Shown piece after piece: positions 1 to 64,000 of a DNA stretch of 64,000 bases. The DNA is from Streptosporangiaceae bacterium (GTDB lineage: Bacteria > Actinomycetota > Actinomycetes > Streptosporangiales > Streptosporangiaceae), in the NCBI GenBank assembly GCA_030041195.1, contig JASHOI010000006.1, positions 7,372-71,371 on the forward strand, given 5' to 3'. Position numbers and translations under genes: made by a program. The notes beneath the pieces are model-generated. The model had not been told where the DNA came from. It saw nothing but the letters and a program-made list of their open reading frames with translations, and did not search any database. The first letter of the stretch is position 1; each line of letters opens with the position of its first letter.

Positions 1-633
1 GGCACCTTCGACTTGGCCCTGGCGGGCAAGCTCGTCGCGGGCCGCAAACCGGTGGTCACCAACGACTTCCGCCTGCGGGGCCGCGAGCGCATCTTCGTCG
101 TGACCGGGCCCAACCAGGGCGGCAAGACCACCTTTGCCCGGACCTTCGGCCAGATCCACTGCCTGGGCAGCGTCGGCTGCCCAGTCCCGGGCAGCTCCGC
201 CCGCGTTTTCCTCTTCGACAGCCTCTTCACTCATTTCGCGAGGGAAGAGGACCTGACCAGGATGAGCGGCAAGCTGGAAGACGACCTGCTGAGGATCGGC
301 GAGATCCTGCGTTCGGCGACACCCGAGAGCATCGTGATCCTCAACGAGATCTTCAGCTCCACCACCCTGCACGATGCCCGTTTCCTGGGATCCAAGCTGA
401 TACAGAAGGTCATCCAGCTTGACGCGCTGTGCGTGTACGTCACTTTCGTGGATGAGCTCGCGTCGATCGCGGACTCCGTCGTCAGCATGATGACCACGAT
501 CGTCCCCGAGAACCCGGCCGAGCGCACCTACAAGGTGATCAGAAAACCAGCCGACGGCCTCGCGTACGCGCTGGCGATCGCCGAGAAGTACGGGCTCACC
601 TACGAGCAGCTGCGCGGGAGGCTGGCGTCGTGA
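1..633 (+). CDS. MutS-like ATPase, A-type subunit (5' end missing)
   Basis: The reading frame is open from base 1, so this is the C-terminal ATPase part of a longer gene; complete paralogs at 11645 and 20756 are about 510-540 aa. Seen: Walker A GPNQGGKT, a Walker B-like segment ending in LNE followed by IFSSTT, and a final VTFVDELAS where MutS proteins have the conserved TH (H-loop); the histidine is Phe here. No mismatch-recognition domain or C-terminal HTH can be expected, since the complete paralogs lack them. It overlaps the next gene by four bases (GTGA), so the two products are probably made together. Role inferred: one half of a heterodimeric MutS-core ATPase in the fluoride regulon; its own leader lies outside the window. 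Confidence 0.85.
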
Positions 634-2174
634 AGGTCTACCTCCTGCACCGGGATCAGGACTTTGACTTCGCGGCTGACCTGCCCGCTTGGCACGAAGA
701 TCTGACCCAGGACCTGGAACTGACCACGCTGCTCAACGCGATGGCCGGCCGGGATGCGTTCCTTTTCGACGTGTCCAGGAAGGTGCTGCTGGCCTGGCTC
801 ACCGACCCGGACGCCATCCGCTACCGGCAGCGGGTCCTCGCCGACTGCCTCGCAGAACCCGAGGTAATCCGGGCAATGTACGCGGTGGCGGTGGCTGCGC
901 TGCAGGACAAGCGGAGCTTCTTCGGCAGTTACGGCGGCTCGTACCAGAGCCCGTCGTCGAACCTGTCCGGCGCGGTCAGCTACCTCGAGGCCTACACGGC
1001 CCGCCTCAAGCAGCTACGCCAGCTCGCGGACGACCACGCCGCGAAGTTCCGCTCCGACGGGCTGCGGACGCTATGCGCCACGCTGCAGCGGGAACTGAGC
1101 GACGAGTACTTCGACCAGATCGGCTACCACCTGAGAAAGCTGCGCTTTCATTCGGGCGTGCTGATCAGCGGCGAGCTCGGACGGGACAACAGCGGGATCA
1201 ACTTTGTGCTCCGCGCTCCCGGCGACGCCCGGCCGTGGTGGAGGGAACGGCTAGGGATCGGCCAGCGGTCGTCCTACTCCTTCACGATCCCGCCCCGCGA
1301 TGAGGCGGGCGGGCAGATCCTGGACGACCTCACCAGCCGGGGTCTGAACTTGGTGGCCAACGCAGCCGCCCAGTCGGCCGACCACATCGGCAGCTATTTC
1401 ACCATGCTGCGGGCGGAACTGGGCTTCTACGTCGGATGCCTCAATCTCGCTGATCTGCTGGCCGCCAAAGAGATCCCGGTATCGGTTCCCACGCCCGAGG
1501 AACTGTCGCCGCCGGCGCTCACCTGCACGGAATTGCGTGATCCTTGCCTTTGCCTGCGGTCCGAAGGCACGGTCGTGGGCAACGACGTCAAAGCCGACGG
1601 GAAATCGCTGGTCATCATCACTGGCGCCAACTCCGGCGGGAAATCCACGTTCTTGCGCAGCGTCGGCCTGGCCCAGCTGATGATGCAGTGCGGGCTGTTC
1701 GTCACCGCAGAGTCCTACCAGGCGAATGTCAGCAGCGGGATCTTCACGCACTTTATCCGGGAGGAAGATCCCAGCATGACCAGCGGCCGGCTCGACGAAG
1801 AGCTGAAGCGCATGAGCACGGTCGCCGACGAGATCGGGCCGCACGGCCTGATGCTATTCAACGAGTCCTTCGCCGGCACCAACGAGCGTGAGGGATCCGA
1901 AATCGGCTATCAGATCGTCCGCGCCCTGCTGGAGGACGAGATCACGGTTTTCTTCGTCTCCCACCGGTTCGAATTCGCCGACCGGTTTCATCGCGAGCAG
2001 CCCGGCTCCACTCTCTTTCTCAGAGCCGAACGCCAGTCCGACGGGCGCCGGAACTACAAGCTGGCGGTCAAAGAGCCCCTCCCGACCAGCTTCGGGGAAG
2101 ACCTCTATTACCAGCTTGGCGGGTGGCTGGACGAGGACAAGGCCCCGGCGGCAGCGACCCAAGCAGGGGGCTGA
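630..2174 (+). CDS. MutS-like ATPase, B-type subunit
   Basis: 514 aa from a GTG inside the stop region of the upstream A subunit; the start [12 protein letters not shown] matches both B paralogs (13264 and 22279). The N-terminal two thirds is helical and resembles the MutS core/lever region; the ATPase follows, with Walker [11 protein letters not shown] near residue 332, then [19 protein letters not shown] in the Walker B/signature position (Asn replaces the usual first Asp) and [12 protein letters not shown] as H-loop with its His kept. MutS domain I (mismatch binding) and a Smr domain are absent, so mismatch repair is unlikely. A and B differ consistently in the H-loop, suggesting an asymmetric heterodimer. 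Function is otherwise unknown. Confidence 0.85.
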
Positions 2175-2236
2175 ACGGTCATCAGGGCCAAGCTGCGCTG
2201 TGCCCGGCCGCTCGGCGACGGCTGACCCCCGGCGCC

Positions 2237-4657
2237 CTACTCGGGCTCCGCGGGCAGGGCGAGGGCGGGCTGCCCGGCGAGCAGCCGGAGCGCGTCAAGG
2301 GAGGCGCTGGCCTCGTCTGCGGTGATCAGGCCGCGGCGCAGCGCTTCCCTTTTGAGGGCAAAGGCCCTCATGTTGTCTGATGCCCGTTGCAGCTGTGCGG
2401 CAGCCGCGCTGGTCATGGCCTGGCCAGCGGGTAGTGACGAGCACGCTTGCAGGACCAGGGCCAGGTGCCGCAGGCACAGCCGCGGCGGATCGGCGGCGGG
2501 TGCCTGCGCGGCTAGTTCCCCTGCTGCCTGCCGCTCGGTCCCGGCGAGCACGGCGCACGCCGGGCAGGTCTGGGTCCGCGCTATGGCCGCGACGTGCTCG
2601 GCGAGCTCACTGGGATCGCGGCTACTGGCATCGGCTTCACGCAGCGCGCCCGCGAGCTGGCTGGCCAGCCGGGCGTTCCCAGCGGAGATACCCACCGGAG
2701 AAGCCAGGTGGGCGTACTGCCAGGTGTGCAGCGGGCAGAACCCGCCGGTCTCGGCGTGCCGGGCCTGGTCGGCCTCGCTGGTCGCCAAGAGGAATTGCCG
2801 ACGGATCAGGTATTCGCTCTGCGCCGCCTCCAGCTGGCCGCAGATCACGCATGGGCCGCCGGTGGCGGGCAGCGCCGCGGCCTGCGGCTCAGGTTCCAGA
2901 TCACATGCCGGGCTGGTGGCGTCCGGTACCCAGGCGGCCACAGATCGCTCGAAGGCGGCAAGCCGTCCGGTGAGATCGGCCAGGATCGCCACGTCATCGT
3001 CGCGTGGCGGAGCCGACAGGTAACGGCGGAACTGGGCGGCCTCCGCGGTGGCCTGCCGTCGTGCCTGCTCACCGAGCCGCCGTGCCCAGTCCGCGGCGGC
3101 GTCCGCGAACGCGGCTGCCGCACGCCCGGCGAAGCCGGCTACCGCGGCGCTGATTGCGGCGGAGATGACGAGGGCCGCCTCATCGCCGGTGATGCCGCGG
3201 CCGCGGCGCCGCCGGTTCCTGGCAGGCGGGTCTGGCACGGCCCAGTCCACCCAGGGAACGGCGAGCTGCGGTATCTCCTCGCCGGCCCAGCCTGCCGGCG
3301 CGCCGTCATAGACCGGCAGGCCCGTGGCGGCGGCGCCCAGCTCTCGCGGAAAACGGGCCAGATCCAGCAGGACACCGATGTCCTGGGCCGCGGCCGCGAT
3401 TAGCGCCTCGCGCAGCTCGGCCGCCCGCCGCTCCAGCCAGGCACCGGCGGCCTGCCGTCCGGCCAGGCGCAAGGCATCCAGCGCGGCGGGTACCGGATCG
3501 CTGTCCGGTCCGGTGAATGCACCCTCTGGTTCCATGGCCGCGGGCGCGAGCAGCTCGGCGAGCTCGGCTTCCCAGCCGGTGCCGCGATCAGCGAGAACAT
3601 TGGCGACGGCGGTGTCAGTGGTGACAGCGAGCCGGTCCGCCACGGCGCCGAGGTGATCCTGCAATTCCCTCACCCGCGACTCGAAGCCGGCCACGATGCT
3701 GTCACATTCCGGGCCGCCGCCAGCAGCGGCCTGCCCGGCCTGCAGGTCGCGCTGCTGCCGCGCGACCAGGCTGGCCGCCGCGGCCGCGACATTGCCGAGC
3801 GCGACCCGCCCCCGCTCGGCGGTCAGGAACGAGGTCAGCGCGTCGCGCAGCGGGCCGATCCCGCTGTCAGCCAGCTGCCGGACGTCGCCGTTCATCGCAC
3901 CGTCCAGCGCCTGCAGCGCGCAGATCCCGAAGACCTGCGGCTCGGCGGGCAGGCTGACACGCGCCCAGCGCTGCACGTACCTGGTCACCTCCGCCGCATC
4001 GGCGTCGGTCACCAGATCACGCTTGTTGATGACCACGAACAGCTTGCCGGACTGCCCGGCTGCGGTGGTCAGGAAGTCCGTCTCGGTCTCGGTCAGCGCC
4101 GAGTCAAATCCGGTGACGAACACGACGGCGTCGGCCTGGGGCAGATAGCGCAACGTGGTGGCGGTGTTCGCGGCGATCGCCGACCCGACGCCGGGGGTGT
4201 CGATGAATTCAAAGCCCAGCCGCAGCAACTCGGCCGGGATCTCCACCTCGACCGAAGTGACCTGCATCCGGGTCCGCTCGGCGCTCGTCTGCGCCACGAA
4301 CCGGGGCACGTCGGCCACCGGCACCTCTACGGGCAGCGCCGCGGCGTGGCTGCGGACCAGCGCGCGAGCCCGGGTTCCATACCGGACGGTGGTGACCACC
4401 GATGTCATCGGCAGCGCACCCGTCGGCAGGCAGGGCTCGCCCAGCAGCGCGTTCATCAACGTGGTTTTGCCGCGGCTGAACTGACCGATCACCGCCAGCT
4501 GGAACCGGCCGGCCGCCAGCCGGGTCAGCAGCGTCCTGATCTGCTGCTCACGCTGCTCGTCCCGGTGAGAGTGCGCGATAGGCAGAACGGCACGGATCAT
4601 GTCCGCCAGCTCGAGCCGCCGCTGCTGGTAGCCGGTCAGCCCATCCATCTTTCCCAT
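2237..4657 (-). CDS. Dynamin-like GTPase with C-terminal CxxC/CxxH modules
   Basis: 806 aa. G1 is GQFSRGKT at about residues 58-65, G3 DTPGVGS near 153 and G4 NKRD near 211, followed by a long Ala-rich helical region and a C-terminal tail with two zinc-type modules (CVICGQ...GFCPLH and CPAC...LCLRH). The paralog at 45169 has the same layout; a third, shorter GTPase lies at 53866. The start was chosen because MGKMDGLTGY aligns with MDELKAYADR of the paralog and has GGGGTGG just upstream; a longer in-frame start at 4810 is possible. It lies downstream of a fluoride riboswitch (4836-4903) and overlaps a small ORF (4636-4833). Bacterial dynamins remodel or protect membranes; that role here is inferred. 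Confidence 0.85.
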   Translation of the reverse strand: MGKMDGLTGYQQRRLELADMIRAVLPIAHSHRDEQREQQIRTLLTRLAAGRFQLAVIGQFSRGKTTLMNALLGEPCLPTGALPMTSVVTTVRYGTRARALVRSHAAALPVEVPVADVPRFVAQTSAERTRMQVTSVEVEIPAELLRLGFEFIDTPGVGSAIAANTATTLRYLPQADAVVFVTGFDSALTETETDFLTTAAGQSGKLFVVINKRDLVTDADAAEVTRYVQRWARVSLPAEPQVFGICALQALDGAMNGDVRQLADSGIGPLRDALTSFLTAERGRVALGNVAAAAASLVARQQRDLQAGQAAAGGGPECDSIVAGFESRVRELQDHLGAVADRLAVTTDTAVANVLADRGTGWEAELAELLAPAAMEPEGAFTGPDSDPVPAALDALRLAGRQAAGAWLERRAAELREALIAAAAQDIGVLLDLARFPRELGAAATGLPVYDGAPAGWAGEEIPQLAVPWVDWAVPDPPARNRRRRGRGITGDEAALVISAAISAAVAGFAGRAAAAFADAAADWARRLGEQARRQATAEAAQFRRYLSAPPRDDDVAILADLTGRLAAFERSVAAWVPDATSPACDLEPEPQAAALPATGGPCVICGQLEAAQSEYLIRRQFLLATSEADQARHAETGGFCPLHTWQYAHLASPVGISAGNARLASQLAGALREADASSRDPSELAEHVAAIARTQTCPACAVLAGTERQAAGELAAQAPAADPPRLCLRHLALVLQACSSLPAGQAMTSAAAAQLQRASDNMRAFALKREALRRGLITADEASASLDALRLLAGQPALALPAEPE

Positions 4658-4833
4658 TGCCACCCCGGCTGCCTGGCAGCCACCCGCCAGGACGCGGCGG
4701 CCAGGAACCGCACCGCGGCGAGCCGGGCAGCCACGACGAACGCGGTCAGCGCGCCTGCGGGCGATCTCAGGGACGAAGATGCGTGCTGCGCCGAGCACGG
4801 CGAGCCGCAACCAGGCCAGTCACCAGCCACCAT
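4636..4833 (-). CDS. Small ORF, riboswitch-proximal, overlapping the GTPase start
   Basis: 65 codons, ATG at 4833. It is the first start after the fluoride riboswitch, and its Shine-Dalgarno GGTGGAAG is the 3' arm of the predicted switching hairpin. The middle is hydrophobic (ALTAFVVAARLAAVRFLAAA), so it could be a one-helix membrane peptide, or just a leader that couples translation to the GTPase, whose start lies 22 bases before this stop. Third-position GC is high. No known family recognised. Confidence 0.45.
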   Translation of the reverse strand: MVAGDWPGCGSPCSAQHASSSLRSPAGALTAFVVAARLAAVRFLAAASWRVAARQPGWQWERWMG

Positions 4834-4835
4834 CA

Positions 4836-4903
4836 GCTTCCACCGATCCTTAACCGGTAGAAGCCATCAGCCACAGCGGCGGTTCTGGCGGGCTTTCATC
4901 GCC
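4836..4903 (-). ncRNA. Fluoride (crcB) riboswitch, with one extra base in the loop
   Basis: RNA 5' half GGCGATGAAAGCCCGCC (rc of 4887-4903), 3' half GGCTGATGGCTTCTACC ending near 4857. The loop has one A more than other copies, so one pseudoknot base must bulge. The 3' strand GCTTCTACCG is complementary over ten positions to CGGTGGAAGC, which holds the SD of the next ORF: a translational ON switch. Confidence 0.85.
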
Positions 4904-4909
4904 GGGAAA

Positions 4910-4915
4910 ATTGTA
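4910..4915 (-). promoter_or_regulatory. -10 box of the 4.9 kb riboswitch promoter
   Basis: TACAAT on the minus strand, about 7 bases upstream of the first aptamer stem, so the transcript would begin at or just before the aptamer. No convincing -35 box was seen. Confidence 0.5.
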
Positions 4916-5119
4916 CCTATCACCTCACCTGTCGGGGGCAGGCGGTCAGGTGTGCATGACGTCCTCGGCGGTGGCTGCCGAACTGACGAGGTCGCGCGAC
5001 CTTCCGCCCGCGTGGGCCGAGGAGCAGGCTCAGCAGATTGCCGTCCGTCGAGTCGGCTGATTCTCGTCGATTCGGCTACCCAGCGGGCGGCGCAACTCGC
5101 GCAGCATCGAATGCCGCGG

Positions 5120-5872
5120 CTACCGGAGCCCCGGCGACATGCCAGACAGCGGTGCCCAGCCCAGCAAGACCTCGCCATCAGCGATCGCAGAGCCGAGGCA
5201 GCGGGAACGGGAACTGAGCTGCCAGGGATCACGGTCGCAGGTAATACCGATCAGGATGCCGCGACGGACGGTGACCAGGCCGGCGAGAGGCCGCGGCCGG
5301 ACGAGTGCTGACCAGGCTTGCTCGCCGATCATCACGATCACCGAGATACCGGTCTCGCAGGCTCGCATCCAGGCCTTGCCGACGGCCCGCAGCGGATACG
5401 CGCGCGCCAGCGCGCTTGACTCAGCGAAACCGAGCCGGCGGTAGTACTCCACGTCGGCGTTGACGGCCTCGCCCGGGCCGACAGGGCGGACACGGGCCGT
5501 TTCCAACGACGGGTGGACGAGCAGAAGCGGCATCGAAAGCTCTTGCGCTCTGGGTACCCGCAGCCAGCGCAGCCGTCGCCACGTCGCCATCCGCAGCGAC
5601 GCGCAGGTGGTCACGGCAGCCCATGTTCCCTGGCAGTGCAGATCCTCAGCCCCGACCTCGAGCCACGCCGAGGTGGCGCACTCGGCGTGATAGGCGACGA
5701 GCGTGACGATCTCCTGGTCGTCGCGGTAGGCACGAACGCTCAGCGGCCCGCTCCCCAGCGCGCCTCCGCAGGTCAGGCACTGGCCTCCCGGACCGAAGCG
5801 GTGAGCCAGTGCCGTCACCGTTGGCTCGCCAAGGCGGTATCTGATCACGTCAGCAATATCGAAAACAACCAC
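5120..5872 (-). CDS. Unknown protein with CxxC and HxxC motifs
   Basis: 250 aa, GTG start with GGGAGGG upstream. Not recognised. Near the N-terminus there is CLTCGG (about residues 32-37) and a later HAEC, a possible four-ligand zinc site; the C-terminal half (about residues 130-215) looks like a compact alpha/beta domain with alternating hydrophobic runs (GISVIVMIGEQAWSALV). It is the first large gene downstream of the minus-strand fluoride riboswitch at 6051-6098, about 180 bases away, and is divergent from membrane module I, so fluoride control is inferred from position. No signal peptide or membrane segment seen. Confidence 0.65.
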   Translation of the reverse strand: MVVFDIADVIRYRLGEPTVTALAHRFGPGGQCLTCGGALGSGPLSVRAYRDDQEIVTLVAYHAECATSAWLEVGAEDLHCQGTWAAVTTCASLRMATWRRLRWLRVPRAQELSMPLLLVHPSLETARVRPVGPGEAVNADVEYYRRLGFAESSALARAYPLRAVGKAWMRACETGISVIVMIGEQAWSALVRPRPLAGLVTVRRGILIGITCDRDPWQLSSRSRCLGSAIADGEVLLGWAPLSGMSPGLR

Positions 5873-5923
5873 GGGGCCCTCCCAGTAGGGCCGGCCTTAC
5901 GGCTGGGGCACAGTCGGCGGCCG

Positions 5924-6019
5924 CTATCGGCCGCGGGCACAGACGAGCCACACGCGGTCATCACAGGGACACGGCGATCGTATGGCCTCATGCCAGGCAC
6001 GCCAGCCGCTTGCACCCAC
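5924..6019 (-). CDS. Possible 31-aa leader ORF after riboswitch
   Basis: GTG at 6019, eight bases after TGGAGG, which lies just downstream of the fluoride aptamer at 6051-6098. The peptide (VGASGWRAWHEAIRSPC...) resembles no known family. An alternative GTG at 6015 opens a 56-codon frame that runs into the start of the 5120-5872 gene and could couple to it. Only the position supports coding. Confidence 0.25.
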   Translation of the reverse strand: MGASGWRAWHEAIRSPCPCDDRVWLVCARGR

Positions 6020-6050
6020 CGTCCGTACCTCCAGGTCAGGCCGGGCATCG

Positions 6051-6098
6051 GTAGAGGCCATTAGCGGGCATCTCGCGGTTGCGGCGAGCCTCATCGCC
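6051..6098 (-). ncRNA. Fluoride (crcB) riboswitch
   Basis: RNA halves GGCGATGAGGCTCGCC (6083-6098) and GCTAATGGCCTCTACC (ends 6051), matching the known aptamer core: the loop GAGGC pairs with GCCUC. It faces the 5120-5872 gene, divergent from the 6.2 kb copy. CTACCG can alternatively pair with CGGTGG about 35 bases downstream. Confidence 0.92.
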
Positions 6099-6104
6099 AC
6101 TGTC

Positions 6105-6134
6105 ATTGTTGTCCGCTGCGCCGACCGCGGGCAA
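6105..6134 (-). promoter_or_regulatory. Promoter of minus-strand 6.1 kb riboswitch
   Basis: -35 TTGCCC (6129-6134) and -10 AACAAT (6105-6110), 18-base spacing, ending six bases before the aptamer. Promoters of similar spacing and -10 sequence (CACAAT) precede the copies at 32.3 and 40.1 kb. Confidence 0.6.
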
Positions 6135-6214
6135 CATAACCCGCGGAACGGGCCGCCCATGATCCGGATTCTCGGTCGCGCCGACAGGGCGGGCAGTACA
6201 CTAAACGGTAGTAA

Positions 6215-6291
6215 TGCGATGAGGCTCGCATGGGCCTAGCCACGTGGTGCCGGCAAGGCTGATGGCCTCTACACCAACGGTGGAAGAGGCC
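6215..6291 (+). ncRNA. Fluoride (crcB) riboswitch of membrane module I
   Basis: 5' half GCGATGAGGCTCGC (6216-6229), 3' half GGCTGATGGCCTCTAC (ends 6272). The last strand GGCCTCT, continued by CACC, can fold back on GGTG and AGAGGCC (6279-6291), hiding the SD GGAAGAGG of the first gene; the same bases form the pseudoknot in the ligand-bound state. Confidence 0.95.
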
Positions 6292-6295
6292 TGCC

Positions 6296-7246
6296 GTGAC
6301 AGCTATCGCTTTGCAGGTTCTCCAGAGCGCTGCGGTCTTGTTCCTCGCCCCTGTTTATGCCGGTTTCCTGGCCCGGGCCGAGGCCATACTCCAGTCGAAA
6401 CGCGGGCCAAGCGTCTTGCAGCCCTATCGCGACCTGGCCAAGCTGCTTCGCAAGGACAGCGCGGTTTCAGAGGACGCCACGTGGATCTTCCGCGCAGCGC
6501 CGTTTGCCGCGTTCTCCTGTTACCTGACGGTCTCCGTGATCGTTCCGATCATCACCAATGAGCCACTGCCGCTCGCATTCCTCGCGGACCTGATCGGCGG
6601 GGCCTTCGTACTGATGCTGGCGAGCTTTTCGATCACGCTGGCGGCGCTGGATACGGCCAGCCCGGCGGGTGGGCTGGGTGCCAGCCGCACAACCTGGGTT
6701 GGCAGCCTGGCGGAGCCCTCGCTGATCCTGGTGTTTTTCACCGTCGCCGCGCTGTCTAACTCCGACAACCCTTATCTCGAGAACCACGCAGTCGCAGGCT
6801 CGCTGACGGCGTACACGCTGCCTACGCACCTCCTCGGCCTGGCTGCGTTCTTCATGGTCGTCCTGGCAGAGAACGGGCGGATCCCGATCGAAAGCCCCGG
6901 CGTGAGCACGGAGATCTCGATGATCGAGGAGAGCCGGGTGCTGGAGTATTCGGGCCGCGAGTACGCCCTGGTCAAGTGGGGGAGCTGGATGAAGCTCTTC
7001 CTGCTGTCCTCGATCTTCATGAACGTGTTCGTGCTGCCCTGGGGGCTCGGGAACGCGGACTCGATCCTGGGCGGGCTGCAGGGAGTGGGTGCCCTGGCCG
7101 GCAAACTGGTGGTCTGCGGGATCCTCATCGTGATCATCGATACCTCGTTCGCCAAGCTGCGGTTCTTCCGGATCGCCGAATACCTCGGCGGCTCGTTCCT
7201 GCTGGCGCTGATCGGCATCATCACCGGCTACGTGATCAGGAGGTGA
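6296..7246 (+). CDS. HyfC/HycD-like (NuoH-type) membrane subunit, module I
   Basis: 316 aa, GTG start six bases after GGAAGAGG, which is inside the fluoride-riboswitch hairpin. About eight hydrophobic helices. The Glu-rich loop typical of NuoH/HycD is present (ENGRIPIESPG..., EISMIEESRVLEYSG) before a Trp/Lys-rich segment. In complex I and membrane-bound hydrogenases this subunit joins the peripheral arm to the membrane. Module I has no peripheral-arm genes, which makes its partner unclear; subunits of modules II or III could supply it in trans. First of four collinear genes. Confidence 0.9.
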   Translation: MTAIALQVLQSAAVLFLAPVYAGFLARAEAILQSKRGPSVLQPYRDLAKLLRKDSAVSEDATWIFRAAPFAAFSCYLTVSVIVPIITNEPLPLAFLADLIGGAFVLMLASFSITLAALDTASPAGGLGASRTTWVGSLAEPSLILVFFTVAALSNSDNPYLENHAVAGSLTAYTLPTHLLGLAAFFMVVLAENGRIPIESPGVSTEISMIEESRVLEYSGREYALVKWGSWMKLFLLSSIFMNVFVLPWGLGNADSILGGLQGVGALAGKLVVCGILIVIIDTSFAKLRFFRIAEYLGGSFLLALIGIITGYVIRR

Positions 7247-7250
7247 TCGG

Positions 7251-7919
7251 ATGACATCGGCGACCTCTGTGGAAATGATCCTGCTCAACCTGGCATCGGT
7301 GCTAATCCTGCTGTGCGCTTTTGCTTGCCTCGGGTCGAAGCTGTTCGACCGCTATGTGGGCTATTACGCGGTCCAGTCCGTGCTGCTGTCCGTGGTCGCC
7401 GGGATCGTCGCCTACGACCTGGATTCCGCGCCACTATGGGCGCTTGCCGTGCTGACCCTGCTAATCAAGGGCGTGGGCATCCCGGTCTCGACGCGCCGTT
7501 ACCTGCTGGCCAGGCTCAGCCTCAAACGGGATGCCGCGATCGCGCTGGGCCTGTCCACGACGCTGATAATCGGGGCCGTGCTGACCGGGCTCGCCTACTT
7601 CGCGATGCGCCCCTCCACCCTGCCCGGCCGCCTGCTGGACACCGCGGCGGTGCCGCTCGCGATGGCCGTGGTGCTGCTCGGCGGCCTGTGCATGGTGGTG
7701 CGGCGACACACGATCGCGCAGCTGCTCGGCTGGCTGATCGTCGAGAACGGGGTTTTCCTCGGCGCGATCACGCTCGTCGCCACGTTCCCGTTCATCGTCG
7801 AGGCCGGGATCTTCCTGGACCTGGTCGCCGGGGTGCTGATCATGCTCACGCTCGTCTCCGGGCTCGCGCAGCGGCTGGCGTCGGCGAGCGCGGGCGATCT
7901 GCGGAGGCTGAGCGGGTGA
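7251..7919 (+). CDS. HyfE-like (NuoK-type) membrane subunit, module I
   Basis: 222 aa, ATG with GGAGGTGATC upstream that overlaps the end of the preceding gene. Hydrophobic throughout, about six helices, with the HyfE hallmark LIVENGVFLGAI near residue 165, where the Glu is the expected ion-path residue. Paralogs at 29920 and 38231. It overlaps the next gene by four bases (GTGA). Membrane component of the antiporter-like arm. Confidence 0.9.
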   Translation: MTSATSVEMILLNLASVLILLCAFACLGSKLFDRYVGYYAVQSVLLSVVAGIVAYDLDSAPLWALAVLTLLIKGVGIPVSTRRYLLARLSLKRDAAIALGLSTTLIIGAVLTGLAYFAMRPSTLPGRLLDTAAVPLAMAVVLLGGLCMVVRRHTIAQLLGWLIVENGVFLGAITLVATFPFIVEAGIFLDLVAGVLIMLTLVSGLAQRLASASAGDLRRLSG

Positions 7920-9388
7920 CACTCACGCTGTCCGTGCTCGCCTGGGCGCTGCCGCTGGCCGGCGCGATCGTGCCCTGGGCCGGTGCCAGCGCGCGGGGGA
8001 CCGGGACCGCGACCGCGGCGGGCGGGGCCGGCTCGCTCGCCGCCGCGATCGCACTCGCCGTGCGCATCGTCTCCGGACACCCGCTCAAGCTGCTCGGCGG
8101 GTTCATCTACGTCGACTCGCTGTCGGCGTTCTTCGTAGCCACCGTGGCGCTCGTGGTCACGCTGGCCGGCCTCGGCTCGTATTCCTACCTGCGGGCCGAG
8201 GAAGAGCGCGGCGAGCTGAGCCCGTTGCAGGTGCGCCTGTACGGCACATTCTTCGCTGTGTTCGCTTCGCTCATGCTCGCGGCCCTGCAGACCGGCAATC
8301 TAGGGCTGCTGTGGGTTCTGATCGAGGCCTCGACCCTGGCGAGCGCGGTGCTGGTGGCGCTGGAAGCGCGCCCTACCTCCCTGGAAGCGGCGTGGAAGTA
8401 CATCATCATCAGCTCGTTCGGCGTGACGATCGCGCTGGTGGGAACCCTGTTCGTCTACTACTCGGCGATCTTCCTGCACATCTCGCCGGACCAGCGGCTC
8501 ACCTGGCCCACGCTGTTCGCGCACGCGAGCCTCCTGCAGGCGCCAAGCCTGCGGCTGGCGTTCCTGCTGGTGCTGGTCGGCTACGGCACGAAGGTCGGCC
8601 TGGCGCCGATGCACACCTGGCTGCCGGACGCGCACTCCGAGGCGCCGAGCCCGGCGAGCGCGATGCTGTCCGCGGCACTGCTGAACACGGGCATGTACGC
8701 GATCATCCGGTTCCAGGCGCTGACCGCTGCCGAGCTTGGCCGCTACGCCAACGACGTGCTGCTCATCTTCGGCTTCGCCTCGCTGCTGGTCGGGGCGCTG
8801 TTCATGATCGAGTGCGAGAACTTCAAGCGCCTGTTCGCGTATTCCTCGATCGAGCACATGGGGATTATCGCGGTCGCGCTGGGGTTCGGCGGAGCGCTTG
8901 GATACTACGGCGCGTTGCTGCAGATACTCACGCACGCGATCGGGAAGTCCGTGCTTTTCCTGACGAGCGGCGACATCGTGCTGCGGTACCGGACCCGGAA
9001 CGTCGCCGCCGTGCGCGGCCTGCTACCGGTTGCTCCGGTCACCGGCTTGGCGCTGCTGCTCGGATCGCTGGCCATCCTCGGCTCGCCACCGTTCGGCGTC
9101 TTCCTCTCCGAGTTCACGATCGTGCGCGCAGGCTTCGCCAGCAAGGCGGCCTGGCTTGGCTTCCTGCTGCTGGCGCTGCTCGTGGTCGCGTTCGTGGCGT
9201 TCTCGCGCACCGCCGTGGGCATGGTCTTCGGGACGCCGCCGCGCGAAACGGCGAGCGTGGCGGCCCCGTCACGGTGGGTGGGTGGTTCCCCGCTGGTTGC
9301 CGGTCTCGGGCTGCTTCTCCTGCTCGGACTGTGGATACCAGACGGGCTCAATGAGCTGATCCTGCACGCGATGAGGGCGATAGCATGA
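7916..9388 (+). CDS. HyfF-like (NuoL/M/N-type antiporter) subunit, module I
   Basis: 490 aa; the GTG at 7916 overlaps the stop of the HyfE-like gene. About 13-14 hydrophobic helices. Family signatures: LWVLIEASTLASA (conserved Glu of TM5), GYGTKVGLAPMHTWLPDAH (conserved Lys and the WLPDAH loop), and SSIEHMGIIAVALGFGG. These are the charged residues that line the proton path in antiporter-like subunits. The homolog in module II carries a long polar insertion near its C-terminus that is absent here. Followed at once by a 32-codon ORF. Confidence 0.92.
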   Translation: MTLTLSVLAWALPLAGAIVPWAGASARGTGTATAAGGAGSLAAAIALAVRIVSGHPLKLLGGFIYVDSLSAFFVATVALVVTLAGLGSYSYLRAEEERGELSPLQVRLYGTFFAVFASLMLAALQTGNLGLLWVLIEASTLASAVLVALEARPTSLEAAWKYIIISSFGVTIALVGTLFVYYSAIFLHISPDQRLTWPTLFAHASLLQAPSLRLAFLLVLVGYGTKVGLAPMHTWLPDAHSEAPSPASAMLSAALLNTGMYAIIRFQALTAAELGRYANDVLLIFGFASLLVGALFMIECENFKRLFAYSSIEHMGIIAVALGFGGALGYYGALLQILTHAIGKSVLFLTSGDIVLRYRTRNVAAVRGLLPVAPVTGLALLLGSLAILGSPPFGVFLSEFTIVRAGFASKAAWLGFLLLALLVVAFVAFSRTAVGMVFGTPPRETASVAAPSRWVGGSPLVAGLGLLLLLGLWIPDGLNELILHAMRAIA

Positions 9389-9483
9389 GTTACCAGGTGA
9401 TCACCGTGCGGTCAGCGGTCGCCCGGCCGCACGCGAACGAGGCCCTTGCAGGTCCTGCGGGTCGCCTGGAGGACGTGCGGTGA
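9385..9483 (+). CDS. 32-aa small protein coupled between HyfF- and HyfB-like genes
   Basis: ATG at 9385 overlaps the HyfF-like stop (ATGA) and its own stop overlaps the GTG of the HyfB-like gene (GTGA). The peptide MSYQVITVRSAVARPHANEA... is polar, with no membrane helix. Double coupling and full use of the gap between two genes argue that it is translated; the role could be structural or simply to pass ribosomes on to hyfB. No counterpart at the same place in modules II and III. Confidence 0.55.
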   Translation: MSYQVITVRSAVARPHANEALAGPAGRLEDVR

Positions 9484-11504
9484 CCGCGGCAGCCGCGATT
9501 CTGCTGATATGTGCCGCCGCCCTGTGGCTGGCCGCGGCGGGCCTGGGAACCCTGGCCCGAACCCGGCCGGCGCTGGTGGCCAGCACAGCCGTCTCGGCCC
9601 TCGGCGGAACGGCTGCGCTGGTGGGCGGCGTCCTGGTGGCGCTGCACGGCCACGGTGCCAGCCGGACGATCGGCGCGGGAAACCTGGTTGGCGCGGTCAC
9701 GCTCCAGCTCAGCCCGCTGTCCGCCGCGTTCATTGCGCTGCTCGGCGTGGTCGCGCTGGCGATCGGCCTGTACGCACCGCGCTATCACGGTCCCGGCAAC
9801 GGCTCGGCATTCTTCCTCTGCGCGTACAACCTGGCGCTGCTTGCGTCGCTCGGCGTGCTCGTGGCCGACAACGTGATCGTCTTTCTCGTCGCCTGGGAGT
9901 CGATGACCGTGTTCAGCTACCTGCTGATCATGCGTCACCACCGGCGGCCCGGCGTGATGGCGGGGGCCTTCCTTTTCCTTGCGCTCGGGGAACTCGGGTT
10001 CGCGCTGGTCGTCGCGGCATTCGCGATCTTGTCGGTGAAGACCGGCACGCTGAACCTCACGGTGATGGCCGCGCGCAGCCACACGGTCTCCAGCGCCTGG
10101 CGGAGCGGGGTGTTTGTGCTCGCTCTGGCCGGGTTCGGCTTCAAGGCGGGAGTCGTGCCGCTGCACATCTGGCTGCCCGAGGCCCACCCGGTCGCGCCTG
10201 CCGACGGGTCCGGCTTCCTGTCCGGGCTGATTATCAAGCTCGGCGTCTACGGGGTGATGCTGTTCGCCTTCCAGTTGCTCGCCCACGGGCCGATGTGGTG
10301 GGGCGTGCTCACGACCGTGATCGGTGCCACGACCGCGGTGATTGGCGTGCTCTACGCGGTGATCGAGGATGACTTCAAGCGGCTGCTCGCCTTCCACAGC
10401 GTGGAGAACATCGGGATCATCGTGACCGCGACCGGGGCGGCGATGATGTTCCAGGCCGGGCATCAGCCAGCGCTCGGCGCCTACATGCTGGTGGCGGCGC
10501 TTTATCACGTCGTCAATCACGGCGTCTATAAGACCCTGCTGTTCCTGGAGGCGGGAGTGGTCGAGCACGCCACCGGGACCAGAGATCTCGACCGGCTCGG
10601 CGGGCTGGCCCGGCTCATGCCGCGAACCTCGGTCATCACCCTGATCGGCACGCTCGGGATAGCGGGCCTGCCGCCGCTGAACGGATTCGTCAGCGAATGG
10701 CTGATCTTCCAGGGGCTGTTTCAGGGATTCCGGATCCAGCCGCTGGCCGGGGTGGTGCTCGTGCTGGCCGGCGCCGCGCTGGCGTTGTCTGGCGGGCTCG
10801 CGGTGATGGCGTTTGCGCATGCGTACGGGATCGGGTTCCTCGGCATGCCGCGCACCCCGGCCGCGGCCCGTGCTCGGGAAACCGGGCAGCCGATGGCCGG
10901 GCCCGCCCTGCTCGCGATCGTGTGTATAGCGCTGAGCGTCGGCGCGCCCGCGGTCCTGATCGCGCTCGGCCAGGTGGCACGGGCCGTGACCACGGTGCAG
11001 CTGCGCCCGGTGCTGCTGCCGGGAAAGCTGACGATCATCCCGGCGCACGTCAACTTCGCCGCGTTCTCGCCCACCTATCTCGCGGTGTGCCTGGTTGCGA
11101 TGTCAGCCGTCCCGCTGCTGATCTACCTGGCCGGCCGGAGCAGTGCGCGCTCACGGCCAGTGCCGGTGTGGGACGGGGGCATACTCAATTTCCGGCCGCG
11201 CATGCAGTACACCGGCGCCGCGTTCGCCAACCCCATCAAGGTCACTTTCGGCAGGCTCTACCAGCTGGAGTTTCATGTCGAGCGTGCATCGGATGACCCG
11301 GCAGGCCGGTCCGGCCCGGTACGCTTCGACTTTCACGTGCTGCCGCTGTTCCAGCGGTACCTGTACGACCCCGTGGTGGCCACGGTCAGGTGGCTGTCCA
11401 GATTTGTGCGGCCGCTGCAGTCCGGCGACGTCAACCTCTACCTGCTGTACATCTTCCTCGTTGTCGTAATCGCCTTCGTGATCCACCTGATCCAGAGCTA
11501 CTGA
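9480..11504 (+). CDS. HyfB-like (NuoL-type antiporter) subunit, module I
   Basis: 674 aa, GTG start preceded by CTGGAGG. About 15-16 membrane helices. Signatures: VAWESMTVFSYLLIM (TM5 Glu), GFGFKAGVVPLHIWLPEAH (Lys plus WLPEAH), HSVENIGII, and GLPPLNGFVSEWLIFQGL. The C-terminal 150 residues include a soluble segment (VPVWDGG...) and a last helix, as in HyfB. Probably the distal ion-translocating subunit of module I. Paralogs at 23787 (very close) and 32360. Confidence 0.92.
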   Translation: MTAAAAILLICAAALWLAAAGLGTLARTRPALVASTAVSALGGTAALVGGVLVALHGHGASRTIGAGNLVGAVTLQLSPLSAAFIALLGVVALAIGLYAPRYHGPGNGSAFFLCAYNLALLASLGVLVADNVIVFLVAWESMTVFSYLLIMRHHRRPGVMAGAFLFLALGELGFALVVAAFAILSVKTGTLNLTVMAARSHTVSSAWRSGVFVLALAGFGFKAGVVPLHIWLPEAHPVAPADGSGFLSGLIIKLGVYGVMLFAFQLLAHGPMWWGVLTTVIGATTAVIGVLYAVIEDDFKRLLAFHSVENIGIIVTATGAAMMFQAGHQPALGAYMLVAALYHVVNHGVYKTLLFLEAGVVEHATGTRDLDRLGGLARLMPRTSVITLIGTLGIAGLPPLNGFVSEWLIFQGLFQGFRIQPLAGVVLVLAGAALALSGGLAVMAFAHAYGIGFLGMPRTPAAARARETGQPMAGPALLAIVCIALSVGAPAVLIALGQVARAVTTVQLRPVLLPGKLTIIPAHVNFAAFSPTYLAVCLVAMSAVPLLIYLAGRSSARSRPVPVWDGGILNFRPRMQYTGAAFANPIKVTFGRLYQLEFHVERASDDPAGRSGPVRFDFHVLPLFQRYLYDPVVATVRWLSRFVRPLQSGDVNLYLLYIFLVVVIAFVIHLIQSY

Positions 11505-11558
11505 GAGTCCGCTGTCCCTGCCGGCGCGGGCGTTCCCGGTCCATCAGCACGTCAGAGG

Positions 11559-11564
11559 TAGAAT
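11559..11564 (+). promoter_or_regulatory. -10 box before the 11.6 kb riboswitch
   Basis: TAGAAT six bases before the aptamer's first stem base at 11571; no clear -35 box seen. Confidence 0.45.
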
Positions 11565-11570
11565 GAGACA

Positions 11571-11639
11571 GGCGATGAAGCCCGCCCGGAACTGCCGATA
11601 ACGGCTAACGGCTTCTACCGTGCTCGTACCGGTGGAGGC
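11571..11639 (+). ncRNA. Fluoride riboswitch, position-41 C variant, before MutS-like pair
   Basis: 5' half GGCGATGAAGCCCGCC, 3' half GGCTAACGGCTTCTAC (ends 11618). In crystal-structure numbering of the Thermotoga aptamer, U41 is C here as in the second RNA family, while A6, U7 and U38 are as in normal copies. The 3' strand GCTTCTACCG pairs over ten positions with CGGTGGAGGC, the SD of the MutS-like A gene. Confidence 0.88.
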
Positions 11640-11644
11640 TGGCG

Positions 11645-13264
11645 ATGACTGCGCACGTGCCAGAACCCGGCCTGTCCTTGCCAGCCGATGGCGAGCCCGG
11701 CGGTGCCGGGGCGGAACTGGAGGACGCCGCGCCGGGTTTCGAAAGCATCCTGTTCGGGCAGCCAGGGGCGGGCTCAGACATCGGCGGGCTGGTGGAGCCG
11801 GAGTTCTTTGCGGACCTGAATCTCGACCAGTTGCTGCGGTCGCTGACCGCGGGTCGCGGACAGTACGAGCTGGAGCCGTTTTTCTACGCTCCCCTGCATG
11901 AGGTCGACGCCGTCCACTATCGGCACGAAGTGTTGCGCGATCTGGAACGGCGCGAGGTACTCGAGCCGGTCAGCAGGTTTGCGGAGACGATACGGCGGAT
12001 GCGCCAGTATCTGGTACAGGCAGAGAAGCTTCACTACCAGCTGCAGAAAGAGGCCTGGTTCCTCGACGCGGCCGCGACCTATTGCCAGGCGGTGCACGCG
12101 CTGGCGCAGGAACTGGCAGAGCGCGAGGCGGCTTCGCGCGGCCTGCGGAGACTGAGCCGATACCTCACCGGGTACGTCGGCTCGCAGCGGTTCACCTCGC
12201 TGGCGGCGGACACACAGGCGCTGAAAGACGCGCTGGCCGGAATCCGGTATGCCATCCGGATTAACGGGCCGCGCGTCACGGTTAGCCGCTACGAAGGTGA
12301 GCCGGATTACAGCGCCGAGGTGGAGGAAATCTTCGCGAGGTTCAAGCAAGGAGCGGTGAAGAGCTATCTGGTCCGGCTTCCTGAGCATGCTGAGATGGAC
12401 CACGTCGAGGCGCAGATCGCCGATCTGGTGGCGAAGCTGTACCCGGACGTCTCGAAGAGGCTTGCCGATTACTGCGATCGTTACCGTGATTACCTCGACC
12501 CGGTGATCGCGCGGTTCGACCGCGAGGTGCAGTTTTATCTTGCCTACCTGAATCTGATCGGCCGCCTGAAAGATGCTGGCCTGCCGTTTTGCTACCCGCA
12601 GGTCTCCGCCCAGTCCAAGCAGATCGCGGTCGAAGATGCCTTCGATATCGCGTTGGCTGTCAAGCTGGTGCCCGATGACGGCACTGTCGTCACCAACGAA
12701 TTCCACCTGGAGGGGCCGGAGCGGGTGTTGGTGGTCAGCGGCCCGAACAATGGCGGCAAGACGACGTTCGCGCGCTCCTTTGGCCAGCTGCACTACCTGG
12801 CAAGTCTGGGGCTCCTGGTCCCCGGCCGGAGCGCGCGTCTGTTGCTGCCCGACCGGGTCTATACCCACTTCGAGAAAGAGGAGGACATCGAGACTCTTCG
12901 AGGCAAGTTCGAGGACGAACTCGTCCGGGTGCACGAGATCCTCGAACTGGCGACGGAGAACAGCGTCATCGTGATGAACGAGAGCTTCAGTTCGACCACG
13001 CTGAACGACGCGCTGTTCGTCGGCACCGAGGTGGTGCGCCGGATCCTCGATCTTGGCTGCCTGGGCGTCTACGTCACGTTCGTTGACGAGATCGCCTCGC
13101 TGAGTGAGGCGACCGTAAGTATGGTCAGCCAGATTGTGGCAGACAACCCAGCCGAACGGACCTTCAAGGTGTTGCGCAAGCCGGCCGACGGACTCGCATA
13201 TGCCTGGGCAATCGCCGAGAAGTACGGGCTCACCTACGAGCGCCTGCTGGAACGGATCGAGTGA
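11645..13264 (+). CDS. MutS-like ATPase, A-type subunit
   Basis: 539 aa, ATG at 11645 seven bases after GGTGGAGG. An N-terminal Gly/Ala/Glu-rich tail of about 45 residues is absent from the 20756 paralog. Then a helical MutS-core region, and the ATPase: Walker A GPNNGGKTT near residue 366, VIVMNESFSSTTLNDA at Walker B/signature, and [13 protein letters not shown], where the H-loop His is Phe. No MutS domain I. Controlled by a fluoride riboswitch whose alternative hairpin covers the SD. MutS-like genes were listed among crcB-RNA neighbours in the original riboswitch reports. Substrate unknown; DNA repair after fluoride stress is only a guess. Confidence 0.88.
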   Translation: MTAHVPEPGLSLPADGEPGGAGAELEDAAPGFESILFGQPGAGSDIGGLVEPEFFADLNLDQLLRSLTAGRGQYELEPFFYAPLHEVDAVHYRHEVLRDLERREVLEPVSRFAETIRRMRQYLVQAEKLHYQLQKEAWFLDAAATYCQAVHALAQELAEREAASRGLRRLSRYLTGYVGSQRFTSLAADTQALKDALAGIRYAIRINGPRVTVSRYEGEPDYSAEVEEIFARFKQGAVKSYLVRLPEHAEMDHVEAQIADLVAKLYPDVSKRLADYCDRYRDYLDPVIARFDREVQFYLAYLNLIGRLKDAGLPFCYPQVSAQSKQIAVEDAFDIALAVKLVPDDGTVVTNEFHLEGPERVLVVSGPNNGGKTTFARSFGQLHYLASLGLLVPGRSARLLLPDRVYTHFEKEEDIETLRGKFEDELVRVHEILELATENSVIVMNESFSSTTLNDALFVGTEVVRRILDLGCLGVYVTFVDEIASLSEATVSMVSQIVADNPAERTFKVLRKPADGLAYAWAIAEKYGLTYERLLERIE

Positions 13265-14895
13265 TGAAGGTCTTTTTGTTGCACAGAGACCGCGATTTCT
13301 CCGTCAAGCCGGAGCTGCGGGACGCGATCTTCGACGCGATGGTGAGCGGCGACTTGTTCGCGATCACGAACGCCAGACGGAACCTGAAGCGCAGGCAGGA
13401 TTCCGACACAGCGCTGGCGCCGAGAGGAAACGATGCGGTGCTGACGCAAGACCTGGAGCTCGGCACGCTCTGGAAGGCAATGGCAGCGGGCGACGAGTTC
13501 GTTTTCGAGATGGCCAAAAGAGCGGTCCTTTCGCCTCTGTCTGACCCAGACGCAATCACCTACCGGCAACACGTGCTCGCGGACTGTATCGAGCACCCCC
13601 AGGTCGTTCGCCAGCTCTACCAGCTAGCCGTCGACGGGCTGGAGAATGAGCGCAAAGTCGGTGGCCTTTGGCCCGCCGCAGGCCCAGACCGTATCCTCCA
13701 TCGCTCGGTGCAGGTTCTGGAACTCCACGTCGATGTGCTGAAACGACTGCAAGACATCGCTCGTGAGCAGGCGGCGAATTTCCGGTCGGAAGGCTTCACG
13801 CGCTTCTTCGCGATGCTCAGGGACGAGCTGGCCGACGACTATCTGCAGCAGGTCGGCCACCATCTGCGCGAGCTGGAGTTCAAGCGCGGCGTTTTTGAGA
13901 GTGCGGAACTCAGTGCTGGCTTCAAGGGCAGCCGCTACATGGTCCGGACACCCCGCGAGCAGCACTGGACCGAGCGGCTGCCGTTCGGCAACCGATCGGG
14001 GAGCTACAGCTTCACAATCCCTGCCCGCGACGAGAGCGGTTTCCAGGCGCTGGAGGAGATCCGGGGGAAAGGTATCAACCGCGTTGCGAACACGGTCGCA
14101 CAATCGGCAGATCACGTCAGAAGCTTCTTCAGCGTGCTGCGCCTTGAGCTCTCCTTCTACCTGGGCTGCCTCAACCTGCACGACGAGCTCGCCGCAAAGC
14201 AGGAACCGATCTGCTTCCCAGAGCCGCTCGCTGCCGGCCAGCTCACCCTCACCGCGGAAGCGGTCTATGACGTCTCCCTGACGTTCCATCTCGAAACCCC
14301 GGTTGTCGGCAACGAGGTGAACGCCGATGGCAAGTCGCTGATAATGATCACCGGTGCCAACCAGGGCGGCAAGTCCACTCTGCTCCGCAGTATCGGACTT
14401 GCCTACCTGATGATGCAGGCGGGCATGTTCGTCGGCGCCCGGTCGTTCCGCGCCAGCGTCTGTAATGGCGTTTTCACTCACTACAAACGCGAAGAGGACA
14501 CCGCGATGGAAAGCGGGAAGCTCGACGAGGAACTGAGCAGAATGAGTAAGATCGCCGGGCAGATCACACCCCACTCGGTTCTGCTGTGCAACGAATCGTT
14601 CGCCTCGACCAACGAGCGTGAAGGCTCGGAGATCGCCCGGCAGGTCGTGAGGGCCATGCTCCGCAAGCAGATCAGGGTTTTCTTTGTCACCCACATGTAC
14701 GACCTTGCGCACAGCTTCTACGCGCAACACCTCGGCAACGCCCTTTTCCTGCGGGCCGAGCGGCAACCAGACGGGCGTCGGACCTTCAAACTGGTCGAGG
14801 GCGAGCCGCTGCCGACCAGCTACGGCAAGGACTCTTATTACCGCATCTTCGGCACTGCCGAACCGGCATCGGCCGCCACCGGGACAGGACCGTGA
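13264..14895 (+). CDS. MutS-like ATPase, B-type subunit
   Basis: 543 aa from ATG 13264 (TGATG overlap with the A gene; GTG 13261 would add one residue). MKVFLLHRDRDF opens it as in the other B subunits, followed here by an extra segment of about 40 residues. Walker A TGANQGGKST near residue 364, [19 protein letters not shown] in the Walker B region, and VFFVTHMYDLAHS with a normal H-loop His. Proposed to pair with the A subunit. Convergent with the Nudix gene, 16 bases apart. Confidence 0.88.
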   Translation: MKVFLLHRDRDFSVKPELRDAIFDAMVSGDLFAITNARRNLKRRQDSDTALAPRGNDAVLTQDLELGTLWKAMAAGDEFVFEMAKRAVLSPLSDPDAITYRQHVLADCIEHPQVVRQLYQLAVDGLENERKVGGLWPAAGPDRILHRSVQVLELHVDVLKRLQDIAREQAANFRSEGFTRFFAMLRDELADDYLQQVGHHLRELEFKRGVFESAELSAGFKGSRYMVRTPREQHWTERLPFGNRSGSYSFTIPARDESGFQALEEIRGKGINRVANTVAQSADHVRSFFSVLRLELSFYLGCLNLHDELAAKQEPICFPEPLAAGQLTLTAEAVYDVSLTFHLETPVVGNEVNADGKSLIMITGANQGGKSTLLRSIGLAYLMMQAGMFVGARSFRASVCNGVFTHYKREEDTAMESGKLDEELSRMSKIAGQITPHSVLLCNESFASTNEREGSEIARQVVRAMLRKQIRVFFVTHMYDLAHSFYAQHLGNALFLRAERQPDGRRTFKLVEGEPLPTSYGKDSYYRIFGTAEPASAATGTGP

Positions 14896-14911
14896 AATCC
14901 GCGACGGCTCC

Positions 14912-15370
14912 TTACCGGTCAGGCGGCGCGTTTTGCTCGACCCACTGCCGGAAGCCGGGATGCAGCCGCAGGCCCCTCATCTGGTCAAGCGTGAACCATC
15001 CAGTCGCGTCGGTCTCCCTCGCGGCGTAGGCGGGGAACGGCTCGCCGACATCGGCTCGCACGATGTGGAACGTCCAGCCGCCGCCGCAGTCCTGCACGTC
15101 AACCCCGGTGACCCGGTATGGCGGCAGCGGCCAGATCTCCTCAGCCGCCTCGCGGCGGGCCGCCGCCTCCACCGGCTCGCCGTCATGTATGGCGCCGCCC
15201 GGGATGCCCCACGTGCCGCCCTCATCGACCCAGCGGGACCGCTCGGCCAGCAGGTACACCGGTTCTCCCCGCCGGGGCAGGTAACGCAGCAGCAGGCCAG
15301 CACCGCCGTTGGCACCCCAGTGGACGTGTCCCTGGCTGCAGAACGTCCAGCGGTCCGAGCTGGATGGCAT
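14912..15370 (-). CDS. Nudix hydrolase
   Basis: 152 aa; ATG 15370 has CAGGAG nine bases upstream, preferred over GTG 15379. The Nudix box GAIHDGEPVEAAARREAAEE (about residues 60-79) has all catalytic Glu residues; the position after it is Trp rather than Gly. Family members hydrolyse nucleoside diphosphates linked to other groups; the substrate cannot be told. It is divergent from the fluoride-controlled CxxC gene at 15560 and convergent with the MutS-like pair. Confidence 0.85.
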   Translation of the reverse strand: MPSSSDRWTFCSQGHVHWGANGGAGLLLRYLPRRGEPVYLLAERSRWVDEGGTWGIPGGAIHDGEPVEAAARREAAEEIWPLPPYRVTGVDVQDCGGGWTFHIVRADVGEPFPAYAARETDATGWFTLDQMRGLRLHPGFRQWVEQNAPPDR

Positions 15371-15483
15371 GAGCGGCACTCCTGCGCTGTGGCGACGGAT
15401 CTCCAGGTTCTGGCAAGCAAATCAGCCACTGCCGGGATCTCCAAGCGAACCATCTCTGCACCACCTATCGTGGACCCGTTCGC

Positions 15484-15554
15484 CGTGATGAGGCCCGCGT
15501 GTGCCGGCGCGCCCGGTTGATGGCTTCTGCCCTGCCACCTAGGGACCTGGAGCC
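15484..15554 (+). ncRNA. Fluoride (crcB) riboswitch
   Basis: 5' half GTGATGAGGCCCGC (from 15485), 3' half GTTGATGGCTTCTGC (ends 15530). GGCTTC can pair with GGAGCC (15549-15554), the SD region of the next gene, with CCCT/AGGG stacking inside. Confidence 0.9.
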
Positions 15555-15559
15555 GCATC

Positions 15560-16822
15560 ATGCCCAGCGCCGCCCCCCTCCCGGCCGGCCCGTCACACCT
15601 CGCCCTGTTCGGTGCCGAAGACCTGCTGCGGCCGGACGGCTGCCCGGTGTGCTGCTACGTCGCCGAGGCGGGTGACCGGTTCCTCGGCTGGTTCGCGCTC
15701 GAAGGCCACGCTGACGCGGACATGATCACCCGACTATGCGGCTCGCTCGGCTTCTGCCCGGTGCATACCAGGGGCATGCTCGTTCAACCTGGCGCCGCGG
15801 GCCGGATGACGGCCGTTTACACGTATCTGCTCCGGACGGCAGCCCGCTATGTGGCCGAGGGAACGTCCCCGTCCGGTTCCTGTCTGCCCTGTGCCCGCGA
15901 CGCCGAGGCGAGCGATCGGGCGCTGGAGACGTTGCTGACTGGCCTGCGGGAAGCGGATCTCCGCGACCGGTACCGCGACAGCCACGGCCTTTGCCTGCCG
16001 CACCTGCGCGCCGCGGTGCCGCACGCAGGGAACAGACTGGCTATCTGGCTGGCTGGGGACATGCGCTCCCGACTGGCCGCCGGACCGCCGAGTCTCGCGC
16101 TACTCGCCGGGGACCGCGACCCGGACGCGGACGTCCGCGCCCGGCTGCGCGCCTCGCTCCCCGTAGCCTCGCCCGCTGCGCTGGAAGGCGATGTCTGCGC
16201 GGCCTGCCGCGCGACGAGCCTGCGTGAACGAGACGCGATCGACCACTTGGCGGCCGCGACCGGGCCACCGCCGTGCTTGTGCCCGGCACACCTGCGCGAC
16301 GCGTGCGCCAACCCCGCTGCGGCAACGCTGCTCGCTCGTCAGAACGAACGTGCCGAGGCGTGGCTGGCAAGCCCGTCGGCGGGCTCTGGCGGCGCTTTCC
16401 GGAGGCTGGCCGTCCGGCGTCACCGGCCACACGGCGATGAGGGGCGGGACCGCTGCCCGGGGTGCCTGGCCTCCGGCCCCACGGCCTGGGCGCCGGGTGC
16501 TCGGCACGCGGTGAGCAGGCCAGGGCAGCAACCCGTGCTTTGCTTGCGGCACGTGCTGGCGCTGCGACGCAGCGACCCGCCGACCGCCGCCCCCTTTGTG
16601 CTGGTCGCTGCCCGCCGCACGGATTCCGTGCTGCGAGAGCTCGAGGAATCGTTCCGGAAGCGGGCCTGGGCGCACCGGGATGAGCCGCGGGGCCGGGAAA
16701 TGACCGCCTGGCAGCGTGCGGCGGCCTTCGTCGACGGCCGGGTGTACGGCGGCGGGCCGCCCGTCCCGCTCAGCCAATTCCGTAATCCCGGAGCTTGGCA
16801 GGGGTACGGGCCGCTCGGCTAA
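15560..16822 (+). CDS. Four-module CxxC/CxxH (zinc-type) protein
   Basis: 420 aa, ATG six bases after GGAGCC. Contains four copies of a CxxC then CxxH unit: CPVC...FCPVH, CLPC...LCLPH, CAAC...LCPAH and CPGC...LCLRH, spread from residue 28 to about 335, with helical Ala/Arg-rich linkers. Two such units form the tail of the dynamin-like GTPases at 2237 and 45169, so this protein and the GTPases share a domain and may share a partner. Each unit could bind one zinc ion. No enzyme motif, signal peptide or membrane helix seen. Directly under a fluoride riboswitch. Confidence 0.75.
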   Translation: MPSAAPLPAGPSHLALFGAEDLLRPDGCPVCCYVAEAGDRFLGWFALEGHADADMITRLCGSLGFCPVHTRGMLVQPGAAGRMTAVYTYLLRTAARYVAEGTSPSGSCLPCARDAEASDRALETLLTGLREADLRDRYRDSHGLCLPHLRAAVPHAGNRLAIWLAGDMRSRLAAGPPSLALLAGDRDPDADVRARLRASLPVASPAALEGDVCAACRATSLRERDAIDHLAAATGPPPCLCPAHLRDACANPAAATLLARQNERAEAWLASPSAGSGGAFRRLAVRRHRPHGDEGRDRCPGCLASGPTAWAPGARHAVSRPGQQPVLCLRHVLALRRSDPPTAAPFVLVAARRTDSVLRELEESFRKRAWAHRDEPRGREMTAWQRAAAFVDGRVYGGGPPVPLSQFRNPGAWQGYGPLG

Positions 16823-16831
16823 CAGCCAGCG

Positions 16832-17275
16832 TCATCTGGCTGATGCTTCGAGCAGCGCTCCGCAGAGGTCCAGTATGTCGAGCATGCCCACTAGCCTGCC
16901 GTTATCGCCGACGACGGGCAGGTGCCGGAAATGCCCGGCAATCATGGCTCTGACTGCTTCGCGCAAGTTCGTCCCGGCTCTCACCACGGTCGGGTTGCTG
17001 GTCATCAAAGCAAGTATCCGGATGTCGTTGAGGTCCTTGTGCTCGGCCACTGCATGAACGATGTCCGTGTCTGTGATGAGGCCGACCGGTCTTCTGGACT
17101 CTTGGTCATCTATCACCACCAGAGCGGTCACGCCCGCGTGCTTCATCAGATAGGCGGCCGCGGCCATGTGGTCATTCGGGTCGGCCACCGTGAGTGCGGG
17201 CCGCATCGCCTCCCCGGCGGTCGTGGGCACGCGGATCGACCCAGCGGACGTCTCCTGCTTCGCAGCCTCCGTCAT
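16832..17275 (-). CDS. CBS-domain pair protein
   Basis: 147 aa, ATG start with GGAGTGG upstream. Two CBS repeats: about residues 20-80 (MRPALTVADPNDHMAAAAYL..., GLITDTDIV) and 85-145 (MTSNPTVVRAGTNLREAV..., GMLDILDL). Stand-alone CBS pairs bind adenine nucleotides and act as regulators. Convergent with the CxxC protein, ten bases apart. It may share a transcript with the upstream Nudix gene (63-base gap). No riboswitch seen in its leader. Confidence 0.88.
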   Translation of the reverse strand: MTEAAKQETSAGSIRVPTTAGEAMRPALTVADPNDHMAAAAYLMKHAGVTALVVIDDQESRRPVGLITDTDIVHAVAEHKDLNDIRILALMTSNPTVVRAGTNLREAVRAMIAGHFRHLPVVGDNGRLVGMLDILDLCGALLEASAR

Positions 17276-17338
17276 GATCCACTCCGTTCTTTGCGGTTCG
17301 CCGACGTCCCAGCCCTGATCTTGATCACCTAGCGGCAG

Positions 17339-18289
17339 TCACCCGCGAGTATCAGCCCGCGTGTCGGCCAGTGCGGGATACCGAGGGCTGGTGAGAGCCG
17401 GGTAATAGTCCGCCGCCGCAAGCTGCCCCGCAGAGAAGAACAACGCCCAGGCACTGCCCTTCCTGGCGCGTACGTCGCCTAGAGCCAGGCTGCCCTCGTC
17501 CGCCAGATCGGTGATCAAGTGCCTGATCACTGTGGCGGGCGCGCACACGGCCGCGATCGGCCCCGCCCCGGCCAGCTCTTGTATTCGGGCCAGCCCATCC
17601 CGGGGACGCAAAGCATATGGCTCCTCCGCGACCGACGGTTCGGGCTCGACGGGCAGCTGGAGATCTTCCCCGAGCGGGGTCATCGTTGCCATGAACCTCA
17701 GCTGCGGCGCGGCAAGCAGCCGGGATGGCATGAAGGCTGGCAACGCCAGCCGCAAGGCCTCAGCCTGTTCGCGCCCACGAGTGGTTAGCGGGCGGTCAAA
17801 GTCACGCCCCGCCCAGCGCCGCACGGGTACCGCGTGACCGTTGCGTACCAGCAGCACAGCCGCGATACCGGCGGAGCGCGTCTCCAGCGCCTCCAGGGCA
17901 TCGAGCGCGTACGTGTCGTTGTGGTGGTCTAGCCGAGGCCGGGCTTCGGCGAGCGGCAGCCAGGCGATCGAGTCCACTTCCTGCGTCGGGGCAAACCGGT
18001 CAGATGAACCCTGCATTGCCCAGTACTCGACGGCCTTCGGGCCGTGGGCCGTGCCGTAATGCCCGACGTCCAGCCGCCGGCCCGCTATTGGCCGGATTCC
18101 GGTTTCCTCCAATACCTCTCGGCAGGCGGCTGCCAGCGGATGCTCGCCTGACCGCAATTTTCCCTTCGGCAACGACCAATCGCCATACCGTGGCCGATGC
18201 ACCAGGGCCACCTCAATGACACCAGTCTCCTGGCGTCGCCACAGCACCCCGCCGGCGGCCCGGATCATATGGACAGCTTTCTCGGGCAT
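17339..18289 (-). CDS. MutT1-like Nudix protein with degenerate phosphatase domain
   Basis: 316 aa. N-terminal Nudix domain (residues 8-130) has an intact box GKLRSGEHPLAAACREVLEE. The C-terminal half aligns in layout with the histidine-phosphatase domain of mycobacterial MutT1, but the catalytic RH(G/A) motif reads LLVRNGHAV (His to Asn) and the later LRFMATM lacks the usual SxxxRCxQT. The Nudix domain should still hydrolyse oxidised nucleotides or dinucleoside polyphosphates; the second domain is probably structural or inactive. GGGGAG precedes the start. Confidence 0.82.
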   Translation of the reverse strand: MPEKAVHMIRAAGGVLWRRQETGVIEVALVHRPRYGDWSLPKGKLRSGEHPLAAACREVLEETGIRPIAGRRLDVGHYGTAHGPKAVEYWAMQGSSDRFAPTQEVDSIAWLPLAEARPRLDHHNDTYALDALEALETRSAGIAAVLLVRNGHAVPVRRWAGRDFDRPLTTRGREQAEALRLALPAFMPSRLLAAPQLRFMATMTPLGEDLQLPVEPEPSVAEEPYALRPRDGLARIQELAGAGPIAAVCAPATVIRHLITDLADEGSLALGDVRARKGSAWALFFSAGQLAAADYYPALTSPRYPALADTRADTRG

Positions 18290-18634
18290 TGGCGATCATC
18301 TCCCCGCATGAAGGCTGCGGCCGAAACCGTGCAGGATCAGATCAGCTGAAAACCAATTGCCCGCAGAGGGCCCGGCCCGGTGCCCTATGGCTTGCTGAAG
18401 CCGACCCGCGTGGGCAAACGCTGCAAATCTGCAGCACCAAGCACGAAATCGGACCGACATACCGGTCCTCCTCCCCGATCAGGGAAGCAGGACCCATCGG
18501 CCATCTGGCAAAGACGCCACGCCGTCGCCTGCAGCGCGCATCAGCGGGATCCACCGCCACGTGGCACACGGCCACACACCAAGAATAGTCCCAGGCCGAG
18601 GCCACAGCCAGTATGGTGCCCGGGCCCTGTGCCG
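18290..18634. other. Gene-poor stretch upstream of the Nudix gene
   Basis: 345 bases between the VIT-like gene and the MutT1-like gene. I see no riboswitch core, tRNA or strong hairpin. A frame on the minus strand (18342-18605) has atypical composition and no convincing SD. Probably holds the promoter of the 17339-18289 gene. Confidence 0.4.
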
Positions 18635-19177
18635 CTATGTAATGTCAAGGACTTCACCCAGTGCCGCCACCACCAGGCCCATCACCACCATCGCGATGAT
18701 CCAACGGCGGCGTCGGCCGCCGACGGCGGTGGCCAAAGCGCCGCCGAGACCGCCCAGCGCGCCGACGGCCACGATGATGGCAGACCAACTGTAGGCGGCA
18801 ACGGCAGCACCGCCCAGCAGCGGGATGAGCGCGCCGACGAAGCTCGCTGCACTGGCAACGGCGGCGGCCGCAGCCGCCTCGCGGGCGACCTGCCGACCGA
18901 GCTGCCCCGCGGCCAGTCGTCCCGATCGGGTGAAGCTCAGTTCGCGCTCCGCCCTGGCCAACTCCGCACGAAGCTGGCCGTATTCGGCCACGAAAACGGT
19001 GAAGACCGAGGAGATAAGCGCAGCCACGGCTACCCGCAGCGCAAGGGAAATCGTTAGTCCTCTACCGTGAATGACGGCAGAGGATGCCAAGGTGAGAGCG
19101 GTGATGATTCCGTCAGCGATCCCCAAGGACAATGGCAGCAGGTAACGTCGCAGCCACGAGCGCACGCTGTGGGTCAT
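18635..19177 (-). CDS. VIT/CCC1-like small membrane protein
   Basis: 180 aa from ATG 19177 (no strong SD; a start at 19240 inside the upstream gene is possible). Four to five hydrophobic helices: LLPLSLGIADGIITALTL near the N-terminus, then ALRVAVAALISSVFTVFVAEY and three near the C-terminus, with a charged Arg/Glu-rich cytosolic segment between. The opening GIADGIITAL resembles VIT1/CCC1 iron-manganese transporters, though the protein is shorter. Ten bases after the DUF211 gene, so cotranscribed. Confidence 0.6.
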   Translation of the reverse strand: MTHSVRSWLRRYLLPLSLGIADGIITALTLASSAVIHGRGLTISLALRVAVAALISSVFTVFVAEYGQLRAELARAERELSFTRSGRLAAGQLGRQVAREAAAAAAVASAASFVGALIPLLGGAAVAAYSWSAIIVAVGALGGLGGALATAVGGRRRRWIIAMVVMGLVVAALGEVLDIT

Positions 19178-19187
19178 GTCGGACGTG

Positions 19188-19472
19188 TCAGCGTGCTCGT
19201 AGGACGCGCTCGATAATGCGGTCGCCCACAACGATCTCATCGATGCTGTGCACAGCGGCTCCCGCGTTCTCGATGGCGGTGACGAGTGCGGGGATGTTGA
19301 TGTTTTCGCCTTCGATGGTCACATCGGTGCCGACCGTCTCGATGTCGATATCGGTGACGGTGATATTGACTGCATGAACGCCAGAGACGCCATCTATGGC
19401 TTTGGCCAGATCCAGGATGTCTGGTCGCTGTACAGCCTTGTCGACATCGAGCAGCAGACGGCGCACGTTCAT
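19188..19472 (-). CDS. DUF211 family protein
   Basis: 94 aa; ATG 19472 has AGGAAGG eleven bases upstream. The sequence MNVRRLLLDVDKAV...GVHAVNITVTDID...TIEGENI...IENAGAAVHSIDE matches the DUF211 fold (ferredoxin-like, known mainly from archaea and some bacteria). Function not established. It heads an operon with the VIT-like membrane protein and is divergent from the fluoride-controlled pyrophosphatase, but no aptamer was found on its own strand. Confidence 0.8.
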   Translation of the reverse strand: MNVRRLLLDVDKAVQRPDILDLAKAIDGVSGVHAVNITVTDIDIETVGTDVTIEGENINIPALVTAIENAGAAVHSIDEIVVGDRIIERVLRAR

Positions 19473-19622
19473 CGAAATCGCCTTCCTAGGACAGATCAGG
19501 ATATCATTACGTATTAACACAAGAATCCGCGGTATCATTCCTCCTCATCAGAGAAACGGCGTCATAAACCGCATCGTCCAGGCAGCTGCAACTTCTTCCC
19601 CCGCGTGTAACATGAAGATGCT

Positions 19623-19690
19623 GGCGATGAGGCCCGCCTCGGCTGCACAGATCGTGCTGATGGCTTCTGCGAAGGAAACCGCGCGGAGGC
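19623..19690 (+). ncRNA. Fluoride (crcB) riboswitch of pyrophosphatase
   Basis: 5' half GGCGATGAGGCCCGCC (19623-19638), 3' half GCTGATGGCTTCTGC (ends 19670). GCTTCTGC can instead pair with GCGGAGGC (19683-19690), covering the SD. A TAACAT -10-like box lies at about 19607. Confidence 0.95.
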
Positions 19691-19698
19691 GAGCAGTC

Positions 19699-20202
19699 GT
19701 GGAAATCGAGATCGTCGTGGAAGTTCCCCAAGGCTCCCGCAACAAGTACGAGATGGATCACGCCACTGGCCGGATCCGGCTGGACCGTATGCTGTTTACC
19801 TCCACCCGGTACCCGCTCGACTATGGGTTCATCCCCGACACTCTTGCTGAGGATGGGGACCCGCTCGATGCCTTGATCATGCTCGGCGAGGCCACTTTCC
19901 CTGGATGCACGGTCACCGCCCGGCCAGTGGGCGTGTTCTGGATGAGCGACGAGCACGGCCCCGATGCCAAGATCCTGGCTGTACCCGCCGGGGATCCGCG
20001 GTATAACGACCTGCACGAGATCGATGACGTGCCCGGGCACCTGCGCCGCGAGATCACCCAGTTCTTCGACATCTACAAGGATCTCGAGCCCAACAAGAGC
20101 ACAGATGTGCGGGGCTGGCAGGGCCGCGCGGCAGCCGAGCAAGTCATCGCGGACGCCGTAGATCGCGCTCGCAGCCAGACGAAGCCCGCCGGCCACGGGT
20201 AG
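19699..20202 (+). CDS. ppa: Inorganic pyrophosphatase (family I)
   Basis: 167 aa from GTG 19699 (MEIEIVVEVPQGSRNKYEMD), ten bases after CGGAGG; the frame is open far upstream but runs through the riboswitch, so the long version is not used. Catalyses pyrophosphate hydrolysis in the cytoplasm. Family I signature EDGDPLDALIM (D-x-D-P-x-D) near residue 55, and the Lys/Tyr/Arg set of the active site is present. Family I enzymes are strongly inhibited by fluoride with magnesium, so extra enzyme under a fluoride riboswitch is expected and known in other bacteria. Confidence 0.95.
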   Translation: MEIEIVVEVPQGSRNKYEMDHATGRIRLDRMLFTSTRYPLDYGFIPDTLAEDGDPLDALIMLGEATFPGCTVTARPVGVFWMSDEHGPDAKILAVPAGDPRYNDLHEIDDVPGHLRREITQFFDIYKDLEPNKSTDVRGWQGRAAAEQVIADAVDRARSQTKPAGHG

Positions 20203-20354
20203 CCGCGACACGCCTCACCGTGTGCGGGGCTGACGAGGGCGGAAGACGCAGCGATCGGCTGGCTCGAGCCGGTGACCAGCATCGAACAGCCGCCCTAACC
20301 CCGCAAGGCTCGACAGCGCCTGGCGTAAGATTGCTATTGCGGCCGTGAGCCGTC

Positions 20355-20452
20355 GGCGGTGGATCCCGCCGGGACGCGCCTGTGTGGTGCGCGTCTGCAC
20401 GCCAGCCGGCCGATGGATCCTGCTCCAGCGAAAGCGATGGTGAAGGAGCAGG
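20355..20452 (+). ncRNA. Fluoride-type riboswitch with rewritten pseudoknot
   Basis: 5' half GGCGGTGGATCCCGCC, 3' half GCCGATGGATCCTGC (ends 20423). The position 6-38 pair is G-C instead of A-U, and the pseudoknot is GGAUC/GAUCC instead of GAGGC/GCCUC, all compensated; U7 and U41 are kept. CCTGCTCC then pairs perfectly with GGAGCAGG (20445-20452), the SD of the next gene. A long hairpin GACGCGC/GCGCGTC sits between the halves. Confidence 0.82.
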
Positions 20453-20454
20453 CC

Positions 20455-20751
20455 ATGTCGGCTCCCATTTCCAGGCCTGTGACACAGCCGCAGCAGTTTG
20501 GCAGGCTGTGGTGGCTGCCCTCGGGGGGGATCAGCAACGGCATCGACGACGACGCCTGGGCGCCGATCCTCGAGGTGACTGCTGATCAAGTGCCGCCGTT
20601 GCTCGCGGCGCTGAGGAAGGCTGGCGTCCCGGCCTATGCCGCTCACAGCCGCGCCATGGAGACGAGCTATCAACTCTGGGTGGGCAGCAGCGCCCACGCC
20701 CGGGCGGAGGAAACGCTGGTCAGGGTGCTCGGCCAGCGAGCGTGCGGGTAA
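20455..20751 (+). CDS. Small alpha/beta protein of unknown function
   Basis: 98 aa, ATG after GGAGCAGG, which is the arm of the riboswitch hairpin. The middle DDAWAPILEVTADQVPPLLAA LRKAGVPAYAAHS and the end LWVGSSAHARAEETLVRVL read as a single beta-alpha-beta-beta-alpha unit like DUF2007-type signalling proteins; I cannot place it with confidence. Five bases before the third MutS-like pair, so it is the first gene of that operon. Confidence 0.7.
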   Translation: MSAPISRPVTQPQQFGRLWWLPSGGISNGIDDDAWAPILEVTADQVPPLLAALRKAGVPAYAAHSRAMETSYQLWVGSSAHARAEETLVRVLGQRACG

Positions 20752-20755
20752 CTAG

Positions 20756-22282
20756 ATGCCTTTCCACAGCATCCTCTTTGACGAGCCCGACGCAGCCATC
20801 GAACACGACCAGCCCGTTTACTTCACCGACCTGAACATGGACCAGGTCGTCGCGGCGATCACGGCGGGTCGCGGCGAATACGATCTGGCACCGTTCTTCT
20901 ATACCCGGCTGCGAACCGTCAGTGAGATCGCATACCGGCAGGAGATAATGCGCGATTTGGAGGACGAGGCGCTATCGGCCTCCATCGCAACGTTCGCACG
21001 CCAGATGAGGACGATGCGTCAGCACCTGCACCAGGCCAAGAGCATGCATTACCAGCGGCAAAAGCAGAACTGGTTCCTGGACGCAGCAGCCATCTACTGC
21101 GACGCGGTGACGACGCTGGCCGGCGACCTGGCCCAGGCCAACCTGCGGTCACGTGGCTTCCTCGCATTCCGGGACCACCTCGCCGGCTACGCCAGATCCG
21201 AGGCCTTCACAAAGCTGGCCGCGGATGCGAACAGCCTGCTCGGCCAGCTTGCTGCGATTCAGTACTGCCTCGATATCCGGGACAGCCGGATCCGGGTGAC
21301 CAAATATAGCGAAGAGGCCGATTACAGCGCTGAGGTCGTCGACACGTTCGCCAAATTCAAGCAGGGCGCGGTCAAAAGTTACGGCGGCAAGTTCCCTGAC
21401 CTGGCAGAAATGGACCACGTCGAAGCCGGGATTCTGGAGCTGGTTGCGAAGCTGCACCCAGAGGTGTTCGCCAGCCTCGGCGAATTCGGCGACACCCACA
21501 GCCGGTTTCTCGACCGGACCGTGACGGCCTTCGACCGCGAGGTGCAGTTCTACGCCGCATACCGAGAGTTTGCCGGGCAACTTGAGCAGGCCGGGCTCGG
21601 GTTCTGCTATCCGCGGGTCTCCGCCGAGTCAAAGGAAATCAGTGCCAGCGAGACGTTCGACGTTGCGCTCGCCAACAAGCTCGTCTACGAACACCAGCCC
21701 GTGGTATGCAACGACTTCTTCCTGCGCGGTCCAGAGCGGATCCTGGTCGTGTCCGGCCCGAACCAGGGTGGCAAGACCACGTTTGCCCGGACGTTCGGGC
21801 AGCTGCACCACCTGGCCAGCCTCGGGCTCCTGGTCCCGGGCACCCAGGCGGAGCTGTTCCTGTTCGATCACCTGTTCACCCACTTCGAGCGCGGCGAAAA
21901 CCTGCAAGACCTGCGCGGCAAGCTTGAAGACGACCTCACCAGGATCCACGGCATCCTCGGCCAGGCCACGGCCAGCAGCATCGTGATCATGAACGAGATA
22001 TTCACTTCCACGACGCTGCAGGACGCGGTGTTCCTCGGCACACGGGTGCTAGAGCAAATCATCGACCTGGACCTGCTGTGCGTGTGCGTGACGTTCGTCG
22101 ACGAGCTCGCATCGCTCGGCCCGGCCACGGTCAGCATGACGAGCACGGTGGTTCCGGACGACCCGGCAGAACGCACCTACCGGGTCGTGAGGAGGCCTGC
22201 CGACGGCCTCGCCTACGCGCTCGCGATCGCGGAGAAATACCGGCTCACCTACCGGGCGCTCAGGGAGCGGGTCAGGCCATGA
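20756..22282 (+). CDS. MutS-like ATPase, A-type subunit
   Basis: 508 aa, ATG at 20756. Helical MutS-core region in the first 320 residues (conserved YFTDLNMDQVVAAI near residue 21 and FFYTRL near 45), then Walker [10 protein letters not shown] near residue 334, IVIMNEIFTSTTLQDA at Walker B/signature and [11 protein letters not shown] with Phe for the H-loop His. The N-terminus lacks the acidic tail of the 11645 paralog. Overlaps the B gene by ATGA. Part of a riboswitch-led operon of three genes. Confidence 0.88.
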   Translation: MPFHSILFDEPDAAIEHDQPVYFTDLNMDQVVAAITAGRGEYDLAPFFYTRLRTVSEIAYRQEIMRDLEDEALSASIATFARQMRTMRQHLHQAKSMHYQRQKQNWFLDAAAIYCDAVTTLAGDLAQANLRSRGFLAFRDHLAGYARSEAFTKLAADANSLLGQLAAIQYCLDIRDSRIRVTKYSEEADYSAEVVDTFAKFKQGAVKSYGGKFPDLAEMDHVEAGILELVAKLHPEVFASLGEFGDTHSRFLDRTVTAFDREVQFYAAYREFAGQLEQAGLGFCYPRVSAESKEISASETFDVALANKLVYEHQPVVCNDFFLRGPERILVVSGPNQGGKTTFARTFGQLHHLASLGLLVPGTQAELFLFDHLFTHFERGENLQDLRGKLEDDLTRIHGILGQATASSIVIMNEIFTSTTLQDAVFLGTRVLEQIIDLDLLCVCVTFVDELASLGPATVSMTSTVVPDDPAERTYRVVRRPADGLAYALAIAEKYRLTYRALRERVRP

Positions 22283-23808
22283 AGGCGTTCCTGATGTACC
22301 CGGATCAAGACTTCGACGCCGAAGCCGACATGCCGCCCGGCGCCCAGGCCCTGATCGAGGACCTCGGGCTGCAGACCCTCTTCGGCGCCATGTCCGGCGA
22401 CGACGAGTTCCTTTACGCGGTAGCCGAGCGCGCGGTGCTCACCAGCCTCGATCAGCCGGACGCGGTGCGCTACCGCCAGCACGCCCTGCGGGACTGCCTC
22501 GACCAGGCGCAAACGGTCCGGGAGATGTACCAGATCGCGGTCGAGGCGGTGCTCGGGAGCAAGAAGATCTACCGCGGCATCTTCAGCCAATCTCCCGACG
22601 CGACGCTGCGCTGGGCAATGGAGATGCTGCAGCTGTTCACCGGCCTGCTCCGCAAGCTGCGCGAACTCGCCGACACCAGCGCCGCCAGCTTCCGCTCGCA
22701 GGCCTTCTGCACCCTGTTCCAGACCTTGGCCGCTGAGCTGGGCGACGACTTCTTCGCCGCGGTCGACGAACACCTGAGCCAGCTGCGGTTCCGCGGTGGG
22801 GTCTTGGTCAGTGCCAGGCTCGGCAAGGGCAGCAAAGCGGTCCGCTATGTGCTCCGCAGGCCAGGCGAGCGGCGCCAGCGCTGGCTCAGCCGGATCACGG
22901 GGATGGACCCCGACGGCTTCACGATGCGGATCGCTGACCGGGATGAAAGCGGGCACCGGACGCTGGCGGAACTTCGCGGCCGGGGCATCAACCTTGCCGC
23001 CAGCGCGCTGGCTCAGTCGGCCGATCACATGCTGAGCTTCTTCACCATGCTCCGCTGTGAGCTCGGCTTCTACGTCGGCTGCCTGAACGCGCGCGACCGG
23101 CTGGCCGAGGCCGGCGAGCCAGTCTGCTTCCCTGAGCCGGTTGCGGCCGGAGGGCCGACGCGGCTGTCCTTCCATGGTCTGTACGACGTCTGCCTGAGCC
23201 TGAGGCTGGACCAAGGTCGGGCCGTGGGCAACGACGCGGGCGCGGACGGCAAAACGCTGGTGATCATCACGGGCGCGAACCAGGGCGGGAAGTCGACGTT
23301 CCTGCGCAGCGTCGGCCTGGCACAGCTGATGATGCAGTGTGGCATGTTCGTGGGGGCCGAGTCTTTTACCGGCACGGTGTGCACCGGGCTGTTTACCCAC
23401 TACCGGCGGGAAGAGGACGCCGAGATGGAGAGCGGGAAACTCGACGAGGAGCTCGCGAGGATGAGCGAAATCGCCGACCGGGTGACTCCGGGCAGCGTCG
23501 TGCTGTTCAACGAGTCGTTCGCGGCAACCAACGAGCGCGAGGGCTCGGAGATCGCGCGGCAGATCGTGCGCGCGCTGCTGGAGTCCGGCGTGCGCGTGTT
23601 CCTGGTCACGCACTTCTTCGACCTCGCGCACAGCCTGTATCAGCAGGGTTCGGGCCGATCGTTGTTCTTGCGCGCGCAGCGGCGCGACGACGGGCAGCGG
23701 ACGTTCCGGCTGGTCGAGGGTGAGCCCGAGCCCACAAGCTACGGTCTGGACCTGTACCAGCGCATCTTCGGCACGGCCGGCCAGGCTCAGAGCGCGGCGA
23801 CCAGGTAG
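22279..23808 (+). CDS. MutS-like ATPase, B-type subunit
   Basis: 509 aa; ATG 22279 overlaps the A stop, and MKAFLMYPDQDFDAEADMPP aligns with the other B starts. Walker A TGANQGGKST near residue 331, [19 protein letters not shown] at Walker B/signature, and VFLVTHFFDLAHS with the H-loop His. Its 3' end overlaps the convergent HyfB-like gene by 22 bases, so no terminator fits between them and the two transcripts must be antisense to each other at the ends. Confidence 0.88.
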   Translation: MKAFLMYPDQDFDAEADMPPGAQALIEDLGLQTLFGAMSGDDEFLYAVAERAVLTSLDQPDAVRYRQHALRDCLDQAQTVREMYQIAVEAVLGSKKIYRGIFSQSPDATLRWAMEMLQLFTGLLRKLRELADTSAASFRSQAFCTLFQTLAAELGDDFFAAVDEHLSQLRFRGGVLVSARLGKGSKAVRYVLRRPGERRQRWLSRITGMDPDGFTMRIADRDESGHRTLAELRGRGINLAASALAQSADHMLSFFTMLRCELGFYVGCLNARDRLAEAGEPVCFPEPVAAGGPTRLSFHGLYDVCLSLRLDQGRAVGNDAGADGKTLVIITGANQGGKSTFLRSVGLAQLMMQCGMFVGAESFTGTVCTGLFTHYRREEDAEMESGKLDEELARMSEIADRVTPGSVVLFNESFAATNEREGSEIARQIVRALLESGVRVFLVTHFFDLAHSLYQQGSGRSLFLRAQRRDDGQRTFRLVEGEPEPTSYGLDLYQRIFGTAGQAQSAATR

Positions 23809-25802
23809 GCGACGAGCACGGCCGCAAACACGTAGAACAAATAAAGGTTCACGTCGCCGGACTGGATCGGCCTGACCACGTCGGCCAGCCACTCGAACGC
23901 CCGGATCACCGGCCGGTACAGGTACCGCTCGAAGATCGGGGTGGCCGCGGACTCATAATGCACCGGCCCGGAACTGCCCGCCGGTTCGTCGGACGCCCGG
24001 TGCACCGACACCGCCGGGCGGTACAGCGCGTCGAACATGACCCGCGTCGGCGCCGAGAACGTCATCGACGAGTACTGCATGCGGGGCTTGAACGCCAGGA
24101 TCCCGCCGTCCCACACGGGCTCGATGCGGCTGGCGCCGCGCGGCCGCCCGGCCAGGTAGATCAGCACCGGCACCGCGCACACCGCGAGCAGGAACACCGC
24201 GAGCCAAGTCGGCGAGAACCCGGAGAAGTTCGTGTGCGCGGGGATCACGGTGAGGTTGCCCGGCAGCAGCACCGGCCGCAGCGTCACGCCGGTGACCGTG
24301 CGCATGGCCCGGGCCAGCCCGGCGAGCATGACCGGGGCACCGACGGCCAGCGCCACGCACGCCACCGCCAGCAGCGCGGGCCCGGCCTGTGGCTGGCGGG
24401 CCTCACCGGCCGCGGCGGCCTGCCTGGTGCGTGGCATGCCGAGGAACGGGATGCCGTAGCCGCGTACGAACGCGTAGATCGCCAGGCCGCCGGTCAGGCC
24501 CAGGGCACCGGCTGCGAGCACGATCAGGATCGCGACCAGGTGGTTACCGGTGCGGAACCCCTGGAACAGTCCCTGGAAGATCAGCCATTCGCTCACGAAC
24601 CCGTTGAGCGGCGGCAGCGCGGCTATGCCCAGCGTGCCGAGGAACGTGATCACCGACGAGCGCGGCATCCGGTGCGCGAGCCCGCCGAGGCGGTCCATGT
24701 CCCTGGTCCCGGTGGCGTGCTCGATCACCCCGGCCTCCTGGAACAGCAGCGTCTTGTAACTGCCGTGGTTGGCCACGTGGTAGAGCCCGGCGAGCAGCAG
24801 GAACGCCCACAGCAGCCGCTGGCCGTAGGCCAGGAACGTCATCGCGGCGCCGAACGCGGTGACGATGATGCCGATGTTCTCGATCGTGGAGAACGCCAGG
24901 AACCGCTTGATGTCCCGCTCACCGAGCGCGTACAGGATCCCGATCGCCGCGGTGAGCGCACCAACGCCCATCGTGAGAATGCCCCGCCACGCTGGCCCGT
25001 CGGGCAGCAGCACGAACCCGAACAGCGCGATCCCGTACACCCCGAGCTTGGTGATCAGCCCGGACAGGAACGCCGAGCCGTCCGCCGGCGCCACCGGATG
25101 GGCCTCGGGCAGCCACACGTGCAGCGGCACCAGGCCGGCCTTGAACCCGAAACCGGTGAGGGCCAGCAGGTAGGCGGCGATCCGCCAGTCGCCGCTCACC
25201 AGGTGCGCCCGGGCGGCGATGAGGTCGAGCTGCATGGTGTGGGTCTTGGCCGCGAGGATCACGAACGCCGCGATGATCGCCACGAACCCGACCTCGGACA
25301 GCGCCAGGAACCAGAACGCGCCGGCGGCCACCTCGCTCCGGCGCGGCCGACGCAGGATCAGCAGGTAGCACAGCAGCGCCATGGTCTCCCAGGCGACCAG
25401 GAACGTCACCACGTTGCCCGCGACCAGCACGGCGAGGCTGGCCAGCGCCGCGAGGTTGAACACGCCGAGGTACAGGCCGGTGGCGTGGCCGGGCTCGTGG
25501 TAACGGGGGGCGTACAAGGCCGTTGCCACCGCGATCAGGCCGAGCAGCGCCATAAACACCCCGGCCAGGCTGGTGGCCTGCAGCTGCAGCGTGCCGACCA
25601 CGACCGAGCCGCCGGCCGAGACCACCCGGCCGTTCCCGGACAGCAGCGCGGACACGCCGCCGGCCAGCGCGGCGGCACCGCCGAGCCCGGAAACCGCGCA
25701 GCAGACCCGGATCCCGGCCCTCGTTGATCCGCAGGTCAGGGCGATCAGCGTGGCCAGCCCCCACGCGGCAGCCGAACCGGCCAGCACCGGAAGCGGGCTC
25801 AC
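23787..25802 (-). CDS. HyfB-like (NuoL-type antiporter) subunit, module II
   Basis: 671 aa, GTG start overlapping the NuoB-like stop. Same architecture as the module I protein: LVAWETMALLCYLLIL (TM5 Glu), GFGFKAGLVPLHVWLPEAH, STIENIGIIV, LPPLNGFVSEWLIFQGL, and a C-terminal soluble loop (PVWDGG) before the last helix. Last gene of a seven-gene operon in the order C-E-F-G-H-I-B. Expected to translocate protons or sodium. Confidence 0.92.
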   Translation of the reverse strand: MSPLPVLAGSAAAWGLATLIALTCGSTRAGIRVCCAVSGLGGAAALAGGVSALLSGNGRVVSAGGSVVVGTLQLQATSLAGVFMALLGLIAVATALYAPRYHEPGHATGLYLGVFNLAALASLAVLVAGNVVTFLVAWETMALLCYLLILRRPRRSEVAAGAFWFLALSEVGFVAIIAAFVILAAKTHTMQLDLIAARAHLVSGDWRIAAYLLALTGFGFKAGLVPLHVWLPEAHPVAPADGSAFLSGLITKLGVYGIALFGFVLLPDGPAWRGILTMGVGALTAAIGILYALGERDIKRFLAFSTIENIGIIVTAFGAAMTFLAYGQRLLWAFLLLAGLYHVANHGSYKTLLFQEAGVIEHATGTRDMDRLGGLAHRMPRSSVITFLGTLGIAALPPLNGFVSEWLIFQGLFQGFRTGNHLVAILIVLAAGALGLTGGLAIYAFVRGYGIPFLGMPRTRQAAAAGEARQPQAGPALLAVACVALAVGAPVMLAGLARAMRTVTGVTLRPVLLPGNLTVIPAHTNFSGFSPTWLAVFLLAVCAVPVLIYLAGRPRGASRIEPVWDGGILAFKPRMQYSSMTFSAPTRVMFDALYRPAVSVHRASDEPAGSSGPVHYESAATPIFERYLYRPVIRAFEWLADVVRPIQSGDVNLYLFYVFAAVLVAYLVAAL

Positions 25803-26320
25803 CGGGGCGTCCCGTTCAAGGCAAAGTCAAGATCTTTTACCTTGTCGGCGAGCCTGCCCACCGCGACCAGCAGGCCCTGCAGCAGCGCCAGCGGGCTGGG
25901 CGGGCAGCCGGGGATCCAGACGTCGACCGGGAACGTGCCGCCGACGCCGCCGTGGGTGAACGGGTCCGGCTGGTACACGCCGCCGAGCGCGCAGGCGCCG
26001 GTCGCCACGACGAGCTTGGGGTCGGGCATCGCTTCGTAGGTCTTGCGCGCGGCAGTCTCGAACGCGCGGACCATCGGCCCGGTCACCATGAGCAGGTCCG
26101 CGTGACGAGGCGCCGGGGTGAAGAAGAAGCCGAGCCGGTGCAGGTCGTAGTGCGGCGCGGCGAGCAGCCGGATCTCCTGCTCGCATGACGCGCACGACCC
26201 GGTGTCCAGGGTGCGGATGTGCAGGCTGCGCCCGAACAGGCGGGCCACGGTGCGGCGGAGCTCTTCAGAAGTTGCCTGAACGGGTAGCTCCGTGCCGCCC
26301 TGGCCGGTGATGTCGGTCAT
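25799..26320 (-). CDS. NuoB/HycG-like 4Fe-4S subunit, module II
   Basis: 173 aa; ATG 26320 overlaps the ferredoxin-like stop (ATGA). All four ligands of the proximal [4Fe-4S] cluster are present: C43 and C46 (GSCASCE), C110 (TGACALGG) and C139 (PGCPPSP). In complex I this is the cluster next to the quinone or catalytic site. Because the large subunit lacks a NiFe site, the electron acceptor is unknown. The homologous domain in module III has lost all four cysteines. Confidence 0.92.
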   Translation of the reverse strand: MTDITGQGGTELPVQATSEELRRTVARLFGRSLHIRTLDTGSCASCEQEIRLLAAPHYDLHRLGFFFTPAPRHADLLMVTGPMVRAFETAARKTYEAMPDPKLVVATGACALGGVYQPDPFTHGGVGGTFPVDVWIPGCPPSPLALLQGLLVAVGRLADKVKDLDFALNGTPR

Positions 26321-26655
26321 GCCGGCCTCCCGCCGAGCGGGATCCGCTTGACCAGGTGCGCCCGGTTTGTCGTGGCCAGCTCGAACTCGCCGCTGGCGGC
26401 CGCGGCCTCGGGCGCCTCGGCGCGGCACCGGCCGCAGGCCGTGCACGCGCCGACGTCGAAGACCAGCACGTCGCCGTCGCGGGCGAGCGCGTGGCTCGGG
26501 CAGATCACCGCCAGACGGTCGGCCAGGTCCCGCGTCAGCACATCCGGCCGGAACGCGGGCGGGGTCGGCAGCAACTGCGCGGAAGGGTCGGGCCTTGCCG
26601 GGTAGCGCGTGGTGACCACGCCCCGGCGCAACCCCCGCAGGGTCCACAGTGGCAT
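26317..26655 (-). CDS. HyfH/HycF-like ferredoxin subunit with one cluster, module II
   Basis: 112 aa, ATG start. Only one [4Fe-4S] motif can be assembled: CTACGRC near residues 70-76 plus a distant CPSHA near 52; typical HycF/NuoI proteins carry two. Begins WTLRGLRRGVVTTRYP, the usual HycF N-terminal hook. Overlaps the NuoB-like gene. It would feed or take electrons to/from the NuoB-like cluster. Confidence 0.88.
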   Translation of the reverse strand: MPLWTLRGLRRGVVTTRYPARPDPSAQLLPTPPAFRPDVLTRDLADRLAVICPSHALARDGDVLVFDVGACTACGRCRAEAPEAAAASGEFELATTNRAHLVKRIPLGGRPA

Positions 26656-26667
26656 CGCGAGCTCCCT

Positions 26668-28233
26668 TCAGCGTGCCATGCCGGCCACGGTCAGCCAGAA
26701 GCTGGCCTCGATGATCGGGATGTCGGTGAACACATTCTGCGACCGGCAGGCGTCGTCGAAGCCGCGCCAGTTCCGCACCGCTGCCGGGCGCAGCCGCGCC
26801 CTGGCGATCCGCCCGCCCTCGTCGAGCGCCACCCAGGCCAGCGACTCCCCTCGGCTGGACTCGGCCCAGCCGAGGCCGGAGCTGGCGGCCTGGCCCGGTC
26901 CAGCCCCCGGGGGTAGGTCCCGACCCGGGCCAGCGCCAGTCCGCCCGATCTCCCCGATCAGGCGAACCGACTCGGCTGCCTCGGTGAGCATCACGCGGAA
27001 CCGGGCAAGCACGTCGCCGGCGTCCGCTACCGCGACAGCCAGCGGGAACTCGCCGTAGGGCCACGCGGGGTGATCCGCGCGGGTGTCGGCCGCCAGCCCG
27101 GCGGCCCGGGCGACCGGGCCGACGAGACCGAGACGGCGGGCCGCCTCCTCGGTCACGATCCCGGTGGCCTCGAGACGATCGAGGAACGAGTTCGTGGACA
27201 GCAGCGCCTCGGCGGCGCGCTTCAGCTCGCCGTACGCACCGGGCAGGTCGCTGCGCAGCGCCGCCGCGTCCAGGTCCGCTTTGGCCCCGCCGATGTCAAC
27301 GACGCCAAACAAATACCGGTGGCCGAACACCGCGGCGTTGACGCGCAGCAGCCGCTCCAGCGCGATCTCCGCGGCGGCCTGACCGATCACCAGGCCGGTG
27401 GACTGACACAGCGCCGCGGTGGCGGCGGCGTGGTTATACAGGCGCTCCAGCTCCAGCGCGATCGCCCGGGCTGCCATCGCCTGCGGCGGCGGCTCGAGCC
27501 CGAGCGCCGCCTCGGCTGCCGCGGCAAACGCCCATGAGTTCCCCACCGCGCCAAGGCCCTCGGTCCGCTCCACGTTGAACAGTGCCTCGCCCGGGGTCAT
27601 GCCGCGCAGCCGCCACTCCACTCCGCGGTGCTTGTGCCAGGTGAACAGGTACAGGTCGACGAGCTCCTCGCCGCTGGTCACCAGGCCGTAGTACAGCGAC
27701 TCCACCGCGACCTGACGAACCGGCCCGAACGGGAACTCGAAGGCGTGGCCGCCGACGTGGTGCGGCGCGTGCACGTCCCCGGGCGGCTCCGAGGCCGCCC
27801 GGCCGAGCCTGGGCCAGTCCGGCCCGGCCCACGGTGGCAAGGCCACCCGATTCAGCGGCCTGCCATTGGCCGGCCTGATACCGAACTGCTCATAGATCTC
27901 GCATTCCTCCGCGAATGCGCCCGGCACGACATCGGACAGCGACGGATAACTCTCGCCGTCGATCAGGGACTCGGTGACCAGGTACCTGCGGTCGGCGTCA
28001 AGGCCCCAGACCAGCCGCAGCGTGACCGGACCGTCGGTTTCCTGGGTAGCGGCGAACACGTCCGCCAGCCGTGCGCCCGGGTGCGCGGCGACCCGGCGCA
28101 CCGCGGCGGACAGGCCCGCAACGGGCACACCGACCGTGATCACCGGCTCGTCACCGGCGCCATCCTTGCCGAACACGGCCAGGAGATCTCGCAGGCGGGG
28201 CTCATCCGCCAGGCCGGGCTGCGTAGTGGTCAC
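26668..28233 (-). CDS. HycE/HyfG-like large subunit without NiFe site, module II
   Basis: 521 aa, GTG 28233 (GTGA overlap with the HyfF-like gene). Residues 1-130 form a NuoC-like domain, the rest a NuoD/hydrogenase large-subunit fold. Where hydrogenases have RxCGxC the sequence reads GLGAVGNSWAFAAAAE, and the C-terminal DPCxxC is replaced by IIEASFWLTVAGMAR. All four Ni ligands are therefore gone. This fits the energy-converting hydrogenase-related (Ehr) group rather than formate hydrogenlyase. What reaction, if any, it catalyses is unknown. Confidence 0.88.
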   Translation of the reverse strand: MTTTQPGLADEPRLRDLLAVFGKDGAGDEPVITVGVPVAGLSAAVRRVAAHPGARLADVFAATQETDGPVTLRLVWGLDADRRYLVTESLIDGESYPSLSDVVPGAFAEECEIYEQFGIRPANGRPLNRVALPPWAGPDWPRLGRAASEPPGDVHAPHHVGGHAFEFPFGPVRQVAVESLYYGLVTSGEELVDLYLFTWHKHRGVEWRLRGMTPGEALFNVERTEGLGAVGNSWAFAAAAEAALGLEPPPQAMAARAIALELERLYNHAAATAALCQSTGLVIGQAAAEIALERLLRVNAAVFGHRYLFGVVDIGGAKADLDAAALRSDLPGAYGELKRAAEALLSTNSFLDRLEATGIVTEEAARRLGLVGPVARAAGLAADTRADHPAWPYGEFPLAVAVADAGDVLARFRVMLTEAAESVRLIGEIGRTGAGPGRDLPPGAGPGQAASSGLGWAESSRGESLAWVALDEGGRIARARLRPAAVRNWRGFDDACRSQNVFTDIPIIEASFWLTVAGMAR

Positions 28234-29897
28234 GACATCACCGCCACGCAGTGCCGGATCACGGTGTCCAGGCCCGCGGGAATCCACAGCCCAAGCACAA
28301 GCAGCACCACAAGCCCGGCGAACAGCGGAGCCACGGCCGCGAAGGCCACCGCGCGCCCCCGGTACGGCGCCGCGAGGACGCCCTCCCGTTGCGGCTCTCC
28401 GGGGGAATCCCCGTGCGCATTCCCGAGCGGGCCCGCGGGCGGATCCTTGACTGCTACCCGCGCCGTGCCAGCACCTCCCAGCGCCACCTGAACCTCCCCG
28501 CCGCGGGCCGCGCCGGCCAGCGATGGTGAATCTGATGCACTCGAGAGATGTGGCTCATGTTCACGTTCATCCGGCGAGCGTCCGGTCACCATGCCGGTCG
28601 TAGTCCTGGCAAAAGCGACGAACGCCACCGCCAGCAGCGCGAGCAGCAGCAACGGGAACACCGGGCTGGACGTGGCGAAGCCTGCGCGGACGATCGTGAG
28701 CTCGGACAGGAACACGCCGAACGGCGGCGATCCGAGCACGGCGAACGAGCCGAGCAGCAGCGCGCCGCCGGTCACCGGAGCCGCGGCCAGCAGCCCGCGC
28801 ACACCGGCCGCCTCCTTGGTCCTGTACCGCAGGACGACGTCACCGCTGGTCAGGAACAGCACGGCCTTGGCAATCGCGTGGTTGAGCGTCTGCAACAGCG
28901 CGCCATAGAGCCCGAGCAGACCCCCAAACCCCAGCGCGACCGCGATGATCCCCATGTGCTCGACGGACGAGTACGCGAACAGCCGCTTGAAGTTCCCCCG
29001 CCTGATCATGAACAGCACCCCGATCACGATCGACAGGAAGCCGAACGTCAGCAGGACCGCGCGGGGGAAGGTGCCGCCGAGCCGGGCGTGAGTGATCGCG
29101 AGGAACCGGATGATCGCGTACATGCCGGTGTTGAGCAGCGCGGCCGACAGCATCGCGCTGGCCGGGCTCGGGGCCTCGGCGTGCGCGTCCGGCAGCCAGG
29201 TGTGCATGGGGGCCAGGCCCACCTTCGTGCCGTAGCCCACCACGGCGAGCAGGAACGCCAGCCGCAGGCTCCCCGGGGCCAGCGCGTGCGCGTGGCTGAA
29301 CAGGTACGGCCAGGCCAGCCGGTACTCGGCGGCCAGGTGCAGGCCACTGGCCGAGTAATACAGGAACAGCGTCCCCGCCAGCGCGATCGTGACCCCGAAC
29401 GAGCTGATGATCACGTACTTCCAGGCGGCCTCGAGCGAGGCCGCTCGGGCCTCCAGGCCGACCAGCGCGGCGCTGGCCAGCGTGCTGGCCTCGATCAGCA
29501 CGAACAGCGCGCCCAGGTTCCCGGTCTCCAGCGCCGCGAGCATCAGCGCGGCGAACAGACCGAAGAAGATGTAGTACAGCCGGATCTGGAAGGCCGACAG
29601 GTGCCCGGCATCCTCCTCGGCCGTCAGGTAGGCGACCGAGCCCACGCTGGCGAGCAGGGTCACCGCGGTGACCGTCAGCAGGAAGAAGCAGCTGAGCGAG
29701 TCCAGATAGAGATAGCCGGCCCAGCCGCGCAGCGGTGCGTGGTGCAGTTCCGCGGTCAGCAGCCAGACCGCGCAGGCGAGCGAGACCAGGGCGCCGGCTG
29801 ACGCCGCCCACCCCGCCAGGCGGCCTCGCGCGCCGCACGCTGCGGCAGCGGTTCCGGCCAGCGGGCCGGCCGCGGCCACGATCATCACGACGATCAC
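28230..29897 (-). CDS. HyfF-like antiporter subunit with polar insertion, module II
   Basis: 555 aa. Same helices and signatures as the module I protein (VLIEASTLASAALV, GYGTKVGLAPMHTWLPDAH, SSVEHMGIIAVALGFGG). Near the C-terminus a run of roughly 65 polar, Gly/Pro/Ser-rich residues (after TTGMVTGRSPDEREHEP) separates the last two helices; modules I and III have only a short loop there. Start ATG/GTG region at 29897 preceded by GGAGG. Confidence 0.9.
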   Translation of the reverse strand: MIVVMIVAAAGPLAGTAAAACGARGRLAGWAASAGALVSLACAVWLLTAELHHAPLRGWAGYLYLDSLSCFFLLTVTAVTLLASVGSVAYLTAEEDAGHLSAFQIRLYYIFFGLFAALMLAALETGNLGALFVLIEASTLASAALVGLEARAASLEAAWKYVIISSFGVTIALAGTLFLYYSASGLHLAAEYRLAWPYLFSHAHALAPGSLRLAFLLAVVGYGTKVGLAPMHTWLPDAHAEAPSPASAMLSAALLNTGMYAIIRFLAITHARLGGTFPRAVLLTFGFLSIVIGVLFMIRRGNFKRLFAYSSVEHMGIIAVALGFGGLLGLYGALLQTLNHAIAKAVLFLTSGDVVLRYRTKEAAGVRGLLAAAPVTGGALLLGSFAVLGSPPFGVFLSELTIVRAGFATSSPVFPLLLLALLAVAFVAFARTTTGMVTGRSPDEREHEPHLSSASDSPSLAGAARGGEVQVALGGAGTARVAVKDPPAGPLGNAHGDSPGEPQREGVLAAPYRGRAVAFAAVAPLFAGLVVLLVLGLWIPAGLDTVIRHCVAVMS

Positions 29898-29919
29898 GGG
29901 ACGTGCCTCCTGCTCGTGC

Positions 29920-30594
29920 TCATCCCTGCAACTCCCGTAGTTCCCCAGCGCTTGCGCTCGCGAGCCTGCGCGTCAGCCCGGACACGAAGACCACCATGAT
30001 CAGCACCCCGGCGACCAGGTCGAGGAAGATTCCGGCCTCGACGATGAACGGGAACGTCGCGACCAGCGTGATCGCGCCGAGGAACACCCCGTTCTCCACG
30101 ATCAGCCAGCCGATGAGCTGGGCCACGGTGTGCCGCCGGACGACCATGGACAGCCCGCCGAGCAGGATGACCGCGGTGGACAGGGGGACTACCGCCGCGG
30201 CGACCAGGCCGTGCGGCAGCAGTTGCGGCCGGGTCACCAGGTAGGCGAACGCGGTCAGGGCGCCGCCGGCGATCAACGAGGTCGACAGCCCTGTGGACAG
30301 CGCTGCGTCTCGCTTGAGTTCCAGACGCTGGATGAGCAGCCGGCGCGCGGACACCGGGATCCCGATGCCCTTGATCGCGAGGGTGGCCACGGCCAGGACC
30401 CAGAGCTCGATGCTTCCGAAAGCGTAGGCGGCAACAGCCGCGGCAAACGACAGCACCACCGACTGGGCACCGTAGTAGGCCAGGTACCTGTTGAACAGCT
30501 TGGAGCCCAGGCAGGCGAAGGACAGCAGCAGGATCAGCACGCCGGACAGGTCGAGCAGCACGCCTGCGGCGCTGGTCGCGGACAAGCTCTGCAT
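29920..30594 (-). CDS. HyfE-like (NuoK-type) subunit, module II
   Basis: 224 aa, start four bases after the HyfC-like stop. Contains LIVENGVFLGAITLVATFPF, identical over a long stretch to module I, showing that modules I and II are the closest pair. Six hydrophobic helices. Confidence 0.9.
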   Translation of the reverse strand: MQSLSATSAAGVLLDLSGVLILLLSFACLGSKLFNRYLAYYGAQSVVLSFAAAVAAYAFGSIELWVLAVATLAIKGIGIPVSARRLLIQRLELKRDAALSTGLSTSLIAGGALTAFAYLVTRPQLLPHGLVAAAVVPLSTAVILLGGLSMVVRRHTVAQLIGWLIVENGVFLGAITLVATFPFIVEAGIFLDLVAGVLIMVVFVSGLTRRLASASAGELRELQG

Positions 30595-30598
30595 CGGC

Positions 30599-31552
30599 TC
30601 ACGCCCCGATCACATAGGACGTGGCGACGCCGACCAGCGCCAGCAGAAAAGAGGCACCGAGGAACTCGGCGATGCGGAAGAAACGCAGTTTGGCGAACGA
30701 CGTGTCGATCACCACGATCGCCAGACCGCATACGGCGAGCTTGCCGAGCAGGACCGGGATCGCGAGCAGCGCCGACGGCAGATCCGCCGAGGTGCCGAGG
30801 CCCCAGGGAATGACGAACACGTTCATGAAGATCGAGGACATCACGAAGAGCTTCATCCAGCTCGCCCACTTCATCAGCGCGTACCCGCGGCCCGAGTACT
30901 CGAGCACCCGGTTCTCCTCGATCATCGAGATCTCGGTGGTGCCGCCGGGGTTGTCGATCGGAATCCGCCCGTTATCCACCAGGACAATCATGAAAAACGC
31001 GACGAGGCCGAGCACGTGGGTGGGCAGCACCAGCGCGTACGGCGAGGAAGCGATCGCATGGTTCATCAGGTATGGGTTGTCGGATGCGGAGACAGCACCG
31101 ACGGTGAAGAAGACCAGGATCAGCGCTGGCTCGGCCATGCTGCCAACCCAGCTGGCCCGGCTCGCCCCGAGGCCACCGGCCGGGCTCGCGGTATCCAGCC
31201 CGGCCAGCGAGGTCATGAAGCTGGCCAGAGTCAGCACGAACGCACCGCCGATCAGGTCGGCGAGGAACGCGAGCGGCAGCGGCGTGTTCGTGATGATTGG
31301 CACGATCACGGACACCGTCAGGTAACAAGCGAAGGCAACGAACGGAGTAATCCGGAAGATCCACGATGCCTGGTCGCTGGTCACGCTGCCCTTTCGCAGC
31401 AGCTTGGCCAGGTCCCGGTAGGGCTGCAGCACGCTCGGGCCGCGCCGGGACGCGAGCATCGCCTCGGCCCGGGTGAGCACCCCCGCGTACAGCGGTGCGA
31501 AGCACAGGACCACGAGACTCTGCAGGACCTGAATCAGGACCGGAACAGACAA
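30599..31552 (-). CDS. HyfC/HycD-like (NuoH-type) subunit, module II
   Basis: 317 aa. TTG start at 31552 with GGTGGAGG upstream, which is the arm of the riboswitch hairpin. Signatures DNGRIPIDNPGG, EISMIEENRVLEYSG and a Trp/Lys-rich segment match module I closely. First gene of the complete Ehr operon, directly controlled by the fluoride riboswitch at 31.6 kb. Confidence 0.9.
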   Translation of the reverse strand: MSVPVLIQVLQSLVVLCFAPLYAGVLTRAEAMLASRRGPSVLQPYRDLAKLLRKGSVTSDQASWIFRITPFVAFACYLTVSVIVPIITNTPLPLAFLADLIGGAFVLTLASFMTSLAGLDTASPAGGLGASRASWVGSMAEPALILVFFTVGAVSASDNPYLMNHAIASSPYALVLPTHVLGLVAFFMIVLVDNGRIPIDNPGGTTEISMIEENRVLEYSGRGYALMKWASWMKLFVMSSIFMNVFVIPWGLGTSADLPSALLAIPVLLGKLAVCGLAIVVIDTSFAKLRFFRIAEFLGASFLLALVGVATSYVIGA

Positions 31553-31556
31553 ATGC

Positions 31557-31653
31557 CCTCCACCTGTCGGCGACGCTCAGGGCGTCCGTGCAGGTAGAGG
31601 CCATTAGCCCGGGCCGCAAAACATGGCACAGGCGTTGCGCGAGCCTCATCGCG
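31557..31653 (-). ncRNA. Fluoride (crcB) riboswitch of module II
   Basis: 5' half CGCGATGAGGCTCGCG, 3' half GGGCTAATGGCCTCTACC (ends 31594). CCTCTACCTG is complementary over ten positions to CAGGTGGAGG (31557-31566), which holds the SD of the TTG start: aptamer pseudoknot and SD hairpin exclude each other. Confidence 0.95.
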
Positions 31654-31725
31654 TTACTTCTTCAGGATACACGGGACAACTCGGGACCTGGCAATCTTGA
31701 CGCGCCCGGGCTGGCCGGCAGAGCG

Positions 31726-32160
31726 TCACTCGGCGCTGAGCAGCAGCACCGGGACGGCGCTATCCTTGGCCGCCGCCTCGGCGACCCGGCCCAGCCGCGT
31801 GCGCCGCGCCGCACCGTCGCCGTGCCTGCCGAGCACCAGCAAGTCGAAGCCGTGTTCGGCCGCGTACGTGCACACGGCCCGGCCGACCTGCCGGTCCTCC
31901 ACGATGTGCAGGCTCATCCGGACTCCGTCGGCCGCCGACTCACGCATCCGCTCGAACCGGTCCTCGGCGCGTCGCCTGATGGCGAACTCGCTCGCTCGCT
32001 GTCCCGCTGCCTCGCTCCCCCGCGCGTCCGGCACAACGGTCAGCGCCACCACATGGCCCGCGCCGCCGCGAACGATCGCCGCCGCCGCGCTGAGCGCCTC
32101 CGTGGCATCGGCCGAAGCGTCCCAGCCGACCAGCACCCGGCGAAACGGGCCCGCAGTCAC
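31726..32160 (-). CDS. Universal stress protein (UspA family)
   Basis: 144 aa, GTG start just after a 10-codon leader ORF. Single Usp domain: VLVGWDASADATEAL at the N-terminus and LLVLGRHGDGAARRTRLGRV near residue 108, a G-2x-G-type nucleotide loop, ending VPVLLLSAE. ATP-binding type is plausible. Under a fluoride riboswitch; UspA genes are among the known crcB-RNA neighbours. Confidence 0.9.
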   Translation of the reverse strand: MTAGPFRRVLVGWDASADATEALSAAAAIVRGGAGHVVALTVVPDARGSEAAGQRASEFAIRRRAEDRFERMRESAADGVRMSLHIVEDRQVGRAVCTYAAEHGFDLLVLGRHGDGAARRTRLGRVAEAAAKDSAVPVLLLSAE

Positions 32161-32164
32161 GGGG

Positions 32165-32197
32165 TCACCTCGGCCTCGCCGCCAATCTCGCCATCAT
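32165..32197 (-). CDS. 10-aa leader ORF before UspA
   Basis: ATG 32197 after a strong GGAGGAGG; peptide MMARLAARPR, stop four bases before the UspA GTG. Its SD pairs with the aptamer 3' strand (GGCCTCT with GGAGGTC), so the switch acts on this leader, and UspA, which lacks a good SD of its own, is probably translated by reinitiation. Confidence 0.45.
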   Translation of the reverse strand: MMARLAARPR

Positions 32198-32281
32198 GAC
32201 CTCCTCCAGCACAGTGCGGATGTCACTGAGTAGAGGCCATCAGCGAGCTGTCATCCCGCGGTTACGGCGAGCCTCATCGCC
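32198..32281 (-). ncRNA. Fluoride (crcB) riboswitch of UspA
   Basis: 5' half GGCGATGAGGCTCGCC (32266-32281), 3' half GCTGATGGCCTCTAC (ends 32230). Alternative pairing GGCCTCT with GGAGGTC (32198-32204), with a small CAGTG/CACTG hairpin between the arms. Confidence 0.95.
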
Positions 32282-32287
32282 ACGGCC

Positions 32288-32316
32288 ATTGTGAGCGGCG
32301 GAGGGGACGGTCACAA
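32288..32316 (-). promoter_or_regulatory. Promoter of the UspA riboswitch
   Basis: -35 TTGTGA (32311-32316) and -10 CACAAT (32288-32293), 17-base spacing, the best-formed promoter in the window; transcription would start about at the aptamer. Confidence 0.65.
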
Positions 32317-32359
32317 GTGGTTGCCGGGGATCAACTCGCGTCCAGCCTCGCGGGACAGC

Positions 32360-34423
32360 TCAGGCTAGCGCGATGACCACGGCAAGTACCGCAACGAGCG
32401 CGATCAGCATGTAGGCGAGGTATGCGTCCAGGCGACCGGACTGAAGCCGCGTGGCCACCCGCCCGAGCCCGAGCAGTGGCCTCAGCAGCGGCCGGTACAG
32501 GTACTGTTCGGCCGGCTCGATCACGTCCGACGCGTAGCCGACGTGCGCGGCCGTGTCTTGCCCAAACCCATCGGCCACCGCCGTGGCGCTCGCGCTGCCG
32601 CCGGGAGAAAGCCGCCGGACCTCGGTTCTGGTATGCAGCACGGTAGCCAGCACCCGCCGCGTCGGGCTGGCAAAGCCGAACACCGTATAACGAGCCGACC
32701 CGGTCACGCCGGCGGTCGCCGAGCGCCACGCGGGCACCCGCCGGACCCGCAGCAGCCTGCGGCCCGACAGGCCCGCGGCGAGCAGCAGCACGATCACGAA
32801 CAGGGCCGGCATCGCGATCCACAGCCAGGACGGCGAGAGGATCGAGAACCCGGCAAACACCGGCTGCAGCACCCAGGGCGACTTCAGCGCGCCGCTGGTC
32901 AGCGACGCGGGCACGATCGGTGATAGGCCGGCGGCGATGACCCGGATCTCCAGCGGCGTCAGCGCCGCCAAGACCAGGCAGGCCGCGCCGAGCCCCGCGA
33001 TCGCGGCCCGGCCGCCGAGGCGATAGTCCCGCAGGCCCAGGTCGGCGGCGCCCGGCCGCGACTGTCCGAGCACGACCATGCCGACCAGCCGGACGAACGT
33101 AACCCCGGCGAAGCCCGCGGTGAGCGCCACCGCCGCGCCCACGACCGCGAGCACCAGCCGGAACCCGAGTCCCGGCACCCGGAACTGCTGCATCAGCGCC
33201 TCGAGCAGGAACCATTCGGAGACGAACCCGGAGGTCGGCGGCAGACCAGCCAGCGTCAGCCCGCCGACCGCGAGACCGACGCCACGCCATCGCGACAGCC
33301 GCGCAACACCGCGCACCGCGTCGAGATCGTCGGTGCCGAACACCGACTCGATGCCCGCGGCGGCGGTGAACAGCAGCGACTTCGCGGCGGTGTGCGCGAT
33401 CATCTGCAGGGTCGCCGCCAGCATGCCCGCCGCGATCAGGAGCCGGTCGCCCACGGCCGCGCCGACCATCGCCACACCGAACCCGGCCAGGATCAGCCCG
33501 GCGTTCTCCACACTCGAGTACGCGATCACCCGCAGCAGGCCGATCTGCACGGCCGCGTGCGCGATGCCCAGCAGCGCGGTCAGCGCGGCGAGGATGAGAA
33601 CCAGTCCGATCAGCCAGGCCGGCGGCGCGCCGAGCACGGCCAGCGTGCGCCACAGCCCGTAGAAGCCCACGTTGACCGCTACGCCCGCCATCACGGCCCG
33701 GGCGGGCCCGGGCGCTGCCGCGTAACCACGCGGCAGCCAGATCTGGAACGGGACCAGGCCGACCTTGATCACGAAGCCGAGCATCAGCAGCGCCTCCGCC
33801 GTGGTGCGGACCCCGCCGGGCGGCACGTGCGCGAAGCTGGCCACGGCCAGCGAGCCGGAACGGGCCGCCAGCAGCAGCAATCCGGCCAGCAGCGCCATGC
33901 CGCTGCTCTTGCCGAACGCGAGCGTCACCAGCGCGGCAGGCGGGCGGTCGTGCTTGCCGCGCTCGAACCCGGCCAGCAGATAGAACGCGAGCGTCAGCAT
34001 CTCCCAGGAGAACAGCAGCGTGAACGCGTCCCGCGCGATAAGGAACACCGCCACGGCGGCGAGCGTGAGCGCATAGCTGGCGCCGAGCCCGCGGCGGGCG
34101 GTTCCACCCTGGTGCGCCCAGCCGGCGAAGCCGAGCGATATCCACGCCGCGGCACCGAACGCGAAGACCAGGAAGAGCCCGGAGAGCCGGTCGGCCACTA
34201 GCCCCAAGGTGCCGGATCCGAGCACGCCGGCCGGCCACACCCGGGCCTGATGGCCGGCCAGGGCCCCGGCACCGCCCACGACCAGGCATACCGATCCTGC
34301 CGCGCCAGTCAGGTAAGGCAGTGAGGCAGCCAGGCGCGACTTCGCCCCGGCCGCCAGGTCCAGGACGGCCGCAAGGGCGAATAGGGCAAGACCCGCGGCG
34401 AGCACGGCCGAGAACCCAGTCAC
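32360..34423 (-). CDS. HyfB-like antiporter subunit, module III
   Basis: 687 aa from GTG 34423 (GTGA overlap with the fused subunit). Helix signatures are present (LLFSWEMLTLAFYLLAGF, SSVENAGLILAGFG, GLPPTSGFVSEWFLLEAL) but the loop after the conserved Lys reads WLPRGYAAAPG instead of WLPEAHPVAP, and the following Lys-containing helix has Asn. So module III differs from I and II at positions normally conserved in the ion path. C-terminal VPAWRSA replaces PVWDGG. Confidence 0.88.
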   Translation of the reverse strand: MTGFSAVLAAGLALFALAAVLDLAAGAKSRLAASLPYLTGAAGSVCLVVGGAGALAGHQARVWPAGVLGSGTLGLVADRLSGLFLVFAFGAAAWISLGFAGWAHQGGTARRGLGASYALTLAAVAVFLIARDAFTLLFSWEMLTLAFYLLAGFERGKHDRPPAALVTLAFGKSSGMALLAGLLLLAARSGSLAVASFAHVPPGGVRTTAEALLMLGFVIKVGLVPFQIWLPRGYAAAPGPARAVMAGVAVNVGFYGLWRTLAVLGAPPAWLIGLVLILAALTALLGIAHAAVQIGLLRVIAYSSVENAGLILAGFGVAMVGAAVGDRLLIAAGMLAATLQMIAHTAAKSLLFTAAAGIESVFGTDDLDAVRGVARLSRWRGVGLAVGGLTLAGLPPTSGFVSEWFLLEALMQQFRVPGLGFRLVLAVVGAAVALTAGFAGVTFVRLVGMVVLGQSRPGAADLGLRDYRLGGRAAIAGLGAACLVLAALTPLEIRVIAAGLSPIVPASLTSGALKSPWVLQPVFAGFSILSPSWLWIAMPALFVIVLLLAAGLSGRRLLRVRRVPAWRSATAGVTGSARYTVFGFASPTRRVLATVLHTRTEVRRLSPGGSASATAVADGFGQDTAAHVGYASDVIEPAEQYLYRPLLRPLLGLGRVATRLQSGRLDAYLAYMLIALVAVLAVVIALA

Positions 34424-35241
34424 CGCTGTCCTCCCTTGCCGTACCCGAACTCGCGGGATGAGGCCGGCAGACGCCCGATCGCGAGAAGCAGCGCGTGCAG
34501 GATGCTGAACGGGGTCGGCGGCGAGCCTGGCAGCCAGACGTCCACCGGCACGGTCTCGCCGATCCCTCCGGTCACCGCATAGGACGGTGCCGCCAGACCG
34601 CCGCTCACCGCATCGGTGCCCACCGCGATTACGATCTTCGGTTCGGGCATCGCGTCGTAGCTGCGGCGCAGCGGCTCGGTCATGCCCCGCGCGCCTGCGC
34701 CGGTAGCCAGCAGGATGTCCGCGTGCCTGGGGCTCGCCGTGAAGAAGATGCCGAGCCGGTGCAGGTCGTAGACCGGGTTCGCCAACGCGAGGATCTCCCA
34801 TTCCTCGGTGCCGTCAGACCCGGCGTCGACGTGCCGCAGGTGCACCGAACGGCGCAGCGCCGCGGTCCTGGCGCGCAGCCGGTCCTGCAGCTCGGCCAGC
34901 CGCTCCGGCGACTCGGGGAACTCGGGAACCACCAGGCCGGACCGCGCCGCAGCCGCGGCCGCGGGCCCAGCCGACCAGCCGAACACGTCGGGCCGCGCCG
35001 CCACGCAACGGCCGCAGAGCACACACTTGCCCTGGTCGAGACGCACGGCACCGTTGCCCGCCGGATCCTCGGCGCGAGTGATCGCGCCGGTCGGACACAG
35101 GGCCTCGAGCGCTCCGCCGTCGGCAGCGGGATGAGCATCGAGCACGGTCGCGGGCCCGGGCACCGCGACCGCGTACGGATCGGGCCTGGACGGCCAGCGG
35201 GTGGTGACCACTCCGTTCCGGAGTCCTCGCAGCGCCCACAT
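34420..35241 (-). CDS. Fusion of ferredoxin and NuoB-like subunits, NuoB cluster lost
   Basis: 273 aa, ATG 35241. Residues 1-110 are the HycF-like part with one [4Fe-4S] set (C49, C73, C76, C79). Residues 130-273 are a NuoB/HycG-like domain whose fold markers are kept (YDLHRLGIFFTASPRHADILL, VPVDVWLPG) but whose four cluster ligands are replaced: D143 and E146 (GSDGTEE), D210 (VGTDAVSGG) and S240 (PGSPPTP). Modules I has no such subunit and module II has two separate ones. The electron path therefore cannot run through this domain. Confidence 0.88.
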   Translation of the reverse strand: MWALRGLRNGVVTTRWPSRPDPYAVAVPGPATVLDAHPAADGGALEALCPTGAITRAEDPAGNGAVRLDQGKCVLCGRCVAARPDVFGWSAGPAAAAAARSGLVVPEFPESPERLAELQDRLRARTAALRRSVHLRHVDAGSDGTEEWEILALANPVYDLHRLGIFFTASPRHADILLATGAGARGMTEPLRRSYDAMPEPKIVIAVGTDAVSGGLAAPSYAVTGGIGETVPVDVWLPGSPPTPFSILHALLLAIGRLPASSREFGYGKGGQR

Positions 35242-36743
35242 CAGCGGCTCACCCCGGCCACGGACAGCCCGAGGCTGGCCTCGATGAACGGGAAGTCGGT
35301 AAGGATGTCGCCGTGGAACATCTCGTGCATCAGCACCAGGTTGTGAAACGACGCCGACCTGGGCCGGCAGCGAGCCAGGCGGCCGCCTTCCAGCCGCAGG
35401 TCGTAGAGCACCTCGCCCGCAGCGGCCTCGGCCCAGCCGACCGCCCGCCCCACCGCGGGGTCACAGCGCGCCCGCACCGGCCCGTCCGGCGCGTCGGCAA
35501 GCTCGTCGGCCACCTGGCGGAGCAGGTGCAAGGACTGGGCGACCTCGTCCCAGCGGACCCACAGCCGGTCCAGCGCGTCCCCGGCGCCCCGCGGGGCGGG
35601 CTCGCGCAATGCGAGCGACGGGTAGGCGTCGTACGGCCGGTGCTGGCGGGTGTCGTCCGAGTAACCCGACGCCTTGCCGATCGGGCCCAGCGCGCCATGC
35701 TCGCGGGCGCGCTCAGGGCTGAGGACGCCGGTGCGGCGCAGCCGGTCCAGGAACGACGCCGTGCCCATCAGCGCGGCGACGTCGCTGGTGATCGCCTTGT
35801 CCAGGCGGCTTATGTCGGCCAGCAGGTCGGCGGGCGATGCGAGCGGCAGGCGGCTGACGCCGCCCGGCACGACCACCCGGCGCCCGAACCTGTTTCCGCA
35901 GGCCCGGCTCACCAGGCGCATCACATGCTCCTTATGAGAGGCGAACCGGGCGGTGGCCACGGCGAGCCCGGCACCATCCGCGAGCCGGACCGCGACGTCC
36001 AGGTGAGAGGCCAGCCGTTCGAGTTCCGCGTGCAGCACCCGGACCAGCGCCGCAGCCCAGGGGACCTCGGCGCCGCAAATTCGCTCCAGAGCGTGGCAGT
36101 AGGCCAGCGTGTGCGCGACCGTCGCGGTGCCCTCGACACGCTCGGCCAGCAGCACGCCGTCCGCGGCGGTCATCTCCTCGAACCGCTTCTCCAGCCCCCG
36201 GTGCTTGTAGAACACGCGCATGTTCAGGTGCGGTATGTCCTCGCCCGGCGTCTCGACGAGGTACTCGATCGACTCCACCACGCCCGAACGCACCGGGCCG
36301 TGCGGGATCGTGAACAGCCCCGGGCCAACCACGTGCAGCGGCAGCGCGTAGGGATCAGGCTCGATCACGGCCGGCCCGCCGGTCTCACCCGGCCTGGGCC
36401 GCAGCGCGCCCTCCGGCGGCTGCGGCAGCAGCAGCGGTTCGGGGCGCGGATGTCCCTGCGGGATCACGCCGAACATGTCGGCGATCTCGCGTTCGTACCA
36501 GAACGCGGCGCCGAGCCGCGGTGTCAGCGACGGATAGCTGGTGGCCGTCGGGGGCAGCACGGCTTCTGCCACCATCACCCCATCGCCACCGACCAGGTGC
36601 GCGCAGAGCACCAGACCTTCCGGGCGGACGGTACCGAAAAGGCCCGCGAACCTGTGACCGGCCGCCACCCGGGCGGCCACTTCATGCCACAGCGCGGTCA
36701 CATGGCCGGACAGCCGGGCGACCGTCATCACGTCCGAGTTCAC
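35241..36743 (-). CDS. HycE-like large subunit without NiFe site, module III
   Basis: 500 aa, GTG 36743. NuoC-like N-terminal domain then NuoD-like domain. The first metal motif is replaced by EGTATVAHTLAYCHALE and the last by FIEASLGLSVAGVSR, so no Ni can be bound by cysteine. Conserved large-subunit features remain (FYKHRGLEKRFEEM, ELERLASHLDV). Together with the cysteine-free NuoB-like domain this makes module III a probably non-redox complex. Confidence 0.88.
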   Translation of the reverse strand: MNSDVMTVARLSGHVTALWHEVAARVAAGHRFAGLFGTVRPEGLVLCAHLVGGDGVMVAEAVLPPTATSYPSLTPRLGAAFWYEREIADMFGVIPQGHPRPEPLLLPQPPEGALRPRPGETGGPAVIEPDPYALPLHVVGPGLFTIPHGPVRSGVVESIEYLVETPGEDIPHLNMRVFYKHRGLEKRFEEMTAADGVLLAERVEGTATVAHTLAYCHALERICGAEVPWAAALVRVLHAELERLASHLDVAVRLADGAGLAVATARFASHKEHVMRLVSRACGNRFGRRVVVPGGVSRLPLASPADLLADISRLDKAITSDVAALMGTASFLDRLRRTGVLSPERAREHGALGPIGKASGYSDDTRQHRPYDAYPSLALREPAPRGAGDALDRLWVRWDEVAQSLHLLRQVADELADAPDGPVRARCDPAVGRAVGWAEAAAGEVLYDLRLEGGRLARCRPRSASFHNLVLMHEMFHGDILTDFPFIEASLGLSVAGVSR

Positions 36744-38227
36744 GCTCCCACCCCAAGCTGGTGAACCGCGCGGGAGAGCAGCCCGGTCAGCTCGGCCGGC
36801 GGGTGGAGCCCGAGCATGAGCAGCACGGCGACCCCGGCGACCACGGGCACCACCATCCACGCGCTGGGCTCGCCCCTGGTGAGCACCGCCCCGCTGCCGG
36901 TGGTCCCGGCCCGGCGAGGCGTCAGCAGCATCCGGTTGCTCGCCAGTGTCAGGCCGAAGAACGCGATCGTCACGAGCACGATCAAGATGGCGGCAGCGGT
37001 ATCGGACGAGGCGCTGAAGCCACCCTCCACGATCTCGAATTCGCTGCGGAAGATGCCGAACGGTGGCATCGCGCACAGCGTGAGGACCGCGATGCCGAAC
37101 AGCGGCCCGCTCCACGGCAGCAGGTCCAGGCCGCCGGTGATCGAAGACATGCTCTTGCTGCCGAACTTGTGCACGAGCACCCCGGCACCCATGAAAGCGT
37201 TGCCCTTGGCCGCGGCGTGAGCGAGCACATGCAGCAGCACTCCTGCCAGCGCGATCGGTGCACCGAAGCTCACCCCGATCGCCAGGATGCCCATGTGCTC
37301 GACGCTGGAATACGCCAGCATGCGTTTCACATTCTGCTGCTCGAGCAGGTAGAGCGCGGCGAGCAGCAGCGACGCGACCCCAAATACCAGCAGTACGTCA
37401 CGGGGGAAACGCGGCCCGAGCACCACGGACGCGACCTGGTAGTACCGCAGGATCGCGTAGAAGCTGACCGCGAGCAGCGATCCGGACAGCAGCGCCGATA
37501 CCGGAGTCGGCGCCTCGGAGTGCGCGTCCGGCAGCCAGGTGTGCACGGGCACTAGGCCCATCTTCGTACCGAACCCGACCACCGCCAGCACGAACGCCAG
37601 CCGGACCGGGGTTTGGGGTAGCCGGGCGCCCGCGTGCAGCAGCGGAATGAACGAGAGGTCGTAGTGCTCGCCGAGCACCCGGGATCCGGCGTAGTAGGCG
37701 AAGATCGTCGCGAGCAGCGCGAGACCGAGGCCAGCCGAGGCGATGAGGATGTACTTCCAGGCCGCTTCGGCGGCCCCGTCGGTGTCCTCGATCGCCACCA
37801 GCAGGGCTGAGATCACGGTGGTGATCTCGATTGCAATCCACAGCAGCGCCAGGTTGCTCATGAGCGGCGCTGCCAGCATCGTCCAGGCAAAGAGATTCAG
37901 CCCCGTGTAGAACCTCCTGGAGTACCGCGAGTAGCCGACCCCGCCCCGTCGCCTGCTGGGAGCCAGGTAGCCGATCGAGTACACGGCGACCGCGGCGTAA
38001 AGGAAGCTCGTGGCCAGCAGGAAAACGGTGCTGATCGCGTCCACCCGCAGGTATGACAGGTAGCTGAGGTCCCGGTGAGCGGCCGCCGGGACCAGTGCGA
38101 GGACCAGCCCGAAACAGACCACGCCGGTGGCTGCGGTGACGGCCTCGGTCACGACGGCCGGGGCACGCAACGACACCAGAGCCGCCGCGAATGGCAAGAC
38201 GAGCAGCAACAAGATCACCACGAGCAT
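36740..38227 (-). CDS. HyfF-like antiporter subunit, module III
   Basis: 495 aa. LLWIAIEITTVISALLV (TM5 Glu), GFGTKMGLVPVHTWLPDAH and SSVEHMGILAIGVSFG are present, so the ion-path residues look intact, unlike the module III HyfB-like protein. Overlaps the large-subunit gene by GTGA. Confidence 0.9.
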   Translation of the reverse strand: MLVVILLLLVLPFAAALVSLRAPAVVTEAVTAATGVVCFGLVLALVPAAAHRDLSYLSYLRVDAISTVFLLATSFLYAAVAVYSIGYLAPSRRRGGVGYSRYSRRFYTGLNLFAWTMLAAPLMSNLALLWIAIEITTVISALLVAIEDTDGAAEAAWKYILIASAGLGLALLATIFAYYAGSRVLGEHYDLSFIPLLHAGARLPQTPVRLAFVLAVVGFGTKMGLVPVHTWLPDAHSEAPTPVSALLSGSLLAVSFYAILRYYQVASVVLGPRFPRDVLLVFGVASLLLAALYLLEQQNVKRMLAYSSVEHMGILAIGVSFGAPIALAGVLLHVLAHAAAKGNAFMGAGVLVHKFGSKSMSSITGGLDLLPWSGPLFGIAVLTLCAMPPFGIFRSEFEIVEGGFSASSDTAAAILIVLVTIAFFGLTLASNRMLLTPRRAGTTGSGAVLTRGEPSAWMVVPVVAGVAVLLMLGLHPPAELTGLLSRAVHQLGVGA

Positions 38228-38230
38228 CGC

Positions 38231-38944
38231 TCAGCCCCGCAGACTAGTCAGGTCGGCGGTGGACAGCGACTCGGCCCGCCCGTGGTGCACCCGGATCAGC
38301 AGCTCCAGCACAACGACGGCGACCAGCAGGTCGAACAGGAACGCCACTTCGAGGAACAGCGGCAGCCCGGCGGCGACCACGAGCGACGCCAGGGAGATCC
38401 CGTTCTCCAGCGACAAGAAGCCGATCGCCTGGGATGCCACGTCACGTCGCATGATCATCAGCACGAACGCCACCAGCACTACGGATACGGAGATCTCCAG
38501 GGCTGTGGGCGGCAGGGCGGAACTATGAATATCCAGGGCCCGGGCCGAGAAGAAGCCGAACGCGGCGACGGCGATCGCCAGCAGCACGGTGTTGGCCAGG
38601 CCCAGCGAGCCGCTGCCGGCAATCTCGGTCCAGCCCAGGGCCGGCTCGTCCTTGCCCGCCCGGCCCATGCCACGCAGCAGCCTGCGCAGCACGACCGGGA
38701 CGATCACGACCTTCAGCGCCGCCGAAAGCGCCGCGAGGACATACAGGTCCGGCAGGTGCCGCACGGCGCCAACCAGGATCGCGAGCACGGAGATGAGAGC
38801 GGCCTGAACCGCATAGAGGCGCACCTGATCGCGAATCAGCGCCTGCCGGAACATGCCGAACTCGGCCAGCAGCACACCCAGCGCGATCACGCTGGATTCG
38901 CCCGAGTAAACGCTCGGCGCCGCCACCGCGGCCGTCGCCGACAT
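38231..38944 (-). CDS. HyfE-like subunit, module III
   Basis: 237 aa, ATG 38944 (TGATG overlap with the HyfC-like stop). Six helices, FLSLENGISLASLVVAAGLP in place of the LIVENGVFLGAI motif of modules I and II, keeping the Glu. More diverged than the other two HyfE-like proteins. Confidence 0.87.
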   Translation of the reverse strand: MSATAAVAAPSVYSGESSVIALGVLLAEFGMFRQALIRDQVRLYAVQAALISVLAILVGAVRHLPDLYVLAALSAALKVVIVPVVLRRLLRGMGRAGKDEPALGWTEIAGSGSLGLANTVLLAIAVAAFGFFSARALDIHSSALPPTALEISVSVVLVAFVLMIMRRDVASQAIGFLSLENGISLASLVVAAGLPLFLEVAFLFDLLVAVVVLELLIRVHHGRAESLSTADLTSLRG

Positions 38945-39906
38945 CAGCCACCCCCAAGGTAAAGCGTGAACACTCCGAGCACCGCGAGCAGGAAAGCCGC
39001 GGAAACGAATTCAGTGATCTTGAACAGGCGCAGCTTGGCGAACGAGTTGTCGATAACGGCCACAACGATCCCCAGCACGGCCGCCTTGCCGACCAGCGCG
39101 ACGATCGCCAGCGCCACGGCAGGCCACCGCGTGGTGGCGGCCAGACCCCAGGGCGCGACGAAGATGTTGATCAGGATCGTGTAGAGGATCAGCTGCTTCA
39201 TCCACGATCCCCACTTCAGCAGCGCGAAGTAGGGACCGGAGTGCTCGAACGGCCGCGCCTCCTCGATCATCCCGAACTCGTTCGTGCCGGTGTGCGTCTC
39301 CACCGGTATCCGGCCGGTCTCCGCCAGGATCACCATGAACAGCGCGGCCGCGGCGAGCAGGTGGGCGGGCCGCACGATCTGGCTCGCCGACGAGCGCACG
39401 GTAGCGGCCAGCGCGTACGGCAGGTCGGTCCCGGTCACCAGCGCGACGACGAAGATCACGAACAGCACGACGGGCTCGGTGATCGCGCTGAACGTCTTCG
39501 CCCGGCTGGCGCCAAGCTGGGCGTACGGGCTCCCGGTCTCCGAGGCAGCGATCGCGACCAGGAAGCTGGCCAGGGCCAGAATGAGCCCGCCGCCGAGGAT
39601 GTCGCCCATGTAGCCGAGCGGCAGCCCGAAGCTGGTCAGCACCGGGATCAGCAGCGGCACGGTCAAATAACACGCCGCCGCGCCCACCGGCGCGGCCAGG
39701 AACACCCAGCTGGCCCCCTCGGGTGCCAGCGCCTCCTTGCGGAGCAGCTTGGCCAGGTCGTAGTACGGCTGCAGCACCCGCGGGCCGGCGCGGCCTTGCA
39801 GCCGCGCCTCCACGCGCGCGATCACGCCCGAGATCCCAGGTGCCGCAAGCGCGATGGTCGCGACCTGCAAGAACTGAACAACCGGTATCGGAAGGGTTCC
39901 GCTCAC
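38944..39906 (-). CDS. HyfC/HycD-like subunit, module III
   Basis: 320 aa, GTG 39906 overlapping the stop of a 27-codon ORF (GTGA). Eight helices; loop ETGRIPVETHTG, FGMIEEARPFEHSG and WGSWMKQLILYT correspond to NuoH/HycD signatures. First membrane gene of the module III operon. Confidence 0.88.
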   Translation of the reverse strand: MSGTLPIPVVQFLQVATIALAAPGISGVIARVEARLQGRAGPRVLQPYYDLAKLLRKEALAPEGASWVFLAAPVGAAACYLTVPLLIPVLTSFGLPLGYMGDILGGGLILALASFLVAIAASETGSPYAQLGASRAKTFSAITEPVVLFVIFVVALVTGTDLPYALAATVRSSASQIVRPAHLLAAAALFMVILAETGRIPVETHTGTNEFGMIEEARPFEHSGPYFALLKWGSWMKQLILYTILINIFVAPWGLAATTRWPAVALAIVALVGKAAVLGIVVAVIDNSFAKLRLFKITEFVSAAFLLAVLGVFTLYLGGG

Positions 39907-39986
39907 CGGTCCGCACCCGCGACCTGGGACAGGGGCACTATGCCCCCACTACTTTTGCCGGGCGGCTCCGGCGCCACGTCCGTCAC
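39903..39986 (-). CDS. 27-aa leader ORF of module III
   Basis: GTG 39986 five bases after AGGAGGC, which is the arm of the riboswitch hairpin; peptide begins MTDVAPEPPGKSSGG and its stop overlaps the start of the HyfC-like gene. The HyfC-like gene has no SD of its own at that spot, so coupling through this ORF is the likely route of control. Confidence 0.5.
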   Translation of the reverse strand: MTDVAPEPPGKSSGGIVPLSQVAGADR

Positions 39987-39991
39987 TGCTT

Positions 39992-40077
39992 GCCTCCTGT
40001 AAGCCCGCCGGGTCTCCCAGGCGAGATTGCAGAGGCCATTAGCGACACCTTCCGCGGTTACGGCGAGCCTCATCACC
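39992..40077 (-). ncRNA. Fluoride (crcB) riboswitch of module III
   Basis: 5' half GGTGATGAGGCTCGCC (40062-40077), 3' half GCTAATGGCCTCTGC (ends 40029). GCCTCT can pair with AGGAGGC (39992-39998), the SD of the leader ORF. Back to back with a second-family RNA on the plus strand. Confidence 0.94.
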
Positions 40078-40085
40078 AGCCCCTC

Positions 40086-40115
40086 ATTGTGGCGCAAGCC
40101 CTGCTGCTCCTGCAA
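40086..40115 (-). promoter_or_regulatory. Promoter of the module III riboswitch
   Basis: -35 TTGCAG (40110-40115) and -10 CACAAT (40086-40091), 18-base spacing, eight bases upstream of the aptamer. Confidence 0.55.
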
Positions 40116-40140
40116 ATTCACTCGGCTAAGCTGCGGTACC

Positions 40141-40189
40141 GGCGGAGGGGCCCGCCGTCGACCGCGGATGAGCCGCCAACGGTCCCTGC
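40141..40189 (+). ncRNA. Second-family (crcB-like variant) RNA upstream of MFS gene
   Basis: 5' half GGCGGAGGGGCCCGCC, 3' half GCCAACGGTCCCTGC. Same topology as the fluoride aptamer: loop AGGGGCC pairs with GGUCCCU. CCTGCC is followed by AGGGGCTGGAGG carrying the SD. Confidence 0.75.
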
Positions 40190-40210
40190 CAGGGGCTGGA
40201 GGATGGTCAG

Positions 40211-41425
40211 GTGCCCGAGCCCGGTGGTTCTGGATCCAGCCGGGTGCCGTTGCCTCGGCGAGCGGCCCAAGCGTCCCCAGCTCTCAAGTTTGTGCTGATG
40301 GTCGGCGTCATGAGTTTCTTCGCTGACTTTACCTACGAAGGGTCGCGCTCGGTCATCGGCCCTTACCTGGGCGCGCTCGGCGCCGGGGCGCTGGCGATCA
40401 GCGTGATCAGCGGGCTGGGCGAGTTCCTCGGTTACGGACTGCGCCTGTTCTCTGGGCGCAGCGCCGACCGGACCGGACGGTACTGGCCGATCACGATCGG
40501 CGGTTATGCGGTCCAGATGGCAGCGGTACCGCTGCTCGCGCTGGCCAGGAACTGGCAGCTGGCCGCGCTGCTGATCATCGCCGAGCGGATCGGCAAGGCC
40601 ACCCGAAACCCGCCGCGGGACGCGATGCTGTCGCACGCAGCGCGGGAAATGGGGTACGGCTGGGGCTTTGGCGTACACGAGGCGCTGGATCAGTTCGGCG
40701 CGATGTTCGGCCCCCTGCTCGTCGCGGTGGTCTTGGCGGTGAGCGGGCACGACTACCGGCTGGCGTTCGCGGCCCTCGCGATCCCGGCCGCGATCACGCT
40801 GTCGCTGGTGCTGATCGCACGCAGATTCTTCCCGCGACCGCAGGATCTTGCGGCCGGCCCGGACGGAGTAACCACTGGGGGCCTACCGCGGGTGTTCTGG
40901 GTGTACCTGGCCGCAGCCGCTCTGGCCGCCTCGGGGTTCGCGGACTTCCCGCTGATCGCGTTCCACTGGCAGCAGGCCGCTACCATGCAGCCGCCGCTCA
41001 TCCCTGTGTTCTACGCGGTCGCGATGGCGGTCAGTGGCGTCGGGTCTCTTATCTTCGGGCGCCTATTCGACCGGTCCGGAATCGGGGTGCTGATCCCGCT
41101 GACCGTGGCAACCGCCGGGTATGCACCGCTGGTATTCCTCGGCGGCCTGTGGGCCGGGCTGGCGGGCGTAGCGCTGTGGGGGCTCGGAATGGGAGTTCAG
41201 GAGTCGATCATTCCCGCCGCCGTTGCGCCGATGGTTTCGCCAGACCGCCGGGCGTCCGCGTACGGACTGTTCACCGGCGCCTACGGCACAGCCTGGGTGC
41301 TGGGCAGCATCGTAATTGGCCTGCTGTTCGACACCTCGCTCGGTGCGGTCACCGCTTTCGCCGTGGCCGCTCAACTCGCGGCGATCCCATTCCTCCTGAT
41401 CGTCCGCTCGCGCACGACAGCCTAG
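40211..41425 (+). CDS. MFS transporter
   Basis: 404 aa, GTG start after CTGGAGGATGG. Twelve hydrophobic helices with the MFS loop motif GRSADRTGRYWP between helices 2 and 3, and a second LIFGRLFDRSG between helices 8 and 9. The motif ERIGKATRNPPRDAMLSHA in the first half is typical of one actinobacterial MFS subgroup with no known substrate. Its leader holds the second-family RNA, so its substrate may hint at that RNA's ligand. Its TAG stop overlaps the convergent Nudix stop in one CTAG. Confidence 0.85.
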   Translation: MPEPGGSGSSRVPLPRRAAQASPALKFVLMVGVMSFFADFTYEGSRSVIGPYLGALGAGALAISVISGLGEFLGYGLRLFSGRSADRTGRYWPITIGGYAVQMAAVPLLALARNWQLAALLIIAERIGKATRNPPRDAMLSHAAREMGYGWGFGVHEALDQFGAMFGPLLVAVVLAVSGHDYRLAFAALAIPAAITLSLVLIARRFFPRPQDLAAGPDGVTTGGLPRVFWVYLAAAALAASGFADFPLIAFHWQQAATMQPPLIPVFYAVAMAVSGVGSLIFGRLFDRSGIGVLIPLTVATAGYAPLVFLGGLWAGLAGVALWGLGMGVQESIIPAAVAPMVSPDRRASAYGLFTGAYGTAWVLGSIVIGLLFDTSLGAVTAFAVAAQLAAIPFLLIVRSRTTA

Positions 41426-41886
41426 GGCTCGCGCGCCGGCCGCCAAAGGTTGGCCAGGTAAGGGGCGTACAGTTCGCGGTGGCGGTCGAGCATCGCGCGC
41501 AGGTGGCCGGCCACGGGTGGCCGCAGGTCCAGCTCCTGTATCCGGTCAACCGGGACGAACACTGGCGCCAGGCCCTTCTCGAGCTGCTCAGGCATCTGGT
41601 CCGGTGCCGGATCGGCAGCCAAGAATACGATGTCGACGGTGCGCGGGCCGGAGTCCGGACCGCTGGCTTCCAGTACGTACGCCACCCTGTCGGGGTTGAC
41701 GTAAAGACCGGTCTCCTCGCGCACCTCACGGCGTGCGCACGCCGCCATACTCTCGCCGGGCCGGGGAGTGCCGCCGGGCAGTACCCAGTCGCCAGCACCG
41801 CTGCCAACACGATGCACCAGCAGAACCGTTCGCTTGCGGAGGACAATGGCCGAGCAGCGCAGCTCTACGCCGTCAGGCATGTTCAT
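41422..41886 (-). CDS. Nudix hydrolase
   Basis: 154 aa, ATG 41886 with AAGGAG six bases upstream (a longer frame upstream lacks an SD). Nudix box GTPRPGESMAACARREVREE followed by TG is complete. Short N-terminal strand MNMPDGVELRCSAIVL. Substrate unknown. Convergent with the MFS gene and just downstream of PAP2. Confidence 0.87.
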   Translation of the reverse strand: MNMPDGVELRCSAIVLRKRTVLLVHRVGSGAGDWVLPGGTPRPGESMAACARREVREETGLYVNPDRVAYVLEASGPDSGPRTVDIVFLAADPAPDQMPEQLEKGLAPVFVPVDRIQELDLRPPVAGHLRAMLDRHRELYAPYLANLWRPAREP

Positions 41887-41914
41887 GCAACTCCTTAGGT
41901 ATCTGCCGGTCCGG

Positions 41915-42625
41915 CTATGCCCGGCCGGACTTCGCTGGTGCCGCCGAGGCGACGTCCGCGAGCTGCAGCCAGCCTTCGGCAAACAGCCACGCGGACAGTA
42001 CGTCACTGGGCCAGTGCACGCCGAGATAAATCCTGCTCGAGCCCACGCATACGGCAACGAGAAGCGGAACGCCGTGCCTGCCTAGGCCGCTGGTTGTACA
42101 TCTAACGCAAGCTCCTGCCGTCAGGACCGCCAGCGACGTGTGCTTCGAAGGCATGCTGAATCCCTCGGGCTCGGTCAGCCATATCGCGTCAGGCGGCCGG
42201 GGCCGGGCAATCGCCCGGGACAGGATGCGGCGGACGACCGCTCCGGTGACCACCGCAAGGCCCGGCACGCACGCCTGCTGCCAGCTGCCCCGCCGCATCG
42301 CCATGGCGGTGGCGGCGGCTATGGAGATGGCCACGAAACGTGGCTCACCGAGCGAGCTGACCGTCCGGGCGGTTCGCACCGCGGCCGGGTTGCGCCCATT
42401 CTCGGCCAGCCTGATCACTGCCTGGTCGAGCCTGCCGATCAGGCCGTGTCCCGGCCGGGCGACGATCGCGGCGAGGCCGGCGAACGCTAGCGCGCTTCCG
42501 CAGGCGTGCCTAACCACCGTGCGCTCGAGTCCGGCCACAGCCCCGCTCCTCTCGGCTAGCCAGCAGGACCCATTGGCCACCGGGGCAATGCGCACGCGCC
42601 AATGCGCGGCTTCGGCGGGATCCAT
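41915..42625 (-). CDS. PAP2-type membrane phosphatase
   Basis: 236 aa; the start is uncertain because no clear SD precedes ATG 42625. The three PAP2 motifs are present: SRAIARPRPP, MPSKHTSLA (PSxH) and GSSRIYLGVHWPSDV (SRxxxxxHxxxD). About five membrane helices. Such enzymes dephosphorylate lipid phosphates or undecaprenyl pyrophosphate at the membrane. Divergent from the four-HTH gene. Confidence 0.85.
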   Translation of the reverse strand: MDPAEAAHWRVRIAPVANGSCWLAERSGAVAGLERTVVRHACGSALAFAGLAAIVARPGHGLIGRLDQAVIRLAENGRNPAAVRTARTVSSLGEPRFVAISIAAATAMAMRRGSWQQACVPGLAVVTGAVVRRILSRAIARPRPPDAIWLTEPEGFSMPSKHTSLAVLTAGACVRCTTSGLGRHGVPLLVAVCVGSSRIYLGVHWPSDVLSAWLFAEGWLQLADVASAAPAKSGRA

Positions 42626-42828
42626 CGCCGAGTGGGCTCGCCACTGCGATCATGATAGGCGAGGCCCGTCTCAGGCCGCACGCCCCGGTAGGTGGTGTCT
42701 GATGTTACGCGCCTACGCCCTGATCGATGACCACCTGAGCTGTACGCATCCCGCCTGCGCTGGCAGCCGCCGACCCGCCCGCCGGCCTTGCGAGGTTGGA
42801 TTATCCGCTCGGCTACGCTATGAGCAAC

Positions 42829-42888
42829 GGCGGAGGGGCCCGCCGTAGACTGCGGAGACGCCGCCAACGGTCCCTGCCAGCAGGCAGG
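42829..42888 (+). ncRNA. Second-family RNA upstream of four-HTH gene
   Basis: 5' half GGCGGAGGGGCCCGCC (42829-42844), 3' half GCCAACGGTCCCTGC (ends 42877). CCTGCC forms a perfect hairpin with GGCAGG (42883-42888), which overlaps the SD AGGAGG. Confidence 0.78.
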
Positions 42889-42899
42889 AGGTTAGTGGC

Positions 42900-43820
42900 G
42901 TGCGCCCGAGCCACGACGCGGGCTGCTGCCCGTATGCATGGGGACCGGTTGATTCACCGGGTTCGACGCGTGACCACCCAACCGGGACCGTACCGGTCGA
43001 GACGGCAGCGCTGATCAGCCATCTCTATGACTGCCAGGGGCTCTCAACATATGAGATCGCGAAGCGCGTTGGACTCAGCCGGCAACGCGTCGGGCGATTG
43101 CTGAACAAGGCTGGGGTCGCGGTCAAACCACGTGGCGCGGGCCGACAGCGAAAGCCTGACCCGCAGCAAGCCGCACTTACCGACCTCGCCGTCCGTCTCT
43201 ACGAGAACTCGAATCTGTCGTCGCGTGAGATTTCGGTGCTTACCGGAATGCCAGAGCGGACGGTTAGAGACCGGCTGCGCGATCGGGGCGTACGCATGCG
43301 CACGCGAGGACGGGCCAACAGGGAGGACCGGGCAGCGGCGCCTGCGGAGGCGCTCGTTGAGCTGTACATCCGAGCAGGGCTGAGTGCGGCAGAGGCAGGC
43401 CGACGATTGGGGGTACCCGGCAGGGTGGTCCTCCGTACCGCGCACGATCAGGGCCTGCCGGTGCGCATCGGCGGGCCAGAGCCACGTCACGGACCCAGCG
43501 AGATAGAGCTGATCGATGCGCTGTATGCCGATCCGATGGTGCGGCAGATACTTTCCAAGAACGGGATCCTCCCCCGGCCGGCCGGAGGCCCGATCTGGCA
43601 GCGTTTTCCGGTGCCCGTATATATAAGCCCGGAGCTGGCGAGAGAACTGTACGTACCCTGTGGGCTAGGCCTGCGGCACATCGAGCTCATAACCGGCCAG
43701 CCGGCTGAGACCGTCCGAGATCTCCTGCGTGCGCAAGGAATCTCATTGCGGCAACAGGGCGGCAGATCACCGTTCATGCGAAGATGGCGGAGCGCAAATC
43801 GTGGCGCTCAACAGGCCTGA
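42900..43820 (+). CDS. Protein with four tandem helix-turn-helix repeats
   Basis: 306 aa, GTG after AGGAGG. Four similar HTH units at about residues 42-72 (GLSTYEIAKRVGLSRQRVG), 100-130 (NLSSREISVLTGMPERTVR), 155-187 (GLSAAEAGRRLGVPGRVVL) and 250-282 (GLGLRHIELITGQPAETVR), each preceded by LY. No sensor or enzyme domain recognised. It could bind a long repeated DNA site and is the only plausible dedicated regulator inside the fluoride locus. Under a second-family RNA. Confidence 0.75.
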   Translation: MRPSHDAGCCPYAWGPVDSPGSTRDHPTGTVPVETAALISHLYDCQGLSTYEIAKRVGLSRQRVGRLLNKAGVAVKPRGAGRQRKPDPQQAALTDLAVRLYENSNLSSREISVLTGMPERTVRDRLRDRGVRMRTRGRANREDRAAAPAEALVELYIRAGLSAAEAGRRLGVPGRVVLRTAHDQGLPVRIGGPEPRHGPSEIELIDALYADPMVRQILSKNGILPRPAGGPIWQRFPVPVYISPELARELYVPCGLGLRHIELITGQPAETVRDLLRAQGISLRQQGGRSPFMRRWRSANRGAQQA

Positions 43821-43927
43821 CCTTTCCGCCTGGAGGCTTGCAGAAGATACGCAGCAATGGCTCGCGCTCGGGAGTCGCACAGCCCGCCGGCCACGTCTGC
43901 AGCCAGGAACAGGTACTGTTGACGGTA

Positions 43928-43984
43928 GGCGGAGGGGCTCGCCGCAAACGCGCCAAGGCCAACGGTCCCTGTGTGGCGAACAGG
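43928..43984 (+). ncRNA. Second-family RNA upstream of ABC-F remnant
   Basis: 5' half GGCGGAGGGGCTCGCC, 3' half GGCCAACGGTCCCTGT. CCTGT pairs with ACAGG (43980-43984), which carries the SD-like AGGA. The C-U change in the loop keeps pairing by G-U. Confidence 0.75.
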
Positions 43985-43995
43985 ATGCGTGCGGC

Positions 43996-44295
43996 ATGAA
44001 CCAGATCATCGCGGTCAATCACGCCCGGAAGTCTTTCGATGGCAGGGTCGCCCTTGACGATGTGACGCTTGCCTTCCTGCCCAGCGCGAAGATTGGCGCT
44101 GCCGGGCCCAATGGCACCGGCAAGTCGACGTTGCCGCGGATGATGGCCGGCCGGGCCGCGCTCACGTGCCTGGCCAGCACACGCGGGCTGCGGTGGGCGC
44201 CTCTGGACCCGAGATCTGGCGTCATCCAGCTGGTCACTTACGATGGCGAGCACCTCGGCCACGTCCGCCGAGACAGCGCCTGCGCCACAGGCTAA
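43996..44295 (+). pseudogene. ABC-F (EttA-like) N-terminal remnant
   Basis: 99 codons. The first 60 residues align in order with the start of EttA-type ABC-F ATPases (KSFDGRVALDDVTLAFLPSAKIGAAGPNGTGKSTL, quoted in two pieces: KSFDGRVALDDVTLAF and GPNGTGKST), including Walker A. After RMMAGRAAL the reading frame loses resemblance and stops; there is no signature motif, Walker B or second ATPase domain (complete proteins are about 550 aa). Either a decayed gene whose riboswitch remains, or a short reused peptide. ABC-F proteins act on the ribosome. Confidence 0.7.
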
Positions 44296-44341
44296 GGATC
44301 AGCAGAACGCCGCCCTGAGGAGCGGCCGTTCACAGGGTCCA

Positions 44342-44434
44342 CGCGATGAGGCTCGCGCAGCACCTGGATCCATATCCGGGCTGATGGCTTCTACCCCTTA
44401 CGGCGTCAGCGACGCCGTTCATGCAGGTGGAGGC
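44342..44434 (+). ncRNA. Fluoride (crcB) riboswitch of DUF3040/GTPase operon
   Basis: 5' half CGCGATGAGGCTCGCG, 3' half GGCTGATGGCTTCTACC (aptamer ends 44394). GCTTCTACC pairs over nine positions with GGTGGAGGC (44426-44434), the SD of ATG 44439, with a strong ACGGCGTC/GACGCCGT hairpin between. Confidence 0.94.
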
Positions 44435-44438
44435 CTCG

Positions 44439-44612
44439 ATGCCCGTTCGATGTCCATGGCAGACGCCGCAGCGTGCTCCCGTTGCTGCCGGCTGCACCGA
44501 TCCTGACGGCGCGTGGAGAGGAGACCGTCGTGTCGCAACATCAGCATCCATCGCCACTGCCGCCCGACCCAGAACCCCGAACGGGCTGCTCACCACTGCC
44601 GCCAGACCCTGA
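44439..44612 (+). CDS. 57-aa leader ORF after riboswitch
   Basis: ATG 44439 with the switch-controlled SD GGTGGAGG. Peptide begins MPVRCPWQTPQRAPVAAGC and resembles no family. It overlaps the next ORF in another frame; translation through it may open that start. Coding support is position and SD only. Confidence 0.35.
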   Translation: MPVRCPWQTPQRAPVAAGCTDPDGAWRGDRRVATSASIATAARPRTPNGLLTTAARP

Positions 44613-44697
44613 GCCGCACGACGGCTGCTCACCATTGCCGCCCGATCCGCATACCCAGCCGTCGACGATCCGCCCTACCGCGGTATCGAACCGATAG
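44530..44697 (+). CDS. 55-aa proline-rich protein with 13-residue repeats
   Basis: GTG 44530 after GAGAGGAG. From residue 9 it has nearly three copies of a 13-residue unit PLPPDPEP(R/H)(T/D)GCS (39-bp DNA repeat, 44554 to about 44660). Stop ten bases before the DUF3040 start. One Cys per unit; the PxxP-like runs could be a binding partner for a larger protein. Not recognised. Confidence 0.5.
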   Translation: MSQHQHPSPLPPDPEPRTGCSPLPPDPEPHDGCSPLPPDPHTQPSTIRPTAVSNR

Positions 44698-44707
44698 AGG
44701 AGCGACG

Positions 44708-45151
44708 ATGAGCCTCAGCGCCCGGGAACAGCGGGCCTTGGACTCGATCCGCGAAGAGCTCGCCAAGTCCGATCGGCAGCTGACAGCAATCCTGGCCGCC
44801 TTCACGCGGCTGGTATCGAACGAGGATATGCCGACTCGCGAGACGATCCACCAGAGCCCGTGGCGTGCCATCGGTGGTTCATGGCGTCGCCGACGAGAGG
44901 GCCCCCGAAGCGCAGCGAACTACTGGGCTCGCCCACCGCGCAGGCGCCTGAGCTTCACGCAGGCCGTTTTGGTGGTGTACCTGCTGATAACTGCCGGACT
45001 GATCGTCGCTGGCGTAGTCCTCGGCCCCGGAACCAGCCACAGTGCATGCCCACCGCTGTTGGCCATGACTTGCGCAAGTCCCGTTTCCGCACACAGTTCA
45101 CGCCCCGCAGTGCATCACAACCAGGCCAGGTCATGGACACGGGGAGGATAG
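44708..45151 (+). CDS. DUF3040 membrane protein
   Basis: 147 aa, ATG after GAGGAG. Starts MSLSAREQRALDSIREELAKSD, the standard opening of actinobacterial DUF3040 proteins, with one membrane helix at about residues 81-105 (FTQAVLVVYLLITAGLIVAG). The C-terminal 45 residues are polar and of low complexity. Function of the family is unknown. Between the Pro-repeat ORF and the GTPase, 17 bases from the latter. Confidence 0.85.
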   Translation: MSLSAREQRALDSIREELAKSDRQLTAILAAFTRLVSNEDMPTRETIHQSPWRAIGGSWRRRREGPRSAANYWARPPRRRLSFTQAVLVVYLLITAGLIVAGVVLGPGTSHSACPPLLAMTCASPVSAHSSRPAVHHNQARSWTRGG

Positions 45152-45168
45152 GAACACGGGGAGGACAG

Positions 45169-47604
45169 ATGGACGAACTGAAGGCCTACGCCGACCGCCG
45201 GCTCGAGCTCGGCGACCTGATCCGGGCTGCGCTGCACCTGGCTCAGGCCAGCAGGGATGAGCAGGCCGATAGCCAGGCCAGGGACCTGCTGGCGCGGCTA
45301 GCCGCCGGCACGTTCCGGCTCGCGGTGGTGGGCCAGTTCAGCCGTGGCAAGTCGACACTGATGAACGCCCTGCTCGGCGGGCCTTACCTGCCGATGGGCG
45401 CGCTGCCGATGACGTCGGTGATCACGACGGTCCGCTACGGCAGCCACCCCAAGGCGATCGTGCGCCGCCGCGGGCAGAGCCTGGGCACCGAGGTGGCGCT
45501 GGCTGCACTGGCTGAGTACGTCGCCCAGGCCAGCGCGACACGAGCCGAGCAGCAGGTTGCCTCGGTCGAAGTGGAGATCCCGGTGGAGATCCTCCGGTTG
45601 GGGTTCGAGTTCATCGACACCCCCGGCGTCGGGTCGGCCATCGAGACCAGCACCGCGACCACGCGGCGGTTCCTGCCACAGGCAGATGCAGTGATCTTCG
45701 TCACCGGCTTCGACTCCCCTCTGACCCAGGCCGAGGAGGGATTCCTTGCCGACGCTGCCGGGCACGCCGGCAAGCTGTTCCTGGTGCTCAACAAGCGCGA
45801 CCTGCTCTCTGGGCAGGATGCCGACGCCGTCGTGGAGTTCGTCAGGCACCGGCTGGGTGACCAGCTGGGCATAGCCGAGCCGCGCCTGTTCGCGCTGTCC
45901 GCGCTGGAAGGGCTGGAAGCGGTGCTCCGCGATGATGGCGAGCGGCTGGCCGGCAGCGGCCTGCCGGAACTGGACACCGAACTACGGGAGTTCCTGACGG
46001 TCGGCAAGGCGCAGGTGTTCTTGCGAAGTATCGCTGGACACGCGGCCGACCTGGTGGCCGGGCAGCAGCGCGGCCTGCGGCTGGGCCGACTGTCTCTCGA
46101 CGGGAGTCTCGCCCCGGAGGCAGTGCTGGCCGCTTTCGACGCGCGCATGGCAGACCTGGACCGCCAGCGAAAAGCCATAGCGGGCACGATCGCCGACCGG
46201 ATCGAGGCCCGCTTGCCGGGTCTGCTCGCCACCCGGCACTCTGACTGGCAGCTGGGGCTGCTGGATTTGCTCGGCCCGCTTGCCGAGAGCGCCCTGCCGA
46301 CCGGAGAGATGGACGGCGCGGTCCGCGATCTGGTGGAAAAAGCCGGGGACCGCCTGGAACGGGCCGGTCGCGAGGTGATCAGCGACTGGCTGAGCCGGCG
46401 GACGGGCGAGGTGCTGGAGACCGTCACCGGCATGGTGGCGTCCGAGGTAGGCGGACTGCTGGAAGTGGCCAGGTCCCCCGGCTTGGCAGGAGCCGAGATC
46501 GTCGGCCTGGCTACCGAGGATGACCGCCGGAAGCTGGCGGGCTGGTCGGCTGAAGACGTCCCTGACCTGGCGATCCAGCCGCCAGAGTGGACCGTCCACG
46601 TCGAGCAGCCACGGCGGTCACGGCGCAAGGCGGGCTTCGGCGACGCCGAAGCCCGCGATCGTCTGGATGCCGCACTTGCCGCCGCCGCGGACGCGTTCAC
46701 CGATCGCGTGCGGGCGGCATACCAGGGCGCCGCCCGGGACTGGGCAAGGCGGCTGGACGAGCAGACCGCCATCCAAATGCGCCAGGCAGCAGACCGCTTC
46801 CGCTGGTGCGTGCAAAACGTGCCCAGCGATGATGACCTGGCCGCTTTGGGCCGCCTGGCCGCCCGCCTCGCCGCCTTCCAGGCCGCACTCGAGATACCGG
46901 GTCCGCCCCGCGGGCAAGCTGAGACCGTGACACCGGCCGACAGCCCTGACGCCACCGCGCAGGGCGGCTGCACCGTGTGTCAGCAGATGGAACAGGCCCT
47001 GACCAGTTACCTGTTCACCGCCCAGTTTCGGCTCGCTACCCGCGACGACGAGCAGGAACGGCACGCGCTGGGCCAGGGATTCTGCCCTCTGCACACCTGG
47101 CAATACGCAGCCGTCGCATCCCCAGTCGGCATCTCCGCCGGCTACGCGCCGCTGGCCGCTTCGGTCGCCGAAGCGCTGGAGTCGCTCAGTAGGCAAGACT
47201 CCCCGGCCGCAGACCTGGCACGCGACGTCGCCTCTCTCACCGCCGGCCGGGGACGGTGCCCGGTTTGCGCGGCGCTGGCCGCCAGCGAGCGCACCGCGAT
47301 CGCCGAGCTATTCTCAACCGCCCTGCCACAGACGATCACACTGTGCCTGCGTCACCTAGCGCTGACCCTGTCCGCGGACGCGGACCCGCCGACATGCCGG
47401 GTGCTGCTGCGGGCCGCCGCGACTGCGCTGCGGCGAGAAAGCGAGGACATGCGCTCATTCGCGCTCAAACGCGAGGCCTACCGCCGCGGCCTGGTGACCG
47501 CCGGGGAATCCCGCGCCCACCTCGACGCGCTGCGCCGGCTCGTGGGGCTGCCCGCACTCACCCAGCCATGGGCCGATCAGGAATCAGCCGCATGGCTAGC
47601 GTGA
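45169..47604 (+). CDS. Dynamin-like GTPase with C-terminal CxxC/CxxH modules
   Basis: 811 aa, ATG 45169 after GGGAGGAC. G1 GQFSRGKST near residue 55, G3 DTPGVGS near 150, G4 NKRD near 208. Long helical stalk-like region, then two zinc-type units: CTVCQQ...FCPLH and CPVC...LCLRH. Ends in a helical tail (SFALKREAYRRGLVTAGES) shared with the 2237-4657 paralog. Proposed membrane-acting GTPase induced by fluoride; same operon as DUF3040. Confidence 0.9.
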   Translation: MDELKAYADRRLELGDLIRAALHLAQASRDEQADSQARDLLARLAAGTFRLAVVGQFSRGKSTLMNALLGGPYLPMGALPMTSVITTVRYGSHPKAIVRRRGQSLGTEVALAALAEYVAQASATRAEQQVASVEVEIPVEILRLGFEFIDTPGVGSAIETSTATTRRFLPQADAVIFVTGFDSPLTQAEEGFLADAAGHAGKLFLVLNKRDLLSGQDADAVVEFVRHRLGDQLGIAEPRLFALSALEGLEAVLRDDGERLAGSGLPELDTELREFLTVGKAQVFLRSIAGHAADLVAGQQRGLRLGRLSLDGSLAPEAVLAAFDARMADLDRQRKAIAGTIADRIEARLPGLLATRHSDWQLGLLDLLGPLAESALPTGEMDGAVRDLVEKAGDRLERAGREVISDWLSRRTGEVLETVTGMVASEVGGLLEVARSPGLAGAEIVGLATEDDRRKLAGWSAEDVPDLAIQPPEWTVHVEQPRRSRRKAGFGDAEARDRLDAALAAAADAFTDRVRAAYQGAARDWARRLDEQTAIQMRQAADRFRWCVQNVPSDDDLAALGRLAARLAAFQAALEIPGPPRGQAETVTPADSPDATAQGGCTVCQQMEQALTSYLFTAQFRLATRDDEQERHALGQGFCPLHTWQYAAVASPVGISAGYAPLAASVAEALESLSRQDSPAADLARDVASLTAGRGRCPVCAALAASERTAIAELFSTALPQTITLCLRHLALTLSADADPPTCRVLLRAAATALRRESEDMRSFALKREAYRRGLVTAGESRAHLDALRRLVGLPALTQPWADQESAAWLA

Positions 47605-47667
47605 ATCGGCAAAAGGCAGTCACGGCACGAGGGCGGCAGCTGCCGCCACCAGGGTCTGGTACCTGAC

Positions 47668-47673
47668 TACAAT
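47668..47673 (+). promoter_or_regulatory. -10 box of the enolase riboswitch promoter
   Basis: TACAAT, ten bases before the aptamer stem at 47684. No clear -35 box was seen. Confidence 0.45.
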
Positions 47674-47683
47674 CGGTGTGCAG

Positions 47684-47774
47684 CCGGATGAGGCTCCGGC
47701 TGGAGCGAGCCCGCTCCAGAACTGCCGCCAGGCTAATGGCCTCTGGCAGATCACGATCACGGTGACTGGGAGGC
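47684..47774 (+). ncRNA. Fluoride (crcB) riboswitch of enolase
   Basis: 5' half CCGGATGAGGCTCCGG, inner hairpin TGGAGCG/CGCTCCA, 3' half GGCTAATGGCCTCTGGC (ends 47747). GCCTCT can pair with GGGAGGC (47768-47774), the SD of the following ORF. The position after the core is G rather than C, slightly off consensus. Confidence 0.92.
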
Positions 47775-47778
47775 GGGC

Positions 47779-48090
47779 ATGACCGGGCTGAAGCTCTGCC
47801 TGGCCGCATCGACGGTGGCCTGTCCCGGGACGCGGAGAGCCTGGCACTGGCAGGCGGGCACGAAGCCGACGACACTGCGAGCACCGGTGCCATCTATGAG
47901 AGCGGCGCCTTCGGCGCTGCGCGGGCGCGGCGGCGGCGCTGGGCAAATCACGACGGCCTGGCGGCACCTGGGCCGGGCCCGCCCGTTAACGGGACGGAAG
48001 ACCCTGGCGTCACGCCGACGCTGGTTCAGACAATCAACGCTGGGAGGGCCGCCGCAGTCAGGCGGCTGCGGCCAGACCGGAGGAGCATGA
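47779..48090 (+). CDS. 103-aa ORF between riboswitch and enolase
   Basis: ATG 47779 has the switch-controlled SD GGGAGGCGGG and its stop overlaps the enolase start (ATGA). Its composition (Arg/Pro/Gly-rich, no recognisable motif) looks out of frame; the frame shared with enolase is open from 47766 and reads more like protein but has no start codon. It may serve mainly to couple ribosomes to eno. Confidence 0.4.
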   Translation: MTGLKLCLAASTVACPGTRRAWHWQAGTKPTTLRAPVPSMRAAPSALRGRGGGAGQITTAWRHLGRARPLTGRKTLASRRRWFRQSTLGGPPQSGGCGQTGGA

Positions 48091-49358
48091 TGACGGTTTT
48101 CGATGTCACGGGCCTGTCCGCGCTGGAGATCCTGGACTCGCGGGGACGGCCCACGCTGGCGGTCACGCTGCGGCTGGGTGACGGGAGCACCGCCACCGCC
48201 GGGGTGCCCTCGGGCGCGTCTACGGGGTCACGAGAGGCCGTCGAGTGCCGTGACGGCGACCCTGCCCGGTATGACGGCATGGGGGTGCTGGGAGCCGCCG
48301 AAGCGGTGAACACCGAGATCGCCGGGCTGCTGCGAGGCCGGTCGTGGGCGTCGCTGGCCGAGGCGGATCAGGAAATGATCGGGCTGGACGGCACTGCGAA
48401 CAAGAGCAGGCTGGGTGCGAACGCCATCGTAGGGGTCTCGATGGCACTGGCCCGCGCCCTGGCTAATTCTGCCGGCATCCCGCTGTGGCGATGGCTGAAC
48501 CCGGACGGGGTGACCCCGTCGCTGCCAGTGCCGCACTTCAACGTGCTCAACGGCGGGGTACATGCCCCCAACTCGCTGAACTTCCAGGAGTTCATGATCG
48601 CGCCGCTCGGCGCGCCGTCCATGGCCGAGGCCGTCCGCGCCGGCGCCGAGGTATACGCCGCGTTGCGCCGCGAACTAGCCAGCCGCAGACTGTCGACCGG
48701 GCTCGGCGACGAGGGCGGCTTCGCCCCCGAGATCACGCAGCCCGAAGAGGTGCTCGGCCTGCTGGTGCAGGCCATCGGCGCTGCCGGATACAAGACCGGC
48801 GCCGAGGGTGTTTCAATCGCCCTGGACCCGGCAGCCTCGGAGTTCCGCCAGCCCGACGGCCGCTACAAGGTCGCCAGCGACCTGCTGTCCTCGGCCGAGA
48901 TGATCGACCGGTATGCCGCCATCACCGGCCAGTTCCCTGTACATCTGATCGAGGACGGGCTGGGCGAGGACGACGACGACGGGTGGATCGCGCTGACCGC
49001 TCGCCTCGGCCACGCCACCGAACTGGTCGGCGACGACATCTTCTGCACCAACCCGGCCATCATCAGCCGGGCCATTGCCCGCGGGATCGGCAACTCGTCG
49101 CTTATCAAGCTGAACCAGATCGGCACCGTCACCGAAACCCTGGAATCGATGGCCATCTGCCGACAGGCCGGGTACCGGCAGTTCGTCTCCCACCGCTCCG
49201 GGGAAACCGACGACACCTTCATAGCCGACCTGGCCACCGGAACCGGCTGCGGGCATCTGAAGTCTGGGGCACCCGCCCGCGGCGAGCGCGTCGCCAAATA
49301 CAACCGGCTGATGGAGATCGCCGCCGCCCAGCCCGGTCTGCGCTATGGCATGCCGTAA
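48087..49358 (+). CDS. eno: Enolase
   Basis: 423 aa, ATG 48087 (or 48090) after GGAGGAGC. Converts 2-phosphoglycerate to phosphoenolpyruvate. Active-site features: NGGVHAPNSLNFQEFM, ALDPAASEF, LIEDGLGEDDDDGW, GDDIFCTNP, SLIKLNQIGT (catalytic Lys) and SHRSGETDDTFIADL. Fluoride with magnesium and phosphate inhibits enolase, so induction by fluoride is a known compensation. Probably an extra copy beside the housekeeping gene. Confidence 0.96.
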   Translation: MMTVFDVTGLSALEILDSRGRPTLAVTLRLGDGSTATAGVPSGASTGSREAVECRDGDPARYDGMGVLGAAEAVNTEIAGLLRGRSWASLAEADQEMIGLDGTANKSRLGANAIVGVSMALARALANSAGIPLWRWLNPDGVTPSLPVPHFNVLNGGVHAPNSLNFQEFMIAPLGAPSMAEAVRAGAEVYAALRRELASRRLSTGLGDEGGFAPEITQPEEVLGLLVQAIGAAGYKTGAEGVSIALDPAASEFRQPDGRYKVASDLLSSAEMIDRYAAITGQFPVHLIEDGLGEDDDDGWIALTARLGHATELVGDDIFCTNPAIISRAIARGIGNSSLIKLNQIGTVTETLESMAICRQAGYRQFVSHRSGETDDTFIADLATGTGCGHLKSGAPARGERVAKYNRLMEIAAAQPGLRYGMP

Positions 49359-49500
49359 CCGCAACGAGGCAGCGACGGCTTCCGCCGGCGCCGGCTGCCC
49401 TGTCCACCGCCAGCGCGGAAGAGCAGGACAGCCCAGGCTCAACCGTCATGGCCGCCGGTGAAGCCGCCGTGTCGGCCCGGAACCTCAAAGGGGGCCTCAG

Positions 49501-49785
49501 ATGACCCAGGATTATCTAATCGGGGAGCTGTCGATTCGGCTGGGCCAGCTCCAGGCGAATGCCACGCAGGACACGGAGGCAGAGGTTGCGGCGCTACGGA
49601 GGCAGATCGAGGCCGGGCCACCGCAGGGCCTGAGTGCCGCGGCGCTACAAGCCCTGGCGCTGGGGGACTACTTGTGCTGGCAGTCCCTGTGCCGCGGTGA
49701 CATGGTGGCCTTCTCGCAGCAGGCGGAGACCTTGGCGGAGCTTCGCCTGTTCGGCGTTTGCTCCAGGCTGCTCGCCGACGGCTAG
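49501..49785 (+). CDS. Small helical protein of unknown function
   Basis: 94 aa, ATG 49501 after AAAGGGGG. Predicted mostly helical (LIGELSIRLGQLQANAT, EVAALRRQIEAG) with two Cys in the C-terminal half. Follows enolase by 142 bases in which I see no aptamer; it could share the enolase transcript. Confidence 0.65.
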   Translation: MTQDYLIGELSIRLGQLQANATQDTEAEVAALRRQIEAGPPQGLSAAALQALALGDYLCWQSLCRGDMVAFSQQAETLAELRLFGVCSRLLADG

Positions 49786-49823
49786 CGCAAGGGCCCACAT
49801 CCATGGCTGCCAGTGGTGGCGGA

Positions 49824-50234
49824 ATGCCTGTCGTGAAAGCACTGACCCTGCGGCAGCCTTGGGCGTGGGCAGCAATTTACGGGGGCAAAGACGTCGAAAA
49901 TCGCCGCTGGAGGACTAGGCACCGAGGACCTCTGCTGATCCATGCCGGGATGGACGCCGATCCCGACGGTCCTGCATCGGTGCTCAAGACGATCGCCGAT
50001 CCAGACGTATACGCTCATCCTCGGAGCGCCTGGGATGCGCGCGGGGCCATCATCGGCATGGTTTTTCTCGCCGATATTCTGACCGACTCGCCCAGCCAGT
50101 GGGCTATCCCGAGGTGGTACCACTGGGTCTTTGAGTTCCCCTCGCCGATAGAACCGCCCATCCCGCAACGCGGGCGTCAGGGTCTGTGGAAGCCTTCACC
50201 TGCTGTGATCGAGGCATTGCGGGACATTCTGTGA
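49824..50234 (+). CDS. ASCH-domain protein
   Basis: 136 aa, ATG 49824 (ATG 49803 is an alternative). KALTLRQPWAWAAIYGGKDVENR is the classic ASCH opening, with the later GPLLIHAG, an RNA/nucleotide-binding beta-barrel. Ends with WAIPRWYHWVFEF... Function unknown; some ASCH proteins are amidohydrolases of modified nucleosides. Confidence 0.82.
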   Translation: MPVVKALTLRQPWAWAAIYGGKDVENRRWRTRHRGPLLIHAGMDADPDGPASVLKTIADPDVYAHPRSAWDARGAIIGMVFLADILTDSPSQWAIPRWYHWVFEFPSPIEPPIPQRGRQGLWKPSPAVIEALRDIL

Positions 50235-50279
50235 GGCGACGTTGACCGCGAGCCAGGCTCCTTGCCAAACTAACTGTCT

Positions 50280-50350
50280 GGCGAAGGGGCTCGCCCGGAT
50301 TGCGGCAGACGCCGCTGACGGTCCCTGCATCGTTCATCGATGTAAAGGAC
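50280..50350 (+). ncRNA. Second-family RNA with A6/U38, upstream of small gene
   Basis: 5' half GGCGAAGGGGCTCGCC, 3' half GCTGACGGTCCCTGC. Unlike the other five it has A-U at positions 6-38, making it intermediate with the fluoride aptamer. TGCATCG pairs with CGATGTA and GTCC with GGAC, hiding the SD AAAGGA. Confidence 0.75.
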
Positions 50351-50355
50351 GGTCG

Positions 50356-50628
50356 ATGTCTCATGTGAGCGAGGACGAGGTCCTTCTGCTGTGGCGCTCG
50401 CTGCGGGCGTTCCGGTCGGGCAGGAAGCCAGCGTGCGCGCCACAGGGGCGCCCGCCACGCAGTGCCTGCCCACTTCAGGACACCTGCCCACGCTGGCAGG
50501 GACAGCCCGATGACCAGCTTGCGAGCATGGAGGAAAGTGCCGAGCAGACCGAGCTGAGACGATCAGGCTGGCCGTGTAGCAGGCTGCTGGATTTGCTGTC
50601 ACCGGACCTCACCAGGATAGGCCCATAA
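50356..50628 (+). CDS. 90-aa protein of unknown function with cysteine cluster
   Basis: ATG 50356 after AAAGGAC, controlled by the RNA just upstream. MSHVSEDEVLLLWRSLRAFR is a good helix; then CAPQ..., CPLQDTC give three to four Cys within about 20 residues, possibly metal-binding. Not recognised. Confidence 0.55.
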   Translation: MSHVSEDEVLLLWRSLRAFRSGRKPACAPQGRPPRSACPLQDTCPRWQGQPDDQLASMEESAEQTELRRSGWPCSRLLDLLSPDLTRIGP

Positions 50629-50767
50629 TCTCCACGCAGTGGGGATTCGTGTCGGCGATCGCGAGCGCATCCGCACCGAGCGTGCCGAGATACAGCGGCC
50701 CCGGGAGGGCGCCAGCGCGGGCGAGCCCGGAGGTCGGGCCCGCCCGCGCCGTTCCGCCGACGGTGGC

Positions 50768-51400
50768 CTACTTGACCGGCGGTGGGCCGAACGGAAGGAT
50801 CTTGCGGCCGAAGGTGGACTCGATGATGTCGCCGGCCGCGTGGTACCAGGCCAGCACCGCGAAGAGCAGCACGACAGCGCCGCCTGCCTTGGTCACGTTG
50901 GGCATGTTGTCCCAGGCACCGATTGACAGCAGGACCAGGCCGACGAAGATCAGCCAAATGATCACAGTGAGTACCAGGTCGGTGCGCAGCGAAGCGATCG
51001 CGAGGTAGAAGGTGATCACCGCGAATACGGCCAGGAACAGGCCGGTGGCCGAGGAGAGCTGCGCGGCGGGCACGCTGGTCGCGTAGAGCGTGTCGAACGC
51101 GGCGAGTATCACCCAGAACGGCCCGTAAGTGCCGAACACCGCGCCGCCGAATAGGTTGCCCCGCGAGAACTCCATAATTGCGACGATGATCTGCACCAAA
51201 CCGCCGAAGAAGAACGCCGCAGGCAGCACGATAGGGGTCCCGGCCGCGTTCAGCACGCCGGTCTGGTACATGCCGATCATGAACGATGTGGTGCCGAACG
51301 CCGTCACGGCCCACGGCGCCGGGTTGGCCATTACCGCCGGGGCGGGCGGCGGAGCCGGGGCTGCCTCAGCCTCTTCCCCGATAGCACCTGATGTGGCCAT
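50768..51400 (-). CDS. GPR1/FUN34/YaaH (SatP-type) acetate channel
   Basis: 210 aa, ATG with AGGAGTGATG upstream. Six helices with family motif NPAPWAVTAFGTTSFMIGMY at residues 27-46 and the later GGAVFGTYGPFWVILA. These proteins carry acetate and succinate with protons. Weak-acid anion transport fits a fluoride (HF) stress theme, but no fluoride transport is known for the family. A second-family RNA lies 278 bases upstream on the same strand. Confidence 0.9.
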   Translation of the reverse strand: MATSGAIGEEAEAAPAPPPAPAVMANPAPWAVTAFGTTSFMIGMYQTGVLNAAGTPIVLPAAFFFGGLVQIIVAIMEFSRGNLFGGAVFGTYGPFWVILAAFDTLYATSVPAAQLSSATGLFLAVFAVITFYLAIASLRTDLVLTVIIWLIFVGLVLLSIGAWDNMPNVTKAGGAVVLLFAVLAWYHAAGDIIESTFGRKILPFGPPPVK

Positions 51401-51677
51401 TGGGCATCACTCCTGTCCTGTCTCCGGCCGGCCGGGGTGGCCGGCGGGGTCCGCGGTGAACAGCGCTGCTGTGGTGTGGTGCGGGGATGCTGACGGGCGC
51501 GTAAACCCGCACGATCATGGCCGACCGGCCGGTGAGCAGCTTGACGCTGGCGCCCGTAACTGGGCGCGATACGCCACATGGCGTGGCGGTGGCGGCGTGA
51601 CGTGCCGCCGACGGGGATACTGGCCGTGGCGAGATCACGGTCCAACATGGGGCACGCAGCCTCCTGTCCCGCGCTGG

Positions 51678-51724
51678 GCAGGGACCGTTGGCGGCGACCG
51701 CACTTAACGGCGAGCCCCTCCGCC
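51678..51724 (-). ncRNA. Second-family RNA upstream of SatP-type gene
   Basis: 5' half GGCGGAGGGGCTCGCC (51709-51724), 3' half GCCAACGGTCCCTGC (ends 51678). GTCCC can pair with GGGAC just downstream. The next SD (ACAGGAGG) leads to short frames, not directly to satP, so the controlled start is unclear. Confidence 0.75.
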
Positions 51725-51737
51725 GTCTCTGCTTCTG

Positions 51738-51765
51738 ATCGTAGATCCGGCTTTGCGTCCGGTAA
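51738..51765 (-). promoter_or_regulatory. Promoter of the 51.7 kb RNA
   Basis: -35 TTACCG (51760-51765) and -10 TACGAT (51738-51743), 16-base spacing, about 14 bases before the aptamer. Confidence 0.45.
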
Positions 51766-52263
51766 AGCGTGTGTCCCCTGAAGCCGCGCGTGGCGGTTGT
51801 TGCCAGCCGGGCGCGCCTCCCCGGTGCTGTCACAGTGGGAGGACCCGCCGGGCGACGGTGACGCGGCGCTCGATCCGGTCCTGCTGGCAACTCGCCACGC
51901 CGCTTCTGCTGCTGAGGGCTACCTTTCAGGCTCCGTCGCCCGGTAGACGCACGCGCTGAAGTCGTCGAGTGCTTCCTGGCACTTGGCCAGCGCGGCCGCG
52001 GCCGGCTCCGCCTGGGCGGAGCCGAAACCATCCACCGCCCGGACTTTCTTGTGCCCTCTTGCCAGTCTTTCAGGTTCTTTGCCGCATTGGTTCAGCTCGG
52101 CCAGGGTGCAGCGGCCCGCGATCGCCTCGGCCCGAGTCTGGCCATGGCCGCGGCGCGAGTCAAGCAGGGTGTGTTCGCGCGCGCCGGGACGACGGGATGA
52201 CCCGTGGTGAACATTCCGGATAATCGGAGAGAGAGCCGCTGCCGACCGAGGAGTCCTCCCGCG
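51766..52263. other. Stretch without a clear gene; possible coding remnant
   Basis: On the minus strand a frame from about 52190 to the stop at 51919 reads like protein (GRCTLAELNQCGKEPERLARG..., CQEALDDFSACVYRATEPER, four spaced Cys) but has no start codon, so it may be the end of a decayed gene. The rest holds the promoters of the 51.7 kb RNA and of the hydrolase. Confidence 0.35.
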
Positions 52264-53922
52264 ATGACGATAGCCAGCCGTTTCTTCGAGCGGACGATGA
52301 AGCTGCCACCCGCGTCACACCGTGACGTGCAGGTCGAGCGCGACCTGAAGATTCCCATGCCCGACGGGGTGCACCTGCTCGCCGACCGCTACCTGCCACG
52401 CGGGGACGGGCGGCCGCCGCTCGTGCTGGTCCGCTCGCCGTACGGGCGGCGGAGCATCTGGGGGATCCTGTTCGGCCGGGTGCTGGCCGAGCGGGGCTTC
52501 CAGGTGGTCATCCAGAGCTGCCGCGGAACGTTCGGCTCGGGCGGTACCTTCGACCCGTTCGGCCCCGATGAGCACGACGACGGCCTGGCCACGGTCGCGT
52601 GGCTGCGCGCACAGCCGTGGTACCCGGGTTCGTTCGCGACGACCGGGCCGAGCTACCTGGGCATGGTTCAATGGGCGATCGCCGCCGACGCAGGGCCCGA
52701 ACTGAAGGCGATGTGCCCGCAGGTGACGACCTCCGACTTCCGGGCTCCGTTCTACGGGGGCGAGGCGTTCTCCCTCCAGACGGCGCTGACCTGGGTCAAC
52801 CAGGTCGCGGGCCAGGAACGGCGATTCGCGTTCGCCCGCCAGTCTCGGGAGGACCACCGGCTCCGGCCGCTGTTCGACCGGCTGCCGCTGGGCGATCTCG
52901 ACCGGCTCGCCACCGGCGGCCACGTCGCGTACTACCAGGACTGGCTGGCCCACAGCGACCCGGGGGACGACTACTGGAAGGGCCGCCGGTTCAGCGACAC
53001 CCTGGACCGGGTGGCCGCCCCGGTCAGCATGGTCAGCGGCTGGAACGACTTCTTGCTGCCGTACCAGCTGCGTGACTACGCCGCGCTGCGCAGCGCCGGG
53101 CACGAGCCCTACCTGACCATCGGCCCGTGGCGGCACGCCGACCAGGAGGCGGTCGGCACCTGGGCCAGGGATTCGGTGGCCTGGCTGCGGGCTCATCTGC
53201 TCGGCGACCGGAGCCTCCTGCGGCCGGACCCGGTCCGGATCTTCGTCACCGGCGCGGACGAATGGCGCGACCTGCCGGCGTGGCCGCCCGCCACCCGGCC
53301 GCAGCGCTGGCATCTTCAGCCAGACGGCGCGCTCGGCACCACGCCGCCGACCGCGAGCGAACCCGATCGCTACAGCTACCACCCGGGCGACCCCACGCCG
53401 AGCCTGGGCGGGCCGGTCGGCCTGCAGGGCACGGCGCGGATGGACAACCGCATGCTCGAGGCCCGCCCCGACGTGCTGACCTACACCAGCACGCCGCTGC
53501 CGGACGACCTCGAGGTGTTCGGCGAGGTCACGGCCGACCTGTTCGTGCGCTCCAGCCTCGAGCACACCGACTTCTTCGCCCGGCTGTGCGACGTCGGCCC
53601 GAGCGGCGCGTCGATCAACATCTGTGACGCCCTGCTCCGGCTGGCGCCGGGCCGGCCGGCCCCCGAGCCGGACGGCGCGATCCGGGTGCGGTTCGTGCTC
53701 TGGCCCGCCGCGCACCGCTTCCGCCGCGGGCACCGGCTCCGGCTCCAGGTCTCCAGCGGCGCGCACCCCAGGTATGCGCGCAACCCCGGCAGCGGCGAGC
53801 CGCTCGCGACAGCGACCACGCTGGTCGCCGCGGACCAGCAGGTCCATCACGATCCCGAGCATCCGTCAGCGGTCATCCTGCCCGTCGCCAGCACCGTCCA
53901 GCCTGGCCAGGACCGCTCGTAG
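52264..53922 (+). CDS. CocE/NonD-family alpha/beta hydrolase
   Basis: 552 aa, ATG 52264 with GAGGAG upstream. N-terminal hydrolase domain: oxyanion region LVRSPYGRRS, SCRGTFGSGG, nucleophile elbow GPSYLGMVQ (Ser near residue 141). C-terminal jelly-roll domain of the X-Pro dipeptidyl-peptidase/CocE type (from residue 380; LRLQVSSGAHPRYARNPG). Acts on esters or acyl-peptides; substrate unknown. Convergent with the GTPase, overlapping it by 57 bases. Confidence 0.88.
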   Translation: MTIASRFFERTMKLPPASHRDVQVERDLKIPMPDGVHLLADRYLPRGDGRPPLVLVRSPYGRRSIWGILFGRVLAERGFQVVIQSCRGTFGSGGTFDPFGPDEHDDGLATVAWLRAQPWYPGSFATTGPSYLGMVQWAIAADAGPELKAMCPQVTTSDFRAPFYGGEAFSLQTALTWVNQVAGQERRFAFARQSREDHRLRPLFDRLPLGDLDRLATGGHVAYYQDWLAHSDPGDDYWKGRRFSDTLDRVAAPVSMVSGWNDFLLPYQLRDYAALRSAGHEPYLTIGPWRHADQEAVGTWARDSVAWLRAHLLGDRSLLRPDPVRIFVTGADEWRDLPAWPPATRPQRWHLQPDGALGTTPPTASEPDRYSYHPGDPTPSLGGPVGLQGTARMDNRMLEARPDVLTYTSTPLPDDLEVFGEVTADLFVRSSLEHTDFFARLCDVGPSGASINICDALLRLAPGRPAPEPDGAIRVRFVLWPAAHRFRRGHRLRLQVSSGAHPRYARNPGSGEPLATATTLVAADQQVHHDPEHPSAVILPVASTVQPGQDRS

Positions 53923-55593
53923 CGCCTGCTCCCGGCCGGCCAGCTCGGCAAGCTTGCCCTCGGCCTGGCCGGCCGTCTGCGCGCGGAGCCCGGCGGCCGT
54001 CCGCAGCGCCCTGTCCAGGCGGTCCGTGCTGCCGGAATAGCGGCGGCCCACGGCCAGGATCAGCTGCCTGGTGGCCTCCGCCAGGCGGTGCTGCAGATCC
54101 CCCCGGGCCCGGCCGATCTGCCGCTCGGCGAGGTCGCCAGCCTCGCCGAGCACGTGGTCCCGGGCCAGCCGCCGCCCGATTTCGCCGGGCACCCTGCGGC
54201 GCACCGCCCCCGCCAGCAGCTCCGCCTGATCGACGTTCTCGCCGACCGAGTAGAAGAACCGCCGGTCCGGCGCCAGCCGGTCCTGCGCGCCCGCCGCGGC
54301 CAGCTCGAGCCCCAGCAGGTCGGCCGCTGCGTCACGAATCGCCTCAATTTCGGCCGTCAGGCCGCGTGTGAGCCGGCCGTCCAGGCTGGCGAGCCCGTCC
54401 TCTAGCTTTTCGCGCTGCGACTGGCGCCACGCCTCGGCACCGCCGACAGCCAGCCGGACCAGCGCGGCCCTGCCCTGCCGCTGGATCTCGCCCGGCGACG
54501 CCGAAGCGAGCTCGCCGGCGAGCAGGCCGCTGATGGTTGTACGCAGCTCAGCGGCGAGCCGTGCGGTCTGCGCTTCAGCGGCCTCGTTCAGCGCGCCGAG
54601 CATCCGCTTGGACTCCGCGGCTGCCAGGTCGGCGGCCACGGTGCCCCGCTCCCGCACCGCAGCGAGCCGGGCGGCGAAGGCCGCGACCCGCCCGGCAGCG
54701 TCCGAGCTGCGCATTTCGGCCGCGCGCCGGGCCAGCGCTATCTCGTCGATCGCCGCACCGGCGATGCGGCGTAGCTGCCCGGCCGCGGATCGCCGCAGGT
54801 CCGCAGTCCGCCCGGTGCCGAGATACGCGGTGAAGTCAGCGAGAAAGCGGGCGAATCCGGTGTCGCCGGCGCCGGACAGCGCGGCCCTGGCCGACACGGG
54901 GTAGAGCTGCACCGGCTGGCCGGTGGCCTCGCGCACCACCCGCTCGGTGAACTCGGCGGCCTCCGCCAGCCCAGCCGCATCGGCGTAGTCCGCCTTGTTC
55001 AGCACGATGAATGTGGTCACCGAGAGCTCGTGGACGCGGCCGAGCAGGTCGCGCTCGGTCGCCGAGACCGGCGGGTCGGCAGTAAGCACGAAGATCGCGG
55101 CATCCATGGTGGGCAGCGCGCTGTCGGCTGCCGCGGTGTTGTGCGCGTGGACCGAACCGGTTCCCGGCGTGTCGACGATCTCCACGCCCCTGGCCAGGAT
55201 CGGGGCATCCAGGTGGACCGTGATCGCGGCGACGCCGCGCGAGTTCCCGGGATTGCCGCGTTCGGTCCCGAACTCCTCGAGCGCCGGCAGAGGATGACGC
55301 TCGGTCCGGCCGCCGGCGAACGCCACGTCGAGCCGCTCGTCGGTCCCGTGCGTCACCGTGGTCGGCACCGCCGTCAGTGGTGTCACGCCCATCGGCAGGA
55401 CGTCGCGGCCGAGCAGCGCGTTCACCAGCGTGCTCTTGCCCCGCTTCGCCTCCCCCACGACCAGCACCCGCAGCCGGGCGGCGGCGAGCCGGTCGCGCAG
55501 CGCGGCGAGCACGGCCGCGTCGGATTCATCGGCCAGCGGGGTCAGCTCATCGAGCGCCAACGTCAGCGCGTCGGGCAGTTCGGGTGCGCGCAT
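53866..55593 (-). CDS. Dynamin-like GTPase, short form
   Basis: 575 aa, ATG 55593 after TAGGAGGCGGT. G1 GEAKRGKST near residue 47, G3 DTPGTGSVHAHN near 142, G4 LNKADYAD near 192. Helical C-terminal half with many Arg/Glu; no CxxC/CxxH modules, unlike the two longer GTPases, and the start lies directly under a second-family RNA. Confidence 0.87.
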   Translation of the reverse strand: MRAPELPDALTLALDELTPLADESDAAVLAALRDRLAAARLRVLVVGEAKRGKSTLVNALLGRDVLPMGVTPLTAVPTTVTHGTDERLDVAFAGGRTERHPLPALEEFGTERGNPGNSRGVAAITVHLDAPILARGVEIVDTPGTGSVHAHNTAAADSALPTMDAAIFVLTADPPVSATERDLLGRVHELSVTTFIVLNKADYADAAGLAEAAEFTERVVREATGQPVQLYPVSARAALSGAGDTGFARFLADFTAYLGTGRTADLRRSAAGQLRRIAGAAIDEIALARRAAEMRSSDAAGRVAAFAARLAAVRERGTVAADLAAAESKRMLGALNEAAEAQTARLAAELRTTISGLLAGELASASPGEIQRQGRAALVRLAVGGAEAWRQSQREKLEDGLASLDGRLTRGLTAEIEAIRDAAADLLGLELAAAGAQDRLAPDRRFFYSVGENVDQAELLAGAVRRRVPGEIGRRLARDHVLGEAGDLAERQIGRARGDLQHRLAEATRQLILAVGRRYSGSTDRLDRALRTAAGLRAQTAGQAEGKLAELAGREQALRAVLARLDGAGDGQDDR

Positions 55594-55600
55594 ACCGCCT

Positions 55601-55664
55601 CCTACCCTCCTCAGGCAGGGACCGTTGGCGGCAGTGCCGCAGTTGGATGGCGGGCCCCTCCGCC
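55601..55664 (-). ncRNA. Second-family RNA upstream of short GTPase
   Basis: 5' half GGCGGAGGGGCCCGCC, 3' half GCCAACGGTCCCTGCC (ends 55615). CCTGCC pairs with GGTAGG (55601-55606), which overlaps the GTPase SD GGAGG. Confidence 0.78.
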
Positions 55665-55971
55665 GGCGCCTCAGCCTCAGGCTAGCTCGGCGGCGGCACG
55701 CTCGAGTGCCTGCCACGGCCCGGCATGGGCCGGCCCGGCCGCTCCGCGCGCCTTTCCCCGCCCTTCCACGACCCTTCTCGCTGGCCTCGTGCCGCCCATA
55801 CGCCGGCCATTCACTGAGGCATTGTGCTGCAATCACATAGGTCGCATAGCTTCGAATGTTTACGCTTCCCGGCGCCCGGCGATATAGCCCCTGCCATCAG
55901 CAATGGCTGCCAGCCAATTATGCGGTCAATAACTGTTAATGGGCTGGCATCACGCACGGGGGGAATACTGC

Positions 55972-57570
55972 ATGCTAGGGCAATGGAGTGATCGCCTGCG
56001 CCGGCGAATCTCGCACCGCGCAACGATCGCGCTAGTCATTACGCTGTCCGTTCTCGTGGGCGCCACGTCCTATGCTTTCGCCGGTTATCTGCACCCATCG
56101 GCGGCCGGCCCTTCGGCCTGCAAACGGCAGCCGATATCGGGCACGTCTGTCCTTTCCGGCTCGTCGGCCGAGCTTGCCGCCGAAGCCGCGAGCTCGCTGC
56201 TGGGATGCGCGTCGAGCGTGGTAGTCGCGAACGACAACCCGGCGTCCGTGGCTGCCGCCGTGCCGCTTGCCGAGCGGGCGCACGCGCCGCTGCTGCTGTC
56301 CTCGCCGCTGTCCGCGACGGCGGCCAGCATCATTTCCTTCCGCGGCGGCCTGCCGGCCCGCAGCCAGGCGTCGGCCAGTTCCGCGAGCACCCTTGCCGTG
56401 CTGCGGGAGATCAACGACTTGCACCCGCGCAACGTGCTGGTCGTCGGGCTGAAGACCAGCGAGCTCTCGGCGGAAATGCCGGGGGCGCGGGTGACCTCGA
56501 ACCCGGCCGGGCTGGCCGCGATGTCACCGCCCAAGCCGCTGTCCCACCTGGTCGTGCTCGTGTCCAAGAACAACCCCGCCGTCGCCATGGCGGCCACGGC
56601 GACCGCGGAGGCGGCCGGCGCCAGGGTGGTGGCGATGCCGGGCTACGACCCGCGCGGCAACGCGGCCGCGATCACCACGATCGCCCGGGCCAAGCCGCGT
56701 GACGTCATCGCGGTCGGGAGCGGCTTCGGGCCGACGAGCCAGCTTGTTTCGCGGCTCGCCGTGGTCAGGACCGGTGTGCAGTTGCCGGACGGCGGCCAGC
56801 TCATCGTGCCCATGCACCGGCTGGTCGCGCTCTACGGGCACCCGGGCGTCGCGTCGCTCGGGGCGCTCGGCGAGCAGGGCATAAGCGCCAGCGTCGCCAG
56901 GATCAAGAAGCTGGCAGCGTCCTACCAGGCGCTGAGCAAGTCGCCCGTCGTCCCGACGTTCGAGATCATCACCACGCTTGCCACGTCCGCCGCGGGGCCG
57001 ACCGGGGACTACTCGTATGAGACTCCCGTGGCCACGCTGCGCCCCTGGATACGCGCCGCGACCAAGGCAGGGATGTACGTGATCCTCGACCTGCAGCCGG
57101 GCCGGGACAGCTTCCTGGCGCAGGCCAAGGCGTACCAGTCGCTGCTGGAACTGCCGAACGTCGGCCTCGCTCTCGACCCCGAGTGGGCGCTGAAATCAAA
57201 CCAGCTGCCGCTGCGGCAGATTGGCAACGTCAGCATCACGGAGGTGAACAGCGTCGTTGACTGGCTGGGCCAGCTCACCGCGGAATACCGCCTTCCCCAA
57301 AAGGTCCTCGTGCTGCATGAGTTCAAGGCTGGGGAGATCAGCGACCTGCCGGCTCTCGACACCCATAACGACGACCTGGCCGTGGTCATGGACATGGACG
57401 GGCAGGGCAGCCCGGCGATGAAGCAGGCGACGTGGAATTTCGTCACCCACACCACGCCCGCGGGGGTGCCTTTCGGCTGGAAGGACTTCTTCGTCAAGGA
57501 TTCGCCGATGCTGAACCCGAAGCAGACGATGGAGCACACGCCGCAGCCGGTGATGATCTCCTACGAGTAA
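55972..57570 (+). CDS. Membrane-anchored exported protein with CWB2-like region
   Basis: 532 aa, ATG 55972 after GGGGGG. Positively charged start then a hydrophobic helix IALVITLSVLVGATSYAFAG (residues 21-40) as signal or anchor. Residues 55-240 alternate strand and helix with ANDNPASVAAAVPLA and LLLSSPLSATAASI, like cell-wall-binding repeat 2; residues 310-530 look like a TIM-barrel-type domain (YVILDLQPGRDSF, GLALDPEWAL, VLHEFKAGEI). Probably exported; function unknown. No riboswitch seen. Confidence 0.75.
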   Translation: MLGQWSDRLRRRISHRATIALVITLSVLVGATSYAFAGYLHPSAAGPSACKRQPISGTSVLSGSSAELAAEAASSLLGCASSVVVANDNPASVAAAVPLAERAHAPLLLSSPLSATAASIISFRGGLPARSQASASSASTLAVLREINDLHPRNVLVVGLKTSELSAEMPGARVTSNPAGLAAMSPPKPLSHLVVLVSKNNPAVAMAATATAEAAGARVVAMPGYDPRGNAAAITTIARAKPRDVIAVGSGFGPTSQLVSRLAVVRTGVQLPDGGQLIVPMHRLVALYGHPGVASLGALGEQGISASVARIKKLAASYQALSKSPVVPTFEIITTLATSAAGPTGDYSYETPVATLRPWIRAATKAGMYVILDLQPGRDSFLAQAKAYQSLLELPNVGLALDPEWALKSNQLPLRQIGNVSITEVNSVVDWLGQLTAEYRLPQKVLVLHEFKAGEISDLPALDTHNDDLAVVMDMDGQGSPAMKQATWNFVTHTTPAGVPFGWKDFFVKDSPMLNPKQTMEHTPQPVMISYE

Positions 57571-57578
57571 CAGCATTC

Positions 57579-57634
57579 ACCCGGCCTGGCCGCCCGGGCG
57601 CACCGCGCCGCCCGGGCCGCCGGGCCGGGCGGTG
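57579..57634. terminator. Large GC-rich hairpin between convergent genes
   Basis: Arms ACCCGGCCTGGCCGCCCGGGC and the nearly complementary GCCCGGGCCGCCGGGCCGGG lie between the ends of the 55972 and 57638 genes. No T-run follows, so it could act as a bidirectional terminator of the kind common in actinomycetes. Confidence 0.6.
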
Positions 57635-57637
57635 TGT

Positions 57638-57868
57638 TCAGTTCGCGATGTCCCTGCGGCGCCCGAAGACGAAATACGACAGCGGTATCAGCCCGGCCGA
57701 GTTGATGAGCAGCCCGGCGAACCAGGCCCACTTGGGGCCCCGGACCTGATCGGCGGCGCGCCGCCTGAGGTCGATCGCGGCGGCCGCCTTGAGGCCGGCC
57801 TCGGCCACCCCGCCCACGATGATCAGCTTGCGGGTACGGGGGCTGAGATCGCTCCATCGCTTGGCCAT
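57638..57868 (-). CDS. Small two-helix membrane protein
   Basis: 76 aa, ATG 57868 with GGGAG upstream. MAKRWSDLSPRTRKLIIVGG begins a first helix and WAWFAGLLINSAGLIPLSYFVFG is the second, ending in a basic tail; resembles the PLDc_N-type membrane domain. Function unknown. Confidence 0.75.
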   Translation of the reverse strand: MAKRWSDLSPRTRKLIIVGGVAEAGLKAAAAIDLRRRAADQVRGPKWAWFAGLLINSAGLIPLSYFVFGRRRDIAN

Positions 57869-57914
57869 GACTCTCTGACTCCCTCCGCACACGCGGCGCT
57901 CAACCGCCCGTACT

Positions 57915-58004
57915 CTACACCGGGCGTTTTGCCCTGCCGGCGGTCAACAGGACGAGGGCCGGGAACGCGACGTCCACGGCGAGCCCGGTAAACAGCCCGA
58001 TCAC
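57915..58004 (-). CDS. 29-aa single-helix peptide coupled to SDR-like gene
   Basis: GTG 58004 overlaps the stop of the 58001-58807 gene (GTGA). Peptide MIGLFTGLAVDVAFPALVLL is almost entirely a membrane helix with a basic end. The overlap and the hydrophobic pattern suggest a real small membrane protein. Confidence 0.45.
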   Translation of the reverse strand: MIGLFTGLAVDVAFPALVLLTAGRAKRPV

Positions 58005-58807
58005 GTCGCGGGCCGGCCCTGGCCCGGGCCGAACCGTTCCGCGAGGAACTGCGCGAACGTGGCCCGGCCAACCGCGTGATCGGGTGCCAGGTGGTATCCG
58101 TTGCGGTAACCGGCGAAGGCCGCGCCCGGCAGCCGGACCGGCAGCACCCGGCGACGGCGCCCCCGGGCCTCCAGGTAGCGGCGCCCGAGGTCGCCGGCGC
58201 CGCAGATCTCGGGGCCTCCCATGTCCGGCACCCGCCCGGCCGGGGGCCCGGTGGCCAGCTCGGCGAGCCGCGTGGCGACCTCTTTGGCGTCGATCGGCTG
58301 GAACGACGTCGCGGCCGGCACCAGCAGCACGGGAAAGCGAGCCAGTATCTCGCAGCCGCGCAGGATCAGCTGGTGGAACTGGGTGGCCCGGAGCACACTC
58401 CAGGGCAGGCCGGAGCCCTCGACCAGCCGCTCGGCCTCGAGCTTGGCCTTGTAGTAGCCCACCGGGACCCGGTCCACCCCGACGATGGAGATGTAGACCA
58501 GATGCGGGTGGCCGGCCCGCCGCGCCGCGTCGATGAGGCGCTCGGCCGCTGCGACGTCGCTTTTGCCGAGGGTGGTCGCGCAGTGGACGATCACGTCGGC
58601 TCCCCAGACCGCCGCATCGATGCCGCGGCCGGTCTTCAGGTCGCCGGTGACCCAGTCGGCCGGGCCGTGCGCAGACGATGCCGGCCGCCGGCTCAGCACT
58701 CGCACCTGCGCGCCCGGCTCGGCCAGAAGCTGCCGCACGAGCTCCCGGCCGAGGGTGCCGGTGCCGCCGGTCACCAGGACCACTGCTGCCAAGGACTCGC
58801 CCCTCAC
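58001..58807 (-). CDS. NmrA/SDR-like NAD(P)-binding protein
   Basis: 268 aa; GTG 58807 (no strong SD, so the start is not certain). Rossmann motif VLVTGGTGTLGRELVRQLL near the N-terminus, then VLSRRP and VHCATTLGKSD. NmrA-like layout without the SDR catalytic YxxxK, so a redox sensor or nucleoside-diphosphate-sugar-epimerase relative. Divergent from the quinone oxidoreductase. Confidence 0.82.
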   Translation of the reverse strand: MRGESLAAVVLVTGGTGTLGRELVRQLLAEPGAQVRVLSRRPASSAHGPADWVTGDLKTGRGIDAAVWGADVIVHCATTLGKSDVAAAERLIDAARRAGHPHLVYISIVGVDRVPVGYYKAKLEAERLVEGSGLPWSVLRATQFHQLILRGCEILARFPVLLVPAATSFQPIDAKEVATRLAELATGPPAGRVPDMGGPEICGAGDLGRRYLEARGRRRRVLPVRLPGAAFAGYRNGYHLAPDHAVGRATFAQFLAERFGPGQGRPAT

Positions 58808-58938
58808 GCTTGGCGGCGACGGTGCGCCGGGAACGTCTCAGCCGGGTCGGTTTCGGTCTCCAGGCTGGCACGTGGCCATGACCGTTGTGTCGGTAGGGTC
58901 GCGATGAGACCACCGGCTCGCGCGGAAGGGGCAATGCA

Positions 58939-59910
58939 GTGCGCGCAGTAATCGCCGAGGCACACGGCGGGCCCGAAGTCCTCAGGCTCGCCGAGCATGA
59001 TTCTCCGGAGCCCGGCCCGGGGCAGCTCCTGGTCGACGTGACGGCGGCCGGCGTCAACTACATGGACATCTACCAGCGGGAGGGCCGCCCGCCATATCGG
59101 GCGGACGTCCCGTTCGTGCTGGGCAGCGAAGGCGCGGGAACTGTCGCGGCCGTGGGCCCTGACGTGCCGGGCGTCCAGCGGGGAGACCGCGTTGCCTGGA
59201 CCGGCATCTCCGGCGGCTACGCCGAGCAGGTCATCGTTCCGGCTGCCCGCGCGGTGCCGGTGCCCGACGTGATCGAGCTGGAGACCGCCGGCGCGGTCAT
59301 GCTGCAGGGGATGACCGCGCACTACCTGGTCACGGACACCTACCCGGTCGCCGAAGGAGATCCGGTCGTCGTGCACGCGGCGGCCGGCGGCGTCGGCCTG
59401 CTGCTCACGCAGATGGTCAAGATGCGCGGCGGCGTCGTGATCGCGACGACCTCCACACTGGAGAAGGCGGAGCTGGCGCGGGCTGCGGGCGCCGACCACG
59501 TCGCCGGGTACGACGACTTCGACGTCGTGGTCCGCGAGGTCACGGCCGGTGTCGGCGCCGCGGTCGTCTACGACGGGGTCGGGCAGACGACGTTCGACGC
59601 CGGCCTCGCCACGCTGCGCCGGCGCGGCTGCATGGTGCTGTACGGCGGGGCGAGCGGGCCGGTTCCGCCGCTGGATCCGCAGCGCCTGAACACGGGCGGG
59701 TCGCTGTACCTCACCAGGCCCACGCTCGCCGACTACATCGCGACCCGCGAGGAGCTGATCGCCCGGGCCGGGGACCTGTTCGGGTGGATCGCGCAGGGCA
59801 AGCTGGACGTCCGCATCGGCGGCCGGTACCCGCTGGCCGAGGCCGCACGCGCGCACGAGGACCTGGCGGCCAGGCGCACCACCGGCAAGCTCATCCTGCT
59901 GACCCGCTGA
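58939..59910 (+). CDS. NADPH:quinone oxidoreductase (zinc-free MDR)
   Basis: 323 aa, GTG after GGAAGGGG. GroES-like N-terminal half (MRAVIAEAHGGPEVL, VNYMDIYQREG) and Rossmann half with VHAAAGGVGLLLTQ near residue 148, typical quinone reductase; no zinc-ligand Cys. The last 20 bases overlap the peptide deformylase gene. Confidence 0.9.
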   Translation: MRAVIAEAHGGPEVLRLAEHDSPEPGPGQLLVDVTAAGVNYMDIYQREGRPPYRADVPFVLGSEGAGTVAAVGPDVPGVQRGDRVAWTGISGGYAEQVIVPAARAVPVPDVIELETAGAVMLQGMTAHYLVTDTYPVAEGDPVVVHAAAGGVGLLLTQMVKMRGGVVIATTSTLEKAELARAAGADHVAGYDDFDVVVREVTAGVGAAVVYDGVGQTTFDAGLATLRRRGCMVLYGGASGPVPPLDPQRLNTGGSLYLTRPTLADYIATREELIARAGDLFGWIAQGKLDVRIGGRYPLAEAARAHEDLAARRTTGKLILLTR

Positions 59911-60397
59911 GCGGCGCGGCTGCCCTGCGGAGCTGACGGAGCGCGTCCTTGCGGCTCTGGCCGGCGAGCCGGTCGATGAACAGAACGCCGCGCAGGTGGT
60001 CGGTCTCGTGCTGCAGCACCCGGGACAGCTCGCCGGTGCCGGTCAGCGTGACGGGATCACCATGCCGGTCGACTCCGGCTACCACGGTGGTCATCGCGCG
60101 CAGGCAGCGTGCGGACAGGCCCGGGATGGACAGGCAAGCCTCCGGGCCGTCGTAGTCTCCCGAGGTCTCGACGACGACCGGGTTGAGGATGCAGCCATGC
60201 CGGCCGTCGAAGTAGTAGGAGAACGCGGCCAGGCTGACGCCGATCTGCGGAGCCGCCAGGCCGGCCCGGCCGGGGAGCAGGACGTTCTCGAGCAGATCGT
60301 CGACCAGCCGGGCGGTTGCGTCGTCGAATCTGGTCACGGGGTCGCACCCGGTGCGCAGCACGGGATCGCCGAGCAGACGCAGGGGCTGGATCGTCAC
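59891..60397 (-). CDS. def: Peptide deformylase
   Basis: 168 aa, GTG overlapping the PadR stop (GTGA). Three motifs: GLAAPQIG (residues 46-53), EACLSIPG (metal Cys; usual Gly in EGCLS is Ala) and QHETDHLRGVLFIDR (HExxH). Removes formyl from nascent proteins. Likely an extra copy; cotranscribed with PadR. Confidence 0.92.
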   Translation of the reverse strand: MTIQPLRLLGDPVLRTGCDPVTRFDDATARLVDDLLENVLLPGRAGLAAPQIGVSLAAFSYYFDGRHGCILNPVVVETSGDYDGPEACLSIPGLSARCLRAMTTVVAGVDRHGDPVTLTGTGELSRVLQHETDHLRGVLFIDRLAGQSRKDALRQLRRAAAPLSGSAG

Positions 60398-60957
60398 CGG
60401 GCCGCTCCCGGCGCCTGATCCGCTGCCAGCTTGCCGATGCGGTCGAGCACCGAGTCGTGCCAGCGCAGTTCGGCCTCGATCCGGGTGATGGCGTGCTCGA
60501 TGATCAGATCATCGGCAACGGTCTGATCGGGCCAGGCCCGCTCGCGCTCGTGCGCGAAGAACGCGGCCCTGCTGGCCAGCGCCTCACGGCGGCTGCTGAA
60601 GTAGCCGCGCAGCGTGTCCTCGTCCAGGTCCGCGCTCACGGCAAGGGCCAGGTCGACCGGATCGGGCCGCAGCGCCAGATCGCGGAGCGCCTCGCCGCGC
60701 AGGGCCCGCAGTTCCCTGCGGCCCTCGGCGGTGATCGCGTAGACGGTGCGCGCGGGCAGGTTTCCCTGCTGCTCGGTGCGGACCGGCTCGATCAGCCCCT
60801 CATCCTCGAGCCGGTGCAGCGCCGCGTACAGCGATCCCGGCTTCACCTCTGACCACAGCTCGGCCCGGTCGATGCGCGCGTCCCGGCGGATCTGGTGCCC
60901 ATACATCGGCCCGCGGCGCGCGAGCGCGCCGAGCACGAACAGCCGCGTCGGATTCAT
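60394..60957 (-). CDS. PadR-family transcriptional regulator
   Basis: 187 aa. Winged helix at the N-terminus (FVLGALARRGPMYGHQIRRD, KPGSLYAALHRLEDEGLI) and a PadR C-terminal helical domain (vir-type, ERERAWPDQ). A perfect palindrome sits 20 bases upstream of its start, so autoregulation is likely; def is in the same operon. Confidence 0.9.
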   Translation of the reverse strand: MNPTRLFVLGALARRGPMYGHQIRRDARIDRAELWSEVKPGSLYAALHRLEDEGLIEPVRTEQQGNLPARTVYAITAEGRRELRALRGEALRDLALRPDPVDLALAVSADLDEDTLRGYFSSRREALASRAAFFAHERERAWPDQTVADDLIIEHAITRIEAELRWHDSVLDRIGKLAADQAPGAAR

Positions 60958-60977
60958 GCATCCAGTCTAGCGCGACC

Positions 60978-60991
60978 GCTCAAATTTGAGC
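60978..60991. promoter_or_regulatory. Palindromic operator upstream of padR
   Basis: Perfect 14-bp inverted repeat GCTCAAATTTGAGC, AT-rich at the centre, in the padR leader/promoter zone. A natural dimer site for PadR. Confidence 0.65.
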
Positions 60992-61269
60992 ACTCAACGG
61001 GGAGGCACCGTCTGGATGACCCAGGACTTCGCAAACTAGCCCATAGAGTGCCATCTCGCCAGGCCCGCCCGAGTGGGCATTAATGTCGGCGGTCCGTTGC
61101 TGTTGCTAGGACCACAGCGGCGGGCCGGCGACACTACGGTTCCCCTCCCCAGAGGCCGCGCGGACGCGTTTTGGACGTCCGCTGACCGCGAAATCAGTCA
61201 GGAACAAAACCGGGCCGCTGCCTGCTGTATGGATGTAATCAAGTAAGACTCAACCAGGGAAGTGACCTG
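60992..61269. other. Intergenic region between padR and lon
   Basis: Divergent region that should hold the lon promoter. I see no riboswitch core; TAATCA and TAAGAC lie near 61240 as possible -10 elements. Nothing else recognised. Confidence 0.4.
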
Positions 61270-63654
61270 ATGAGCGAGACCCTCTCTCTGCCGGTTTTGC
61301 CGCTCGACGACACCGTCGTGCTGCCCACCATGGTGGTTCCGGTGGAGATCTCGGGGGCCGAGGTTCGCGCAGCGATCGAAGCCGCGCGGCTGTCGGCGTC
61401 CGCGCCTGGCGCCGCGAAGAACTCCGACGCCAAGCCTCAGCTGCTGCTGGTGCCGCGCATCGGCGGCAAGTACTCATCGGTCGGGACGCTCGGCGTGGTC
61501 GAGCAGACTGGCCGACTTCCGAGCGGCGAGCCCGCCGCTGTGATCCGCGGCCTGTCCCGGGTGCGGATCGGCTCCGGCACCGTGGGTCCGGGCGCCGCGC
61601 TGTGGGTCGAGGGCACGGTGGTGGACGAGCCATCGGCCACCCCACGAGCCCAGGAGCTGGCCCGCGAGTACCGGACCATCGCCACGTCGATCCTGCAGAA
61701 GCGCGGGGCCTGGCAGGTCATCGACGTGCTGCAGAACCTCACCGACCCGTCGGCGCTGGCCGACAGCGCCGGGTACGCCGCGTACCTGACCTCCGAGCAG
61801 AAGAACGAGCTGCTGGAGACCGTCGACCCGGAGCAGCGGCTCGAGAAGCTGACCGGCTGGGCCCGCGACGCGCTCGCCGAGCTGGACGTCGCCGAGACCA
61901 TCCAGAACGACGTCCGCGAGGGCATGGAGAAGCAGCAGCGTGAGTTCCTGCTGCGCCAGCAGCTCGCGGCGATCCGCAAGGAGCTGTCGGAGCTCGACGG
62001 CAAGCCGGGCACCGAGGAGGACGACTACCGGGCCCGGATCGAGGCCGCCAGCCTGCCGGAGAAGGTCGAGGAGGCGGCGCTCAAGGAGGCCGGCAAGCTC
62101 GAGCGCAGTTCGGATCAGTCGCCCGAGGGCAGCTGGATTCGCACCTGGCTCGACACGGTCCTGGAGATCCCGTGGAACGAGCGCAGCGACGACTCCTACG
62201 ACATCGCGGGAGCGCGCGCGATTCTCGACGCTGACCACGCGGGCCTCGACGAGGTGAAGGACCGGATCATCGAGTACCTGGCCGTGCGCAAGCGCCGGGC
62301 CGACAAGGGCCTCGCCCTGGTCGGCGGCCGCCGCAGCGGCGCGGTGCTCGCGCTGACCGGGCCGCCGGGCGTCGGCAAGACGTCGCTCGGCGAGTCCGTG
62401 GCCAGGGCCATGGGCCGCAAGTTCGCCCGGGTGGCGCTCGGCGGCGTCCGTGACGAGGCCGAGATCCGCGGCCACCGGCGTACCTACGTCGGCGCGCTGC
62501 CGGGCCGCATCGTCCGCGCGATCCGCGAGGCGGGCTCCATGAACCCGGTGATCCTGCTCGACGAGGTCGACAAGCTCGGCACCGACTATCGCGGCGACCC
62601 GACGGCGGCGCTGCTCGAGGTGCTGGACCCGGCGCAGAACCACACATTCCGCGACCACTACCTCGAGGTCGAGCTGGACCTGTCCGACGTGCTGTTCATC
62701 GCGACCGCGAACGTGGCCGAGGCCATACCCGAGCCGCTGATGGACCGGATGGAGCCGATCCCGCTGGACGGCTACACCGAGGCCGAGAAGGTCACGATCG
62801 CCCGCGACCACCTGCTCCCCCGCCAGCTCGAGCGGGCCGGGCTCGAGGCCGCCGACGTGAACCTGACCGACGAGGCCCTGCACCGGCTGGCCGCCGAGTA
62901 CACCCGTGAGGCGGGCGTGCGCGCGCTGGAGCGGAGCATCGCCCGGGTCCTGCGGAAGATCGCCGCGCGCATCGCCTCCGGCGAGACGCAGCTCCCGGTC
63001 ACCGTCGGCCCGGACGACCTGCACAGCTACCTCGGCCACCCGCGGCACACCCCGGAGTCGGCCGAGCGCACCGCGGTGCCGGGCGTGGCCACCGGGCTCG
63101 CGGTCACCGGAACCGGCGGCGACGTGCTGTTCATCGAGGCGTCGCTGGCCGACCCGGAGACCGGCAGCACCGGCGTCACGCTCACCGGCCAGCTCGGTGA
63201 TGTGATGAAGGAGTCGGCCCAGATCGCCCTGTCCTACCTGCGCTCGCACGGTGCGGAGCTGGAGCTGCCGGTCGGTGACCTGAAGGACCGCGGCGTCCAC
63301 GTGCACGTGCCCGCGGGCGCGGTACCGAAGGACGGGCCGAGCGCTGGGGTGACCATGACCACGGCGCTGGCGTCGCTGCTGTCCGGACGGCTGGTCCGCA
63401 GCGATGTGGCGATGACCGGCGAGGTCTCGCTGACCGGCAGGGTCCTGCCGATCGGCGGCGTCAAGCAGAAGCTGCTAGCCGCGCACCGGGCCGGCATCAC
63501 CACGGTGCTGATCCCCAAGCGCAACGAGCCCGACCTCGAGGACGTGCCCGAGGGCGTGCGTGACCAGCTGGACATCCACCCGGTCAGCGACGTCCGTGAG
63601 GTGCTCGACCTGGCGCTCGAGCCGGCGGTCTCCCACGCGGCGGTCGCCGCCTGA
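61270..63654 (+). CDS. lon: ATP-dependent protease Lon
   Basis: 794 aa, ATG after AGGGAAGTGACC. LON substrate domain (residues 5-190), coiled-coil linker, AAA+ domain with GPPGVGKTS near residue 365 and Walker [12 protein letters not shown], and C-terminal Ser-Lys protease with [11 protein letters not shown] (catalytic Ser) and [14 protein letters not shown] (Lys). Degrades damaged proteins. Full length for the family; no sign of fluoride control. Confidence 0.97.
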
Positions 63655-63681
63655 CCCAGCCGCCAGGCTGCAGACACGAGG

Positions 63682-63712
63682 CCGGCTCACCGGAAGCGCT
63701 CCGGTGGGCCGG
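63682..63712. terminator. Hairpin between lon and the aminotransferase end
   Basis: CCGGCTCACCGGA and TCCGGTGGGCCGG form a 13-bp stem (one G-U) with a five-base loop, between two convergent genes. Likely bidirectional terminator. Confidence 0.75.
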
Positions 63713-63738
63713 TCTCGCCGTCTCTGCCGGCCCCGCTG

Positions 63739-64000
63739 TCAGTCGGTCCGGCGCGGCCGCCGAGCCAGTGCACCGGCGACGTCGGCCGCCAGCCGGACGG
63801 ATTCCTCGCGGGTCAGCGTCCCGGTGCCGACCCTGATCGCCGGCGGGGACGCCATGCGGAACCGCTCACCCGGGGCCACCGCCCAGCCGCGTTCGAGCAG
63901 CGCGCCGGTCACGGCGGGCTCGTCCGCCACCGGAACCCAGACCCCGAGCCCCGACCGCCCCACGGCCGGCACACCGCGGGCGGCCAGCGCGTCGATCAGG
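63739..64000 (-). CDS. Aminotransferase-fold (MocR/GntR-type) C-terminus, partial
   Basis: Runs off the window end; at least 87 codons. GVWVPVADEPAVTGALLERG, WAVAPGERFRMASPPAIRVG and TLTREESVRLAADVAGAL match the end of type I aminotransferase domains in MocR-like regulators. The N-terminal HTH, if present, lies outside. Confidence 0.75.
   Translation of the reverse strand, partial: LIDALAARGVPAVGRSGLGVWVPVADEPAVTGALLERGWAVAPGERFRMASPPAIRVGTGTLTREESVRLAADVAGALARRPRRTD

What the first reader, a model, noticed from the sequence alone, without database searches (positions are those of the whole stretch)
40141..55664. Second RNA family: covarying relatives of the fluoride aptamer with altered pocket-side bases
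Six leaders (40141, 42829, 43928, 50280, 51678-, 55601-) share GGCG(G/A)AGGGGC(C/U)CGCC...GCYRACGGUCCCUG. Relative to the fluoride aptamer, A6-U38 becomes G-C (kept A-U in the 50.3 kb copy), A9-U46 becomes G-C, while U7 becomes A and U41 becomes C. Those last two positions lie at the fluoride/Mg site. Either a new subclass with another ligand or weaker fluoride binding. An already named RNA class (for example nhaA- or DUF1646-type) must be excluded.
Basis: partly seen in the sequence, partly recalled or inferred. Interest (0 to 1): 0.93.

Follow-up and report, generated by a model that had tools for sequence, protein, structure and literature searches.

The report
Fluoride riboswitch with altered pocket
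Six gene leaders in this stretch of bacterial DNA carry a form of the fluoride-sensing RNA whose pocket letters differ from the textbook ones and which the standard RNA database does not recognise; it is likely still a fluoride sensor, because the same form stands directly in front of predicted fluoride-exporter genes in other actinobacteria.

Summary
In detail: all six leaders exist, share the stated sequence, and match no Rfam family even at E<=10. They belong to an RNA family spread over Actinobacteria, with a -10 box at the 5' edge in 83 of 101 copies of this pocket type. 'Another ligand' is not supported. The variant pocket (A7, C41, G6-C38) lies directly upstream of crcB, a predicted fluoride exporter, in 20 of 92 copies, and the intermediate pocket (G6-C38, U7, C41) in 97 of 109. 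In three genomes without any RF01734 match it precedes a Pfam-confirmed CRCB gene. All eight A-U/G-C, A7/U7, C41/U41 combinations occur, and 12 of 20 downstream gene families stand behind both A7 and U7 pockets. nhaA-I and Sodium (DUF1646) RNAs do not match. Most likely this is an Rfam-invisible branch of the fluoride riboswitch in which the long-range A6-U38 pair covaries with G-C and the two pocket bases are exchangeable. Fluoride binding is untested; many island copies also have a relaxed J1/3 strand, so a shifted affinity stays open.

The parts
40141..40188 (+). variant aptamer G6-C38/A7/C41 before an MFS transporter gene (40211-41425)
   Evidence: Pfam MFS_1
42829..42876 (+). variant aptamer G6-C38/A7/C41 before a helix-turn-helix/sigma70-region-4-like gene (42900-43820)
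   Evidence: Pfam; modelled Shine-Dalgarno release 0.23 to 0.86
43928..43971 (+). variant aptamer G6-C38/A7/C41 before a short frame (43996-44295) similar to the start of an ABC-F-like protein
   Evidence: ABC_tran 22.4 bits, below its cut-off of 25; similarity to the L006 protein
50280..50327 (+). variant aptamer A6-U38/A7/C41 before a 90-aa frame of unknown function (50356-50625)
   Evidence: no Pfam match; modelled Shine-Dalgarno release 0.25 to 0.64
51679..51724 (-). variant aptamer G6-C38/A7/C41; immediate frame is short (51331-51648), next gene is GPR1/FUN34/YaaH-like (50768-51400)
   Evidence: Pfam
55616..55664 (-). variant aptamer G6-C38/A7/C41 before a dynamin-like GTPase gene (53866-55593)
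   Evidence: Pfam Dynamin_N
40030..40077 (-). Rfam-type copy A6-U38/U7/U41, divergent from the 40141 variant, before an NADHdh/Hyf-like gene
   Evidence: Rfam Fluoride 35.4 bits; Pfam
11571..11617 (+). intermediate copy A6-U38/U7/C41 before a MutS domain V gene
   Evidence: Rfam Fluoride 43.6 bits; Pfam
32231..32281 (-). Rfam-type copy A6-U38/U7/U41 before a universal stress protein gene
   Evidence: Rfam Fluoride 42.4 bits; Pfam
6052..6098 (-). Rfam-type copy A6-U38/U7/U41 upstream of a 250-aa frame without Pfam match
   Evidence: Rfam Fluoride 40.1 bits
4851..4912 (-). Rfam-type copy, missed by my descriptor (one extra base in the P1 loop), upstream of a dynamin-like gene (2237-4648)
   Evidence: Rfam Fluoride 46.5 bits; Pfam
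19623..19669 (+). A6-U38/U7/U41 copy before inorganic pyrophosphatase (19699-20202)
   Evidence: Rfam Fluoride 29.2 bits, below gathering; Pfam
47684..47745 (+). A6-U38/U7/U41 copy upstream of enolase (48087-49358)
   Evidence: Rfam Fluoride 16.7 bits, far below gathering; Pfam

Best explanation
The six leaders are fluoride-type riboswitch aptamers of an actinobacterial branch that Rfam does not recognise, and they likely still bind fluoride and would switch their genes on when it rises. Shown by calls: the same two hairpins plus pseudoknot, with the long-range 6-38 pair covarying between A-U and G-C; position 7 almost only A or U; position 41 C or U; a -10 box at the 5' edge of most A7 copies; position before genes of the known fluoride regulon, crcB above all. 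Inferred: fluoride with Mg2+ stabilises the pseudoknot, whose 3' strand otherwise pairs around the ribosome-binding site, so that translation is freed. Inferred: A7 and C41 are tolerated because the Mg2+/fluoride cluster is held by backbone phosphates rather than by these bases.
For: Pfam CRCB (PF02537) directly behind A7 variants in L014, L023, L024, L065, L069, L071 and behind U7/G-C variants in L043, L073, L120 (9 of 10 frames tested; the tenth is a 49-aa fragment). crcB behind 20 of 92 G-C/A7/C41 and 97 of 109 G-C/U7/C41 copies; the pattern and model used to find the copies are blind to downstream genes. RF01734 finds nothing at E<=0.001 in 4 of 22 variant-bearing genomes, three of which are those of L014, L023 and L024. 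6-38 is G-C or A-U in 301 of 307 copies in a scan that does not ask for it; 9-46 paired in 91 of 92 and 10-45 in 90 of 92 distinct cores. All eight combinations of the 6-38, 7 and 41 states exist. 12 of 20 downstream gene families stand behind both A7 and U7 pockets. In 16 of the 18 genomes with an RF01734 match a variant shares its contig with one (13 of them with one over the cut-off). -10 box in 83 of 101 A7 copies against 1 and 0 in control positions. Shine-Dalgarno release above linker-shuffled control.
Against: No binding data. U41A abolishes the response of the B. cereus riboswitch (PMC11077080, passages) and U41 makes hydrogen bonds through its N3-H (PMC8004769, passages, its U38), which C41 lacks. 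A7 is almost confined to copies with C41 (98 of 101). Away from crcB, G-C/A7/C41 copies often lose the J1/3 end AAC(C/U): 20 of 62 keep it, against 19 of 20 crcB-linked ones; of the window's six by eye only 55616- keeps it. 72 of 92 G-C/A7/C41 copies are not before crcB (3 of these have under 300 bases downstream). The helix-turn-helix family is seen only behind A7 (11 of 11). Of five window variants modelled, only 42829 and 50280 show clear Shine-Dalgarno release. Well-supported branches of the CrcB tree force only one change of the A7 label.
Confidence: 0.85

Rival explanations
1. A7/C41 aptamers sense fluoride but at a shifted affinity or dynamic range, so that one genome runs two or more fluoride thresholds. 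This is a refinement of the best explanation, not an exclusive alternative.
For: Both pocket types coexist in one island (window: 6 A7 and 12 U7 copies). Some gene families lean strongly to one pocket: helix-turn-helix 11 of 11 and dynamin-like 19 of 22 behind A7; Hyf/NADHdh 22 of 23, MutS domain V 22 of 22 and Usp 8 of 8 behind U7. J1/3 is relaxed in many island copies.
Against: crcB stands behind all main pocket types, 12 of 20 families stand behind both A7 and U7, and the pocket label is clustered on the CrcB tree, which fits inherited drift as well as tuning.
Confidence: 0.3
2. The A7/C41 pocket binds another ligand (another Mg2+-held anion or a cation) and its presence at crcB is secondary.
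For: Two bases beside the ion site change together (98 of 101 A7 copies have C41, Fisher p 1.4e-13; only p 0.015 on distinct cores). U41A is non-functional in B. cereus (PMC11077080 passages). Most A7 copies in island loci are not before crcB.
Against: CRCB genes behind A7 copies in three genomes lacking any RF01734 match; enolase, pyrophosphatase, Na+/H+ exchanger and Hyf-like genes behind A7 copies, which a review lists as typical of fluoride riboswitches (PMC11139923 passages); continuous series of intermediates.
Confidence: 0.07
3. The element is not a riboswitch but a conserved operator or protein-binding leader.
For: It begins right behind a -10 box in 83 of 101 A7 copies, where an operator could also lie.
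Against: Positions distant in sequence covary (6-38 in 301 of 307; pseudoknot pairs); P3 varies in sequence while pairing (alignment); the linker appears selected for Shine-Dalgarno release; the fold equals that of a known riboswitch.
Confidence: 0.03

Closest known systems
Fluoride riboswitch (crcB motif, Rfam RF01734)
   Same: P1 hairpin with a six-pair loop pseudoknot, P3 hairpin, long-range 6-38 pair, A40 and U48 (reversed Hoogsteen linchpin in PMC8752731 and PMC11586693, introduction section and passages read), G8-C47, leader position before crcB, enolase, pyrophosphatase, Na+/H+ exchanger and Hyf-like genes.
   Different: A7 instead of U7, C41 instead of U41, mostly G6-C38 instead of A6-U38, G9-C46, J1/3 often relaxed; no Rfam match for the six at E<=10, and none of 19 relative loci reaches the gathering score at the variant.
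Streptomyces-type fluoride aptamer (G6-C38/U7/C41), described here; not found as a named class in the searches made
   Same: Shares G6-C38, C41 and the pseudoknot strand GGUCCC with the six; 97 of 109 copies before crcB. Named example: Streptomyces sp. F8 plasmid pFRL5 before annotated crcB.
   Different: Keeps U7 and, before crcB, the AAC(C/U) end of J1/3 (85 of 95); only 20 of 124 G-C/U7 copies have a -10 box within 5-14 bases.
nhaA-I (RF03057, Li+) and Sodium/DUF1646 (RF03071) RNAs
   Different: No match to the six; in 10 variant-bearing genomes none over the cut-off, and three weak nhaA-I matches (25.9-28.8 bits, cut-off 37) lie on contigs other than those with strong variant matches.

Membership tests
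Fluoride riboswitch RF01734 | P1 hairpin whose loop pairs with the 3' strand (pseudoknot 8-47 to 13-42) | tested here: met
   present in all six; covariation on 92 distinct cores of all pocket types: 91, 90 and 81 paired at 9-46, 10-45, 11-44 against 79.1, 75.8, 64.5 expected. Within the six the pseudoknot hardly varies.
Fluoride riboswitch RF01734 | P3 hairpin ending before position 38 | tested here: met
   alignment A1; in 43928 and its relatives P3 is short. In one search a P3 of three or more pairs was not found in 10 of 72 G-C/A7/C41 copies without crcB.
Fluoride riboswitch RF01734 | long-range reversed Watson-Crick pair A6-U38 | tested here: met
   pair kept as G-C (214) or A-U (87) in 301 of 307 copies in a scan that leaves it free; A-U in 50280, G-C in the other five. 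The geometry was not tested.
Fluoride riboswitch RF01734 | A40 and U48, the linchpin pair | tested here: met
   present in all six; the wide scans required them, so their conservation there is built in.
Fluoride riboswitch RF01734 | U7 and U41 beside the Mg2+/fluoride site, conserved in the Rfam consensus | tested here: not met
   A7 and C41 in all six; Rfam consensus shown. C41 also occurs in most U7 copies of this sample (136 of 222).
Fluoride riboswitch RF01734 | score over the Rfam gathering cut-off (34 bits) | tested here: not met
   no match of the six at E<=10; none of 19 relative loci over the cut-off at the variant.
Fluoride riboswitch RF01734 | leader position before fluoride-resistance genes | tested here: met
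   crcB behind 20 of 92 G-C/A7/C41 copies, Pfam-confirmed in six loci. The six window copies themselves are before MFS, helix-turn-helix, ABC-like, 90-aa, YaaH-like and dynamin-like genes; no crcB lies behind them.
Fluoride riboswitch RF01734 | binds fluoride with Mg2+ and discriminates other halides | not testable with these tools
   needs in-line probing, ITC or NMR.
Fluoride riboswitch RF01734 | ON-switch expression platform | tested here: inconclusive
   modelled Shine-Dalgarno release 0.237 against 0.103 with shuffled linkers in 63 A7 copies (Wilcoxon p 1.3e-6), but clear in only 2 of 5 window copies modelled.
nhaA-I RNA (RF03057) | match to the Rfam model | tested here: not met
   no match in the window; 0 of 10 variant-bearing genomes over the cut-off.
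Sodium / DUF1646 RNA (RF03071) | match to the Rfam model | tested here: not met
   no match in the window; 0 of 10 variant-bearing genomes at E<=0.01.

The most novel reading that the evidence does not exclude
Actinobacterial fluoride islands run two pocket chemistries side by side: the A7/C41 pocket rebuilds the Mg2+-fluoride site so that it fires at a different fluoride level, or accepts another Mg2+-held anion, giving one RNA fold a graded response across some 19 leaders in 64 kb.
Probability: 0.25. Interest if true: 0.82.

Novelty: new variant of a known kind. Interest (0 to 1): 0.55.

Why it matters
Bases beside the ion site of one of the best-studied riboswitches turn out to be exchangeable in nature, which would tell which parts of the pocket recognise the ion and which are scaffold. 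The Rfam model misses this branch, so fluoride regulons of Streptomyces and other actinobacteria are likely under-annotated. Two pocket types within one genome make the question of fluoride set-points directly testable.

Tried and rejected
Rejected: membership in nhaA-I or Sodium RNA; chance origin. The exact pattern has no match in viral contigs. Pattern matches with two mismatches at 44245- and 63913- lack the 3' half and are taken as chance; the R1 match at 3158+ (19.1 bits) lacks A40 and is taken as chance.

Led nowhere: no whole genome is held for the window. A tblastn of plasmids with one CrcB gave 5 records; of the three fetched, pFRL5 holds a G6-C38/U7/C41 copy before annotated crcB and the other two none by the descriptor. 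PMC3744881, PMC5358364, PMC4140402 and PMC5818262 are not held, so the original structure, variant-class and fluoride-riboswitch papers were not seen. Searches that could have shown a published description of this variant (listings only) showed none; most subscription papers lie outside the library. A review states that S. cattleya uses extensive riboswitch-based fluoride regulation (PMC11139923, passages), so fluoride riboswitches in Streptomyces as such are not new.

Rows dropped before counts: L029 was left out of alignment A1 (39 of 40 copies); duplicate loci L031-L040, L090, L091, L093, L097 and L116 were left out; some hits, mostly the weaker ones, were not fetched; 23 of 158 hits failed the structural filter; 43 of 326 copies got no gene family, where families were assigned by phmmer similarity within 450 bases downstream; one search used 63 of 101 A7 copies (those with a recognisable Shine-Dalgarno and start), and its linker-shuffle control was run for A7 copies only; one search scanned 19 of the 20 loci meant. 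All frequencies come from loci chosen because they hold such RNAs and are not population frequencies.
Full report
Observation. Their 5' halves match GGCGRAGGGGCYCGCC exactly, and with two mismatches allowed the window has 11 matches against 1.77 expected. Compared with the window's own Rfam-recognised fluoride aptamers (five over the gathering score; five more Fluoride matches below it), positions 7 and 41 change from U to A and from U to C, 9-46 becomes G-C, and 6-38 becomes G-C in five copies while 50280 keeps A-U. No Rfam family reaches the six at E<=10; short-window scans of two of them gave no Fluoride match. Position numbers follow the T. petrophila scheme; the pairs A6-U38 and A40-U48 are as printed in PMC11586693 (passages), the rest of the numbering is recalled.

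A family beyond the window. The exact pattern was found in 30 stretches of the collection of 84,980 species' genomes, 29 of them in records labelled with actinobacterial names (Streptosporangiaceae MAGs, Actinomadura, Actinocatenispora, Cellulomonas, Propionicimonas, Streptomyces, Nocardioidaceae, Acidothermales and others) and one in a MAG labelled Acidobacteria. A covariance model R1 from 39 copies matched, at E<=1e-4, 19 of 396 genomes of the phylum, 90 of 200 of the family of a Streptomyces genome, 54 of 150 of the family of a Streptosporangiaceae MAG and 14 of 198 of the order of a Cellulomonas genome. These tallies mix pocket types, and the weakest matches include chance ones.

A continuum, not a class. 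A structural descriptor found 326 distinct copies in 255 sources (1.33 Mb) against 1 in pair-shuffled sequence. In a scan that leaves positions 6, 7, 38, 39 and 41 free, 6-38 is G-C in 214 and A-U in 87 of 307 copies, with 6 others; position 7 is U in 203, A in 102 and other in 2; position 41 is C in 235 and U in 72; the same scan finds 7 in shuffled sequence. Of the 326: A-U/U7/U41 72, A-U/U7/C41 27, G-C/U7/C41 109, G-C/U7/U41 14, A-U/A7/C41 6, G-C/A7/C41 92, G-C/A7/U41 2, A-U/A7/U41 1, others 3. A7 goes with C41 (98 of 101 A7 copies against 136 of 222 U7 copies, Fisher p 1.4e-13; on distinct cores 10 of 13 against 23 of 60, p 0.015), which suggests, without proving it, that C41 came first.

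Gene context says fluoride. Pfam identifies CRCB (PF02537) directly behind A7 variants in L014, L023, L024, L065, L069 and L071 and behind U7/G-C variants in L043, L073 and L120 (9 of 10 frames; the tenth, L021, is a 49-aa fragment at a contig end). With an HMM from eight of these, crcB follows 20 of 92 G-C/A7/C41, 97 of 109 G-C/U7/C41, 4 of 72 A-U/U7/U41 and 3 of 27 A-U/U7/C41 copies, and none of the 23 copies of G-C/U7/U41, A-U/A7/C41, G-C/A7/U41 and A-U/A7/U41. RF01734 finds nothing at E<=0.001 in 4 of 22 variant-bearing genomes; three of these are the genomes of L014, L023 and L024. Other genes behind A7 copies are enolase (L067), Na+/H+ exchangers (L009, L018), an NADHdh/Hyf-like subunit (L029) and pyrophosphatase. 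A review names exporters, Na+/H+ antiporters, pyrophosphatase, enolase and formate hydrogen lyase as typical fluoride-riboswitch genes (PMC11139923, passages). Of 20 gene families assigned, 12 stand behind both A7 and U7 pockets: CrcB, Hyf/NADHdh, dynamin-like, ABC-F, pyrophosphatase, the 90-aa and 94-aa families, enolase, MFS, NUDIX, DUF6062 and YaaH (some by a single copy). On a CrcB tree, parsimony needs 7 changes at position 7 and 3 at position 6, although well-supported branches force only one change of the A7 label.

Anatomy and mechanism. A TANNNT box ends 5-14 bases before the aptamer in 83 of 101 A7 copies (1 and 0 at two control distances), in 40 of 100 A-U/U7 copies (2 and 3) and in 20 of 124 G-C/U7 copies (13 and 2, not significant), so A7 transcripts probably begin at the aptamer. 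Fixing the aptamer in folding calculations raises the unpaired probability of the Shine-Dalgarno site by 0.237 on average, against 0.103 with shuffled linkers (63 A7 copies, 45 above control, Wilcoxon p 1.3e-6; the copies are related, so p is optimistic). U7 classes rise similarly except G-C/U7/U41, which does not (0.30 to 0.30, 13 copies; no shuffle control for U7 classes). In the window five of the six could be modelled: 42829 and 50280 show clear release, 40141, 43928 and 51679- little. The likely mechanism is the known one: fluoride with Mg2+ locks the pseudoknot and frees the ribosome-binding site. In the crystal structure A6-U38 is a reversed Watson-Crick pair and the Mg2+ ions are held by backbone oxygens (PMC11586693, passages), so base exchange at 7 and 41 need not remove the site; from memory, A-U/G-C exchange in a reversed Watson-Crick pair has a precedent in the tRNA 15-48 pair.

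What stands against it. B. cereus U41A does not respond to fluoride (PMC11077080, passages), and U41 uses its N3-H in hydrogen bonds (PMC8004769, passages, where it is numbered U38); but C41 is the state in 97 crcB leaders. Away from crcB, G-C/A7/C41 copies often lose the J1/3 end AAC(C/U) (20 of 62 keep it, crcB-linked 19 of 20; A-U/A7/C41 0 of 5), as do U7/U41 island copies (32 of 61 keep it). The helix-turn-helix family is seen only behind A7 (11 of 11). None of the six window variants is before crcB. A shifted set-point is therefore a live possibility, and binding is untested.

Rfam blindness. In 19 loci with variants, 7 give a Fluoride match at E<=1 and none reaches the gathering score. 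Of 40 Streptomycetaceae genomes chosen because they have an R1 match, 7 have an RF01734 match at E<=0.01 and 1 has one over the cut-off. A named example is Streptomyces sp. F8 plasmid pFRL5, where a G6-C38/U7/C41 copy precedes annotated crcB.

The island. The window holds 18 descriptor copies (12 with U7, 6 with A7) plus the Rfam copy at 4851-, among MutS domain V, dynamin-like, Hyf-like, pyrophosphatase, universal stress protein and enolase genes. In 16 of the 18 genomes with an RF01734 match a variant shares its contig with one, in 13 with one over the cut-off. Fetched stretches of other islands hold up to 8 copies in 16-20 kb (L201, L213).

Verdict. A real, Rfam-invisible variant branch of the fluoride riboswitch; likely still fluoride-responsive; a new variant of a known kind.

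Noticed in passing
window 4851-55664: Some 19 fluoride-type aptamers in one 64-kb stretch, before MutS domain V, dynamin-like, Hyf/NADH-dehydrogenase-like, pyrophosphatase, universal stress protein and enolase genes: an unusually dense fluoride island; similar denser stretches occur in other actinobacterial genomes (L195-L225).
   Followed up: partly
window 18488-18558 (-) and 20355-20422 (+): A further pocket type, G6-C38/U7/U41 with GGCGGTGGATCCCGC; 14 such copies in the fetched set, none before crcB and without modelled Shine-Dalgarno release.
   Followed up: partly
fetched loci, J1/3 strand between P1 and P3: Copies before crcB keep the AAC(C/U) end of J1/3 whatever the pocket type, while many island copies before other genes lose it. 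Unexplained.
   Followed up: partly
window 42900-43820 and relatives in L001, L002, L012, L013, L025, L026: A family of proteins with several helix-turn-helix/sigma70-region-4-like matches, seen only behind the A7 pocket (11 of 11); possibly a transcriptional arm of the regulon.
   Followed up: no
window 50356-50625 and relatives in L001, L007, L011, L025, L096: A conserved 90-aa frame without Pfam match, found behind three different pocket types.
   Followed up: no
window 43996-44295 and 51331-51648: The frames right behind the 43928 and 51679- variants are short compared with relatives behind the same leaders (ABC-F-like in L006, helix-turn-helix-like in L005 and L020), so these window genes may be decayed.
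   Followed up: no
L071:1-55 (-): A SAM-IV riboswitch match (47.4 bits) cut off by the locus end, about 1.4 kb from the fluoride-type variant.
   Followed up: no
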